Notes under the pieces: generated by a model
The model's input: only the letters and a program-made list of their open reading frames with translations
What the model was told of the DNA's origin: nothing
Database searches by the model: none
In this document: positions 1 through 64,000 of the stretch, one piece after another
Layout: each line of letters starts with the position of its first letter
Position numbering within the stretch: the stretch's first letter is position 1
DNA from: Siphonodentalium dalli
Lineage: Eukaryota; Mollusca; Scaphopoda; Gadilida; Siphonodentaliidae
DNA length: 64,000 bases
Direction of reading: 5' to 3'
Assembly (NCBI GenBank): GCA_032622095.1
Contig: CP136066.1
Coordinates: 53,906,609 to 53,970,608, forward strand
Made by a program: the position numbers and the translations under genes

Positions 1-259
1 AATTCAGAATGTTTGGCTTCAGCAATCTGCTATGGCAACCCTTTGCCGTGGCCCAGTTTGCTTCAGCCAATTATGAGCCAACATCAAATGCGGAACTTCA
101 ATCTGATCCTAGGTCTCCCATAGCAAATGAGGCCTAAGCAGAATGAGGTTTCCAGAGGGTGAATTTAGTGATGCTAGCCCACTGTGTAGAATAGCATCAC
201 TAAATTCACCCTCTGGGGACCTCATTCTGCAAATGACAGACACACTATTTGTAGGCTTG
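1..259. mobile_element. GAATGAGG-family MITE, 5' part outside window
   Basis: Only the right half of the family is present: the AACTTCAATCTGATCCTAGG middle section, then the right-end hairpin (about 146-235), then ATGACAGACACACTATTTGT. The rest lies before the window. Confidence 0.7.
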
Positions 260-275
260 ATTTTTACTATTTCAG

Positions 276-362
276 ATGTGATTGTGTAAGTTCACTCTTC
301 GGAACCTTTAAAGATGCTGCTCTTATTGATGAGAAATGTCTACAAAGAATGAAGTCAAGAAG
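276..362 (+). CDS. MED24: MED24 exon (CDC...KSR)
   Basis: The acceptor is TTCAG at 271-275 and the donor is GTAAAT at 363. The exon begins with the third base of a split codon and ends with two bases of the next. It reads CDCVSSLFGTFKDAALIDEK and onward to MKSR, matching the CDC...LLSEASVNNLMAKR stretch of vertebrate MED24. It lies only 17 bp after the end of a GAATGAGG-family MITE. Confidence 0.85.
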
Positions 363-3300
363 GTAAATAAATCTATCTTCAGATTTAAAGATGGTCTATC
401 TCCTCCGGGATACAATTACAACAGCAGCATATATTTATAAACCCCCAAATTTAAGACTACAAATAACTTTTTCTGTGCATAAAACACTGACAAACTGAAG
501 ATTGTGTATATTATTTGTCTATAACAATTTCCTGAGGTTGCTGAGTAACAAGATAGAGTTGTCCCGCTCGATATACTCCTAACGTTTCCACGAGCCTTGC
601 AGAAACATTCAGAGTGCAGGATATTTGTGGTAACAAGCATGATACATTAAATTAGCAGAGTGTGGTTCACTTCAAAAAGCGCACATAATAGAAAAACTGC
701 CCAAAATGACCCTAATATTTAAGTTCGATGATTATTGGGATGAGTATATACGTGCCATATGTTTCTCAAACAGCACGCACAATCATGGGTGTAAATATAT
801 CACAGTAATGTCCTTAACAATTTTCTTTATATCCTTTATGCAGAGTCAATGAGACTGAGAGGAAGAATCCTGAGACGCCATCGACACAGACAAGTATCAT
901 ACTCATGCAACGAGCGGAATCAACCATCGACCATATTATGATTGTAAGATCTAATAGTGCTACCATTAAATAACATACGAGTATCATACTCCTGCAACGA
1001 GCAGAATCAACCATCGACCATATCATGATTGTAAGAACTAATACTGCTACCATTATAAATAACAGGCACATGGTGTGAAGGGTATGGGAGGGGTGCTGTA
1101 AGGGGGGTGGTCATGCAGTGAGCAGAATCAACAGACGACCATATCTCCTTCAAATATATCTTGGACACTGAAACTAATGGTTATATATTCTTGCTTGCAA
1201 GAAATCTAGAAGTCGTAAAAACAAAATCGGTATGCAATACCTCGAGTACGCGCACTTGTCAAATGCCAATTAATGGCGATATATTCTTTGGACCAATCAT
1301 GGGAGTCCTTTCACTATAACAGCGATGGAAAGACAAGACCTCATTCATTTTAAATTCTTCTAGACGCAAGATAAGTCGCATTTTTTATCTGTTCATTTCT
1401 CATGAACGTTTCTCTTTGTGCTATTGCGAACGACAACCCGCAGTTGCCTAATTTCGTGCACTACGCACGTGTTTTTCCAATTTTCGCAATTTAGTTTTAC
1501 AATTGTTCAACAATCTTTTATTCTACAATACTGTCTTATTAATGACAGTAGTCCGTGGGTGGATATTTTCATTGACAAATATTTCAATTTTGTTTTATTT
1601 ACGAGAATCACTTCGAACAAATATCGTTTTTGTTTGCATAAAACAATACTCAATAAAACAAACCGATGCTCTTTCGAGTCTTTCGGGTTCTCGTCGGGAT
1701 TTTTTAACACTGCACCGGATGCAATATCGTGTTGTCGTCTCCACTTAGCTCCAGTTTGGAGTTTGGTACCTGACAAAATCCTATCCAAATGTATTAGAAG
1801 TAATAATTTACAATATTTTACAATAATTTTCCTCACGGATGCTAGATAAAATAGCCACAGTGTGGCTTGCCTCTTCTCTCTACATTGAACATACGTTTCA
1901 ATGCTTTATGATGAAAACTTTGTGATGTTTTTCCCTCCGACTGGTAGGGGTGCCACGATTGATCGTATAATCGATGAAACGTTGATACAGCCGATATTCA
2001 ATTACCACTTTCGGCGGCGATTACTCTGAGTTCTTTATTTCGGATGTCGAAAAGTACCGGACATATTTGGATACCCTGTTTTACAGTTTAACATCCAACG
2101 GACATGTTAACGATCGTTGATCGTACAAAGATATTTGTAACGCATTGTGCTCATTACTAATTACCGGCTTTCCTTCCCACGAGACAGTAACGATTGCTCT
2201 CGCACCCGTATGCACTCGCAATTTTCTATTCACGGGTGTTCATCATTTGCACTTGTCCACCTGGTCACAATCAATATTAAAATATGTGAAGATATATTTA
2301 GCACATTTCCCATCTCTGTTAATTTATGGGCATGTGAAAGTGTCAGTGGACTTTGGTATATCACACATTGACCTTTGATTTGAGATAACCCCAACTTACA
2401 ATTATATTACCGGTGCAATTACACCCTTCTAATCAACGAAACTGTAATTTTTGTCATGGGAAGGACTGTCTCGGTGGTTTCTGATACAAATTATGCACAT
2501 GTGAATATTTTGCACTACTTCCTCTGTCCTGCTATTAGATACGCTTCATCGATTCTAATCTCGTATTGACTATTGATTATCAAGTTCAATGATCGTGGCA
2601 CCTCTGCTGACGTGGCACCTTCTCTTGCATCCTCCATTAACTTGAAGTCTCCGCTGGAGTTGGTTGGTGGACATGCCTCCTCCCTCAGGGTCGCGGCGTC
2701 CATAGCCCCCGCAGAGAAGGGCAGCGATGGTGGTCCAAGTGCAGCTGCCCTTGGTCCTGCCTCCGGTTCCGCCGGGTTCGCACCATCGCTGCACCAGCCG
2801 GCCACTTGCTACGGCTACCACATCAGTGGTCCGTTTAGCTCGCAAGCCCGGTGCCCTCGGCACATTGTCTGCCTACGCAGTTCAATGTGTCAACTGCCAC
2901 TGCTTCCACTCCAGGGGATTTGACCGCACGGGTTCTGACCTGTCCTCCATTCGTCAACGTCTTTTCCGGCATCCGTCCCTCCCGGTTTTGGGGTGGGTAT
3001 GTATCCCTATTATTCACCTGTGTTCTTTCCTCCACCAGTGTGGCCTTGCTTTGTCCAGTTTCTGGCCTCTTTTGAGCTCCTCGGCCATAACTTAGACTTA
3101 GTTTCCTTTCCGAGGCTCCGAAATTTCTTGCCTCATCACACCAGGTGACCTGGTCGGGATACTTGCCCCTTTCCCCCCATCTCCGGGACGGACGGTGCTG
3201 TTCAGAGACGAGGACTTGCTGTCGCAACATCCCCTGGATTTGGCAGCGTTTGATGCGTGTCCGAGTTCGCCATGCCCATCCGAGACTGCCTTCCATGAGG

Positions 3301-6300
3301 GTCATTTCGGATGGGTCAGTCCTTCGGTCTTAGGATAACAATTGCGCACAATTTTGCATGCATTACCAGCACGATACTAACAGCACAGAAAAAGGAAGAA
3401 CAAACATGGCCTTTCTCTTGCTTCCTCCATTTACATGGAGCCTCCGCTGGAGTCGGGTGCGGGACATGCCTCCTCCTTATTGGTCGCGGCCTCCTGAGCC
3501 ATCCCTGTCTTCCACAACCGAAGGACTGGATGGGGCTCACATATCAAGTACAAAATCCAACGTGTGACGATTTTTCCTCTGCCAACTCGATACAGCCTGC
3601 GCAGCAGGCTCAGGGTCTGTTCGTGGTCATGCCTCTATTTGTAGTCGCGGCTTCCACAACCTTCGCAGAGACGGTCAACAATGGATTTTCCTCTGCCAAC
3701 TCGGTACAGCCTGCGCTGCAGGCTCGGAGTCTGTTGGTGGTCATGCCTCCTCTATTTGTAGTCGCGGCTTCCACAACCTTCGCAGAGACAGGAAACAATG
3801 AATTTTCCTCTGTCCACTCGGTACAGCCTGCGCTGCAGGCTCGGAATCTGTTGGTGGTCATGCCTCCTCTATTTGTAGTCGCAGCTTCCACAACCTTCAG
3901 AGTCGGGCAACAATGGATTTTCCTCTGTCAACTCGGTACAGCCTGCGCTGCAGGCTCGGAGTCTGTTGGTGGTCATGCCTCCTCTATTTGTGGTGGGGGG
4001 GTGGTGGGGGGGGGGGGGTAGGGGGTGTCATAACCGTGTTTTCCCCTCGGTGCACCTTTTGCATGTATTGTGGGCCAGTCAGCATCCTCTGGATGTCGTG
4101 CTAGTGCTGCTTCATCCTCTAAGGAGGGGGGGGGGGGGTGGGGTAGGTTCCTTTATCCTATTAGGTACATGAATGAATGAGTTATCCCCCTTGCCTATGA
4201 CCAATGGTTATCCTGGACACCTTCACCCTGTGATCATTACTAGTAGGACACATGAAGTACGTGGTGTTTCCTTTTAGGAGGCTCAGTTGTTTTTGAGTTT
4301 ATCTGAACTATTACATATGGGACACAATGATCTATTTTTTGGCACATGTCTACCAAGAAATCTTTTTGGTACAGGATGCAGGTCTTTTCTGCTTCAGCAG
4401 GTGGGTTTCATGGACATAGTCGGATTATCTGCCTCGTGGCCTCCTCCTCTTCAAGAATTCTAATTATAACCATTAGTTTCAGTGTCCAAGATATATTTGA
4501 AGGAGATATAATATTTTTTTACCCAAAATATGTATCTCCTATAATAAATATCTTGGACACTGAACATAGAGGGCCCTCCCAGTTGGGATCAACATTCCCG
4601 CCCCGCACACTCGGTCAAACGCATCAAACACACAGGAGGAAGAAATTAAAATGAATGAGGTCTTGTCTTTCCATCGCTGTTATAGTGAAAGGACTCCCAT
4701 GATTGGTCCAAAGAATATATCGCCATTATTTGGCATTTGACAAGTGCGCGTACTCGAGGTATTGCGTCCCGATTTTGTTTTTACGACTTCTAGATTTCTT
4801 GCAAGCAAGAATATATAACCATTAGTTTCAGTGTCCAAGATATTTATTATAGGAGATACATATTTTGGGTAAAAAAATATTATATCATGTGTATGATTAA
4901 ACTAATGGAATGTGACAAGGGAGTTGTATGGGGGGTGAGTGGGGGAGTGAAGCAATTCTGGAACAGGACAGTTTTCTCTGTGCTCAAAATGCTTTACTGT
5001 ATAAACATACTGGTTTTATAGCATTCTATAGTGCAGAATGCATGAATATTTTGTATTTATTTGTAAGGCATGCATACTAAATTCCAAAATCCATTATATT
5101 ATCAAGCTACCATTAATACTGCGTATGTTCAAGAGTGTGCCAAGATGTGCCCTTGTGTGCACAGGTTTGCCCTTGCAACAAAGTCAAAACTGCAGATGGA
5201 CTTATATCACGGAATAAATGTAATACCCGTGGTTATATCTATGGCGCCCTAAATATAGAAACTTTGTAAATTTAAACTTTCCGCTACAGACTTTAGACGC
5301 TGAGTGTTCTAAGAATCAGGAACCAATGGCTGGCGTGTTGAATCACATGATGGCAGGCAAAGGATTCGAATCCATACTGGCAGCTGCTGCAGCGACTGGG
5401 AAACTGCAGGACTTCAGCGTCAAGCTAATCAAGTATGTCTTCACTTCTTTGTCAAGTTTTTCTTGTTTTATAGGTTAACCAATACAGGTAAGTGGGTGCC
5501 TGACAAGGTGACACATCTGCCGGGTCAACGAAAATCACACCTAGTCCTCCGGAATGACAATAACAAGTCAGAAGGAGCACTGGCTGACAGACCATATGGC
5601 CTTTCCATTTGTCAACATAAGTATAGTGAAAGAAATAATGGCTTACAACCTACCCATCATCAGTGTTCGCGCTGGACAGAAAAAAAGTTTAGCCAAAAGT
5701 TTAGCCAAATGAAAATTTTATTAGCCAAATGAAAAAAACTTTAGCCAAATGTTTTTTGGCCAATTTAAAAAAAACTTTGGCCAACTTAAATCATCGTTTT
5801 CTGGTCGGTTCACAATTAATGACTAAAACGTAAAATCTAACAGACACAGGTAAAATACACAATAATTTAAATAATGTTGATGAACTAGAAGTTTTTTTAT
5901 ATATATCATTTATTAAAAATTTATTAATCTTTATGTGAAAGAGTGATTTGTGGGGGGGGGGGGGGGGGGGTAACCCGGGATTGTCCTTCTTAATGTCATT
6001 ATTGTTTTGTTTTATATCAATATCCGTTTTTAAATCATTAAATATTTATCCTTGCGAAAATATCTAAGTGACATCTGGAAACTCTAATAACTTAATATTG
6101 TTACGCCATTATCAAATTACAATCTGTCATAAAAGCATGCATATTATTTTGACTGTATCGGTATTGACGACAAATAGCCACAAAATATCTGTCGTCACAT
6201 TTGGCTGATTAAGCTATTGTCTTACACTTGGTGCTCATAAACATCGACCGTCATAAATACAATGTCATCATAAACATGCATTGTGCAGGCGCGCCGTGAG

Positions 6301-9300
6301 TGACCAGACAGACAATGGGCTGAATGGGGGATTAGGGGATTAAATGTGCAAATTAATAATGACCTTTTGCTGCTTCGTGCAGAGTGACGTAATCTTTCTC
6401 CAGATTAAAACAGCCTGTTACGAACAAATTATATACCGGCGTCAATGCACTTTACAAAACATTGCTTTCTTCACATTGTCATAATTCAACCATGGTCGGT
6501 TTAATGTCCATGCGTCTTTGAATGTCCGTCTTGTGAAAACTAAAGATGATTGCAAATCACTGTGTGATCGCTTGGTTGATAGAGTTGTTGATCGGGTTTC
6601 CCTTTGTACGATATTTCATAAGTACGAAAATAATGAAATACTTTCGTCACCTAACTTCGTCTTGAATGTCGATCTATTGAGCGCTTTTATTAATTAACTT
6701 TCTGGCTCCATGCTTTCAGTCTCCATTTTGGTTCAAAAAATGTTTAGCCAAAAGTTTAGCCAAATGAAATTTTTATTAGCCAAATTCGAAAAAGATTAGC
6801 CATTGGCTAATTTGGCTACCGACAGCGCGAACACTGCCCATCATATAATTTCCCCACATAATGAAGGTGGTACATAATTGTATGGGGTGGCAGGAGGGCG
6901 TCTACAGATGGTGTCAGCACAATAACTTGAACAAATATCAACTGATTTTGTTTATATTTGTTATATGGGATTTGCTCAACACTATCTTGATCAAGTTCGA
7001 AAACTTGCCAGATATGCCTATTGTGGACTAAGTTACGGCCGTTAATTTCCTCTCTGTCTGTGTGCTATATAAATAAAGTGGCTTGCTTACCTTTAGGTGA
7101 TGCACGCTATTGTAGAATAAAGATAAACTCAAACATCGAGACATTCGGGAAAAATAATCCCAAATAAGATAATACCACCCAACTTTTGAAACTGACTGAT
7201 TTAAACTCACATTCACCGATTGTTTTGTTACATGCCAGTTTTATCTTTCTTCTAGATTCAATGAGTTTTCCAAAAATAGTGCTTCGGAGAATGAGAGAAG
7301 TTCACAGACACGAGCCCTGCTGTTTGACATATCATTTCTTATGTTGTGTCGCATCGCCCAGTTCTACGGCACTGAGGTTTGTAATATTATTTCTTATGTT
7401 GTGTCGCATCGCCCAGTTTTACGGCACTCAGGTTTGTTCAGCTTTGATCACTCCTGTGATTTCTAGCTCATGTTTATTATTTATGTGCTATCCATTGCAG
7501 GGCATAGTGGGGCATTATCAACAATTTTCCATTATTTAGCAGTCATTTTGAGCTAAAGTGACAATTTTGGTTCCATTGAGTTGAAATATTCTTAAGAAAT
7601 GGCATGCCTCACTTACATTGCACAGTTCTGCTCATTTCTTGTTGAAATATGACTAGAATCCCAATGGTGTTTTTCGGTGAAATTTATAACGCATTCTGCA
7701 TAATCAAAATTTTGAGTGATCAGAAGGGGCTGGGACCCACATAATGGCATATTTCCTTGCTCCAGTGATCAGTTAACATGAACATTTTTTTTAAAAGTCG
7801 AAATTCTCAACCAGTTCCAAACAGGAAACTATTTTAGAAGATATTATTTTCCACTTCCAGTGGCCATTTTGGTGGCCATCTTGGACGAGGAGTTCCAAGT
7901 TTGCCCTAAAAAGGTAGCATTGTGTCTTTCCTTCACAATAATATATATACATTAGTATACATTTGTCAAGATTTGCTCTTAATAATTTGCATCAAACTGA
8001 CTTTTGTGCTCGTCTTAAAAATGGCCGCCATGTTGGATTCCATCTTGTCTTGCGTGTACTTGGCCACCTTTGTTTTTGTGTTAACATTACTTAAAAGTTG
8101 AGGGACATAATAAGGAAGAAAATGAGTTGGGTGAAGTTAAGTCCTGTTTTTTTGATACATCACCTCTTGAAATCTAATCACAATGACATCATTTATATTT
8201 GATATCAGTTTCCCCCATCCCGTCATAATCTGAAAAAATGGTAACCGAGTAAGGCTAAACTTTGACCCAGTAGGTGCAATAGCACCCAAAATATTGGCTG
8301 TTAACATCGTTTTTCCTTACCAGTACATATTACGATACATGAAAATACCAAAGAAGTTTAGTAGTGGGCGGGGTGCATGAGGGGTCCTACCAGCTCATGG
8401 ACTATATGGGAGACTTACATACCGGTACATCAGGCCTCAGCCTAGGGGTCCAGAACAGGGAGACTTGAAGTCTCCCTCCAGGAAATTTAGGGAGACTTCA
8501 GGGAGAAGTGGGGAGACTACCAAAAATTGACAATTTTCAAATATCGCTTTATTTTATAACATCTGACATTAAATTTTTAAAAAGATAAAATAAGAAATAA
8601 AACTAAAAAAATTTGACTTTATCTGAAATTAGCTTACTGGTAATTAATTGTTATTATACATTTAAAAATTTTGGAAATGTTTTGTGTAGCTATCATTTAT
8701 TATCAAGTTACAGTAGAATTAAATTTTTTAACTAAATGATAGTAGTATTATTTCCTAGACTGCAGCTTGGAAGATACGTTTGTAAATTGTACAGTCTGAA
8801 TCATGCATGTAACTTTGTAAGTTTAATTTGGTCACGGCTGTAATGTGGGTGTCCGCTAAAATAAACAATAAGGACTAAGTAACAAAGGAGTTGCAAAAGC
8901 TTTTATTAATTAATGGCCTCCCTTAATTAATGCCAGCATCACTGGTATAATCCGATTAAAGCAATAAACTTGACATTATTTTATTTACGGAAGCGGTCTC
9001 TTAAAAAAGTCCGACGCGGTCTCTTCAAAAAGTCCGACGCATTACCGAAACGAACTTCCGAAGCGCCTGGTACATACACTGATAATGTCGTAATTGTTTT
9101 ATATCTGAAAAGCGGGACGGCGGTCTTTTAAGTTAATTAAAACATTTATTTGTGACACTCACGATGGTCAGTAACAACACAGATGCGAACATCTCATCGT
9201 GTTTTCAGCGTGTCAAAACATTCGTGATTAATTACATTCATTACCGCAAAGGGAACACAGGCGACTGAATAACAACACAAAACAATAGGTCATATTTTAT

Positions 9301-12300
9301 TTTTTATTTTGGGTCTTTGTCTCTGCGTCGTCTGTTTCTTTTTGGGATGGCCGCCACAATTCATCTATATACGGACATGTCCGGAAAACAAATTAGAAAA
9401 AAAAATTAAGAAAAAATAAAAAAATTTCCCCCTAAAATTGAAGGCGACTTCGATTTCGCCTTAGAGCGACGATAGGGCGAAGTCAGCGACAGTAAGGCGA
9501 CAATCTCGCCCGAGTCGCCTTGCGAGATGAGGCCTGCGGTACATGTGTATATATCATAATGCATTGACACATGGTTTTCGCAAAATTTCATGAAGCTCCA
9601 GTCATGGAAGGGGTAACAGATTTTTAACAAATCTGTATTTTTTATACCCCAACTTTTCGAGAAAATAAATGTGGTGGAGGGGACAGGGTTGGCTATACTG
9701 GACTGTGGACTGATTGACTTTATTTATCCAACTGTCCATCCAGGCATATATCTCAGCCATGGGTTATCAGATCTGAATGAAATTTTGTATGGAGGTTTGC
9801 CGTCGGGAATACTTTCAAAAGAGGACATAATGATGTTCTAATTTTTTCGGGATTAGAGTTATCAGTCTTTGTTTACCTGGAAATAATGTTTTTGTGTCAG
9901 TCCGAGCATATATTTATATTTAACCCTTTACCCAACAGAAGGGCCCTGTGCCAATGCATTCTCTTATATATGCGAGTCGACCATAGGTCGCCTCGCATAT
10001 ATAAGAGAATGCATTGGCTTAACACATTAAAAATTATAAAATTGTTAAAGAATGTAAGAAAAAATGGTAAAAGGTGTTAAAAAAAGATTTTTTTAGGCCA
10101 ATGCATTCTCTTATATATGCGAGGCGACCTATGGTCGACTCGCATATATAAGAGAATGCATTGGCACAGGGCATAACTGTAACTATCACAATGTGGTCAA
10201 GGAGCCGGTTCCAATGATATCCATATTTGTATGGTTCTATTGAGACAGACCGAAGATATTTTAGGCTGTTGAAGCTTTATTTGGCCGGTTTTGGCCGGTT
10301 TGTTGGGTAAAGGGTTAACAGATTATTAATAATCTTACCTTCATATATTTCCCAGATCATTAACACGCCGGAGAGTGCAGGTTCATTCTTCGTAGAGTGG
10401 GCAACGAAATGTCTTCCGGAGGATGGTAAAGCTAAGAACTTAGATAATTGGCCGAGCAGAAACCAGTCATCGGTGGACACGGTGCTGAGACACCTCTACA
10501 CCAACAGTGAAATACCAACATGGTGAGAACGAACATTAGTGAAGTTTCCCTTGTAGCTTGTGACTAAGTATAGTGTCTCTGCCATTTACAGAATGAGGTA
10601 CCCAGAGGGTGAATTTATCGATGCTATCCCTCATATCAGGCTAGCTTCAACAAATTCACCCTCTGGAGACCTCATTCTGCTTAGGCATCATCTTCTGTGA
10701 AGTGTCTATTGTCTCATATTAACATTGTTTTTAGTTACTTATTTCCTTCTTCAGTTTCTATATCCCTTAATTTACAGAAGATAAGATGCATATTAATCAA
10801 GGTGGCTAATGGGTGATAATCACTAAATTCAACTGGGAAACTTCAATTCTCCCATAGCAGTTGAGGCCTATGCAAAATGAGCTTCCAAGAGGGTGAATTT
10901 GGTGATGCTTTCCCACTGTTCGCGGTAGCTTCACTAAATTCACCCTCTGTATACCTCAATTCTGCAAATGTCAGACACACTTTTCCGGGCTTTCATAGCT
11001 ACAATGAATAAAAGAAAGTGTTATACTTCTAACTGATGAGGAAAAAGAATTACATAATAATACCTTAATCCTGATATTCAAGGTTTAAAACCCATATGTG
11101 CTATCTATTAGGCTAAAAGCAGAGTCAATGAGGTAGCAGTACACAATTTCACGGGTTGTAGGGGGTCTGAAAAATAGAAAAATAAGTATCTGGAGGGCAT
11201 AACAGCCAGTGTAGCCTGTGTTAACTGTGTCATTACTGGTTTGAAGGTTTATTTATTTTACAAAACTGGGAAAGTTCTCAAAAAAGTGAAAAATACGCAA
11301 CAGGGTTTTCGTATTCAGTGAAGGCCAACTCTGTGTTATTGGTTACAGGAAAATAGCCCGATTTCTCTCCCCTGAATTCTGTCATCTGGGTTCGCAAGAC
11401 ATTTTTTTCAAATTGATACGATTACTTTTTTTCTATTTAAAATATTTCTCAGCTCTAACATAGCTCTATCAGGTGGCAGAAGCTTATTTACTGACATTCG
11501 CTCTATCATGGTCTGTTTTTGGGTTGAAAATGGCCAATTTGAGTCAAAAAATGGGTAAAATTGAGCGTTTTGTGTGTGCAAACCAAGGGGCATAACTCAA
11601 TGACAAATTGTACGAAGAAGCTAAAGTACAGACAAATGATTACACATAACATTTCTGTCGAAATTAAAACATGCTTGATGGGACCTATGCCAAAGATAAT
11701 GGCTCATCATTGATTTGAAGTACAGTACCCCCTCCCAGGTTGGCAAAATTGCTGGAAATCGTGTATTGCTACCTGAGGTGAATCTATAGCTAGGCATTAC
11801 AACCTGATAAAGACTACACTTAGCCACTGTTCATAACAACATGTAGCTAAACTGTAGCAAGATATTAAAGCACTCATCAGCCAATCTAACATCAAATGGT
11901 TCTGTTTCCCTGCATGCTTGCATCAATTGTCCAAGGACAAAGGGCACCGAAAAATACCGATGTCAATCATTAGTGTCAACTAGTGAAGTGCATGTCTTTG
12001 TGGATTAAGATAGAATTTTTCTTTGGGAGACTATTCCTCTGACCTTCCAAGAAGTTTGTTGTTTCGATGATAACATGAATGGTATTCAACATCATTTTAT
12101 GAAACTTGGTACATAGTCTTCATATGAGAAAGTGCCGTTCAAGCTAAAATTTGGAATCTATTCGATCAGTTCTGGTGGATTTATGCCCCTTATCAATTTA
12201 GAATTTGTGGATTATTTTTTTGTACCGATTATGGCTCAAGTTATGGTTGTCTGATAGCATTAAAATTTATTTTCATTTGAATCTTAAATTTCCAGTGAAC

Positions 12301-15300
12301 ATACATACATCTCTAGAATCTTCTCAGTTGTAAGGAAATGGGGGTTTTCTGGACATAAAATTTCTAAATTTGTGTATGACAGATAGGTCTGTCGTATCCA
12401 AGGTCATATGGATCCAACATTTTAATACTAGTGGAAACCCTAGATATTTGTTCATATTCTATTCTAAAAAGAGATATGACTTGTCTATGCAGACAAAATG
12501 ATGTACTGATTGGAATTTCTGCTTTCTAGTTATTCCACCAAAGTGTATTTATTTACTTTGGTTCCTGTTTGTTCTGTAATTTTGCTGAACCACCCAATTA
12601 ATTCAGCTACAATTTTCTGTAACATATATTTGTTTGGAATAGCAAATTCTTGGGGAATATTTTTTGAGAATTTTGTTATATATTTGATAGCACAACTTCG
12701 TGGGAAGATATTTGTGGGACTCTGCCTTTCGCTGTTCAGGAGGTAATTTATGCGTGGGAATGTGGCGTTATATCAGTCGAGGAGGTCAAGGTAAGGCTAC
12801 TTTTTTTATTTGTCAATTGAATTGAATTTATTTCTCTGAACATGATGTTGCTTTTCGGATAAGTTTTTTTAGAGGGCTTCAAGGCACTCGCAGTGGGTAA
12901 ATGTGCATAAAATATAATGTGGCTTTACAGATGTATTCATGCTTCCAGACTTACAGTTACAACAACAACATAAAAAATCTAATTTAACATCTCTTTGCAC
13001 CTTGCTCTGTTCCAAAACATTGTGAAAACCAAATATGTCATTTAAATTAGACCCATAAATACTAAACATTGTGAATACCAAATACGACGTATAAATTAGA
13101 CCCATAAATACTAAAGAATACCATTTTGTTATTGAAAAATGAGAATTTTTATTTTGCCGTCCCTCTAAAACCTCGAAACGGTATGAAATAAATGCATAGA
13201 AAATTCAGTATCAAATAAAATAATGTCTTTTGTGCTGCGCTACTGATTCCTAACTTGTTATTTTACACATGAAGATCTGAATATAAAGTAAAATTGGTTT
13301 CGTTAAAATTCAATGCTGAGGTATAAGCAGAATGAGGTCCCCAGAGGGTGAATTTGGTGAAGCTAGCCAGCTATGCGGGGTCGCTATAGCATCACTAAAT
13401 TCACCCTCTGGGGACCTCATTCTGCAAATGACAGACACACTATTTCAAGGCTTGTTAAAATTAGCCTGGAACCCTGAATGCATCTGGAATGTTCCAATAA
13501 TAATAATTTTTAATGAGGTACTAAACAGGTGCGTTAATGCAACCAGGCCTGATAATATGGTGCCCTACGTTTATAGAATGAGGTCCCCAGATGGTGAATT
13601 TAGTGATGTTACCTCGCACAGCAGGTTAGAATCACCAAATTCATCCTCTGGGGACCTCATTCTGCATGGCCTCATAAGCTGTGGGAGACCAAGACACAGA
13701 TTTAAGTTCCCAGATGGTGAATGTTATGATGTGCACCCATTGGGCACCTCGATTATGCAATGTCTCATCTGCCAATATGGTGATATTGACAAACTGAACT
13801 AAAAAAGAAAAAGATTCTTTCTGAAGAAGTTTCTAAAGAAACTAAAAACTTTGTTAATTTGATAATAAAGATACTCTCAGGTGCCTAATAATGGTGATGT
13901 GTGGGTATTTAGGCTGAAATTAATAATAGTTATGGCAATTTCACTGAATGTCTCAATGCCAAATAATAGTGATCGTTGGGAATTTTCTCCAAAATTAATT
14001 ATCGTGCTGATACTATTATTAGGCACCTGAGAGTACTTTCCAGAAAAGATGAGGCCTTAGCAGAATGAGGTTTCCAGAGTCCATAGAATTAATTTAGTGA
14101 GTTACGGCCATTTTTTTACTAAGAATTTGACCACCGTTAACATTTTTGGTTTCCGACCGATAACTGCAGTTTGAATTATTTGAACTGAACCAAAGTTGGT
14201 TTGTGTATTTCCCAGCTAAAGGATACAGGCCAAGTTCGAATATGGGTTCCATCCAATTATTTTTACATGAGTTACGGCCCTTCTTCGACTTAGAATTTGA
14301 CCGTCCATTAACATTTATGGTTTCCAATCGATAACTCCAGTTTGAATTTTTTGATCTGAACCAAAGTTGGTATGTGTATTTCCCAGCTAAAGATACAGAT
14401 CAAGTTCGAGTACGGGTTCCGTCCAATTATTTTTACATGAGTTACGGCCCTTTTTTTACTTAGAATTTGACTGATTTCATGAAATTTTGGTTTCCACCAG
14501 ATAACTCCAGATTCGATTATTTTATCTGAACAGAAGCTGGTATGTCTGTTTCCCAGCTAAAACTACAGACCTAGTTCGAATATAGATTCTGTCCAATTAT
14601 TTTCACATGAATTACCCACATTTTTCGACTTAGAATTTGACCGTATTTTGGCATTGAAATTAGGGGTATATCAAATATTCTTTGTAAGCTAAAATTTTTA
14701 TTTTATTTTGCTATAGTACAATTCGAAATGGCTAAAGGGTGTATTTTGCCACGCCTTAGCGATGATCTTGTTAATTTTTGTTCTTCTCTGTCTTGTAGCA
14801 TGCCTATATTCAGTGCTAATTAATTAATTAGTTAATTAGCGCAAATTAATTAATTAATCAATTAATTGGTTTATAAAACATTGTCTATTTAACCAATCTT
14901 ATTTTGTTTCACATAATGATTTCTAAATCTGTTTGTCCTTTTAGTATTTTTCAGTAATAAACCTAGAATCTGTTTGTCCTTTTAGTATTTTTCAGTAATA
15001 AACCTAGAATCAGCCAAAAATGTTTTTTATTGATGGTGGCAACAGGAAGACGACCTGGATAGGTCATGTTGCCTCCACATGACATCTCACTTCTTTTTTT
15101 GATTATGTCTATGTTTATATTTTATATACTATGTTAATTATGTCATGAAATAAAGTATTCTGATTCTGATAAATGTTCAGATAATAAGTTCAACTCTTAA
15201 GTTAAGTATAAGTTAACTTTTCCCCACCAATGAATAGAATCCTGGGCTTGTATTATCTGTTATCTGTCTCTCTGCTCGTATTTATTACATATCTATCAAC

Positions 15301-18300
15301 GCAATTCGCATGATCGCACGACGTTCCAGGCGTGTGATAATTCTCAGAATCGCACTAGTGCAATCTGTCGACTGAACTATTTCATTCAGTGTTGTTAGAA
15401 TGGCTCTCGCCGTTACTATTTTTACTTTTTCAACTTTTCAACGCAAGGGCGACAACCCACTTGCCGAAATCGCAATGCGCTGATTGGGTTATATTTTTGG
15501 AAAATTTGGGAAAATCCAATTAACACCTTTGCGCGGGTCAAGATGGGTCAAGTTCACTCGCGGATAGACGGGCTCCCTGTCTGAGTGTTGCGTTAACCCT
15601 AAAATGCCGTTAAAAATCAATTAAATTCACATTTTCTGTACCGGAGATGTACGATTGTGAGTCAACTTACTATGATAGGGAGATATGTAATAAAAATAGA
15701 ACCTCATGAGTGTCTGGATTTTGATAAATTATCGCACTCGAATTGTTGGCGGAACGCGATACCTCTCGTGCGGGACTGCGTCCCGCACTCGAGGTATCGC
15801 TCCGCCAACAATTCGAGTGCGATAATTTATCAAAATCCAGACACTCATGCGGTTCTATCTATTTCTTACATGTCATATTCGTTTTATTGCAGAACTTTGT
15901 CCAGAATATTAAGAGTAGCATGTGCTGTTTACCGACGGCGGTGTCGGCGTGGTTAGTCAGCTACATAATGAACTCCAGCGAGGCACATCGAGTTAAACCA
16001 ATGGAAATTATCCAAATGTTGATGCTTCCTGCCTCCCCGTCCAACACGGCACAATACTATTCAGATAGGTATGATACAGTAATGCTCTAAATAATCGACT
16101 CCTTAACCACAGCAACCGTTATGGGTAATTTAACAAGAGCTTTCCGATGAATGGCAACAAGCCTTATTTCCTGATGAGACTATGCACATTGAGGTCCCCA
16201 GAGGATGACTTTGGTGACGTTACCCCACACAGTGGACTAGCGTCACTAAATTCACCCTCTGGGGACCTCATTCTGCAAATGTCTGGCTTATACTCATGAA
16301 TCTCTTGTTGACACCAAGCAGGCAAATAGTGTGTCTGTCATTTGCAGAATGAGGTCCCCAGAGGGTTAATTTAGTGATGCTATCCCGCACAGTGGGCTAG
16401 CATCACCATTTTCACACTCTGATTACCTAATTCTGCATATGCCTCATCTTCTGGGAAGTATTTATAGTCTCAAATTAACATTGTTTTTAGTTACTTTTTC
16501 CCTTCCCTGATTTGCAGAAGATAAAATGCATAATCAGGGTGACTAACGGGTGAACAACCCCAACTTCTACTGGGGAACTTCAGTCTGATCCTAGGTCTCC
16601 CATAGCAGTTGAAGCCAAAGCAGAAAGATGTTCCCAGGGGGTGAATTTGGTGATGTAGCCCGCAATGCGGGATAGCATCACTAAATTCACCCTCTGGGGA
16701 CCTCATTCTGCAAATGACAGACACTATTTGCTGACTTGGTTGACACTGCTATTCTAAACATTCAGGTCTTCCATCATGATCACCATCATACGTAAAATGC
16801 TGCCTGCATCTCCTCAATACCCAAGTGCTGTACTGACATATCTGCCTCCGAAAACCCAGCCAAATGAGACAGCCAATAAAACTCTGTGTAGTATGTTCAA
16901 GCAGGGCTGGATGGATGTGAATTCTCTGCGGACTTGTGAACAGCTGCTCAATATCTGTGGATCGGAATGGTTCTGTCGACATGCTGTCCAAGTGAGTGAT
17001 AAAATCAATATTTGAACATTGGTCAGATCAGAGACAGTGTCCAAGCTCTCGGCTATAGGTTATCAAAGTTTGTGTAATTTCATTCATTTAGTTTGGAAAA
17101 AACCAGCACTAAATAACTCTTGCACTAGAAAACCCAGACGGTACCCAGCCGATGACAGAGTCAGAAAGTAAGTATGACTTGTGCACAGGATCTTTAATGC
17201 TGCACCAGCACAGCTCCCTCATCGAATGGTTAATATGACAGTTACGTATCTTTACATATATGTATAGTGTGATCTAAAAGTCAGTGCAACATGTTCCCAA
17301 ATAAAATGATGATGACATATTTCAGGCGATGCTAGAGAATATGAGGAGTGAGGATCTGTGGCAGACGCTGAGTATGACCTTCCCGTTGTTCCAGCTTGAC
17401 CTTGAGAGCTTGACGCTCAATCTCCTTCATAAAGTTGTGCCGAGCTTTCTCCTGTCGAATTCCAAACAGAGCTATCTTGTTGATCCACGTGGTTACACTC
17501 TGGCGAAGTTATGCGTCATGCTTATCATCGCAACAGATATGTCAAGGACATGTCCTAAAGGTATGTAAACATTTAGAAGATACAGTAATGCTCTAAGTAA
17601 TCGACTTCTTAACCACAGCAGAATTATGGGTAACTTTTCAGGATTTAGTCGGAAATATGGATTGTTGCCATTTATCGGAAAGCTCTCTAGGAGAGCTTTC
17701 AGATGAATGGCAACAAGCTGGGAGAGCTTTCCGATGAATGGCAACAAGCCATATTTCCGACTAAATCCTGAAAAGTTACCCATAATTCTGCTGTGGTTAA
17801 GAAGTCGATTACTTAGAGCATTACTGTAAACGTACTCTGTTGAGTTGGATATTTGGGAATTCACAACAGGCAGTGTTTGCGCTGTCGGTGGCCAAATTGG
17901 CCAATGGGCAATCTTTTTCAAATTTGGCTAATAAAAATTTCATTTTGCTAAACTTTTGGCCAATGGTTTTTACCCCAAAATGCAGATGGAAAGCATGAAG
18001 CCGGAAAGCATGAAGCCGGAAAGCATGAAGCCGGAAAGCTAATTAAAAATGCTGAATAGATCGACAGTCCAAGACGAAGTTAGGCGACGAAAGTATTTCG
18101 TACTTCGGAAATATCGTATCGTAACGGTCCAATAAATATGTGGATTTTTAGTCATTAATTGTGAAGTGCCGAGAAAATGAGGATTTAATTTGGTCAAAGT
18201 TTTTTTCATTTGGCTAATAAAATGTTCATATGGCTGAACTTTTGGCCACAAGATTTTTCGGTCCAGCGCGAATACTGACAACAAGCCTCAGTTTAGTGTG

Positions 18301-21300
18301 TCTGTGATTTGCAGAATGAGGTCCCCAGAGGGTGAATTTAGTGATGCTACCCTGCACAGCAGGCTAGCATCACCAAATTCACCCTCTTGGGACCTCATTC
18401 TACATGGCCTCATCTGCTATGGGAGAAAGAGACTCAGATTGAGGTTCCCAAATGCTGAATATTGTGATGTACACCCTGGCATTGGGAACTTCAATTATGT
18501 GTTTTCGGCCAATTTGGGGATATAGAGAAACTAAACTAAAAAGGAAATAGAATCTATATAAAGAAGTTTCTATAGAAATTTTATAATAAAGAGACTTTCC
18601 AGAGAAGAGGCCTAAGCAGAATGAGGTTTCCAGAGGGTGAATTTAGTAATGCTAACCTGCTATGGGGGATAGCTCTGGGGACCTCATTCTGCAAATGACA
18701 GGCACACTAAACTCAGACTTGATCCATGAATATCCAACGATACAGAGTACACGTTTATCTCCATTGTAATGCAGTTGCCCAAATTTAAAAGGAACCTGCA
18801 TGAAAATCACTATTTATCTACATTACATGCTATCAGGGACCAGACTAGATGTTTCAAATTGGGAGAAGGCACTTCTCCCTGTTTGGTTATTAGGGAGAAT
18901 TGGACTGTTGTCAAGGAGAAGCAACAATGGCTGAAGTTTAATTTGCACCTCAACATCACTATTTTTTAATCCAATAAGTATTATTCAGCTCAAAATTTAT
19001 GAAACCATTATAGTGAGTAAGAACACAATCTATCATCAAGAAATATACTTTAAATATGCCGTTGGGACATATGCATATACTGGCATATGAGAGAGAAGTC
19101 ACTTCTCCCTTGGACAAAAAATAGGGAGAAGTGGGACATTTTAGGTTTCGCCCTCGAGGCTAGTACTTACATGCTAGGAAGTGAGATATCCTTTTTTCAG
19201 TGATAAAATCTCTGGGTTTGTTCCTTTGGCATTAGTCTCTCATAGATTGGACACCAGGCCTGATTTGTGCAGAATGGGGTGTTCACAGAGGGTGAATTTA
19301 GTGACACTACCTTGCACAGCAGGCTAGTGTCACCAAACTCATCCTCTGGGGACCTCATTATACATGGCCTCATCTGCTATGGGAGACCTAGACACACATA
19401 TAAGTTCTCAGATGGTGAAGATGGTGATTTGCACCAATTGTGCACCTCACTTATGCATTGTGTCATTTGCCAATTTGGGGATATACAGAAACTAAACTAA
19501 AAAAGGAAAAGTAGCTTTCTAAAGAAACTAAAAAGCTTGTAAATTTTATAATAAAGATACTTTCCAAAGAAGATCAGGTCAAAGCAGAACAAAGTCCCCA
19601 GAAGGTGAATTTAGTGATGCTAGCCCACTGCAAATGTCCAGCAATGAATTTCCAGGCATGTTTGACACACATGTAGTACTGGTCAGATATTGAACGATTT
19701 GATATACTTGACTCACAATCAACTACTTCATTTTAAATATGACAATGAATTTTTCAGATTCTGGAGGTTCTACTGTTACAGGTCGAAAAAGAACAAGAAA
19801 GGAAATGGATTTTGAGGTGAATTATACAAGAGTGAGTTAAATAAAAAAAATTGAGAATCTGAAATTTGTTCAGAAGTATGAGAACTTAAAAAATATTTTA
19901 TATGTCCAAAGTGAGTTGTAATTCTATAGGTGGATATAAGCTGGTAATATTGTACAAGTGCTCAAATTTCTCTGTATGAAAAGGGCCCCGGTGGCTCGGT
20001 TAGTAAGATGCATCCCACATTGTCAGTTTTCTGCACTAGTATTATCAATGACATACATTTTATCCATTCAAAGTCAATTTCCCTTTTCTTAGTCCCAAAT
20101 ATTTTGAAAAGCATACGCTGTTTATATTTTATTTAAAATGTTTAGGCCACATGCCAAGGAAGCATTCCTCTTCCACATCGGCTAGCTCTGAGCCTAATTT
20201 TAGTTGCCCGTAGGCATTATTTCACAAACAGATGTCTATATAAAGTTACTTGATGGATTTAGTTCGTTAAAAATCTCCCAGTCAAGTAACAATTACCATA
20301 TTTTTACTGAGAATGCAGTCGCAATTTACCACGAGTTTAACACAAGTTTGAACATAGTTACCAATTACAGTAATGAATCGAAAATCTGAATCAGGAAATG
20401 TGTCTTCTATCTCACATCCGTGCATGTTTGTATTAAAAAAACGTACCACAATAATTTTGAATGGATTAAAAATTTCACAACAAATAAAAAAGTTGCCCAT
20501 GCCGGGTTTCATGACCATCCGTGTGGCTCTGAAAACCCGCGAAACCGCATGGCATAATGTTTTATTTTTAACCAGTTATGATTCTGTTACAGGAAATGGA
20601 GGACACAGATAATCGACCATCTAAGATCAGAAAAACTCAACTCAATGAACCACAGTTAACTCTCTCGTCTGAAGGCTTCAATCTGGGTGAGTTTATTGTA
20701 TAAGAAATGAACCGCGATTTCAATGTCGTCATGGGATTTTATCCGTGACAAAAATTCAGCAAACTGCATTCTTGCCAAAATTATCAGGACAAAATTAATT
20801 ATTAAACAGAGTACTATGTGATGCTATGTTCCGCCTCTAGTAAGAAACAGCATATTTGATTGGTCCGAGAACCGCACAACATATCTCATGTTTACGTCTA
20901 GAGCCGTCAACATAAAGGAAACAAAGGCAACCGTTTCATTGTCTCTTGATTTTTTCATGATATCATTTACATTGAAGAATGTTATGAGATAGTGATAGAA
21001 GATTTTGATAAATTTCTGCAGACCATTCTTCAGAATTAATTTCAAATTGCTATGAATGACCAGGAATGTCGGCAGAACATTAGAAGTTATTGTGGTGGAT
21101 TGACGGTAACATGATGTCACATTGACGGTTTTGAGGTTTATGTTCAACCGAGTCGTCACTCAGTTGAACATAATATTTGTACATGTCATTCTCCTATGTT
21201 TAATCAAAATTAAATTGAATTAGTATTTAACCCTTTCTATACTAAACACTCATTGATGAGTAGTTATCCCATAGGAAATGTTCGGCTAATAAGTTCAACA

Positions 21301-24300
21301 AATGACCATATGTCATTTGTTGAAGTTATTATCTGAACTTTCCCCTGGATAAACAGGTCGCCTTCTGCACTAATATTAATAGTCGTCTGGTTATATTACT
21401 TACCCATCCCTCTGAATCAATAATAAACCATTCCGTTGTACACTTTTTTAACTTAAACCTTCCATGACTGGAGCTTTCTGAAATTTTGCGAAAACCCTGT
21501 GCCAATGCAAGTCTCGAATAGGGAGCCTCACATAAATAAGAAAATGCATTGACCTAACAATATTTACCTTGACCTTCTAAGCCATTGCATTCTCTTATAT
21601 ATGCAAGACACCCTATATAAGAGAATGCACTGGCACAGGGTTTTTAATGCTGCACCATCGCTGCACCCATCATGAAAGGGTTAATGGGAGAATGCATTTA
21701 GTATAGAAAGGATTAAATCTAGACAATAGTTTTTGATGAAGACTAAAATTGTTGAATTTCAGATATAATGGCTGATATTAAAGATGAGAGTATGACGCGA
21801 TACGACTCAAAAGATCCATTAAACAAAGCCATTGGTTAGTATTATAATTCTTATAATTTATCTTATGAAAGAAGTTCTACCAAGTACTTTTAAACTAATA
21901 TTAGGCCAAAAAAAATTATTTGAGTCTCAGATAATTATTTTCATAATCAATGAGGAAGGGAGGACTTTATTTTAAATTTTTATTTCCAATGACAAGGGAT
22001 GTAATTATATAATTTCAGTCCTGAGTGCCAAGTTTAACATGCAAGAGCACTATTTAGAGTTATCAAACCAGTTTATTAAATATTGAAATAAACCAAGGCA
22101 AACTGGTTCTGCCATTGTATTGAGTTTCAGTCCATCTGGTATCACAAGACCTGACTATTTTCTTATTTTTTAGCGACATGCCATATTTTTCGGAAAAAAG
22201 TCAATAACAATATATGGTTACAACAAAAACAAATGAATCAGACTAATCCATGCAAAGCAAGGTATGTCATTTGGATTTTAATTTCTTTATGCTTTCAGTG
22301 AGCTTATTTGATTTGATGAATGAGATCGTCCATCAGCCGAGCCTGAGTCCGAGGACAGGATTTCTTATTTCATTCATCGAGGAAGCGGTTAAATGTGGGC
22401 GGCCTCACTCTAAATATATCCTGCAGTTTATTCCTCCAACAATGGTACGTATTCTTTAACCCTTCCATGACTGGAGCTTCCTGACATTTTGCGGAAAACC
22501 AATGATGATTCCGAAATTTGTTAAAAAACATGGTTGCCAGTGGCCATCTTGGATTTTACTCTTTACATGAAAAAATCCTTTGGCACAACCTACAGGCCAC
22601 ATTCTTGAACCAATCGTCACCAAACTTTATAAGGATCTTCAGGATTTCGTTAAAAAACATGGTCACCAGTGGCCATTATGGATTTTACTCTTTTTTTTTT
22701 TTTACTTCAAATGGTTCATTGTGTGACCTCTAGATGGAAGCTGTCCAATTCTTCCGAAATTTGTGAAAAAAGGGTGCCTGGAGCCATCTTGGATTTCACA
22801 TTTTATTCCATCAGCTCACTCTGCAGCCCACATTTAGTGGAGAAATGTTTGAAATGAAATTAATTACACAATACAATCCATTTACTGAAACTTTTTTACT
22901 TTCCTTCTTTGTCATTCTATTGACTGCTCAGCATAAAATTATTAATGCCTCCTCAAATTGAGCTACAGTGTCATTGACACTTTCATTTGTACCACCGCCA
23001 ACAATGGTAGAGGAACTTTGTGCAATTTATTGTTATACCATTGTCAATTCCATGAAATATTCCTGATAATCCATCAGTGGCTAATATCTGGATCTCATCT
23101 ACATAGTTTTAAATCGGAACCAGTCAGCAGAACAGTGTTTTATTTGAGAACGCAATCAACCACATGGCAATTAGCGATGTCCACTTCGTTATCTTTCAGA
23201 ATAAGGCAATAATTGTTGATGTATTTAGAATTGAAAAACCTTCTTCAATGCTCAAAATAAGTGGCCGGTCAAGGTCATGTCCGATGAAAAATAGCTTATG
23301 ACCAGTGCACTTCTGTATCTGTCGGACATTTTGTCCAATGCAAATTTTTAAACAATCTGTATCTGTTTGGGTACGTACAAGAAGCCACTACTGGGTTTTT
23401 TCCCAGATGGTGATTGGACGCTCTATAATGTGCGCATCATTGACGATTAATAAGTCGATTGGAAATTTAAATACCATCCATTTGGTCCCTGTCATTTTGA
23501 CATGCCGTAAAAAAAAATGTTTTGAGCCTTGACCTTCTTTTCTCGCAAAATCGTTTGCAAGCAAATCAAATTAGATTGTATATGATTATCCCATGTTATA
23601 CCATGTCTGCGTTTATAGGTTTAGTATAGTGAGGTGAAATAAGTTGTCCGGGCGCGACATGACAAACTTGTTTTTTCTGGATTCTGGGATGCAAATAAGA
23701 CAAAAAAAATGTTTGAATTAGATTTCCCGAATTCTGAAGTTCAGTCTCCCGAAATTGGTCTGTCGGAAGTTAACATGTATGAAGTTGATGTTGTAACTGG
23801 TTTTCATTAAGCTAACAAACAGAATTGATCTAATATGATTATATTTATTTATAATAACAGTTTAATAATAAATGAATACTTCAATTCTTCATTATCACAT
23901 ATCATAAGTTATGAAGTAGCAAATTTTCTTTTCATAACGTTGGTCCTTTGCCGATTCCATGCTTTTATGCAACCACTGCCAGAAGTCACATGATTTTTTC
24001 ACAAAAAAGTTTAGTTGTCGAAATTTCATTGACCATACTGTAAATTATGTGAGACATCTCAATTACGCACATCTCCCACCCATTACCTATACATGACCTG
24101 AGCTGCGCGCTGAGCGGGGTCATTATAAGATGATCTTTGTGTCTTATTTTAAATATTTTTCTAATATCATCAGATATCATAAAACAAAAACAAAATTATT
24201 TTCATAAGAAACAAATAATATGCATCATGATTAATATAAAATACAACATTAGAATATCACTATGAATACAATGAGAGATTTGCATGTGGGGATCCTCAAA

Positions 24301-27300
24301 GGTTTTGTGTCAAAACATTAACTTATTGATGGGTCAGGGTGTGTACAATACTGAGCACTCTTTATCTGTATGGGTGTTAGCACCGGAGCTGTGCTGTGCT
24401 GTGAGAAGGAAAATAGTCAATTCAATATGTAATCATGGTTTTATATCTGTTTGTATTGCCATTTAATTTTCATTTTAGAGTAATTTATTTACTTATGTAG
24501 CTGTTAACCCCAATACCAAAAATAATGTTTGGCGAAGGCGTGTCATGAGCGTAAAAAAATTTGTGTGCCTGTCTGTATAGCAACGCTATGATTTTAAGGC
24601 CATAAATATGTATATTGTTACTTCCAGACAGATTAATCCCCATACCAATACAAACAATGATTTTGTAACTGTACAAATGTATGTATCAGATAGGGATGCA
24701 ACGATTCAATGTGAATTCAATGTATCACGATACACTTTCAAATGATATGCATATCGTATTGTGTCATGTGTATCGCGATACAGGAAATCAATTAACTCTT
24801 TCATCACTGAATATCATAGTTACCCTGAATATCTGGCAATAATATTAAGAAAATAGTATGTGCATGTTATGTGTACACTATAATGGTAATTGATACCTAT
24901 TCAATCTATGTATTGTCGTCTTCGGGAGATATTGAAGTATCAAATGAGGATGTTTGTGTGACTGTCAATTCGTCTCGTTAAGTAATTACAGGTATAAAAC
25001 AGGTGAGAACAGATAACATTTATGTAAAATCGCTTTTTTACATCTTGTTTTCTGTTATTGGTGGTGCGATATGAATACTACATCTCTAATATAGTTTTAC
25101 GTTCATGTTCTACTAAACCTCCGGGAACCTATAGTCCATTTACCTGTGATTTACTGTGCCATGACAACTGGTAAAATATACATGTGTGCATTTCAAAGTT
25201 CTCAAATATTGGCTCAGTCTGTTTAAAAAGCCATACAATTTCAAATGTTTTATTGCATTTTCAGTTTAGTTAGGGACTTACAATAACCTTTTATATTATG
25301 CATGTACATGTGCTTGGCAAATACATTGGACAATGTTGTTATTGCAGGTAAGATGGACACATCTGACAAAAGTCCTTGGTATAGATATATATACCACACA
25401 TTTTTTAGGTTAGGTTGGATATCAACAATAAAAAAAATCACAGATGATATTCCTCCATGTAATCAATTGGTCAGACAAATTATCATCTATAATTATAAAT
25501 ACATATACCTTTACATGTGTGGTGTATAACAAAATTAGCCAATGAAGCATTATCAATGAAGGTATTCCTTATCAACTGGGGAAACGTATATAAACTCAAC
25601 AAATAGGTCTTTATATATGAACAAGTTGTGTATTCAATTATGTTCCACATATCCTTGTAATCACTGTCACATTCTCCACTATAGAGTAATTACTTATTTT
25701 ACTTCCATGCTCTGAATCCAGGTCAGACAGTTCATTATCGCTAGAGTTAGAGTAATCAATTTAGTCTCCACTGTGATTTTTATCATCAGAGACGAGCTGT
25801 TTTCTGGATATTTACTAACTGCACACAATATATCAAATACACAAACATTAAAATTCTCAAAGAATTCATCCTCAGAAAATTCGTCACCATCTGGATATGA
25901 CCATCACTATCACCGGATATGTTTATAAATTTAGTTTGCTTGGTCTATGCCTGTTTGGAAAGGAATAAAACTAATTTCTATAACATTTTTGAGATAAAAC
26001 CAAGTTTATATATTTCCTGTCTATGCTCCAGAATATCCCCCACATAAGATAAACTTTAATTGCCATATGTTTGTGATTCAAAAGCAATTTAAACATAGGA
26101 TGCCTGTGTTTGACATAATTGCCCGCTACAGCGGGCTGCCGTGATGAAGTGTAATTTTTAATCTGCCTGCTACAGCGGGCTGCCGTGATGAAAGTGTTAA
26201 TGTCTGAAGATGGGCTATTGTAAAAAAGCAATACCGGCAGTTATCTCTCAAGTTTACATGTGTACTATGTATATTTGACTCATCTAGCCAACAATTAAAC
26301 TCCATATTAGTTTTAAATGAACTCTACCTCCAGTTATAAACTTGATGTTTCTGATAATTCAGGCGGTATTCATTTGAAAACACTAATTTAATGTATCGTG
26401 ATATGTATCGTATCGTTGATCATGTATCGTGATTCATATTGTATCATGATCAAGTGTATCATTGCAGCCCTAGTATCAGAGTATAAGAACATGCTCTTTG
26501 TCTAAGATTTTTCTTTATGCACCGGTTCCCCAGCCAAAGTTTTCCACATCACTTTTGTAGCTAATATCCAACAAACTGCAACCCTGTCCACCATGAATGC
26601 TCACAACCAGGTTCATCACGGAACATAAGTTATTCAATTTAATAAAGTTCACAAATATGGGGCTTTGGAACATTCCCGAAGTTGTCCCTCATCAGATAGC
26701 GTGTACCATCATGGCGAATCTTAATCCAGTTCTGAGGTGCCCCAGATGGCTCATCGCTGAACCAGTCAATGTATGACATGACACTTCCTCTCCATGTGTA
26801 TAGAGTGTCGTTGCTGTGGGTCCTGTGGCCATCAATGAATAACTCACCTGGAATGAACATTATATTTTTTCTATGAGTGATAGCTGTGATTAGGGTTAAA
26901 TATATTCCCGGTTTTCAGGAAATCGGGAACAGGAATGAAAATGAGTGACATCCAATCTGTAAAACAAGGGCGTTCATTGACACACTCTCCGTCCATGTTT
27001 GTACCTTACAATGTAATATCAGCAGGGTTCTCACTGCCAGTTGCCATTTTCATTTGTCAAAATAAAATATGATTTGGCAAAAATATTGGCAAGTGGGTTT
27101 TTAGTTATGGGATGTGAACTATCTAGTCATAACACATCACTGAAAGTGGATTATCCGCTACGTGTGCTGACTTAAAGAAAACAATAATAAATCAATAAAT
27201 CTATCAATAGCATGCTGAGCAGTAATGTGTTGAGATTTAGTTAATCAAACAGTTGAAGTCCACTTAATTTTCAAACCCCCAGATAATTTTATATAAAATA

Positions 27301-30300
27301 TATTCTATATTATATACCATCAGAAAGAGGAAGCTCCAAAACATTGTATTATCAACTTATCCGATGAAATAAACTGTGACCATGTTGTTTTTGTTTCAAG
27401 TTTCAGGGAACACCAAGTCAGTCTCTCAACAAAAACAACATTTTCACAGTTAGCATGATCTAAAGATATCTTAAGATATAGAGTTATTCCCCTTCCATTG
27501 AAAATACATTTTTAGTTTTTATTCTGTTGCATTCTGGGAGGCATAACGGGGGAAATCTTTCTATGATTTCAGCTCTTTTCTATTTCCCTATGGGCACCTT
27601 CTGACACAGATGTTTCAAATGGTGATGAATTATAGTATTTTAATCATATTTTATGGCATAGATTGTTATTAAAACCATATATCAAGGCACTATAACAAAA
27701 TAATTGGTGACTCAAAAATTAAGTGGGCATTTAATCAAACAGAAAAAAGTATTGTTATGTAAAGCTTTCATTGAGGCCTATATAAGTAAGTTGTAACAGG
27801 CTCTGCATGTAGATACTGCCACTTTACACAGAACAGGAAAAGGTAATAATAAAATTGTTTTACAGAAACCCCTTTTATCTGTTTGGGCCATGGACGCTGT
27901 CATTGTAACAATGCATATTATTGGCAGCATTGTATACCACGTATTTATAATGTCGGTGTTTTATGGCCAGCGAGTATAAGACAATAGGTTAATTAGCCAA
28001 AATCTGTATTGTGATGGATTAATTAGTGGCTCGTTGTTCCCAAACAAGGATACAGGGTGTTATGCTTTGATGACATATACTTGTAGTTTGATGACTGTAT
28101 ATCAAAATTAAACATAGTTTCCGGACTTCGTTTAGATATTTATTGCTACTTTCATATTTATTAATAATATTAACTTACTTTACTTGCTCATTTTATCTGT
28201 GTCTGTGGTTAGTTTTTGGCAAACCATTTTGAAATTTGGCAAGAGAAAATGTTGGTCCAGCGTCAGCCCTGATTATTAGCCAATGCACAAAAGTGTTAGC
28301 CAAATGCGTGACTGATTATCTTGCCCAATGACTGAGTGTATCAAATGAACAAACCGGGCCAGGTGCCTGTGACAACACCTGGTATATGCTCAACAATTTA
28401 TAAGATGGTAAAACGACTTTTGGCCAATCATCTTTTTGGTGCTTGAAAATTTGATTGACAAATAATTAATTAATTATATTTAAATCCTGTAACCCGCATC
28501 ACTGCGCACAGTTAAACAGAAGGGGAGATAATACATAAAGAGGACGAACCTGTTCCATGACCTACACCAGCTAATATTGTTTCAAGGTCATTAAGCATCT
28601 GCCGACTTTTGACTTCGATGACATGCGCGCCTTCTCTCTGGCAGGCCAATACGGCGTCGGATGCCGGCAGGGTGGTTCTATTGTATTTCAAACAATGTTG
28701 TCTACCAGCCAGTGTGTATAGCCTGTAGCCAGATGAAACAGCACATTCTGCAAATGATAAATGGCAACTGTCTATATTATTAAAATGGGGCCGGAACCAT
28801 GCAATCCTGAAGTAATGGAGTATATTGTCTGCTTCTATTTATGTGGGACACACTGTGGGAGCGTTATATTATAAAGCTGCATATAGTGTTTGAATCTTTA
28901 GAGAACCCCATTTCTTTACTAAAATGGATTCTCCCATTCAGTTATAAATGTGTACATTGGAACCGTGGATTATTATTTTTTTTTTTTCAGAAAAAAAAAT
29001 AAACAGACTATAATACAAGTACAGAAGGAGTCCTATTTAATGGAGGGAACTGTTTGGTCGTTTGTTAAAATTATTATCTGAACATTACCTGGGGGAACTT
29101 CTTGTTAATGAGTATTCAGTAAAGAACGCATTAACCTCTATAGTGCTGTTAGATCAAAATGACATATACAGTAATGCTCTAAATAATCGACTCCTTAACC
29201 ACAGCAGAATTATGGGTAATTTTTCAGGATTTAGTCGGAAATATGGCTTGTTGCCATTCATTGGAAAGCTCTATGAGAGCTTTCCGATGATTGGCTACAA
29301 GCTATATTTCCGACTAAAGCCTGAAAAATTACCCATAATTCTGCTGTGGTTAAGGAGTCGATTATTTAGAGCATTACTGTAATCTCTGGCCCAAATTAAG
29401 CTTAATGTATGCCCTATCTCCAGCTGATGCATCCAAACGATACTCATCAATCACAACCGTACCGTCCCCGCCAGATATAAATTAGATCCAGCTGATGCAT
29501 CCAAATGATAGTCACCGATCCCAAACGTACCGTCCCGACCAGATAATAATTCCAGCTGATGCATCCAAATGATACTCACCGATCACGAATGTACCGTCCC
29601 CACTAGATAATAGATCCAGCTGATGTGTCCAAACGATACTCACCGATCACGAACGTACCGTCCCCACCAGATAATAGTTCCAGCTGATGCATCCAAACGA
29701 TACTCACCGATCACGAAAGTACCGTCCACACTAGATAATAGATCCAGCTGATGCGTCCAAACGATACTCACCGATCACGAACGTACCGTCCCCACCAGAT
29801 AATAGTTCCAGCTGATGCATCCAAATGATACTCACTGATTACAAATGCACCGTCCCCGCCAAATGATAGATAACATGCCGTGCTGTTGTAGGTGAAAGAC
29901 TTGCACCCATTTGTTCTTGCACATTCTGCACTGCAGATAATCTTTGATCTCGGCGTCATCATTGATATGATGTTCTCGACAGAATCAGGCCCACTTCTTC
30001 TGTTGAAATTCACACTCATGATCCCAGAAATTGCCATTGTTATAGGGAAATTCAAAAGCATAAGAAAAATCTCCAAGTTGGCCATCGTTAGTTTTGGTTC
30101 CATATTATATTCCTTCATTCACTTTGTAGAAAATTGCAACATATATATACAGTAATGCCCTAAGTAATCAACTCCATAACCACAGCAGAATTATGGGTAA
30201 CTTTTCAGGATTTAGTCGGAAATATGGCTTTGTGTTTTTATTTCCGACTAAATCCTGAAAAGTTACCCATACTTCTGCTGTGGTTATGGAGTCGATTACT

Positions 30301-33300
30301 TAGGGCATTACTGTATACTTCCTGATTCTGTATATGCAATTGCTATCCAATTTCCGATGTCCACCTATACTGCCATGACACCAAACTCAGAAAATTGCTG
30401 AATGCAGAAATAAGTGAGGGGCGCACGAAAAGTTCTAACAGAACATTCAATCACTTGTATGTAGAGAATCTCTAAGTCCATGTACGTGTAGGTTAACCTC
30501 CGCACTCAAGAAAATAAAAGTTCATAGTTATCACTATCGATCCCTAACTGATTGATGAAACATAAGCATTAAATCATACACGATTCGTCTGATTGTCGGG
30601 ATATTTGTAGGTTTTTAGAGGTCATCATGAAAAACGGCAAATGGCAACCTCTCACAGGCATGTAAAAGCTCCATATTTAGCTCCACATATGAATGAACAT
30701 CAGTTCCGATAATAGAATATGATCCTAAATACACTGTTACTGTAGTCACATCCCGCCAGGAAATGACTCATATATAACGTGCAATTTGCAATATAGCAGC
30801 ATCCTATCTCAATAGATTTGTGTACTGTATGATATTGAGTGTCCACTCGGTACTATTGAGATAAAATTTGATATGGGCCTTCACACACTGTAAGGGCCGA
30901 TCTAGATTTAAATCGGACATTTTCAATATTTCAAGCATTAATTCAGTGTTATATCAAGAGCTCTATTGACAACTGATCAATAAATGACAATAACACTTAT
31001 ATGTCTCACATTTCAACTCACTTTTGTGACGGTATACTTACACAAAGGTGATGATAATGATCCAGTGTTCTTTGCTTATTGTTTAAAATGTTGAGTGGTG
31101 CTCCAGGTTGTCCCAGATTAGTCCAATTGTGTTTATGGTTTTAGCCGGAAGTAATTCCAACACAATTTTTTTTTACAGTAATAAGTACATAAACCCTTTT
31201 GTCTTAGAGGAATAAAGTAATCATTTTGTGTGCATAAGCCATAATGTAGTGAGATAATTCTTAAATCAGGAAAAATCCCTTCATTTTTCTCTAGTTTTTA
31301 TAAATAATTATATTATATTTTAAAATATGGAATTTACTCATTTCAAGAAATTGAGGCTTCGAAATCAGATAAAATCCCAATAGTGAAGGCATAATTCTTA
31401 ACAAATATATTTTCTCTTCTGTGATCAGAAACGTAAGGTCTACACAATGGAGATGAAGGACTTGTGAATTTGAATTTTTATATACATTCTGAAATCCATA
31501 TATTGATTTTACTAAATTTTCCCTAATTCACCAATTTCTCGTTTGCCATCTGTTTTGACCCATAAATACCAATAATTTGTGTCAGTATGTACATTTGTCT
31601 ATACTAATTTATAACAGTATACTCTATAATTCAACATCAAAACACCAGTTTATGTGTACCCATACCATAATATGGTACACATAGTGTGGACATCTGGCTT
31701 GACCACTCGTCATTCATCCATCTGTCCACAGACACTTTACACATGGTGCGATAACCAAGCCTGGATATAATTTTTTTTTGAGTGTCTGACACAATGACAG
31801 GCACCAAAGATTTGGCGTCTGACATTTGAAAAGTGTGTCTGTCATTTACCTGGTATCAATAACAGCAATTAGTTGTTATCTCCGTCAAAGGTATCTTGCC
31901 TACTGAACTATATGGTATATTATCCCAAGTAGGAGGGGTTAACTCTCTGAGTTGAAAAAAACGTACGAAATTCTATGGTACATATCTTCTGTCATGTTCA
32001 TGACCCGTGTAATCACGTGATTTCTGACACGTAGTGAAGTAATCGCCATATTTTTTTCCCTCCCCACGGGTGCAAAAAGAATCTCTCACAAAGAATACGA
32101 AGCTAAGTTGCAGTTTGTATAGCAAAAACAGTTTTGTTTTTGTTTTATACAAACAACATTATTTCTTTGCTTATAGTTGAAAATTATGTAACAATTCACA
32201 TAAAGATTACGCGGTTTTGTTCCGAATATAAGATCGGAAATGGATGACTCGTTTCGTTTTAACGGACTTTGTCTTCCATAATTTTAATCGGTCAAATGAA
32301 GTAATATCCGTTGTTTATGCGGACAATATAAGAATTTCTGGCCTATTAACGACAGAACATTCGAGGCACCATTGGATATGACTAAAGACTCTGATCGTTT
32401 TCTTTATAACAAATCTATGGCATACAGGTGACGTATAATTTAAGTTACCACGTGCGTTGACGGTGGTTAAAGGTATCACGAAATTAGGTGACTTACTTTC
32501 GAGTTCATTTTTTCGTTTTACGGATTTATTTCGACGTTGACAATCATCGTCTGGTGTAAAACTGAAGACAAAAGCACTGTTTTAACGCTTGTGAAATACG
32601 CTGATAGGATTGTAAAATCCTGAATGTCAATTTGAACCTTTTTAACCAACAATGGAGCTGTTACTGCCTTGGTTGGCACAGGCATGGTAATTTACATAAC
32701 ACAACAGGTGTATTTGTGATTGTTCGTAATCACGTTAATTACTTTCACAGGACTGCTCATCGAGGTAAGAACAGGTTCATGAATCGCCTTCCCCGTAGCT
32801 CCCCTTGACGTCGCTTCCCTCGTTTCGAGGTCCCAAGAATAGAGAACGAAAGTCGATATATAAGGTTCCTCTAATTGGCGTAATTAGCACTCGGAGCGAT
32901 AGTCACACCACACAGGACGCGGGTTGGGGCTACCCATCGAACCCATAGCTCACACGAGTTGCTTCCCCTAGGACACGGACAAACTCGCGGGGAAGGATCC
33001 AGAGAATTTTTTTTGGGGACACCTGTTCTGTATTTGAGTATGTGCCCATATAAATTTGGATGTTAAAATATTCAGTACTGGATACTTTATTGTGCAAATA
33101 AAGGCTCCATATTATAGACTATATATCATCTGCGGGCTGATGATTTGCATTACTAGGACATTTTGTTGAATTGTAGAAAAATTCCTTGAAAATATGGAAG
33201 ATCCAACTGGAATAAATACTATCTACATGGAATTTGGGGACATTTGGGTCTCTATAGTTTGGGCACCCAAACCTGTAACAGGTATCAAAACATCCCTGTA

Positions 33301-36300
33301 TCCTTCTCTGACTTGCCGATATATAGTGTTCCTCTAATTGGCGTAATTAGCACTCGGGGCGATAGTCACACCAAACAGGGCGCGGGTTGGGGCTACCCAT
33401 TGAACCCATTAGTCACATTGGTGTGCTCCCTGGACTATCGAACGGGATGTCAATCTGCTTCTGCGGGTCGACCGTTGGCTGTTGACGTGCCCCGGACGGC
33501 TGTGACCACTGAGCTCTACTAAAACACTCGACACACGCCGTCCATCGCTACAAGTTGTCATCTCGGGGTCAGCGCGGCTGGGGGATACACCCTCAGTGGT
33601 CCCTGACCATGCTCTCCGGTGCCTTATGATCATAGTGTGTGGAAATTTGGGCTAAAATTACTAGTCGAATGGCCATTTTACTTTGTCCCAATTCAAATTA
33701 GGAGATTTTTTTTTCTTCAAATTATTACATTTACGCAATTATTTGGCACCTGAAAGTTTATCCTCCATGCCTTCTGCCCCAGCTGGGCTTGGAATGGGAT
33801 CACAGTTCACAGGCTTGTTTCCTCCTTATTATAAGTCACCACTTCCGGGGGCTTGGCAGACAGATTACTGGCCACATTCTGGCCAACAGCTGCCAGTAAC
33901 TTCGGGTTTGATTTTAAATGAAAACAAAAGATCTTATTCCCTGACGCCATTATAGCAGGAAGCTTGCTTGGGAACTGGTACCTACTAACCTCCCATCGCC
34001 AGTTCGGTCGGTTGGATATCGGGATCGGTCCTGCTGCTGCTCCACCCCGAGATGTACATGCTCTGGACATTCCTCCGGGGTCCCCAATGACCAGACCTCA
34101 CATGCAATTAGAAATGACGCTTGTCGTGGTGTATTGTGCTGTTAACACCCCATCGACGGATGGAGATCAGGATCAGATCGAGCAGTCGCTCCAGCACGAG
34201 GTGAAAGGGCTTTCGACATTCCTTTCGGTCACCTTTACATGCGCTTACGAGGGAGCTCAGTTAGTTGTTCAGTGTTCTCTGATGCAGCCAAGCGCAGGAA
34301 GAAAATTAATGTCGAATTTTTATTAGCAAATAACCTCAGATTGACATGATTTGATAGCATTGTTCTACAATCATTTACAATTTAACAGAACATCAGAGTG
34401 CTTTCCCTTGTTTCGAGGGTTCCAAGGAAGAGATAGAAACCTTTACGACCAGGACACTGTCACTTGTCGATGTATAGAGTTCCCTTCATTGGCGTAATTA
34501 GCACTCAGGATGATAGTCCCACCAAACAGGTCGCGGGTTGGGGCTACCCATCGAACCCATTGGCCGCATTTGGTGGGCTTTCTGGACTATCGACAGGGAC
34601 TCCAAGTCGGATACTATGGGACGACTGTTGGCATACCCTGGGACAGTCAAATGAGGAAATAGGATCCAAGTTGCATGGCTTTTGTTAGCATTTGGGTAAC
34701 AACTTGCCCTGTGATGCCGGTCAATTTGTACCCTGCCTAACGTCGTCAGAGCTGGGTGGTTATGCCATCGGACTGCACACTTGGCGACCTGGGTTCGACC
34801 ATCCTGAGAGGTATTCAACCATTTTACTGTTCTCGGGTTGGGATGTGTTCAACTTCTTACTTTATAAGTTGTTGCTTCTTTCCATGTTCCATCCAGCTCT
34901 TTTGTGGTCACGGGCTTTGCTGGAGAATGTCTATAGTCATTCATATCACTAGATTAGTATATGACTCTCGCCCTTTCATTTTCCTGACTTTTAAGACGTG
35001 CTCTGGACTGGTTCGGGTGCTCGATAGGGTAAATATTTACATCTCGATTTGGGACGCAAGAATCAGAGATAAACAAGCATACATGCTTTATCTCCGACCT
35101 CGCTGTGTTTCCGTAATAGATACGAATGACATATATTTTGTCTTCAGGTTGCTTTCAGTGCTAACTCAACATGGATTTCACTTTTGTTGTCCAGTCATAC
35201 ATAGATGAGTCCATTATCCATGGTTCGACATATGCTCAATTTCAGAACACTGTTGACATGAGGTCTAGTTCAGCACCCCACTCGGGCTTAATGGGCAACA
35301 CGGCGTATTAGCAGCGTGGAAAAGAAGAACGAAATGGCGTCTGTGATATCGGCCTTTGCGTCTAATACGTCATTCTTCTTATGGGCTCGGTTGTCGGTAC
35401 ATAATGGTTTTGTTTTCCCTGATAGTGCTTGATTCGCCTAGTGCTCATTTAACATACTAAGCCAGGTCCTTTGCTGACCTCAGCGATTGCCAATGCAGGA
35501 TAATGTTGCACCTGTGGGGCAGCATATGAATCATGTTGGGCACACTTCATAAAGCCGGATGAAAATTCTTGCCAGATGCTTCTCCTCGTGCGAGATTCAT
35601 TAGCATTGGGTGTCGGATGCCAGATCATATGATCCGCCCTCTCGATTCGCACTTCGGGCGATGGTTGTCTCCGGAACATGGTCCCATTGAAAGGGCACCC
35701 CATCCTTACCAGAAGGGATATCTTGCGCCATCGACTCGTCGGGGACCAGTCAGCAGAGCTCAAACAGTTGGGGCGCGGTGGCCCTTGGTCTGCTTTTCAT
35801 TACATACCTGCCGTCGGTTTCTGCTGGTTTTGGGCTTGTGCCACAATCCTGATGCATCGTTAGTCCAATTTTTGTTTTTGTGGATTTCCACCTTAACGAC
35901 ATTGGAATTTCGGTTCCTGGCTGCCTTTCTGTCATGGATTCAGTAGCCTGTGATTGGTCAGTTGGGTGTAACTGTGTTGGTGGGCATTTCCACATTTGGG
36001 AACGACATGGCTTATTGCATCTTAGTCGGTCATATCTCGAACTCCAGGCTTCAAACTAAGTTTTCTGCTGTGAAACTCCAATTCTGAGCCATGTTCTTCA
36101 TACGGCCTGAGCCTTGCAACGTATGTCTGTGTAATACCCATTCGCTTCCTGGTCAGACTATTGGTCAATGATACCTCCTCCTTATCGACAATGGCATGTC
36201 TCCAAGTAGTTGGTGTCGGGCCCTTTCTTGGGAGCTTGCAGCTGGTTTTTCATCGGGCTCTCATCGTGTACTGGGACACGGCCCAACCCACTCAAGATTT

Positions 36301-36494
36301 GGTTCGGGGGTTGGTTCTATTGTTTTTAAGGGGGGTCTTCGTTATTACTTGCGGCTTTTGCTGCCTGGGTTAGCCTGTTAGGTGCGGTATTAGTATTTAG
36401 CCATCCCTGGGTTTATAATACCCGGCTGGGGATTTCTTGTCAACGGGTATTTTTCTATTTCCATTTCCTTAGAACATGGATGCTTCTCCCCTTT

Positions 36495-36545
<51 letters not shown>

Positions 36546-39500
36546 GTTACCCGTACCTTTCCCGGCAAGTACTCGGCTGATACATTATTAGCCCTAAGTT
36601 CCGATGCGAATGTCGTATCCATCTCCATGTCTTCTGAAGCTATTTATTTACTTGCAGGGGTCTTAAACTCTTAAGTGGCCACTTTTTGTTCGTTTGAGCT
36701 TGCTGACAGGTATTAGTTTTAGGATGGAATATTACATTGGCTTATGGTCCTATTGTGCATGTGTGTATATATATATATATGTATATACATATATATCTAT
36801 ATGTCTGTGCATACATATGTATATATTGTAGGTTATCAGGTCAATCCAGTTCTTTGATTCAGATGCATAGCGGTGTTTTTGTTTCCTCGTGGCCTCCACT
36901 TGTTAGAAAATTCTATGCTTTACCATATAGTTCAGTGGGCAAGATACCTTTGACGGAGATACAATATTTTCCTAAATAAGTAAAATATATATCTCCTAGA
37001 AGTATCTTGCCCACTGAACGCTGAGCTCCCTCCCAGGGTTTTGCACCCACCCCGCTCACGAGGAATGTCCTACTGGGGATAAAAAATATGGCGATTACTT
37101 CACTACGTGTCAGAAATCACGTGATTACACGGGTCATGAACATGACAGAAGATATGTACCATAGAATTTCGTACGTTTTTTTCAACTCGGAGAGTTAACC
37201 CCTCCTACTTGGGATAATATACCATATAGTTCAGTGGGCAAGATACTTCTAGGAGATATATATTTTACTTATTTAGGAAAATATTGTTTTTAGCCCATTC
37301 CAATGCACAAATTAGATTCATTGGTGTACCATGTTATGAATTATGGTGTTTTACATCACTTTTAGCTGAAGCTCATATTAAAATCCGACAAATAACAGAA
37401 TGTAAACACTGATATGTCGTGTGTTCGTCGACCATTGCATGTGACCCGTAATTTCATGAATCCCCCTGTGAGTTCCCTGTGCGCACGGCAAGGTAATCAC
37501 ATGCGTTCACATTGAGTGTACAATTCAGGTTGCCCTGATACAATTCAAGTTGAGGGGAACTAAAATCTGCACATGCGTGTAGTTTTTACAAATTACCAAC
37601 TCCAATTTGTTACACATGCGTACTGTTAACATCCTGGTACAGTAATGCGAGTTGCAGAATCAGTTTGCCATGCACGAACTGCACGCAGTCATGTGATATG
37701 TTAGCTCCTCCTGCTTCGGCCATTTAACCACGTTTTGTCAACATGTTTTCCGACTGGATTTTTGGATTAAATTATTACGGAATTATACACACGTTCTGGT
37801 AGGTGTCAGAGCTAATATATATTGCAATATTGTTTACATTAATGACTGTGTTAGTTGATTCTTAAAATTAAGTGTATTTAAAAAAATTAGATAGTCGTCT
37901 AAGCTGATAGAAGACCCGCGCTACGACCTGTATGGCGTAAGCCATAATTACCAGGTCGTTCTATGACAATCATCAGTCGCGGACAATTTAGGTTAGAGGT
38001 TGCATTAAAATTACATTTATAGGTCCTGTATACGGAACGGATCATTAACATGTTTTCGGTAAAACGCGTTGTATTGGTGGGGGGATTTGATATTTAGTGC
38101 ACAGTAGTGGTAATTGAATGTCTTTGCCGCGGATAATACATCTACTTGTTGTTTTCCCCTTAATTATATATTTTTTGTGAAGATAATGGGCGCCGGACAA
38201 ACTGACGGACGATAATAAGGCGGCGCCGGTCATCGGTGTATTTGCCTCGGTCAATGACCATGTCCGACCTCTTATATCCAGGCTTGGCGATAACTCAATC
38301 ACTTTCTATCCGATTGGAACCAAATTTTGAATATGAGTTTTTCAGTCCAATATATTGATTGAGTTAGAATATGAGTTTGAACCAATTTTTTTTTATGAGT
38401 TATGGCACTTTTAAAAATAAACATATTTTTAAAATTATTTTTGATTTTTTTTTCATTTAGTTCCTTACTCAATTTAACAAAAAAAAAAAAAAAACAACAA
38501 AAAATAATTTCTTCCATGAAATTACTGAGACTTATTTAAACATCTTGGGAACCACTGTGTTGATAAATCTGACATATGGTGTGAAATGGCCTAGGATGGT
38601 AGGTATTCCATTATTCCAAATGTGACTGACCTGTCAAAACGACCAGATCTAGTGTACTCCATAACATTCCCCCTCCTCCATACCCTTCCACTCCTCTTGT
38701 CCTCTCCCAAATTATAGTTACCGGTATCTCTCATGCATTGACTATAATAAGCATATTAATGTAACTTGAGTTAATTACCTGACCACATGTTATGTCAGAT
38801 TTGATCTTATCAGACATATTTTAATAAACAAAGTTCCACAGAACAATGCCCTCTTTATGTTTAAGGGTGTTTTGTTAACCACCAACTATATTATTTTATA
38901 TCCCACATGGCAATTTGCAACATCATGTTCGATGTTATATATTGTTATATTAACCCTTTTCAGTACACTTTATAATTCAACATCAAGACTCTAGATTATG
39001 ATTCCGATCATAGCAATTTACTATCGCAAAGGGATGGGTCTGCTGATCGTGATCGGCTTCTCATTCTTGTTTATCTAAACCCCCATCCAATTTAGCACAG
39101 ACATGCGAGTATTAACCCTTTGAGTGCCAGGTCCGATTTTTGTATCGACCCATATACCCTGTGCCAATGCATTCTCTTATATATGCGAGTCGACCATAGG
39201 TCGCCTCGCATATATAAGAGAATGCATTGGCCTAACAATTTTTTTTTTTTTTTTTTTTTTTTTATACAATTTTTTACAAATTAAAAAATTTATTCTTATA
39301 TTCTTTAACAGACTTATTTTGTAGGTTTAGGGCCGATGAGATCGGCCCCTGGCACTCAAAGGGTTAATAACATGCATGTACATGTACTTTGGCACAACAT
39401 CTTTTCATACCCCCCACTCTCAAAGATAATGGGCGTATACTGGATTGACCTCGTCCGTCTGACATGTCATTTATCCATTCGTTTTTCCATCCTCCATCTG

Positions 39501-40028
39501 TCCATCCATCTAGGTAGATATCTCAAGCACCTGTTGTCGGATCTGAATGAAATTTGGTATGGATGTTCCCTACCAAATGTTCACAATGGAGAGTTCAATT
39601 GTTTTTTCTGAATTTTCCATTCTAGAGTTATTAATATGTTTATTTGGAAGTGTTGGTTTTTTGTCCTTCCGAGCAGATAGATATCTCCACATCAGTTGTA
39701 CAATCTCAATGAAATGTGGTATGGTATTCACTAGTATGATGGCAATCAATTGAGTGTTCAATTGTTTTGTTCATGTTTCCCATTGTAGAGTTATTTATCT
39801 TTATTTATATTAAAATACCCCACCGTGGTGAATCTCAGAACCGCCGGTGCAGCCTCTTTTAACTTTATCTTCCAATTATATTTACAGATACCGCAGATGT
39901 TAAGAAGCATACCCGGTGTGTTTAGTCGGCAGCAGATTCTACACATATGTGATCTTTTTACGAGTCAAGGATGTAAAATCGCAGCAAGGACTATATGTCA
40001 GATATCAAACAGTGACATAGGAAGCTGA
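276..40028 (+). CDS. MED24: Mediator complex subunit 24 (C-terminal ~620 residues, 14 exons; 5' part outside window)
   Basis: This is a gene-level entry; the exons are listed separately. MED24 is a subunit of the Mediator tail module and links DNA-bound activators to RNA polymerase II in the nucleus. Fourteen exons with AG acceptors and GT donors join in frame (1866 coding nt after the first split codon, 622 codons including the stop). The product aligns collinearly with vertebrate MED24 as I know it: the CDC motif, RAE, a run of alanines then TGK, ALLFDISFLMLC, WFC, DP.G..LAKL, DPLN, and the C-terminal AA pattern. The first exon seen starts in mid-protein, so about one third of the gene is upstream. 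The last intron is 17.4 kb and holds another gene and many transposons. The final residues after ICQI extend a little past the vertebrate end. Three exons have tandem-duplicated 3' ends (see findings). What is seen: exons, phases and motifs. The name rests on family knowledge. Confidence 0.95.
844..943 (+). CDS. MED24: MED24 exon (linker to LMQRAEST)
   Basis: The acceptor is TATGCAG ending at 843 and the donor is GTAAGA at 944. One leading base completes the AG of the previous exon to give AGA (R), and the exon ends in phase 0. It encodes a polar linker followed by IILMQRAESTIDHIMI, which matches LILRAEPTVTNILK of vertebrate MED24. Its 3' part, from GTATCATACTC through the donor, is repeated immediately downstream at 981-1067, and a third fragment is split by a DIRS-like element at 1141. 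Confidence 0.88.
894..1140 (+). repeat. Tandem duplication of MED24 exon 3' end with its splice donor
   Basis: Unit 1 (894-980) holds the last 50 bases of the exon, the donor and 37 bases of intron. Unit 2 (981-1067) repeats this at 87-bp spacing with few changes, including CAACGAGCAGAATCAACC and a GTAAG donor. A third partial unit (about 1112-1140) with GAGCAGAATCAACA stops where the DIRS-like element begins. No acceptor-like tract precedes unit 2, so it is probably intronic debris rather than an extra exon. Confidence 0.85.
3572..3992. repeat. 114-117-bp tandem repeat inside DIRS-like element 1
   Basis: There are four units, starting near 3572, 3686, 3803 and 3918. Each contains CCTCTGCCAACTCG, CAGCCTGCGCTGCAGGCTC, GGTGGTCATGCCTCC and TTCCACAACCTTC. 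The region is GC-rich against an AT-rich background and stays open on both strands, so the open frames here are not evidence of a gene. Confidence 0.85.
4463..4561. repeat. Internal complementary region of DIRS-like element 1
   Basis: TTTCAGTGTCCAAGATATAT then TTGAAGGAGATAT mirrors the left end at 1141-1190. The adjoining ACCCAAAATATGTATCTCC block mirrors the right end at 4835-4885. The two meet at ATAT, the same bases that border both ends of the element. In DIRS elements this region templates a circular intermediate. Confidence 0.82.
5290..5432 (+). CDS. MED24: MED24 exon (TLDAEC...KLIK)
   Basis: The acceptor is CCGCTACAG at 5281-5289 and the donor is GTATGT at 5433. It starts in phase 0 and leaves two bases. 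It reads AGVLNHMMAGKGFESILAAA and then AATGKLQDF, nearly matching LLGVLGHMLSGKSLDLLLAAAAATGK of vertebrate MED24. This is one of the best-conserved blocks in the window. Confidence 0.95.
5661..6836. mobile_element. hAT-like non-autonomous element, 1.18 kb, with perfect 8-bp TSD
   Basis: The left end CAGTGTTCGCGCTG at 5661 and the right end CAGCGCGAACACTG ending at 6836 are inverted copies. CCCATCAT flanks both sides (5653-5660 and 6837-6844), a perfect 8-bp target duplication as made by hAT transposases. Both subterminal regions carry repeated TTTAGCCAAA-type motifs. A 19-base G run lies at 5952-5970. No transposase is seen. Confidence 0.88.
7256..7376 (+). CDS. MED24: MED24 exon (KFNEF...YGTE)
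   Basis: The acceptor is TTCTAG ending at 7255. The first base completes AA+A (K), and the exon reads FNEFSKNSASENERSSQTRA then LLFDISFLMLCRIAQFYGTE, matching LNEF...RALLFDISFLMLCHVAQTYGSE in vertebrates. The donor is GTTTGT at 7377, a weak site. A second copy of the exon end and donor lies 55 bp downstream; using that donor would add 55 nt and shift the frame, so the first is preferred. Confidence 0.93.
7334..7437 (+). repeat. 55-bp tandem duplication of MED24 exon 3' end and donor
   Basis: The stretch ATTTCTTATGTTGTGTCGCA through TACGGCACTGAGGTTTGT occurs at 7334-7382 and again at 7389-7437 with two substitutions. The copy carries a potential alternative GTTTGT donor at 7432. Confidence 0.9.
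7560..8430. other. Intronic sequence, no gene seen
   Basis: This is AT-rich MED24 intron. Phrases such as GTGGCCATCTTGGA and AAATGGCCGCCATGTTGGAT resemble units of the satellite at 50-52.8 kb, so part of it is probably a diverged single copy of that repeat. No exon or open frame of interest was found. Confidence 0.5.
8431..9536. mobile_element. hAT-like non-autonomous element, 1.1 kb, with perfect 8-bp TSD
   Basis: The ends CAGGCCTCA (8431) and TGAGGCCTG (ending 9536) are inverted. CGGTACAT is duplicated on both sides (8423-8430 and 9537-9544). The left subterminal part repeats GGGAGACTT-type words and the right repeats GCGAC-type words. A short internal duplication of GCGGTCTCTT..AAAAAGTCCGACGC lies near 8993-9043. 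No transposase is recognised. Confidence 0.87.
9590..9845. other. Diverged dispersed repeat
   Basis: A fragment of the TTAA-D terminus (AAGCTCCAGTCATGGAAGGG) is followed by text ending in GATCTGAATGAAATTTTGTATGGA. The latter recurs at 39541-39562 as GATCTGAATGAAATTTGGTA, so this is a dispersed repeat rather than a gene. Confidence 0.5.
9920..10318. mobile_element. TTAA-B MITE (piggyBac-like ends), full length
   Basis: It starts TTAACCCTTTACCCAACA and ends TGTTGGGTAAAGGGTTAA, with TTAA on both sides. Inside are two copies of a long hairpin (9951-10018 and 10097-10168) built on GCCAATGCATTCTCTTATAT. The TTAA target and CCCTTT end point to a piggyBac-type transposase acting in trans. It ends 37 bp before the acceptor of a MED24 exon. 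Confidence 0.85.
10356..10522 (+). CDS. MED24: MED24 exon (IINTPES...SEIPT)
   Basis: The acceptor is TTTCCCAG ending at 10355 and the donor is GTGAGA at 10523. It starts in phase 0 and leaves two bases (TG). It reads SFFVEWATKCLPEDGKAKNL and on to LRHLYTNSEIPT, matching PFFETWMQTCMPEEGK...LLNNSSE of vertebrate MED24. Confidence 0.93.
10569..10996. mobile_element. GAATGAGG-family MITE, full length
   Basis: Both ends are hairpins whose arms read GAATGAGG(T)CCCCAGAGGG and TGAATTTAGTGATGCTA with their complements. The middle ~190 bp is shared with copies at 16.3, 40.4 and 57.7 kb (ATCTTCTGGGAAGT, CAGAAGATAAAATGCATAAT, TCTCCCATAGCAG). It starts 47 bp after a MED24 exon. Confidence 0.83.
11000..12690. 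other. MED24 intron, no gene seen
   Basis: This is AT-rich unique-looking intron. Sentences such as TTTATGAAACTTGGTACATAG and GTTATGGTTGTCTGATAGC resemble dispersed non-coding repeats. No splice-supported exon was found besides the MED24 exon at its end. Confidence 0.4.
12691..12790 (+). CDS. MED24: MED24 exon (TTSWEDICG...VEEVK)
   Basis: The acceptor is TTTGATAG ending at 12690 and the donor is GTAAGG at 12791. One base completes TG+C, and the exon ends in phase 0. It reads WEDICGTLPFAVQEVIYAWE then CGVISVEEVK, aligning without gaps to WHEACLSISAAILEILNAWENGV of vertebrate MED24. Confidence 0.93.
13322..13455. mobile_element. GAATGAGG-family MITE, right-end hairpin
   Basis: A single hairpin unit: GCAGAATGAGGTCCCCAGAG, loop, complement, then AAATGACAGACACACTATTT and CAAGGCTTG. 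The left half of the element is missing or lies elsewhere. Confidence 0.8.
13569..14084. mobile_element. GAATGAGG-family MITE (subtype 2), interrupted by a TA-flanked MITE
   Basis: The left hairpin is at 13577-13665, followed by the subtype-2 middle also seen at 18.4 and 19.4 kb (GCCAATATGGTGATATTGAC, AAGAAGTTTCTAAAGAAAC). The right hairpin is cut off at about 14080, where a different tandem array begins. A 160-bp MITE is inserted at 13874-14033. Confidence 0.8.
13874..14033. mobile_element. Short MITE with CTCTCAGGTGCC ends and TA duplication
   Basis: The ends CTCTCAGGTGCCTAATAAT and ATTATTAGGCACCTGAGAG are inverted, with TA on both sides (13872-13873 and 14034-14035). Sister copies of the host element (for example AATAAAGAGACTTTCC at 18.6 kb) show the uninterrupted site. 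Confidence 0.85.
14097..14650. repeat. 171-bp tandem repeat
   Basis: GAGTTACGGCC recurs at about 14098, 14269 and 14440, with a diverged GAATTACCC at 14610. Units share TTAGAATTTGACC, CCAAAGTTGG and TTTCCCAGCTAAA. About three and a half units lie in the MED24 intron. Confidence 0.85.
14905..15180 (+). mobile_element. Possible LINE 3' end fragment
   Basis: A 41-bp direct duplication (CTGTTTGTCCTTTTAGTATT..., starting near 14928 and 14969) precedes a run ending in GAAATAAAGTATTCTGATTC and TGAT. Terminal ATTCTGATTCTGAT repeats are typical of some non-LTR retrotransposon tails. No reverse transcriptase is present, so this is tentative. Confidence 0.35.
15685..15871. repeat. 187-bp near-perfect hairpin just upstream of a MED24 exon
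   Basis: The left arm (TAGAACC, CATGAGTGTCTGGATTTTGA, TAAATTATCGCACTCGAATT, GTTGGCGGA) and the right arm are complementary almost base for base, closing on GCGGGACTGCGTCCCGC. It ends 21 bp before the acceptor of the exon at 15893, so it covers the region where a branch point would lie. It is probably a foldback MITE. Confidence 0.9.
15893..16068 (+). CDS. MED24: MED24 exon (NFVQNIKSS...YYSD)
   Basis: The acceptor is TTTTATTGCAG ending at 15892 and the donor is GTATGA at 16069. It reads NIKSSMCCLPTAVSAWLVSY and on to NTAQYYSD, matching NIKGKVCSLAVCAVAWLVAH...ENTLQFYNE of vertebrate MED24. It leaves two bases (AG). A TACAGT foldback element starts six bases after the exon end. Confidence 0.93.
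16075..16175. mobile_element. TACAGT foldback MITE, left arm only
   Basis: TACAGTAATGCTCTAAATAA and CGACTCCTTAACCACAGC are followed by degraded hairpin sequence (GAGCTTTCCGATGAATGGCA). The right arm is missing. Confidence 0.75.
16188..16288. mobile_element. GAATGAGG-family hairpin, solo
   Basis: One hairpin with arms AGGTCCCCAGAGGATGACTT and complement ending CATTCTGCAAATG. No companion hairpin on its left. Confidence 0.7.
16323..16733. mobile_element. GAATGAGG-family MITE, full length
   Basis: The left end AATAGTGTGTCTGTCATTTG and the right end CAAATGACAGACACTATT are inverted. Each end carries its own hairpin, with the family middle section between. It ends 32 bp before the acceptor of the MED24 exon at 16766. 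Confidence 0.85.
16766..16991 (+). CDS. MED24: MED24 exon (SSIMITIIRKM...RHAVQ)
   Basis: The acceptor is ACATTCAG ending at 16765 and the donor is GTGAGT at 16992. One leading base gives AG+G (R), and the exon ends in phase 0. It contains YLPPKTQPNE, QGWMDVNSLRTCEQLLNICG and SEWFCRHA, matching LLPPKRP, KGWVDSRSIHIFDTLLHMGG and VYWFCNN of vertebrate MED24. Confidence 0.95.
17326..17560 (+). CDS. MED24: MED24 exon (AMLENMRSE...TCPK)
   Basis: The acceptor is ATTTCAG ending at 17325 and the donor is GTATGT at 17561. It starts in phase 0 and leaves one base. It includes LTLNLLHKVVPSFLLSNSKQ and DPRGYTLAKLCV, matching VTLVLLGHILPGLLTDSSKW and DPPGTALAKLAV in vertebrates. Confidence 0.95.
17581..17829. 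mobile_element. TACAGT foldback MITE, full length
   Basis: An inverted pair of ~105-bp arms (TACAGTAATGCTCTAAGTAA ... to CATTACTGTA) with a short duplicated loop around GAGAGCTTTCCGATGAATGG. It begins 20 bp after a MED24 splice donor. TA ends suggest a Tc1/mariner-type origin. Confidence 0.88.
17872..18277. mobile_element. hAT-like short element related to the one at 5661
   Basis: The ends CAGTGTTTGCGCTG and CAGCGCGAATACTG match the 5661-6836 element, as do subterminal words TTGGCTAATAAAAATTTCAT. The flanks ACAACAGG (17864-17871) and ACAACAAG (18278-18285) agree at 7 of 8 bases, a slightly decayed 8-bp duplication. An AAAGCATGAAGCCGG triplication lies near 17990-18038. Confidence 0.82.
18282..18722. 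mobile_element. GAATGAGG-family MITE (subtype 2)
   Basis: The left hairpin is at 18313-18410, the subtype-2 middle (AAACTAAACTAAAAAGGAAA) follows, and a right hairpin with a shortened arm ends at about 18700. Its left end abuts the 8-bp flank of the hAT-like element at 17872. Confidence 0.8.
18834..19165. other. Possible transposon with GGGAGAAG-rich ends
   Basis: CAGGGACCAGACTAG is followed by AATTGGGAGAAGGCACTTCT. The other side has TAGGGAGAAGTGGGACATTT. ACATGCTA occurs just outside both sides (near 18825 and 19166), a possible 8-bp duplication, but the ends are poor inverted repeats. Confidence 0.35.
19255..19663. mobile_element. GAATGAGG-family MITE (subtype 2), decayed right end
   Basis: The left hairpin is at 19270-19362 (AGAGGGTGAATTTAGTGACA), the middle matches the copy at 18.4 kb, and the right hairpin is reduced to one arm (GGTGAATTTAGTGATGCTAG). 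Confidence 0.75.
19758..19816 (+). CDS. MED24: MED24 exon (small basic exon)
   Basis: The acceptor is TTTTTCAG ending at 19757 and the donor is GTGAAT at 19817. It reads DSGGSTVTGRKRTRKEMDFE after the split codon, matching the QASTRQKKRHREDIED charged region of vertebrate MED24. The exon ends in phase 0. Confidence 0.88.
19981..20016 (+). repeat. Possible SINE 5' fragment
   Basis: GGCCCCGGTGGCTCGGTTAG followed by TAAGATGC resembles the first third of a tRNA with an A box. No B box follows, so it is at best a fragment. Confidence 0.3.
20593..20686 (+). CDS. MED24: MED24 exon (EMEDTDNRPSK...FNL)
   Basis: The acceptor is CTGTTACAG ending at 20592 and the donor is GTGAGT at 20687. It reads EMEDTDNRPSKIRKTQLNEP and then QLTLSSEGFNL, in the position of the low-conservation DDVQPSKLMRLLSSNED segment of vertebrates. 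Frame and phase (0 in, 1 out) support it more than similarity does. Confidence 0.82.
20700..21226. other. MED24 intron, no gene seen
   Basis: Nothing was recognised. Open frames here lack splice context or family similarity. Confidence 0.4.
21227..21716. mobile_element. TTAA-E MITE with a nested TTAA-D MITE
   Basis: The outer element starts TTAACCCTTTCTATACTAAA and ends TTTAGTATAGAAAGGATTAA. Inside it (21453-21684) is a second element running from CTTAAACCTTCCATGACTGG to CATGAAAGGGTTAA, which carries remnants of the GCCAATGCATTCTC hairpin. Both are bounded by TTAA. Confidence 0.75.
21763..21834 (+). CDS. MED24: MED24 exon (DIMADIKDE...DPLNKAI)
   Basis: The acceptor is AATTTCAG ending at 21762 and the donor is GTTAGT at 21835. 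With the split G it reads DIMADIKDESMTRYDSKDPL then NKAI, matching VNMRDPLNRVL of vertebrate MED24. Confidence 0.9.
22299..22444 (+). CDS. MED24: MED24 exon (VSLFDLMNE...FIPPTM)
   Basis: The acceptor is TGCTTTCAG ending at 22298 and the donor is GTACGT at 22445. It reads GFLISFIEEAVKCGRPHSKY then ILQFIPPTM, matching TQFVQWFMEECVDCLEQGGR...VLQFMPFTT. It ends in phase 0 and must jump 17.4 kb to the terminal exon. Confidence 0.93.
22445..24680. other. Start of the 17.4-kb last MED24 intron; diverged repeats
   Basis: At 22457-22500 there is a TTAA-D end (TTCCATGACTGGAGCTTCC). At 22510-22860 there are diverged single units of the satellite seen at 50-52.8 kb (CATGGTTGCCAGTGGCCATC, GGATTTTACTCTTT). 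Text at 23868-24120 recurs at 63690-63900 (AAGTTATGAAGTAGC, GAAGTCACATGA). No exon was found. Confidence 0.5.
24691..26472. mobile_element. hAT-like non-autonomous element, 1.8 kb, with perfect 8-bp TSD
   Basis: The left end TAGGGATGCAACGATTCAAT and the right end ATTGCAGCCCTA are inverted. GTATCAGA is duplicated on both sides (24683-24690 and 26473-26480). Both ends are rich in TATCGTATC-type words, a known habit of some hAT ends. A CGCTACAGCGGGCTGCCGTG segment is tandemly duplicated at about 26122-26195. No transposase is seen. Confidence 0.88.
26639..26847 (-). CDS. Lectin gene exon 3 (second half of C-type lectin domain, stop)
   Basis: The acceptor on the - strand is CATTCCAG before 26847; G+GT gives Gly. 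It reads GELFIDGHRTHSNDTLYTWR, YIDWFSDEPSGAPQNW and PKPHICELY, then TAA at 26641-26639. Confidence 0.85.
26639..30118 (-). CDS. Secreted PAN/apple plus C-type lectin domain protein (3 exons, nested in MED24 intron)
   Basis: This is a gene-level entry. Three exons on the - strand (30118-29836, 28747-28550, 26847-26639) join in frame to 229 residues. A hydrophobic stretch (about residues 15-32, after Met12) looks like a signal peptide, so the true start may be Met12 rather than Met1 or Met6. Residues ~45-84 carry four cysteines (62, 66, 72, 82) in a PAN/apple-like pattern, ICSAECARTNGCKSFTYN. Residues 96-229 form a C-type lectin domain with Cys96, Cys113, Cys130 and Cys226, WRGSVMSYIDWFSDEPSG and a final HICELY. 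The usual second disulphide and the EPN/WND calcium-site motifs are missing, so classical sugar binding is doubtful. The role is probably extracellular (recognition or defence), by inference. The gene lies wholly inside the last MED24 intron on the opposite strand. Confidence 0.85.
27023..28271. mobile_element. Possible hAT-like element with CAGGG ends in lectin intron 2
   Basis: The left end CAGGGTTCTCACTGCCAGTT and the right end GTCCAGCGTCAGCCCTG are partly inverted. Flanks AATATCAG and ATTATTAG agree at 6 of 8 bases. Subterminal TTGGCAAA words resemble the TTGGCCAA words of the 5661 and 17872 elements. The ends are decayed. Confidence 0.5.
27259..27727. mobile_element. MITE-L copy (CCACTTAATTTT ends)
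   Basis: CCACTTAATTTTCAAAC at the left is inverted as ACTCAAAAATTAAGTGG at the right. The interior CATTCTATATTATATACC, AGCTCCAAAACATTGTATTA and CATTCTGGGAGG match the element at 54.9-57.0 kb. It is nested in the CAGGG element. Confidence 0.65.
28550..28747 (-). CDS. Lectin gene exon 2 (first half of C-type lectin domain)
   Basis: The acceptor on the - strand is TCATTTGCAG before 28747 and the donor is GTTCGT after 28550. It reads CAVSSGYRLYTLAGRQHCLK and then LPASDAVLACQREGAHVIEV, a standard start of a C-type lectin domain. Phase 2 in, 1 out. Confidence 0.85.
28906..29136. mobile_element. Decayed TTAA-E MITE
   Basis: TTTACTAAAATGGATTCTCC at the left and TGAGTATTCAGTAAAGAACG at the right match the TTAA-E copies at 21.2 and 44.4 kb. 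Terminal TTAA is poorly kept. Confidence 0.5.
29167..29381. mobile_element. TACAGT foldback MITE, full length
   Basis: Two complementary ~100-bp arms from TACAGTAATGCTCTAAATAA to GCATTACTGTA, closing on AAAGCTCTATGAGAGCTTTC. It lies in lectin intron 1. Confidence 0.88.
29412..29875 (-). repeat. 64-bp tandem array of exon-1 3' ends carrying splice donors (7 units)
   Basis: On the - strand each unit holds the exon end (GGGGACGGTACGTTCGTGAT) followed by GGTGAGTATC and GATGCATCAGCTGGA. Donor-like sites occur on the + strand at about 29442, 29510, 29574, 29638, 29702, 29766 and 29830, mostly 64 bp apart. The unit at 29830 is the one that fits the reading frame and family; the others lie downstream in the intron. 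Confidence 0.88.
29836..30118 (-). CDS. Lectin gene exon 1 (signal peptide and PAN segment)
   Basis: Encodes residues 1-94, from MKEYNMEPKLTMANLEIFLM to FGGDGAFVI. The donor is GTGAGT read on the - strand at 29835. The last base A joins AA of exon 2 to make Lys95. The exon end is the first unit of a 64-bp tandem array. Confidence 0.82.
30148..30315. mobile_element. TACAGT foldback MITE, short loop, upstream of lectin start
   Basis: Arms from TACAGTAATGCCCTAAGTAA to GGGCATTACTGTA with a short GTGTTTTTATT loop. It begins 30 bp upstream of the first Met codon of the lectin gene, so it lies in its 5' UTR or promoter. Confidence 0.88.
30316..31876. other. Intergenic/intronic DNA upstream of lectin gene
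   Basis: The lectin promoter should lie in the first part, but no convincing TATA box or other element was identified. The rest is AT-rich MED24 intron with no recognised exon. Confidence 0.4.
32863..34600. repeat. Three spaced ~100-120-bp repeats inside DIRS-like element 2
   Basis: TTGGCGTAATTAGCACTC, GATAGTC.CACCA.ACAGG, CGCGGGTTGGGGCTACCCAT and GAACCCAT recur at about 32868, 33332 and 34486 with 5-10 % differences. Two copies also share CTGGACTATCGA downstream. Confidence 0.85.
36496..36544 (+). repeat. 49-base poly-G tract
   Basis: An uninterrupted G run inside DIRS-like element 2. Its exact length is unlikely to be reliable in any assembly. Shorter pure G runs on the same strand are at 5952-5970, 53153-53170 and 57430-57447. 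Confidence 0.9.
36922..37020. repeat. Internal complementary region of DIRS-like element 2
   Basis: ACCATATAGTTCAGTGGGCA then GATACCTTTGACGGAGATA mirrors the left end at 31877-31918. AATATTTTCCTAAATAAGTA and ATCTCCTAGAAGTATCTTGC mirror the right end at 37235-37287. Confidence 0.82.
37288..39111. other. Last part of MED24 intron, no gene seen
   Basis: AT-rich. A small hairpin (ACGACCTGTATGGCG / CCATAATTACCAGGTCGT) lies at about 37921-37960. TTAGGCCTCATG-like mobile fragments are absent. An open frame on the - strand at 38045-38302 has no recognised similarity and no splice support. Confidence 0.4.
39112..39367. mobile_element. TTAA-C MITE
   Basis: It starts TTAACCCTTTGAGTGCCAGG and ends CCTGGCACTCAAAGGGTTAA. 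Inside is one GCCAATGCATTCTC hairpin (39164-39232) and a long T run. Confidence 0.87.
39888..40028 (+). CDS. MED24: MED24 terminal exon (IPQML...DIGS stop)
   Basis: The acceptor is TATTTACAG ending at 39887. It starts in phase 0, reads IPQMLRSIPGVFSRQQILHI then CDLFTSQGCKIAARTICQIS, and stops at TGA 40026-40028. It aligns without gaps to VSELVKVSAMSSPKVVLAIT and DLSLPLGRQVAAKAIAAL at the vertebrate C-terminus. The last 41 bases including the stop are tandemly repeated downstream. Confidence 0.93.
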   Translation: MPQMLRSIPGVFSRQQILHICDLFTSQGCKIAARTICQISNSDIGS

Positions 40029-40105
40029 AATTCATAAAACTGTGAAGGACTATATGTCAGATATCCAACAGTGACATAGGAAGCTGAAATTCATAAAACT
40101 GTGAA
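39988..40105 (+). repeat. 59-bp tandem duplication over the MED24 stop codon
   Basis: GGACTATATGTCAGATATCA to CATAAAACTGTGAA occurs at 39988-40046 and 40047-40105 with one main substitution. The second copy lies in the 3' UTR. Confidence 0.92.
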
Positions 40106-40194
40106 ACAAGGATGAAAGGCTGCTATGGTATTTTGAAAGTTGAAATCTCCATATGTCAACCAAGCCACACATGACTATATAGCAGCTGTCAAAC

Positions 40195-40385
40195 ATCATT
40201 GTCCCAGCATCCGCTTTTAATGGGCTATTTGATTGGCTACAATGCCATGTTTAAATCACCATATTCCCTGTCACCTGGTTGAAGAGAATATGAACACGTG
40301 AAACATAGTAGTCATGAGTTTCAAATTAATCGTGATGTTATAGCACGCCGTGTTTGACGTCACCTGAAGTTCTATTTATAAGTCG
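40195..40385. repeat. Dispersed repeat in MED24 3' flank
   Basis: GATTGGCTACAATGCCATGT, TTTAAATCACCATATTCCCT, GTCACC and GAAACAT recur in diverged form at about 53815-53985. It may form part of the MED24 3' UTR; no clear poly(A) signal was seen before it. Confidence 0.5.
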
Positions 40386-40421
40386 GCTACTGAATTTTTA
40401 TTTGGTGTGGATTAATGTGCA

Positions 40422-40871
40422 ATCCTTGAAATAGTTTGTCTGTCATTTGCAGAATGAGGTCACCAGCAGGTGAATTTAGTGATGCTACCTCGCACAGAGG
40501 GCTAGCATCACTAAATTCACCCTCTGGGGACCTCATTCTGCTTAGAGCTCATCTTCTGGGAAGTATCTATAGTCTCAAATTAACATTGTTTGTAGTTACT
40601 TTTTCCCTTCTATTCAGTTTCTATATCCCCTAATTTGCAGAAGATAAAATGCTTAATCGAGGTGACTAATGGGTGAACATCACCAACTTCAACTAGGGAA
40701 CTTCAATCTGTCATAGGTCTCCCATAGCAGTTCAGGTCTAAGCAGAATGAGGTTCCCAGAGGGTGAATTTGGTGATTCTAGCCCACTGTGGGATAGCGTC
40801 AATAAATTCACCCTCTGGGGACCTCATTCTGCAGATGACAGACACTGTCTCACACAATAGTTCAAGGTTTG
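40422..40871. mobile_element. GAATGAGG-family MITE, full length
   Basis: Hairpins at 40450-40542 and 40743-40832 flank the family middle section (CATCTTCTGGGAAGTATCTA, AACTTCAACTAGGGAACTTC). The ends CCTTGAAATAGT and ATAGTTCAAGG are inverted. Confidence 0.85.
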
Positions 40872-42044
40872 TTAATCTGAGGGTTCTATGAATACCACGC
40901 TAAATTTGAGGTTGTAGGTCCATTGTTATGGGGGACACAATCATTTTCTCCAACATAATCATGGGTTACGTTGAGATTTGATACCATGTCTTTTTTCAAA
41001 AATCGATGTCTATGTATCAAATCTCCATGTACCCACAATGTAGACAAGCTTATATCAATTAATATTGATTTTATATAAATAATTTCTTATATAATGCGAT
41101 ACCGGTAATCAAGTGGGACATATTTTCGTTAATAATTTTAGAATTTCAGATATATTTATCCCATATGGCGTGTTCCGAAAGATGCGAGCCGCAAATTGTC
41201 CCAAATTGATTGTATGTATATTATACCGGAAAATTCTAAATAAAATCAATATTAATTGATAGAACCGTTTCCAGGCAGGGGTCTTCAAATCATATTTTTT
41301 TTTTATACCCAGAAAACTAAATAAAACTTGTTATAGGAAGAGATAGACCATATTTAACTAGAATAGTTGAATTTAGGTTGTGTCAGACCTGGTTACTGTA
41401 TGTGGTACAGCACCCTGACATTTCAGACGTTATTCAATGGTAATGGATGCAAATTTTACTATGACTGGCATTTTCATTATTTGTTTGTGTTTTGTATATT
41501 TGTTATGAATGTTGTGTATGTATGTCTGAATCATGACTCATTATTATTAAATCATCTTTACATGAAAATAGATCTTCTTCCATGTTCACTAGACAATAAA
41601 AGACCAGAGATTCAAACGATGAATAGACAGCTGAGAACAGTTTCAATTATAAAATCACCCATAGCTATTTGAAAGTAAATAAAAAAAACTCTCTTGATCA
41701 GGGGAGGGGGGGTGGTTCGAAAAAAAATATGAGACATATATGAAACTTGCCTCGACACACCCAAATTATTTTCTGTTTTATCAATTTTTTTTCCCGACCA
41801 TTTTTCGACACCCACCCATCAAGAAACATGAAATAAAAAAGTTTCGGGAGAGTACTTAAATTTTCACCACTTACTGTGCTTCCTCTCAATTACCCACAAC
41901 AGCCTGGTGTATGTGATTAGTTCTGTTTGATATGGCAGTGATTGTTTATGCAATATGTCCATGCATTTTATGTTCGGAGTGACAGACTGACATGACGCAC
42001 ATCCCATTGTGCATGTCTCATTTGTAACACTTTCAGTGTGCATA
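40872..42044. other. Intergenic DNA, no gene seen
   Basis: A 21-base inverted pair (ATCAATTAATATTGATTTTAT near 41056; its complement near 41241) may mark a small transposon. Open frames at 41367-41889 have no recognised similarity. Confidence 0.4.
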
Positions 42045-42792
42045 ACAAGCCTTGAAATATTGTGCTTGTCATTTGCAGAATGAGGTCCCCAGAGGGTGAA
42101 TTTAGTAACTCTATCCTGCAGTGGGCTAGCTTCACCAAATTCATCCTTTTGGAACCTCATTCTGCTAAGGCCTAATCTGGGAAGTATCTCAAATTAACAT
42201 TATCCCTTAACCCTTTACCCAACAGAACGGCCCTGTGCCAATGCATTCTCTTATATATGCGAGTCGACCATAGGTCGCCTCGCATATATAAGAGAATGCA
42301 TTGGCTTAACACATTAAAAATTATAAAATTGTTAAAGAATGTAAGAAAAAATGGTAAAAAGTGTTAAAAAAAGATTTTTTTTAGGCCAATGCATTCTCTT
42401 ATATATGCGAGGCGACCTATGGTCGACTCGCATATATAAGAGAATGCATTGGCACAGGGCATAACTGTAACTATCACAATGTGGTCAAGGAGCCGGTTCC
42501 AATGATATCCATATGTGTATGGTTCTATTGAGACAGACCGAAGATATTTTAGGCTGTTGAAGCTTTATTTGGCCGGTTGTGGCCGGTTTGTTGGGTAAAG
42601 GGTTAATTTGCAGAAGATAAAATGCATAATCGAGGTGAACATCAACTTCAACTTGGGAACTTCAATCTGATCCTATTTCTCCCATAGCAGATGATGCCTA
42701 AGCAGAATGATGTCCCCAGAGGGTGAATTTGGTGACGCTAGCCCACTGGGGACCTCATTCTGCAAAATTATTGTCAGACACACTAAATTTGT
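42045..42792. mobile_element. GAATGAGG-family MITE interrupted by a TTAA-B MITE
   Basis: The left hairpin is at 42076-42165. The middle section is broken at TATCCC/TTAA, where a 400-bp TTAA-B element sits, and resumes at TTTGCAGAAGATAAAATGCA. The right hairpin is shortened (42703-42765). Confidence 0.82.
42207..42606. mobile_element. TTAA-B MITE, full length, nested
   Basis: TTAACCCTTTACCCAACAGA to TTGTTGGGTAAAGGGTTAA, with two internal GCCAATGCATTCTC hairpins. Nearly identical to 9920-10318. The host sequence reads TATCCC(T)TAATTTGCAG in uninterrupted sister copies, showing clean TTAA insertion. Confidence 0.9.
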
Positions 42793-42869
42793 GACATAAT
42801 AAAGGTGTTCGTTTGTGTTCTCCTTCACAATCTGTGTTGATTGCACACCAGCAGTCAATATTCTTTGGT

Positions 42870-43702
42870 TTAACCCTTTACCCAACAAAACGCCCAAATA
42901 AAGCTTCAACAGCCTAACATACCCTGTGCCAATGCATTCTCTTATATATGCGAGTCGACCATAGGTCGGCTCGCATATATAAGAGAATGCATTGGCCTAA
43001 CAATTTTTTTTAACTTTTTTTAAAAATAAATGTTTCTTACAATTTTTAGGACATAAAATAAAAAACATCCATTAACCCTTTACCCAACAGAACGGCCCTG
43101 TGCCAATGCATTCTCTTATATATGCGAGTCGACCATAGGTCGCCTCACATATATAAGAGAATGCATTGGCTTAACACATTAAAAATTATAAAATTGTTAA
43201 AGAATGTAAGAAAAAAATGGTAAAAAGTGTTAAAAAAAGATTGTTTTTAGGCCAATGCATTCTCTTATATATGCGAGGAGACCTATGGTCGACTCGCATA
43301 TATAAGAGAATGCATTGGCACAGGGCTAACTGTAACTATCACAATGTGGTCAAGGAGCCGGTTCCAATGATATCCATATTTGTATGGTTCTATTGAGACA
43401 GACCGAAGATATTTTAGGCTGTTGAAGCTTTATTTGGCCGGTTTGTTGGGTAAAGGGTTAACCTGCAGGGAGCCCCACACATATATAGAAGCATATAGAA
43501 GAGTGTCGTCTGCTCATGTTTGTCTGGGGCTCTGTATGGGTGAAATTATAAAATTGTTAAAGAATACATGAAAAAATTATTAAAATTGTTAGGCCAATGC
43601 ATTCTCTTATATATGCGAGGGCGACCTATGGTCGACTCGCATATATAAGAGAATGCATTGGCACAGGGTAAAAAAAATCCCGACTGTTGGGTAAAGGGTT
43701 AA
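42870..43702. mobile_element. TTAA-B MITE, reverse type, split by another TTAA-B copy
   Basis: The outer element runs from TTAACCCTTTACCCAACAAA to CTGTTGGGTAAAGGGTTAA. A complete second copy (43072-43461) with its own TTAA ends is inserted inside. The outer copy has a diverged middle (CACACATATATAGAAGC). Confidence 0.82.
43072..43461. mobile_element. TTAA-B MITE, nested copy
   Basis: Full-length copy with both hairpins and TTAA on each side; one unit of the duplicated TTTTGGCCGG near the right end is missing compared with 9920-10318. Confidence 0.87.
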
Positions 43703-43915
43703 AATGTTTCGGTTTGGTTTCTGTTCTAGTTACTCAACACTAAACAAGGTTCAATTATTGTTGTAATGGTTGGGTTTTCATGCATGCTGTCATTTATGCC
43801 ACGCAAACTATCAGGGTTTCTCTTGTGCATTTGGGTGAAATTACCACATAGGATGAAGTAACTTAATCAACCGAAAGATAGCAATCAGTGTGTAATAAGG
43901 GATATCCACATCAAC

Positions 43916-44084
43916 TACTGTAATGCCCTAAGTAATCGACTCCTTAACCACAGCAGAATTATGGGTAATTTTTCAGTCAGAGCTTTCCGATGAATAGCAA
44001 CAAGCCATATTTCCGACTAAATTCTGAAAAATTACTCATAATTCTGCTGTGGTTAAGGAGTCGATTATTTAGGGCATTACTGTA
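43916..44084. mobile_element. TACAGT foldback MITE, shortened
   Basis: Arms TAATGCCCTAAGTAATCGAC and complement; the left arm has lost its inner third. The first base pair region reads TACTGTAATG rather than TACAGTAATG. Confidence 0.85.
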
Positions 44085-44226
44085 AAAGTAAGGGAATAAC
44101 ACCAGATAACCTGATGTGTTATAAAGGATATCCAGATGAACATGTTCGGTCCTTTTTTAGCAGAGTTTTAATTATCTTTAGTAGACCCATGTCTCATGAG
44201 ACAGGTTTCATCCATTTGTTCTTTTG

Positions 44227-44422
44227 AATTATCCCTTTCATTACGGGAGCAGCGCTGGTGCAGCATTAAAGATCCTGTGCCAGTGCATTGTTATATATGC
44301 GAGCCTCGCATATATAAGAGAATGCACTGGCTTACAAGATCAATATCATTAGGCCAATGCAAGAGAATGCATTGGCACTGTTTTTGCAAAATTTCAGGAA
44401 GCTCCAGTCATAGAAGGGTTAA
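44227..44422. mobile_element. TTAA-D MITE
   Basis: From ATTATCCCTTTCATTACGGG to GAAGCTCCAGTCATAGAAGG and GTTAA. It is the reverse-orientation relative of the copy at 21453-21684 and holds shortened GCCAATGCATTCTC hairpins. Confidence 0.7.
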
Positions 44423-44667
44423 CCCTTTCTGTACTAAATGGATTCTCCCATTCAACTAGAATAGTATATATTGGACTGGTATATTAATCATTTGGAGGGA
44501 TGTTCAGGTATTAAGAACAGACATTTAAAGATGATACAAGTGCAGAAGGATTCATATTCATTGATGGCAAATGTTCAGATAATAACTTCAAACGACCTAT
44601 GTACTTATTATCTGAACATTTCCTAAGGGAACTACTCATCAATGAGTTATTAGTATAGAAATGATTA
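44419..44667. mobile_element. TTAA-E MITE
   Basis: From TTAACCCTTTCTGTACTAAA to TTAGTATAGAAATGATTAA. Interior palindrome AATGTTCAGATAATAACTTC / TTATTATCTGAACATTTCC. It shares its first TTAA with the adjacent TTAA-D copy. Confidence 0.75.
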
Positions 44668-44939
44668 ACATGAAATGTTCTTCAAAAATAAATTTTATTC
44701 CCTTCTTGGTAGGACACGATTAAGAAACAAATCTTTCAGTTTACTGATTTTTTATTTATGAAGAATTTCTTAGTCCTTAAAATCAATAAAGGTCCATTAT
44801 AGTTCCATAAATTAGATTATAATTATTAATTAATAATATTAATATCAAACAAATTAAATAGCTTGCATTAAAATGAAAACAAAAATACAACTCAATGAAA
44901 CAGAACGTTGGATCTTAACAAATCTGTAGATATATCAGT

Positions 44940-45823
44940 TCAGGCACATCCTGAATTCAACTATAATAGCTAAATATGGATATCGTCGTTTGGTGAATTT
45001 GAGACAAGAGCCATAACCCAACATCATATTTCACACAAAAATATTCTAAATCGGTACCATGTTTGTTTATGTCACGATATAACATGTCTCAATCCGTGCG
45101 AATGATTAATCATGACGGCACACTATAAGGAAGTTAACTCACATTTAATTTGTCCAAATATTGTTATGAAGAAGCGATTGAGCGCTCACATTTAGAAAGG
45201 CATTAGAAAGGCATACTTGTGTCTTTATTAACCCTTTACCCAACAGAACGGCCCTGTGCCAATGCATTCTCTTATATATGCGAGTCGACCATAGGTCGCC
45301 TCGCATATATAAGAGAATGCATTGGCTTAACACATTAAAAATTACAAAATTGTTAAAGATTGTAAGAAAAAATGGTAAAAAGTGTTAAAAAAAGATTTTT
45401 TTAGGCCAATGCATTCTCTTATATATGCGAGGCAACCTATGGTCGACTCGCATATATAAGATAATGCATTGGCACAGGGTATAACTGTAACTATCACAAT
45501 GTGGTCAAGGAGCCGGTTCCAATGATATCCATATTTGTATGGTTCTATTGAGACAGACCGAAGATATTTTAGGCTGTTGAAGCTTTATTTGGCCGGTTTT
45601 GGCCGGTTTGTTGGGTAAAGGGTTAATAAAATAAGCCACTGCAAAAGGTTGCAACATGAAATTTATCGGGAGACTGAAAATTTGCTGTAATGTTGCTACG
45701 AGTGTAATTTGGCTGTGCACTGACTGGGGTGAGTGATCCCATAGTTTCCACAAAAACGGAATGGTGGATTCAAAATTGTCAAATTCAACTATAATAGTTC
45801 TATTCAGGATGTGCCTGACCTAT
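44940..45823. mobile_element. Possible MITE with CAGGCACATCCTGAA ends, containing a TTAA-B copy
   Basis: TCAGGCACATCCTGAATTCA at the left is inverted as TTCTATTCAGGATGTGCCTG at the right. No clear target duplication. A TTAA-B element (45228-45626) lies inside. Confidence 0.45.
45228..45626. mobile_element. TTAA-B MITE, full length
   Basis: Ends and both hairpins as in 9920-10318, TTAA on both sides. Confidence 0.9.
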
Positions 45824-46518
45824 ATATTGTGGTTATACAGTTTAAAGAAGTCTAGTTTAAAGACATATTCAGGTTTCCAGGCAAATTTCTACAAAGACAA
45901 ACAGAGCACATTCATTTTTTTTCTCCAAATATGGATTCCATTGTTTTTCATTGGTGTTCTCTATCTGACCATATTATTGACAAAAAATTCCTCGGTAGAA
46001 AAATAAATTCTGTCAATATAAAAGTTTTTAACCTGTTCACATGTTTACCTCAGGGATAAGCAATTTGAAATATTGGGCTGCTAATTGGGCATACAGTTTG
46101 TTTCCATGAGAACAAAAACTATCACAATTGATATTCTTTAGCTAAAAGGCACAGATCATTGATGGTTATTTCAATGTTTCTAAGTATTTCCAGATAATTG
46201 AGTATCTATAATCCTTAACACCATTTATCAAACTGTTCATGAAGGTTATATATATTCAAAATTTCATAGCAATCAGATCCATTGCTTGTGTGATTTGGGC
46301 CAATGCATTAGGGTAAAACTTTGTTGAGGTGTTTATAACAAACAAGCCTGAATTTAGTGTGACATTTGCTTGATAACAAATATTTTGTTGCAACTGAATG
46401 TCTGGTAACCTGAATACGTTTTTGAATAACATAAACATTTTCAAATTCATAATGAAATAATTCAACATACTGTAAGAGCCCAGTTTTTACACCCTATACA
46501 ATAAAATTGTCGTAAATG
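45824..46518. other. Intergenic DNA, no gene seen
   Basis: AT-rich with no recognised similarity. The short frames here lack splice sites and family motifs. Confidence 0.4.
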
Positions 46519-46667
46519 TACAGTAATGCCCTAAATAATCGACTCCTTAACCACAGAAGAATTATGGGTAATTTTTCAGGATTTAGTCGGAAATATGGCT
46601 TGTTACCTGAAAAATTACCCATAATTCTGCTGTGGTTAATGAGTCGATTATTTAGGGCATTACTGTA
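46519..46667. mobile_element. TACAGT foldback MITE, short
   Basis: Arms TACAGTAATGCCCTAAATAA and complement with the inner part of one arm missing. Confidence 0.87.
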
Positions 46668-46922
46668 GATGAGGTCCATAGATGTAGCTGTATCTGAAAT
46701 TTTATTTATTCATTTTCTTGTCATTTGTTTTAAATCTTAGTCTCTGAAGAGATCATTCAGACATTAATCAATATAATTAATAATTTATTCAATCAAACTA
46801 ATCAGTTTAAATGTAAGTAGACTTAGATATACACATCGCCCTTTCATTATATAGGCCTATAAATATATTAATTTAGTATTGAATTTTATGTCGTTGCAAT
46901 TAAGCAGATAACTAAGCATGTC

Positions 46923-47177
46923 CAAGCCTTGAAATAGTGTGTCTGTCATTTGTAGAATGAGGTCCCCATAGGGTGAATTTAGTGATGCTACCCCGCATAG
47001 CGGGCTAGCATCACCAAATTAACCATCTGGGGACCTCATTCTGCTTACACCTCGGCAGAATAAGGTTCCCAGAGGGTGAATTTGGTGATGCTAGCCTGCT
47101 ATGTGGGGTAGCATCACTAAATTCACCCTCTGGGGGACCTCATTCTGCAAATGACAGACACCCTATTTCAAGGCTTG
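46923..47177. mobile_element. GAATGAGG-family MITE, internally deleted
   Basis: CAAGCCTTGAAATAGTGTGT and its complement bound two complete hairpins that lie side by side; the ~170-bp middle section is missing. It is the clearest view of the outer ends. Confidence 0.88.
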
Positions 47178-47788
47178 GATTAAGCATGTCACCAGACTTA
47201 TTAAGTTTTGAAATTGGTCATCCAGGAGATTTTTGCAGAGGGACCACCTCCAATTTGCAGTACAAAATGGACCCGTCTTACAGTTTTACCCAGAAACGAA
47301 ATTGACACATTCCGTTCGCATGCTTTGTGACTTAGCTGTTCAAATTACAGCTGTGTGATTATGTGTCAGTCTGGAGGCCATTAACAAATGGGTCTATTGA
47401 AATAAAGTAGATTCATGATTGCACTTGAACTGTTTCAGAACAATTAATTAATATATTGAGGAATGCCCAAACTCTGAAAAAGGGATTAGTGGCCAATGTG
47501 TGTACTCATTTTAGCTGTTTAGATGTTTTCGCTATGGGAATCCGGGAGTCTCACAGACAATTCGTGAAACTTAACAACTCTGACCTAAGTTCCACCTGAC
47601 GAGTTCCACCATTGATGAGAAGAGCCTTGAATGGAAGGGAGGGTTCGTGCGGATTGAGTGATATGCTAACTAAACGAAACAGTGAAGGTCCCATTGTATA
47701 ATAAATCAAAGCGTGTTTGCATAGGTCCTAGTCTATTAGGAGTAAATTGGTTGTCTGGAGATGACCTGTATGGTCTTGGTCGCAAATG
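47178..47788. other. Intergenic DNA, no gene seen
   Basis: No repeat family or gene was recognised in this stretch. Confidence 0.4.
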
Positions 47789-47801
47789 TTAAAATGATGT
47801 G

Positions 47802-48230
47802 ATAACCCTTTACCCAACAAAACAGCCAAAACCGGCCAAATAAAGCTTCAACAGCCTAAAATATCTTCGGTCTGTCTCAATAGAAGCATACAAATATGGA
47901 TATCATTGGAACCGGCTCCTTGACCACATTGTGATAGTTACAGTTATGCCCTGTGCCAAAGCATTCTCTTATATATGCGAGTCGACCATAGGTCGCCTCG
48001 CATATGCGAGTCGACCATAGGTCGCCTCGCATATATAAGAGAATGCATTGGCCTAAAAAAAATCTTTTTTTAACACTTTTTACCATTTTTTCTTACATTC
48101 TTTAACAATTTTATAATTTTTAATGTGTTAAGCCAATGCATTCTCTTATATATGCGAGGCGACCTATGGTCGACTCGCATATATAAGAGAATGCATTGGC
48201 ACAGGGCCGTTCTGTTGGGTAAAGGGTTAA
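47802..48230. mobile_element. TTAA-B MITE, reverse orientation, flanked by a 20-bp direct repeat
   Basis: Reverse-complement copy of the family. The first hairpin has a local duplication of GCGAGTCGACCATAGGTCGC. TTAAAATGATGTGATAACCC is found at 47789-47808 and 48227-48246, longer than the usual TTAA duplication. Confidence 0.82.
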
Positions 48231-48318
48231 AATGATGTGATAACCCATAAAATTGATCTAAAATGAAACGCTTCTAATAACTGTTTATAAATGAATAAAT
48301 AATTGAATTGTTTATCAT

Positions 48319-48545
48319 TACAGTAATGCTCTAATTAATCGACCTCTTAACCAAAGCAGAATTATGGGTAACTTTTCAGGATTTAGTCAGAAATATGGCT
48401 TGTTGCCATTCATCGGAAAGCTCTCGGGGAGAGCTTTCCGATGAATGGCAAAAAGCCATATTTCCGACTAAATCAGACTAAATCCTGAAAAGTTACCCAT
48501 AATTCTGCTTTGGTTAAGATGTCGATTAATTAGAGCATTACTGTA
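48319..48545. mobile_element. TACAGT foldback MITE, full length
   Basis: Two ~105-bp arms from TACAGTAATGCTCTAATTAA to GAGCATTACTGTA with loop GAAAGCTCTCGGGGAGAGCT. Confidence 0.88.
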
Positions 48546-48610
48546 CCTGGGAGTTTGTGAAGTAGGAAATTTTCTTTTCTTCGTGGTAGTCCATTGCGGT
48601 TTTGTGCAAC

Positions 48611-49022
48611 CAAGCCTGAGTTTAGTGAGCCTGTCATTTGCAGAATGAGGTCCCCAGAGGGTGAATTTAGTGACGCTATTCTGCATAGCTGGCTAGCATC
48701 ACTAAATTCACCCTCTGGGGACCTCATTCTGCTTAACCCTCATCTTCTCTGGAAAGTTTCTTTATTATCAAATTTCTATAGAAACTTCTTCACATAAGAT
48801 TCTATTTCTTTTTCAGTTTAGTTTCTCTATATTCCCAAATTGGCAGACGACACATTGCATAATCGAGGTTCCCAATGGGTGTACATCACAATATTCACCA
48901 TTTGGGAACATTAATCTGAGTCAATATCTCCCACAGCAGATGAGGCCATGCAGAATGAAGTCACCAGAGGGTGAATTTGGTGATGCTAGCCCACTATTCT
49001 GGATAGCGTCACTAACTTCACG
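48611..49022. mobile_element. GAATGAGG-family MITE (subtype 2), reverse orientation
   Basis: Hairpins at 48641-48733 and 48953-49020 flank the subtype-2 middle in reverse (CTTTATTATCAAATTTCTAT). Confidence 0.8.
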
Positions 49023-49357
49023 TCCGTTACATTGTATCTGTTAACGCACCCAATGAATCGATTCTATTTTCAAAGCAACAAAGGCGTAACACATACCTTA
49101 TATGCTGTGCATCATAATTGTTCTTGTTTTCAATTGATTAAAAGATGACAGCTGTCTTCGAATCAAATGAAACTTGACTTGTATTTATGTCAATAAAGTT
49201 ATAGTTGTTGGGATTTGACAATTGACATTATGGTAGAATTAATTTATTACAGATAGATTAATTTGCATTTTTTTTTTATTACCTTTATTCTAATTGGCTG
49301 CAATTATTAATCGGAAGCTCTGCATTATGATGCAATGTACACACCTGTGTGAATGGC

Positions 49358-49753
49358 TTAACTCTTTTAATGCCAGGTCCGATTTTTGTATCAATCCATA
49401 TACATGTACCCTGTGCCAATGCATTCTCATATATATGCGGTCGCCTCGCATATATAAGAGAATGCATTGGCCTAACAATTTTTCATCATTTGTTATTATT
49501 TTTTACAATTTTAACAGACTTATTTTGTAGGTTTAGTGCCAGGGAATCTTACGTTTATCATGGGCATCAAAATTATTACTATGAATACTTGGTGATAGTT
49601 TTTGAGTTATAACATGCCCCTAAGGTTTTATCCAGTTTGTTTTTAAATTCGCTATAGCATGCTTAAGCATACCCAAAAATCTTATCGGCCCTGGCACTCT
49701 ACAGACCGTAAATTAGGGCCGATGAGATCGGCCCCTGGCACTGAAAGAGTTAA
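49358..49753. mobile_element. TTAA-C MITE with flanking duplication
   Basis: From TTAACTCTTTTAATGCCAGG to CCTGGCACTGAAAGAGTTAA with one shortened GCCAATGCATTCTC hairpin. The ~60 bp before it (CGGAAGCTCTGCATTATGAT to GTGTGAATGG) recurs right after it at 49754-49801. Confidence 0.82.
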
Positions 49754-50119
49754 TCGGAAGCTCTGCATTATGACGCAATGTACACACCTGTGTGAACGGT
49801 TTAACTATTTTAATGCCACCCGGCACCACAACAGGACGTCCCAGAGCTACAATATTAGAACAAGCTGGGATTTTTTCACAATTATGCCCTTTGGGAGTCG
49901 ACCGGGATAATTCGCAATAATGCGCGGTGGAATCAAAAGAGTTAACATGGACAACCGATCATGTCAATGTACAGAATAACGTAACGGATTCTTTTGAACG
50001 CTGCTTAAATGAAAGTGTCAATGACACTGTAGCTCAACTTAGGTAGGGGAATAATTTAATGGTTGACAGTAAATGGAGGAATAGGAAAGGTGCTAATTGA
50101 AATGTCTAACATGCGCCAA

Positions 50120-52800
50120 AGGATTTAGTGATGCAAAGAGTAAAATACAAGATGGCTGCTGGTGGCCATTTTTTTTGGCCAATTGACCCCAAAATAACTC
50201 GTTCCCATCTACGTATAATTGTTAACATCCATGACAAATTTTATGAAGATCTGACCAAAGCTACGACATACAAATTTCATGATGATCAGACGAACAGTAC
50301 GACCTGTAGACCGCGCCAATGGATTGAATTTTGAAATCCAAGATGGCCGCTGGCAGCCATGTTTTTTGGCCGAATGACCCCACAATGATTCGTTCCCATC
50401 TACATGTCAATGTCAACATTCATGACAAATTTAATAAATATCAGACCAAAGGTATGACCTGTAGCCCACGCCAAAGGATTTAGTCATGCGAAAAATAAAA
50501 TGCTGGTGGCAATGTTTTTTGACCGAATGACCCCAAAACGACTCGTTCCCATCTACATGTCATTGTTATAATTAATGACAAATTTCATGACCATTTGACC
50601 AAAGCTACGACCTGTAGCCCGCACCAAAGGATTTAGTCATGCAAAGAGTAAAATCCAAGATGGCTGCTGGTGGCCATGTTTTTTGACCAAATAACCCCAA
50701 AACGACTGGATCCCATCTACATGTCATTGTTATCATTCATGACAAATTTCATGATGATCAGACGAACAGTACGACCTGTAGCCCGCGCCAATGGATTGAA
50801 TTTTGAAATCCAAGATGGCCGCCAGCAGCCATGTTTTTTGGCCGAATGACCCGACAATGATTCGTTCCCATCTACATGTCAATGTCAACGTTCATGACAA
50901 ATTTTATAAAGATTAGACCAAAGGCAACCTATAGCCCGCGCCAAAGGATTTAGTCATGCAAAGAGTAAAATCCAAGATGGCTGCTGGCGGCCATGTTTTT
51001 TGGCCGAACGACTCCAAAATCACTCGTTCCCATCTACATGTCAGTGTTAACATCCATGACAAATTTCATATACTTCCGACCAACACAACGACCTGTAGCC
51101 CGCGCCAAAGGATTTAGTCATGCAAAGAGTAAAATCCAAGATGGCTGCTGGCAGCCATGTTTTTTGACCGAACGACCCCAAAATCACTCGTTCCCATCTA
51201 CATGTCATTATTAACATCAATGACAAATTTCATGATGATCAGACGAACAGTACGACCTGTAGCCCGCGCCAATGGATTGAATCTTGAAATCCAAGATGGC
51301 TGCCAGCGGCCATGTTTTTTGGCCGAATGACCCCAAAATGACTCGTTCCCATCTACATGTCAATGTCAACATTCATGACAAATTTCATAAAGATCAGACC
51401 AAAGGTACGACCTGTAGCCCGCGCCAAAGGATTTAGTCATGCAAAGAGTAAAATCCAAGATGGCTGCTGGCGGCCATGTTTTTTGGCCGAACGACACCAA
51501 AATCACTCGTTCCCATCTACATGTCATTATTAACATCAATGACAAATTTCATGATGATCAGGCGAACAGTACGATCTGTAGCCCGCGCCAATGGATTGAA
51601 TCTTGAAATCCAAGATGGCTGCCAGCGGCCATGTTTTTAGGCCAAATGACCCCAAAATGACTCGTTCCCATCTACATGTCAATGTCAACATTCATGACAA
51701 ATTTCATAAAGATCAGACCAAAGGTACGACCTGTAGCCCGGGCCAAAGGATTTAGTCATGCAAAGAGTAAAATCCAAGATGGCTGCTGGCGGCCATGTTT
51801 TTCGGCCGAACAACTCCAAAATCACTCGTTCCCATCTACATGTCATTGTTAACATCCATGACAAATTTCATGATGTTCCGATCAAAGCTACGACCTGTAG
51901 CCCGCGCCAAAGGATTTAGTCATGCAAAGAGTAAAATCCAAGATGGCTGCTGGCGACCATGTTTATTGGCCGAACAACCCCAAAATGACTCGTTCCCATC
52001 TACATGTCAATATTAACATCCATGACAAATTTCATGATGATCAGACGAACAGTACGACCTGTAGCCCGCGCCAATGGATTGAATCTTGAAATCCAAGATG
52101 GCTGCCAGCGGCCATGTTTTTTGGCAGAATGACCCCAAAATGACTCGTTCCCATCTACATGTCAATGTCAACATTCATGACAAATTTCATAAAGATCAGA
52201 CCAAAGGTACGACCTGTAGCCCGGGCCAAAGGATTTAGTCATGCAAAGAGTAAAATCCAAGATGGCTGCTGGCGGCCATGTTTTTTGGGCCGAACAACTT
52301 CAAAATCACTCGTTCCCATCTACATGACAGTGTTAACATCCATGACAAATTTCATAAACTTCCAACCAAAACAACGACCTGTAGCCCGCGCCAAAGGATT
52401 TAGTCATGCAAAGAGTAAAATCCAAGATGGCTGCTGGCAGCCATGTTTTTTGGCCGAACGACCCCAAAATCACTCGTTCCCATCTACATGTCATTATTAA
52501 CATCAATGACAAATTTCATGATGATCAGATGAACAGTACGACCTGTAGGCCGCGCCAATGGATTGAATCTTGAAATCCAAGATGGCTGCCAGCGGCCATG
52601 TTTTTTGGCCGAATGACCCAAAAATGACTCGTTCCCATCTACATGTCAATGTCAACATTCATGACAAATTTCATGAAGATCAGACCAAAGGTACAACCTG
52701 TAGCCCGCGCCAAAGGAAATTGTTGACGGACACACGGACACACGGACACACGGACGACGGACGCCAAACCATGGCAATAGCTCAAACTTACAAGTATGTT
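50120..52800 (+). repeat. ~160-bp satellite array, ~16 units, with higher-order pattern
   Basis: Units share TCGTTCCCATCTACATGTCA, ATGACAAATTTCAT, CGACCTGTAGCCCGCGCCAA and CCAAGATGGC. Two unit types alternate: type 1 (GGATTTAGTCATGCAAAGAG, GCTGCTGG) and type 2 (GGATTGAATCTTGAAATC, GCTGCCAGCGG). The order is mostly 1-1-2. The array ends in GACGGACACACGGACACACG and GCCAAACCATGGCAATAGCT. Short open frames across it are repeat artefacts. Confidence 0.9.
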
Positions 52801-52951
52801 GAGCTAAAAAGGTATGATATAAAATAAAAGTGAATAGTACAAAATAGAATTTTCTGTCTAGCTCTGACTAAATCAAGTCTGAATCTAATTGGGTATAAGC
52901 AAATGTCCAGATCGGACATAAGAGCCATAACAACTACATGTATTAGCAACG

Positions 52952-53024
52952 TACAGTAATGCCCTAAATAATCGATTCCTTACCTGCTGTGGGTAAGGAG
53001 TCTATTATTTAGGGCATTACTGTA
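52952..53024. mobile_element. TACAGT foldback MITE, minimal
   Basis: Only the outer ~35 bases of each arm remain: TACAGTAATGCCCTAAATAA and complement ending TTACTGTA. Confidence 0.85.
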
Positions 53025-54110
53025 TAGCAATGTATTCATATTCAAAAAAAGAAAGACATAAACTCATAGTAGATAAATTGAGAACAGAGAATACCCACAT
53101 TATTTAAGATGTATGACATACTCGAAGTATGGTGAAATTTTGTAGCTTTTTAGGGGGGGGGGGGGGGGGGTAAAGTGACAAATTTTGGGGATTTCAATGC
53201 AAATCTCTGCAGTAAAAGTTATATATGAAGCAGTTATCTGGGAACAAAAACAGCCATATTATTAAACAGACATAGCATTTAACTGGCGTGTGGGCGTGGT
53301 AAATTGACAATTATTGCTATAAATTTATTTTGGAGAATTTTTTTCTGGAAATACAACACTTGACCTACTTTTGAAAAATCAATACAAAATTTAAAAGTAA
53401 ATATGTAGACCTTCTAATGGAATAAATATAAAAATAAGTGTATATTCAACTAGTTCTATTCCGAAGTCACCAAACACTACACTCTTAGCATATAAGTGTC
53501 TTGGCTAAGAAAGCTACACAAATCTTGCGGCAAATTTTCCTGGCTGTAACATGTGATAAGTTCTCATTTCTCAACTTATCTAATATGACATGAAGCAAAA
53601 CAACTTTATCCCCAAATTCACAACATTGACCCAAACCCAGTCACACATCAATATGAATACAAGAACAATGAAACGTTTCATCACAGATAACGACCAGATG
53701 CAGGCGGCTTATAGCAGTGCAGTTACAGTAATATTTATTTCACAGTATTTCAATGCATAGATTAAAAGAATCTGGTGCAGACAATTGTTCCCACATCAGG
53801 TTGTAACACGCATATTGATTGGCTAAAACGCCACGTTCAAATCACTGTGTCCCCCGTCACCCTTGAAAGCGGCGTTTAACATGCGCGAAACATCGGGGTA
53901 TAGGACTGATTGGTGGAAACTACGAGTTCAAGGAACTGGTAGTTTTCACCAATCTGATGTTAATCTAGCACACCGAGTTTGAAGTCCGATCCAGAGGTTG
54001 GCTATAGAATCGATAATTTAGGGCATTACTGTATATGTTGCTGTAACTGGAAGCTGGAACCCTAAATCCATCTATAAAGCCAGATAAATAAAATAGTTTG
54101 TTTCTCAAGG
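53025..54110. other. Intergenic DNA; no gene seen
   Basis: Includes an 18-base G run (53153-53170), a copy of the MED24 3'-flank dispersed repeat (about 53815-53985) and a right-arm fragment of the TACAGT foldback family (54002-54034). Confidence 0.5.
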
Positions 54111-54790
54111 AGAGTCTCATCCCCAAAAATACCTGATCCACAAATCCTCGTACCCAAAAAAAGATGCTCCTCTAATTTCCGTCCCCCAAAAACCTGCTCC
54201 TCGTGGGGAAATCCTCGTCTCCCAAAAAAACCTGATCCTCAGGGAAATCCTCATCCCCCCAAAAAACCTGATCCACAAATCCTCGTACCAAAAAAGATAC
54301 ACCTCAAATCTCCGTCCCCCAAAAACCTGATCCTCTGGGAAATCCTCATCCCCCCCAAAAAACCTGATCCATAAATCCTCGTACCAAAAAAAAGATGCTC
54401 CTCAAATCCCCGTCCCCCCAAAAACCTGCTCCTCTGGGAAATCCTCTCTCTCAAAAAACCTGATCCTCAGGGAAATCCTCGTCCCCCCAAAAACCTGATC
54501 AACAAATCCTCGTACCAAAAAAAAGATGCTCCTCAAATCCCCGTCCCCCCAAAAACCTGCTCCTCTGGGAAATCCTCTCTATCAAAAAACCTGATCCTCA
54601 GGGAAATCCTCGTCCCCCAAAAAAAACCTGAACAACAAATCCTCGTACCAAAAAAAAGATGAACCTCAAATCCTCGTCCCCCAAAACCTGATCCACAAAA
54701 TCCTCGTATCAAAAAAAGATGCTCCACGGGGAAATCCTCGTCCCACAAACAACCGGATCCTCAGGAAATCCTCGTCCCCAATCATCTGCT
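54110..54790. repeat. C-rich tandem array, irregular 100-135-bp period
   Basis: AATCCTCGTCCCCCAAAAAC, CTGATCCTCAGGGAAATCCT and CAAATCCTCGTACCAAAAAA recur five to six times. On the - strand it reads as Gly/Phe/Arg-rich frames, which are artefacts of the repeat. Confidence 0.88.
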
Positions 54791-54913
54791 CCTCAAGCAT
54801 ATTTATGACCTGCCATAAACTAGAGGTAGGTTTGCCCAATGGTAACCCCCATAGCAGCCAGTGGCGGAAGATTAAGTCTGATGTCCCCAATCGGCCATAG
54901 TTTAAAGGCCCAC

Positions 54914-55386
54914 TTAACCCTTTCAGTGCCAGGTCCGATTTTTGTATCAACCCATATACCCTGTGCCAATGCATTCTCTTATATATGCGAGTCGACCATA
55001 GGTCGCCTCGCATATATAAGAGAATGCATTGGCCTAACAATTTTTCATCATTTGTTATTATTTTTTACAATTTTTTACAATTTTAATAATTTGTTCTTAT
55101 ATTCTTTAACAGACTTATTTTGTAGGTTTAGCGCCAGGGAATCTTACATTTTTCATGGGCATCAAAATTATTACTATGAATACTTGGTGATAGTTTTGAG
55201 TTATAACATGCCCCTAAGGTTTTAACCAGTTTGTTTTTAAATTCGCTATAGCATGCTTAAGCATACCCAAAAAAAGCTCAACCAAAAAATAAAAAAAAAT
55301 CGAAAAAAATAAAATAAATTTAGGGCCGATTTTACAGACCGTAAATTAGGGCCGATGAGATCGGCCCCTGGCACTGAAAGGGTTAA
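54914..55386. mobile_element. TTAA-C MITE, longest copy, nested in MITE-L
   Basis: From TTAACCCTTTCAGTGCCAGG to CCTGGCACTGAAAGGGTTAA, TTAA on both sides, one GCCAATGCATTCTC hairpin (54967-55035). Shares a long middle (GGGCATCAAAATTATTACTA) with 49358-49753. Confidence 0.88.
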
Positions 55387-55740
55387 TTTTCGAATCACCA
55401 GATCACATTATATATAACATATTCCATATTATATACCATTTGAAAGAAGCAGCTCCAAAACATTGTATTATCAACTGATCCGGTCGAATAAACTGGGACA
55501 TGTTGTTTTTGTCGAGGTACTGAGGTGTGTTCTGTGCTTAATTTTGATCTGGACTGTACTGTAAAGTCTATTATTGTCAATGGAAGGAGAATAACTCATC
55601 TCTTAGTTTGAATTCTGATACATTCTGGGTTGAAAACGGGGGAAGTCTTGGAATGAATCTGAGAATCTATATCACTTGGTGGACACTCCTAGGCCACAGA
55701 TGTTCCGTATTCTGGTAGAATATATATATTTTTGATTCCT

Positions 55741-56991
55741 CTTCCAAATGGTATATAATATGGAATATGTTGTGTATAATGTTATCTGGGCATTCTGGGT
55801 ATATAATATGGAATATGTTGTGTATAATGTGATCTGGGCATTCTGGGTATATAATATGGAATATGTTGTGTATAATGTTATCTGGGCGTTCTGGGTATAT
55901 AATATGGAATATGTTGTGTATAATGTGATCTGGGCGTTCTGGGTATATAATATGGAATATGTTGTGTATAATGTTATCTGGGCATTCTGGGTATATAATA
56001 TGGAATATGTTGTGTATAATGTTATCTGGGCATTCTGGGTATATAATATGGAATATGTTGTGTATAATGTTATCTGGGCTTTCTGGGTATATAATATGGA
56101 ATATGTTGTGTATAATGTTATCTGGGCATTCTGGGTATATAATATGGAATATGTTGTGTATAATGTTATCTGGGCATTCTGGGTATATAATATGGAATAT
56201 GTTGTGTATAATGTGATCTGGGCATTCTATATAATATGGAATATGTTGTGTATAATGTGATCTGGGCGTTCTGGGTATATAATATGGAATATGTTGTGTA
56301 TAATGTGATCTGGGCGTTCTGGGTATATAATATGGAATATGTTGTGTATAATGTTATCTGGGCGTTCTGGGTATATAATATGGAATATGTTGTGTATAAT
56401 GTTATCTGGGCGTTCTGGGTATATAATATGGAATATGTTGTGTATAATGTTATCTGGGCGTTCTGGGTATATAATATGGAATATGTTGTGTATAATGTTA
56501 TCTGGGCATTCTGGGTATATAATATGGAATATGTTGTGTATAATGTTATCTGGGCGTTCTGGGTATATAATATGGAATATGTTGTGTATAATGTGATCTG
56601 GGCGTTCTGGGTATATAATATGGAATATGTTGTGTATAATGTTATCTGGGCATTCTGGGTATATAATATGGAATATGTTGTGTATAATGTTATCTGGGCG
56701 TTCTGGGTATATAATATGGAATATGTTGTGTATAATGTTATCTGGGCGTTCTGGGTATATAATATGGAATATGTTGTGTATAATGTTATCTGGGCTTTCT
56801 GGGTATATAATATGGAATATGTTGTGTATAATGTTATCTGGGCATTCTGGGTATATAATATGGAATATGTTGTGTATAATGTTATCTGGGCATTCTGGGT
56901 ATATAATATGGAATATGTTGTGTATAATGTTATCTGGGCTTTCTGGGTATATAATATGGAATATGTTGTGTATAATGTTATCTGGGCGTTG
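55741..56991. repeat. 48-bp minisatellite, ~26 units
   Basis: The unit is GTATATAATATGGAATATGT followed by TGTGTATAATGTTATCTGGG and CATTCTGG. Variation is limited to a few positions (GCA/GCG/GCT before TTC; GTTATC/GTGATC); one unit near 56228 lacks four bases. Because 48 is a multiple of 3, long frames of 16-residue repeats run on both strands. Confidence 0.95.
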
Positions 56992-57007
56992 GAAAATGAA
57001 GTGAGCC

Positions 57008-57718
57008 TTTATAACAAATTGACCGAAAAATGTAGGAATACAAGCTCGGACAAAAGTCTGCATGTTGCAAAAATTTATAAGTCGAAAAAGGGGGATAACT
57101 CCACGGAAAAAAAAGTCTGCCAGACCCCATAATAACAGGTGCATAGGTTCTCATGGTACCAAATATCTGTGTCAAGCTTAAAAGAAATCAACCAAAAATG
57201 TAAGAATAAAAACTTGGACAAAGTTGCATCTATGGATGGACAGATGTGGCTAGACAGACACACTGATGGACAACAAATAGATCATTTTTGAGGGTTGATC
57301 TCAATGCTGTTATGTGGCTAGCCACGTAACGGAAATTGGCCACCCAACTATCCATTTTTCTTAAAATTGGCCACATAAATGTCAGATGTAAGCATGGACA
57401 GACAGACTGATGGACAAGCTGAATCCTTTGGGGGGGGGGGGGGGGGGTATAATAAGTAAATATATAAATACTGCTCATCTCTATTCATCTGACAGAAGTC
57501 TCCAGTAACAAAAGTTGACAACACACAAAATATGGGACTAAAATAAATATTTTATTATAAATACCTGCTCCTCACAGAAATAATTTCAAATAAATAATAA
57601 ATAAAAATATCTTCCTCCCTCATCACTTGGAAAGATACATTCACTGAGAAACGAACTGTTTAGTTTATCTGGCCTTAGACGGCATCAGAACACGGCGTTG
57701 AACCGATCCTGCACCGAA
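57008..57718. other. Intergenic DNA, no gene seen
   Basis: Includes AATGTAGGAATACAAGCTCG and AATGTAAGAATAAAAACTTG, diverged copies of one dispersed repeat with GGACAGACAGACTGATGGAC, and an 18-base G run at 57430-57447. Confidence 0.45.
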
Positions 57719-58119
57719 GCCTTGAAATAGTGCATCTGTCATTTGCAGAATGAGGTCCTCAAAGGGTGAATTTACTGAAATTCAACCTCTGGGTACCTCA
57801 TTCTGCTTAGGCATCATCTTCTGGGAAGTACCTATAGCCTCAAATTAATATTGTTTTTAGTTACTTTTTCCCTTCTGGGAGGTTTCTATATCCCATAATT
57901 TGCAGAAGATAAAATGCATAATCGAGGTGACTAATGGGTGAACATCGCCAACTTCAACTGGGGAACTTCAAGCTGATCCTAAGTCTCCCATAGCAGTTGA
58001 TAGGTTAGGTTCCCAAAGGGTGAATTTGCTGACGTTAGCCCACCATGCGGGAGAGGATCACTAAATTCACCCTCTGGGGACCTCATTCTGCAAATGACAA
58101 GACACTATTTCAAGGCTTG
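57719..58119. mobile_element. GAATGAGG-family MITE, left hairpin shortened
   Basis: The ends AAGCCTTGAAATAGTG and ACTATTTCAAGGCTT are inverted. The middle section is as in 40.4 kb, and the right hairpin is at about 58010-58095. It ends 72 bp past the atos stop codon, so it lies in the atos 3' flank. Confidence 0.83.
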
Positions 58120-58191
58120 CCTGCACCTGGCATTAATTATTCATTAACAAACAATTAACCATCTAAACTAGTTGCCTATCTATTGCCTTCA

Positions 58192-58348
58192 TCATCTTTT
58201 GGGTGAGAATTGAGGATTGACTGGTCCCTCTGTGAATGACCTCAATTCATATTTTGCGATTCTGGAATCTATTTCAAATTTATCTCTGGCGAAAATAAGT
58301 CGAAGATCTGTGTGAAGATACAGCTTTCCTGATTTACTGCTTGCAATC
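58192..58348 (-). CDS. atos: atos last coding exon (IASSKSGKLY...NPQFSPKR stop)
   Basis: The - strand acceptor TTCATTACAG precedes 58348; the stop TGA is at 58194-58192. It reads IASSKSGKLYLHTDLRLIFA, KYELRSFTEGPVNPQFSPKR. The frame differs from the longest open frame on this strand, but the splice join and family match settle it. Confidence 0.95.
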
Positions 58349-61007
58349 CTGTAATGAAAATCGACCAATGAGCTTTTGATTTAAAGCTGCATATTGTGTT
58401 TGGGTAATTATTTTTGACAAAATTAATGTGGTGAAAAGATGCAATAAACAAGCCAAGTTTAAGAATAAAATGGATGCCCAAAAACAAAATTATTTTTGTC
58501 ACAAAATTTGAGATGTCGTTGACTATGCCAAAGTAGTGGTCCGAGAGGAGGAACAGTCCATGAGCCGCAGACGAGTGGACTATTCCTCCTCAAGGACCAC
58601 TATTTTGGCATAGTCAACGACAAGATATTCATTATTTATTATATTATATCGAACATTGGTGCCAATTCTCACACAATTTCTGTGTCTGATTTTGTCACAT
58701 TTTTATTTACCATGAATTTTGGAAATCGGTCTCAGATTTTACAATTTACGGCAATCTTTTGAAGATGGCAGGGGAGCATATGTTATTAGTTACATCTAAC
58801 AGCATCTCTTCATGATTCATGTATTTATTTCTATAAATACGTCATTAGCAAAGACAATTTGGTGAAATTTTAGAAGTTAACTTGCTTAACTTCGATTAAA
58901 ACAGAAAAGGAAGTTATAAATAACGTCCACTGGCATTACAAAATTAGGACTGGCCACTTGCCAACTAAAGAGACAAACTATTAAATACATTGGCTAGCTA
59001 TGATCAGCCTTTTGTAAGATCATTACAATTCACCAATAAATCTAATGATATACCGATATTGCAACAAGTATCGTACAGGTTTTAGTTTAAGATTGGCCGT
59101 ATCTTCAGACGGCAACCCGATTTCAGAAATGAGTTTGTTACTATAAATAGAAAAAGAATAGTAGGCATGTAGGAATCGTAAAATAGTATAATAATAATAA
59201 TAATAATAATGCATATCATTTATATAGCGCTTAATCCCTGGTGTAGCTCAAAGCGCTCACATTATTACCCCAGCTGTTTTCTATGAATAATGCCGAGTCT
59301 TGTGCCTGCTGCCATTTTACAGGCGCTTCACTAGAGCGGCTTACGGATACCCAACAACCAGGTACCTATTTCGCGTCTAGGTATGACGAAGCGAGCACAG
59401 TACAAGTGACCTTGCCCAAGGGTCACAACCTGACGCGAGATTTGAAACAGCACACACACCGCTCAATTCGGCCAAGCCACTGTTGTGGACACAATAGTCC
59501 ACCGAGCGAGGCGCGAACTCACGCCGGTGCATTAACACCATTACAAGTCCGACACTCTACCCACTGGGCTACCACATCCACGTACAGTATAGCTGTGTGC
59601 AGCCAATCAGAATGCGAGAAATTCACGTGAGATATAAAATATACGAACATAAATATGCAATGCCTTGCCTATTATTTTGGATGGTATTAAATTGAAATGA
59701 AGCAGTAAATTGTTATCAGTTGCACGCTGGGGAATCATGAGTTGATGAGTATCATTCATTCAAAATGTCCGAGGCGATCGCAAATGCAACCAGAAATGAG
59801 GAAAAAGGTAATAAACTAGGATAATTATATATTACATAGTATTTTGGCAGCTACGAGCATATGCTATACTATTATTCAACTAAGCTGATACCTCATTTGT
59901 GTCCAAACTCACAGTTGTTTGCTCTAACATTTTGAAAAAAGTTGTCAGTCGAAGGATTCTCCTAGACGTATGGACTTGTGTATTCCACGAACCTCCAACT
60001 CGCAACTGTGGTCAGAATGTTATAGAAAACTACTGAGTATTTCCAAACAAATGAGGTATCAACTTAAAAAAAAAAGGAACTAACATATGCTTATAACAGT
60101 CAAAATGCTAGGTTTTGTGTCAGTTGCTGATATATTATGTTTTTTGTGCGTTTTGCACATTTTGAATGCGTGGTACTCACCGACCTCGAAACCACATGAT
60201 TCCCCACTGTGAATTGATTAAGAAAGGACAATGTGGTACCAGTTAATCATCGTTCTTTGAAAAGAAAGTGTGTGACTTCTGGTACATTGTTACCCAAACT
60301 TACACAGCCGAGCAACTGCTGATTTAGTATTAACGAATGTAAGGTTTTTGGTGAGATCTGGATATATTCTGAGATGTACAGTAATGCCCTAAATAATCGA
60401 CTCCTTAACCACAGCAGAATTGTACTATTTTGGCATCAAAATATTTAATTACATGGCTGATGACCTTTTGAGCTTATTTAACCTCTTGCGTAACCTGTGA
60501 CCTTTCACCGTACATGGCTGAATACATTTCAAGTTCATTTAACCTCTGAGTTCTAACCTGTAACCTTTCACTGTGCCTCGCTTTGAAAGTTTGTTATCCG
60601 TTCTCACATCGACATCGACTCCCGCCCAAGCGGGTTCCATTACTTTTCGACTTTTCGATCACCCACCCTCCCACCCAAGAATGTGTACTGTAAAATTCCT
60701 ATAAACTTTTAGCTATTAATTTATGGACATAGTGAGCAACATTACTGTCTGTCATGTGTCATAAGTAATTAACCTATCTCTATATTGCACTGGATAGTAC
60801 GAACCCTCAGAGGGTATCTGAGTACGATATGTGCACTGACCTGAGATGAATTAGGTATCTGAGGTAACACGTGTCCTCGCTTTCTGGATCATTCGGCATA
60901 TAGACGGTTCTCTGCCTCAGGAACGTTTGGCAGTTAGCAGGCATGTCCACCAAACTGTACATCACCACGAACATCTTCACCACAGTCTTGTTTGGGTTAA
61001 ACAGAGT
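58192..61007 (-). CDS. atos: Atossa / FAM214 (ATOS) homologue, last two coding exons
   Basis: This is a gene-level entry. Two - strand exons (61007-60841 and 58348-58192) join AG+G in frame and encode the C-terminal ~107 residues. The product reads TLFNPNKTVVKMFVVMYSLV, DMPANCQTFLRQRT, CYLRYLIHLR, SKSGKLYLHTDLRLIFAR and NPQFSPKR then stop, a very close match to the C-terminus of vertebrate FAM214A/B (ATOSA/ATOSB). In Drosophila, atossa is a nuclear transcriptional regulator; the role here is inferred by homology. Upstream exons lie beyond 64000 or were not recognised between 61008 and 64000. The gene converges on MED24. Confidence 0.93.
58514..58622. repeat. 109-bp hairpin in atos last intron
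   Basis: Arms TGTCGTTGACTATGCCAAAG, TAGTGGTCC, GAGGAGGAA and complements around a TGAGCCGCAGACGAG loop. It is probably a foldback MITE. It lies 166 bp upstream of the last atos exon. Confidence 0.88.
59188..59580 (-). mobile_element. tRNA-derived SINE with (ATT)n tail
   Basis: On the - strand it starts GTGGTAGCCCAGTGGGTAGA (A box TAGCCCAGTGGG), with a B-box-like GAGTTCGCGCC 65 bases on, then a conserved body (GTGAAGCGCCTGTAAAATGG) and the tail AAGCGCTATATAAATGATAT followed by ATT repeats. An internal RNA polymerase III promoter and microsatellite tail are typical of SINEs. The apparent open frame on the + strand is an artefact. Confidence 0.75.
59640..60376. other. atos intron, no gene seen
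   Basis: No repeat family or exon recognised. Confidence 0.4.
60377..60421. mobile_element. TACAGT foldback MITE, left-arm fragment
   Basis: TACAGTAATGCCCTAAATAA and CGACTCCTTAACCACAGC only. Confidence 0.8.
60841..61007 (-). CDS. atos: atos penultimate exon (TLFNPNK...LIHLR)
   Basis: The - strand acceptor TTGAATTTCAG precedes 61007 and the donor GTCAGT follows 60841. It starts in phase 0 and leaves AG. It contains TVVKMFVVMY, QTFLRQRTVYMP and LRYLIHLR. A TACAGT foldback element ends 13 bp upstream of the exon. Confidence 0.95.
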
Positions 61008-61020
61008 CTGAAATTCAAAG

Positions 61021-61237
61021 TACAGTAATGCCCTAAGTAATCGACCTCTTAACCAAAGCAGAATTATGGGTAACTTTTCAGGATTTAGTCGGAAATATGG
61101 CTTGTTGCCATTCATCGGAAAGCTCTCGGCGAGAGCTTTCCGATGAATGGCAACAAGCCATATTTCCGACTAAATCCTGAAAAGTTACCCATAATTCTGC
61201 TTTGGTTAAGAGGTCGATTACTTAGGGCATTACTGTA
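61021..61237. mobile_element. TACAGT foldback MITE, full length, abutting atos acceptor
   Basis: Two ~105-bp arms, loop GAAAGCTCTCGGCGAGAGCT. The left end lies 13 bp from the atos exon and so sets the sequence upstream of its acceptor. Confidence 0.9.
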
Positions 61238-61319
61238 TATTTAAAATTTGGTCACAAAAACAACAATACTCAAGGCCTCATATAATGTTTGAGTAATTTT
61301 TTTCCCAACATTAGGCCTC

Positions 61320-61430
61320 ATGATGTACCGATTATCGGTATCAGCTATCAGATCGGGCCGATATATGTGGTATCGGAAAAATTTAGTCTTCCAGCCGATA
61401 TCGACAACTGATATATGTTGCGTACTTTAT
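61320..61430. repeat. Possible hAT end fragment (CCGATTATCGGTATC)
   Basis: ACCGATTATCGGTATCAGCT and CGATATCGACAACTGATATA. Such CCGATTATCGG sequences occur at ends of some animal hAT elements. No partner end was found. Confidence 0.3.
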
Positions 61431-61563
61431 GAACGTTGTCACACCAATTCCTACTTTAACATTATATAAATGATGGGAATTTCCAGAAAAATAACTAATA
61501 TTCCACTATCAGCCCTCCCTCACATACGATGATATACCCATGATGACAATGTTGCAAATATGG

Positions 61564-61622
61564 TAATTATAATGAAAATGAATTTATGACTTGAGCCATA
61601 AATTCATTTTCATCATAATGAC
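61564..61622. repeat. Small hairpin
   Basis: AATTATAATGAAAATGAATT and ATGACTTGAGCCAT are followed by the complement AAATTCATTTTCATCATAAT. Confidence 0.8.
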
Positions 61623-61639
61623 CATGTTTTTTGCATCAT

Positions 61640-62945
61640 AGAGTACACGAGTGTATTTTGCATGGCTCAAATTCATTCGTTTGTTGCATATATTCTATTG
61701 AAAATAAAAGGAGATGGCCCCAGAAATATCTGGTTTAGTGTACACTTCCCCTTTAAATCAGTAGAGGAAGTTTAATTTTTGTGACTTTGAACACTCTTTG
61801 CAACAATATATAGTACTCAAATCTTCAAATTTTTTAGTTATAAACACAATTTAGAACATGTCATGTTTATTTCTCATTAAAATCCAGTCCTATGATTCTT
61901 CCTTCCACATTATGGAATCAGGGAGCTAAATGTGTTCTAGAGTCGGGGAGCGAGTACACCGTGGAATGCTAAAGGTGAAGGTAACTGAAGAATGACCTTC
62001 ACCTGATACATGCGACACGTTATTAAAGGATGACATCGCGTTTATTTGATTTGTACATAATATCTAAATAATTTAAACTGGTGAATGAATGGGGGAATGG
62101 ATTTTTGTGAGCGGGAAATTTATTTAACTAGCTGCTGTAGTTCTGGGTTTTTCCAGATCAAATTTGGCTGTGGGATAGCCCTGTTGTACACTTGGGGATT
62201 TATTTTAAAAAGTAAACACATGACCTATGATTTTTCTTATATTTTCGTGATCAACTGGTGTCAATCTAGCTGGGTAAACATCACTGGTATTGCCTGCAGG
62301 CTTCAATTCAGTGAATTTTGCCGAAACGTTAACACTGTCGCCTATGGGAAACCATTTAGTTCAGTGATTCCTTATTTTCCTTATACATATATTTGTTGAA
62401 GTTATTGGGTGAACACCCCTACAAATGAATGAATGGGAATCAAGTCATGCTCATCAGCACATATTCAGTTAGCAAAGGGTGAGTAAATGTTGTTGTTTTA
62501 AGATGATACATACTATTTGAACTGTGCCAGACTTCGGTATGTGATATCCTTTCTTGCCAATACTCTCTAGATTAACATGGCCCTGTAAAGATATTATTTG
62601 ATGTTGATATGCAGACACTTTATACACAAAACGACACGAGTGTGTTAATGTGTTTGTCGATATGGCACAAGTGCTAGCACAGAAGAATAGAACGAGAGGA
62701 GCAGAGTTCTATCTTTCCGTGTCATTCCATACGTATTTGTAAATATGGAACAGCAAGACCACTGTAATTCTAGGAAGATGTGTGATGTTATGTCTGTTTT
62801 CTGTATGTTGTAAAATAGGTGTACATAATAAAACTGGGAAGGCTTAATGTAATAAGTTATGTAAAATAGCCATCTGATATTTTGTCTCTATACTACATCA
62901 TCTGATCCCTTCTATATTAAAGCCAATAGCTAAAATTCAGCGCAC
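61640..62945. other. atos upstream region, no exon recognised
   Basis: A further upstream atos exon ending ...GTIQ before TLFNPNK was looked for on the - strand and not found. The open frame at 62085-62399 (+) has no recognised similarity. Confidence 0.4.
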
Positions 62946-63243
62946 TACAGTAATGCTCTAAATAATCGACTCCTTAACCACAGCAGAATTATAGGTAACT
63001 TTTCAGGATTTAGTCGGAAATATGGCTTGTTGCCATTCATCGGAAAGCTCTCATTGAGAGCTTTCCGATGAATGGCAACACGCCATATTTCCAACTAAAT
63101 CCTGAAAAGTTACCCATAATTCTGCTGTGGTTAAATGAGAGCTTTCTGATGAATGGCAACAAGCCATATTTCCGACTAAATCCTGAAAAGTTACCCATAA
63201 TTCTGCTGTGGTTAAGGAGTCGATTATTTAGGGCATTACTGTA
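62946..63243. mobile_element. TACAGT foldback MITE with an extra partial arm
   Basis: Left arm, right arm, then a second partial right arm (from TTAAATGAGAGCTTTCTGAT) ending GGGCATTACTGTA. The duplication gives 298 bp instead of ~220. Confidence 0.87.
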
Positions 63244-63539
63244 AGTGAGGCCCTATTATCGCTGGAGATCTGAGTTCTCAACAAGGAGTAATTAAAGCTA
63301 TCATTATACCCAGTATTTGCGAACCTGCTGAGATCGACTAATACCATCTCCGATCCATGAATTCACGTCCCCATCAAATGGGCTTTTTATGAGAAACCGT
63401 TAAAATTGATGCCGTAATGGACCATCTGTGTCAAGTGCAGTTAATTTACAGTCTGTTCAGATTTTGTGGAGCAACCACACATGTTGCGCCTCAATCTTGG
63501 CTTTTATCGGCGACATAACGCTAACAATAATTTATGTAA

Positions 63540-63900
63540 TATCATGCAGTGGCCCTGACGAAGATGACATGACAAGACTTGTCATCGATTGTGCAATCTT
63601 GTTTTGATTCAAAATGTCAAAAACGTGTCATGACGTCTTCGCTGGTTTTAATTAAGCTATCCAACGAAATTGGTCTAAACATGGGTCTAAATGAAACTAA
63701 TAGGAATTCTTCATAAGTTGTGAAGTAGCCAATTTCATTTTCATCATGATGGTCCATTCCCGATTCCACATTTTAGCAATGTCCACACAGTTGCTAACCG
63801 GAAGTCACATGACAATTTCTCCAAAATCCATACTCGCGATCTTTGAAAAATCACTGATGAATATAAAAAAAATTATATGACGTCATTCACCTGCGCCTGA
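63540..63900. repeat. Dispersed repeat shared with 23.5-24.1 kb
   Basis: AAGTTGTGAAGTAGCCAATT, GATGGTCCATTCCCGATTCC and GGAAGTCACATGACA match 23.9-24.0 kb in diverged form. Nature unknown; no open frame of note to the window end. Confidence 0.55.
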
Positions 63901-64000
63901 GGTATAAACAACCACGCACAGCGCAGGCATGCTGGTGGTTGCTATAAAGGCTCTCAAGGATATCCAAGTGATACATACCAAATATGGCGAAGGTGCGTTG

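Follow-up and report, generated by a model that had tools for sequence, protein, structure and literature searches.

Tandem duplications at exon ends of MED24 and of a nested lectin-like gene in the scaphopod Siphonodentalium dalli

Three exon 3' ends in two genes of Siphonodentalium dalli, two in MED24 (events A and B) and one in a nested lectin-like gene (event D), have been locally tandem-duplicated, and a fourth duplication (event C) lies across the MED24 stop codon. All four leave the encoded protein unchanged, in agreement with a preliminary description according to which the original exon stays intact. The duplications were found in a window, i.e., the whole stretch of DNA analysed here, of 64,000 nucleotides of contig CP136066.1, where TRF confirmed arrays at 886-1065, 7322-7437, 29419-29871, and 39986-40105. 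The best explanation, which we regard as probable, is that ordinary short tandem duplications arose and were then selected for an intact copy 1.

Host genes and duplicated units

The identity of the host gene, which begins upstream of the first event, is certain from its matches: the Med24_N profile covers residues 1-590 of our 599-residue draft with 479.6 bits, and solved MED24 chains match an earlier 448-residue draft with E 1e-58 over residues 1-407. Joining the MED24 exons 17326-17560 and 20593-20686 breaks the frame, so that the model probably lacks an intervening exon; the donor of this presumed exon, between 17560 and 20593, is not among the 14 donors considered below. The nested gene runs on the minus strand, with its first coding exon at 29836-30103, its second at 28550-28747, and its last, containing the stop, at 26639-26847. 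It had been described as a lectin gene; PAN_1 passes its cut-off (22.9 vs 21.4 bits), whereas Lectin_C stays below its curated one (16.4 vs 22.6 bits), and with the lectin call being modest we name the gene PAN/C-type-lectin-like only. Rfam yielded no match at gathering thresholds, and one repeat-element pattern had no match in viral_contigs.

Event A is an 87-bp unit on the plus strand, present in two copies at 886-1065 according to TRF and alignment. It duplicates the 3' end of the MED24 exon 844-943, which follows the coding exon 276-362 (placed by splice sites, frame, and match to solved MED24) and continues in frame, with a junction gapless against solved MED24, into exon 5290-5432, itself free of duplication. 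The putative working donor ATT|GTAAGA at 943 recurs as an identical 9-mer at 1030. The copies are identical at 50 of 55 bases in their exon part and show 28 identities, two mismatches, and two gap columns over the 30/32 bases of their intron part, the divergence of which is not clearly above that of the exon part. The 87-bp repeat had been thought to extend over 894-1140; two copies stand, and what follows at about 1111-1145 is a truncated third copy without the donor (29/35 identical), its border to inverted-repeat element sequence being read by eye. This third copy polarises three of the five exon-part differences, placing two in the coding copy, both synonymous, and one in the spare. A continuation of the third copy past the element, near 4881, was rejected, its local score of 11 being equal to the 95% level of a null made from 300 random stretches (99% level 17; query bases 1000-1064); the third copy itself, with a score of 23, was found with an 89-base query.

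Event B consists of two copies of a 55-bp unit at 7322-7437 (plus strand; TRF; 50/55 identical in the alignment), duplicating the end of the MED24 exon 7256-7376, whose phase is fixed by exon 10356-10522 and by alignment to solved MED24. Its likely working donor is GAG|GTTTGT at 7376 and the spare donor CAG|GTTTGT at 7431. That the unit runs into the intron, as first proposed, is not clear, since the junction falls within GTTTG, five bases of homology where exon and intron meet; being common to both, this homology makes the duplicated stretch the last 55 exon bases, so that the present intron start was made from coding sequence. B is also the only event with AG|GT ending at the duplication junction, and it draws its GT from the shared homology. 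Four of the five copy differences alter D, S, and E, residues also present in solved MED24, while the fifth is synonymous and unpolarised. As these residues are common to the coding copy and solved MED24, the four differences are most likely changes of the spare copy, which thus appears to have drifted where the coding copy is conserved.

Event D is a 64-bp unit repeated seven times (D0 to D6) at 29419-29871 on the minus strand, according to TRF and alignment, covering the end of the first coding exon and part of intron 1. The authentic donor in D0, TCA|GTGAGT, lies at 29836; D1 to D4 carry TCG|GTGAGT, D5 carries GTGACT, and D6 has no GT, so that the donor-position GT is kept in six of the seven units, the exon copy included. 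D1 and D3 are 98% identical and D2 and D4 95%, showing signs of a 128-bp dimer pattern, while units differ by up to 22%. Between D0 and the spares, 8-11 of 34 exon-part bases differ, compared with 0-4 of 30 intron-part bases (Fisher 0.005-0.35 over six comparisons). This excess could reflect an array homogenisation halted at the exon by selection, a reading on which we do not lean, because D6 against the other spares likewise shows more change in the exon part (5/5 comparisons) and the private-state test gives 0.055.

Event C, a 59-bp unit in two copies at 39986-40105 (plus strand; TRF and alignment), had been listed as a fourth duplicated exon 3' end. This was rejected, as the unit spans the stop codon at 40026-40028 within the terminal MED24 exon, whose coding part (39888-40028, stop included) lies inside the Med24_N match; the spare copy falls in the 3' UTR and no splice site is involved. 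A tandem unit overlapping an exon-intron boundary is therefore found in A, B (within its 5-base junction ambiguity), and D, and these three span or abut a splice donor. In the calculations the terminal coding exon ended at 40032 or 40033, the stop codon ending at 40028, which leaves the donor and acceptor counts unaffected. The C copies share 58/59 bases, so that an end-to-end joining of two alleles or two reads during assembly is conceivable; with A and B copies differing at about 9% of exon-part bases and D units at up to 22%, above what stitched reads or alleles should give, it is extremely unlikely that the copies are assembly artefacts.

First and spare donors

In A and B the junction formed by the copy 1 donor keeps the frame and matches MED24, and in D this donor yields the complete lectin-like frame; on the evidence of these reading frames, copy 1 can be taken to carry the working donor in all three. 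Each spare donor tested (one in A, one in B, five in D) leads to a frameshift or premature stop, all five GT-bearing lectin-like spares ending in premature stops. The earlier suggestion that downstream copies do no harm is consequently too simple, all the more as some spares outscore the authentic donor. Using general donor frequencies, the B spare scores 5.7 vs 4.8 and four of the six lectin-like spares score 8.2 vs 5.1, while the A copies are equal; one further lectin-like spare has lost its GT and another scores below the authentic donor.

Such observations would fit spares that are functional, either as extra U1-binding sites aiding a weak donor or, in the lectin-like gene, as a decoy array whose unproductive splicing sets the expression level. 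By the same general frequencies, and in a test made post hoc, the duplicated donors rank first, third, and fifth weakest of the 14 (7/364 rank sets are as low), and four intact lectin-like spares beat the authentic score, with five GT-bearing spares leading to premature stops. That duplication affected some of the weaker donors among the 14, with stronger spares in B and D, is possibly unusual. However, these scores concern few sites, and plain consensus matches (A 5, B 6, and D 5 of 9) are within the range of 5-7 over the 14 donors, one other donor having 5 and four others 6; moreover, one lectin-like spare is without GT and one has a lower score. We consider a function of the spares unlikely.

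According to the available text of PMC6783452, the first of two equal tandem donors is predominantly used, acceptors have no such preference, and at unequal strength the stronger site dominates. This dominance casts doubt on a harmless passivity of the spares in D and leaves it uncertain in B. As to a reading of the spare copies as extra exons, no evident acceptor was seen by eye in the A and B units.

Distribution of the duplications relative to donors

At a score of at least 16, 3/14 donors have a local tandem copy; this cut-off was set after the scores had been seen and, the lectin-like donor scoring 17.5, a cut-off of 18 leaves 2/14. A rotation test, with three observed, gave 0.85 expected over 450-41000 (P = 0.035) and 1.69 over 450-63500 (P = 0.25), and for the 12 MED24 donors alone, with two observed, P = 0.16 and 0.42. 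Comparing donors (3/14) with acceptors (0/14) gave P = 0.11. Under random placement of the TRF loci, 0.23-1.22 donor-spanning arrays are expected depending on the array set, and the probability of at least three was 0.022 (11 loci), 0.10 (15 loci), and 0.012 (12 low-copy loci); it was 0.0006 for seven loci left after dropping element- and satellite-like arrays, a subset picked afterwards. At least three donors with no acceptor had P = 0.001-0.002, again post hoc, and the four arrays touching any coding exon had P = 0.026, 0.12, 0.020, and 0.0014 with 11, 15, 12, and 7 loci, respectively. If donor-spanning pairs stay detectable about twice as long, the rationale being that one copy is constrained, Poisson P values rise to 0.10, 0.17, and 0.44 at base means of 0.56, 0.70, and 1.22, the seven-locus subset lying outside this correction. 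With P ranging from 0.0006 in the post hoc subset to 0.25, the non-randomness of the donor clustering is only nominal and not settled. The preliminary view that the events look non-random thus stands for the duplications themselves, which are beyond chance, and only nominally for their clustering at exon ends. Selection by itself does not raise the number of donor-spanning duplications, a point against the explanation that we prefer.

A mutational mechanism local to exon 3' ends, for example one in which transcription, R-loops, or U1 bound at the donor provoke breaks, would favour donors, and it is to such a mechanism that the nominal enrichment (P = 0.012, 0.022, and 0.035, with 0.0006 in the post hoc subset), the low values for at least three donors without acceptor, and those for exon-touching arrays (0.0014-0.12) would point. 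Nevertheless, P is 0.10 with 15 loci and 0.25 in the whole-window rotation, the detectability correction lifts it to 0.10-0.44, just 2/12 MED24 donors are hit, and the stop-codon event involves no donor at all. Comparable junctions, too, are seen at three non-exonic duplications of the window. Estimated by eye, junction homology is about 4 bases in A (with an indel), 5 in B, and 2 in C, compared with 3, 4, and 4 at the non-exonic duplications at 13015, 14926, and 47973; clear homology was absent, again by eye, at the non-exonic 60450 and 63055. Unit sizes overlap as well, leaving the transcription- or R-loop-linked breaks proposed earlier without support, and we judge an exon-end mechanism very improbable.

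Proposed origin and comparable systems

Under the favoured explanation, short tandem duplications with units of 55-87 bp would have been made by a process that also acts elsewhere in the window, presumably slippage or microhomology-mediated repair. A duplication within a coding exon would change or shift the protein and be lost, and one over a donor or stop would be tolerated if the working signal in copy 1 remains complete; the cell would then splice or stop at copy 1 and the remaining copies would trail as neutral intron or UTR sequence. The A and D units include about 30 bases of intron, which leaves copy 1 with the full donor, and in B the junction within the shared GTTTG would have turned coding sequence into the new intron start. 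A first-site preference at donors and not at acceptors, as reported in the available part of PMC6783452, would also account for survivors at donors. The earlier survivorship reading gains support from the unchanged proteins, from the drift of the B spare, and from the fact that none of the TRF arrays compared (period of 30 or more) lies inside a coding exon or across an acceptor. Calculated with 40033 as the end of the last MED24 exon, a 55-87 bp unit touching coding sequence would be expected at a donor or stop in 26-35% of cases, internally in 31-50%, and at an acceptor in 24-33%; the observed placements are three donors, one stop, none internal, and none at an acceptor.

Tandem repeats at exon-intron boundaries are an already known kind (PMC2812944, PMC4974935, as far as their available text goes). 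For human segmental-duplication genes, the accessible portion of PMC2812944 describes, likewise with TRF, repeat units across exon-intron boundaries in 162 alignments, and 27 intron modifications after inspection. That material comprises recent human paralogues, backed by transcripts and variable in their number of repeats, whereas ours is one window, analysed from its sequence alone, with an apparently unchanged exon structure. The closest parallel to the seven-unit lectin-like array is the IFI6 (6-16) minisatellite, which supplies multiple splice donors from downstream repeat units at an exon end (Turri 1995, via the available text of PMC4526556). There, two of the downstream units reportedly serve as donors and give rise to isoforms; our tested spares lead to frameshifts or stops.

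Short tandem duplications at or near a splice site, the spare copies of which turn into intron, are likewise described in the available parts of reports on potato (PMC4974935) and Drosophila (PMC2891723) and of a review (PMC3443670). In potato, exon sequence supplied the 5' end of a new intron. B, where an exon end was duplicated at AG|GT and the new intron start came from coding sequence, resembles this case enough to raise the Rogers model, with tandem duplication as a route to the gain or sliding of introns. The potato unit, as described there, spans the acceptor side and creates a new intron, whereas ours span or abut the donor and lengthen an existing one. Since in A and B copy 1 and the next MED24 exon connect in frame and gapless against solved MED24, no added intron is needed; the intron grew at its 5' end only, and this origin has little probability.

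Each of our examples alone is an ordinary small duplication. Given the preference for the first among several donors, donor-spanning duplications might be tolerated where the mirror duplication at an acceptor is not, making exon 3' ends one-way ratchets for tandem repeats: survivors with a complete donor in copy 1 would gather behind donors genome-wide, and the trailing donors would offer additional U1 sites, allowing the authentic donor to become weaker. We hold this extension to be rather unlikely. If donor-spanning duplications do outlast acceptor-spanning ones, a splice-site rule measured in reporters would become visible as a lasting asymmetry of the genome, one that can be checked in any annotated genome, and the present examples predict that the unit must bring or rebuild the full donor in copy 1. 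In the human hearing-loss variant ATP11A c.3322_3327+2dup, an exon end and its donor GT are tandem-duplicated as in A and D, and the second donor is spliced with loss of the reading frame, according to the available text of PMC9035003. Its copy 1 receives only two intron bases, compared with about 30 in the A and D units, and the variant is of the kind that selection would remove; the use of its second donor counts against the reading that the first copy is used.

Tandem arrays and their host genes

Tandem Repeats Finder was used to call the arrays, and the genes around them were then rebuilt. All four arrays of the preliminary description were recovered, namely events A (886-1065, plus strand, period 87), B (7322-7437, plus, period 55) and C (39986-40105, plus, period 59), together with event D (29419-29871, minus, period 64, seven copies). 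Their common label as exon-end duplications holds for A, B and D, but not for C, whose unit, with 58/59 bases identical between its copies, spans the stop codon (40026-40028) in the terminal MED24 exon and contains no splice site.

The plus-strand gene is MED24, as revealed by a Pfam Med24_N match (479.6 bits) that covers residues 1-590 of a draft with 599 residues and by similarity of solved MED24 chains to an incomplete draft (E 1e-58). Thirteen of its exons were placed in the window, all preceded by AG and all except the last followed by GT. The flanking exons of the model join out of frame at 17560/20593, so that it is probably short of one unrecognised exon between these positions. A PAN/C-type-lectin-like gene (26639-30103, minus) lies antisense within the 17 kb last MED24 intron (22445-39887); it has three exons in a single frame, and its product displays a PAN_1 domain over the cut-off, while the Lectin_C match stayed under the cut-off in the profile search.

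In event A, the authentic donor at 943 and the spare donor of the trailing copy at 1030 have the same 9-mer, ATTGTAAGA, and the exon parts are identical at 50/55 bases; a third copy (~1111-1145) is truncated and carries no donor. The adjoining stretch (~1146-1400) recurs in reverse complement about 3.5 kb on (4600-4880), by eye a pair resembling long terminal inverted repeats such as those of DNA transposons, with related hairpin sequence near 4484-4560. Event B has its donor at 7376 and a spare at 7431. Its junction falls within a GTTTG that occurs both in the exon (CTGTTTGAC) and at the start of the original intron; the unit therefore comprises the final 55 bases of the exon, and coding sequence supplied the intron side of the present copy-1 donor. 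In event D, the exon end (unit D0) reads TCA/GTGAGT, D1-D4 read TCG/GTGAGT, D5 has GTGACT, and in D6 the GT has been lost. Unit identities of 98% (D1/D3) and 95% (D2/D4), against 92% for D1/D2, point to array growth by dimers. The D0 exon part differs from the spares more than its intron part does, and D6 shows the same excess against other spares.

Coding copies and spare donors

Judged by sequence, copy 1 is the coding copy in A, B and D, because only its donors give full frames. Those of A and B yield the MED24 frame (...RAESTIDHIMI-TLDAECSK... and ...RIAQFYGTE-IINTPES...), matching solved MED24, and the D0 donor keeps the lectin-like gene in one frame through to its end. Use of spare donor A meets a stop within the added stretch, spare donor B shifts the frame and then meets a stop, and each of the five lectin spares with GT leads to a frameshift or an earlier stop. 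Of the five differences in B, one is synonymous; the other four change D, S and E, residues also present in solved MED24, and are therefore most probably changes of the spare copy. For A, comparison with the third copy gives the direction of three of the five exon-part differences, two in the coding copy (both synonymous) and one in the spare. On these small counts, the pattern fits drift of the spares while purifying selection acts on copy 1.

When donor strength was scored by a frequency table (n=14 donors), B had the weakest donor of all, D the third weakest and A the fifth weakest, and 7/364 possible rank sets are as low. Consensus matches out of nine were 6, 5 and 5 for B, D and A (range across donors 5-7). 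By the same frequencies, the spare exceeds the authentic donor in B and in 4/6 lectin copies, and equals it in A. According to PMC6783452, the stronger of two unequal donors dominates; in the lectin-like gene, some transcripts may thus be spliced unproductively, or the additional sites may be of help. Stronger spares beside weak authentic donors form the chief argument against passive, harmless copies.

Clustering at splice donors

For each donor, the last 40 bases of the exon were compared with the 400 bases that follow, and the first 40 exon bases behind each of 14 acceptors (one more being too near the window edge) with the 400 bases before. Scores of at least 16, a cut-off fixed after the scores were seen and above which, at 18, the lectin donor falls out, occurred at 3/14 donors (33, 35 and 17.5) and 0/14 acceptors (one-sided Fisher P=0.11), and at 11.8% of 3000 random sites (6.0% in 1-41000, 23% in 41000-64000). 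Rotating all 14 donors gave P=0.035 (450-41000) or 0.25 (450-63500), and the 12 MED24 donors alone 0.16 and 0.42. Random placement of repeat loci returned, for at least three donors, P=0.022 (11 loci), 0.10 (15), 0.012 (12 low-copy loci) and 0.0006 (seven loci, the remainder after element- and satellite-like arrays were taken out, chosen afterwards); for at least four arrays touching coding exons the values were 0.026, 0.12, 0.020 and 0.0014. The post hoc combination of at least three donors and no acceptor gave 0.001-0.002. If constraint on one copy made pairs detectable for twice as long, P would be 0.10-0.44 (for the sets other than that of seven loci). The clustering was itself picked for standing out. 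The earlier view that such events look non-random is thus suggestive rather than demonstrated, its lowest P coming from a post hoc subset and that for all 14 donors reaching 0.25.

Probable origin and selection, and known counterparts

By eye, junction homology was 5 in B, 2 in C and ~4 in A (the events compared), similar to that of three non-exonic duplications: 3 at 13015 and 4 at 14926, each inside a MED24 intron, and 4 at 47973, beyond the 3' end of MED24. Junctions 60450 and 63055 gave no clear homology reading. The simplest account is one duplication process plus selection, in which exon-end and non-exonic duplications would be made alike and then sorted. Units of 55-87 bp touching these exons would be internal in 31-50% of placements and span an acceptor in 24-33%. 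PMC6783452 reports that, when two tandem donors are equal, splicing mostly takes the first, and that order has no such effect among acceptors; a harmless route would thus be open to donor-spanning but closed to acceptor-spanning duplications. Copy 1 would satisfy this rule by retaining a full donor in A and D, and in B by one rebuilt from the shared GTTTG. The survivorship option raised before gains from the protein being kept in all four events, with copy 1 coding, but the stronger spares make harmlessness doubtful for D and uncertain for B.

One limit of the first-donor rule is seen in ATP11A (PMC9035003), where, unlike in A, B and D with their full or rebuilt copy-1 donors, an 8-bp duplication includes no more than two bases of the intron; splicing there takes the second donor, with loss of the reading frame. 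Events A, B and D are further examples of boundary tandem repeats already described: those of human genes (PMC2812944) are of the same kind, and other papers report an IFI6 minisatellite with multiple donors (PMC4526556, citing Turri 1995), a tandem duplication across a potato intron-exon boundary (PMC4974935) and tandem duplication as an intron source, in review (PMC3443670) and in Drosophila (PMC2891723). No title or abstract among the matches listed for tandem duplication and splice sites dealt with donor-versus-acceptor asymmetry, which says little about whether the literature covers it.

Other repeats were also seen. A short palindromic element (ACAGTAATGC...AACCACAGCAGAATTATGGGTAA) has several copies (~17585-17830, 29175-29385, 30150-30320, 63040-63240), some with internal tandem duplication. 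The pattern of a second one (CAGAATGAGGTCCCCAGAGGGTGAATTTAGTGATGCTA...; ~138-230, 40450-40541, 40742-40834 and others) had no exact match in viral_contigs. A satellite-like array (55750-56987; 48-bp unit, 25.9 copies, 97% matches) has several frames open on both strands, and a further tandem array (50270-52717) consists of 164-bp units (13.8 copies from 50501) with a longer 483-bp period.
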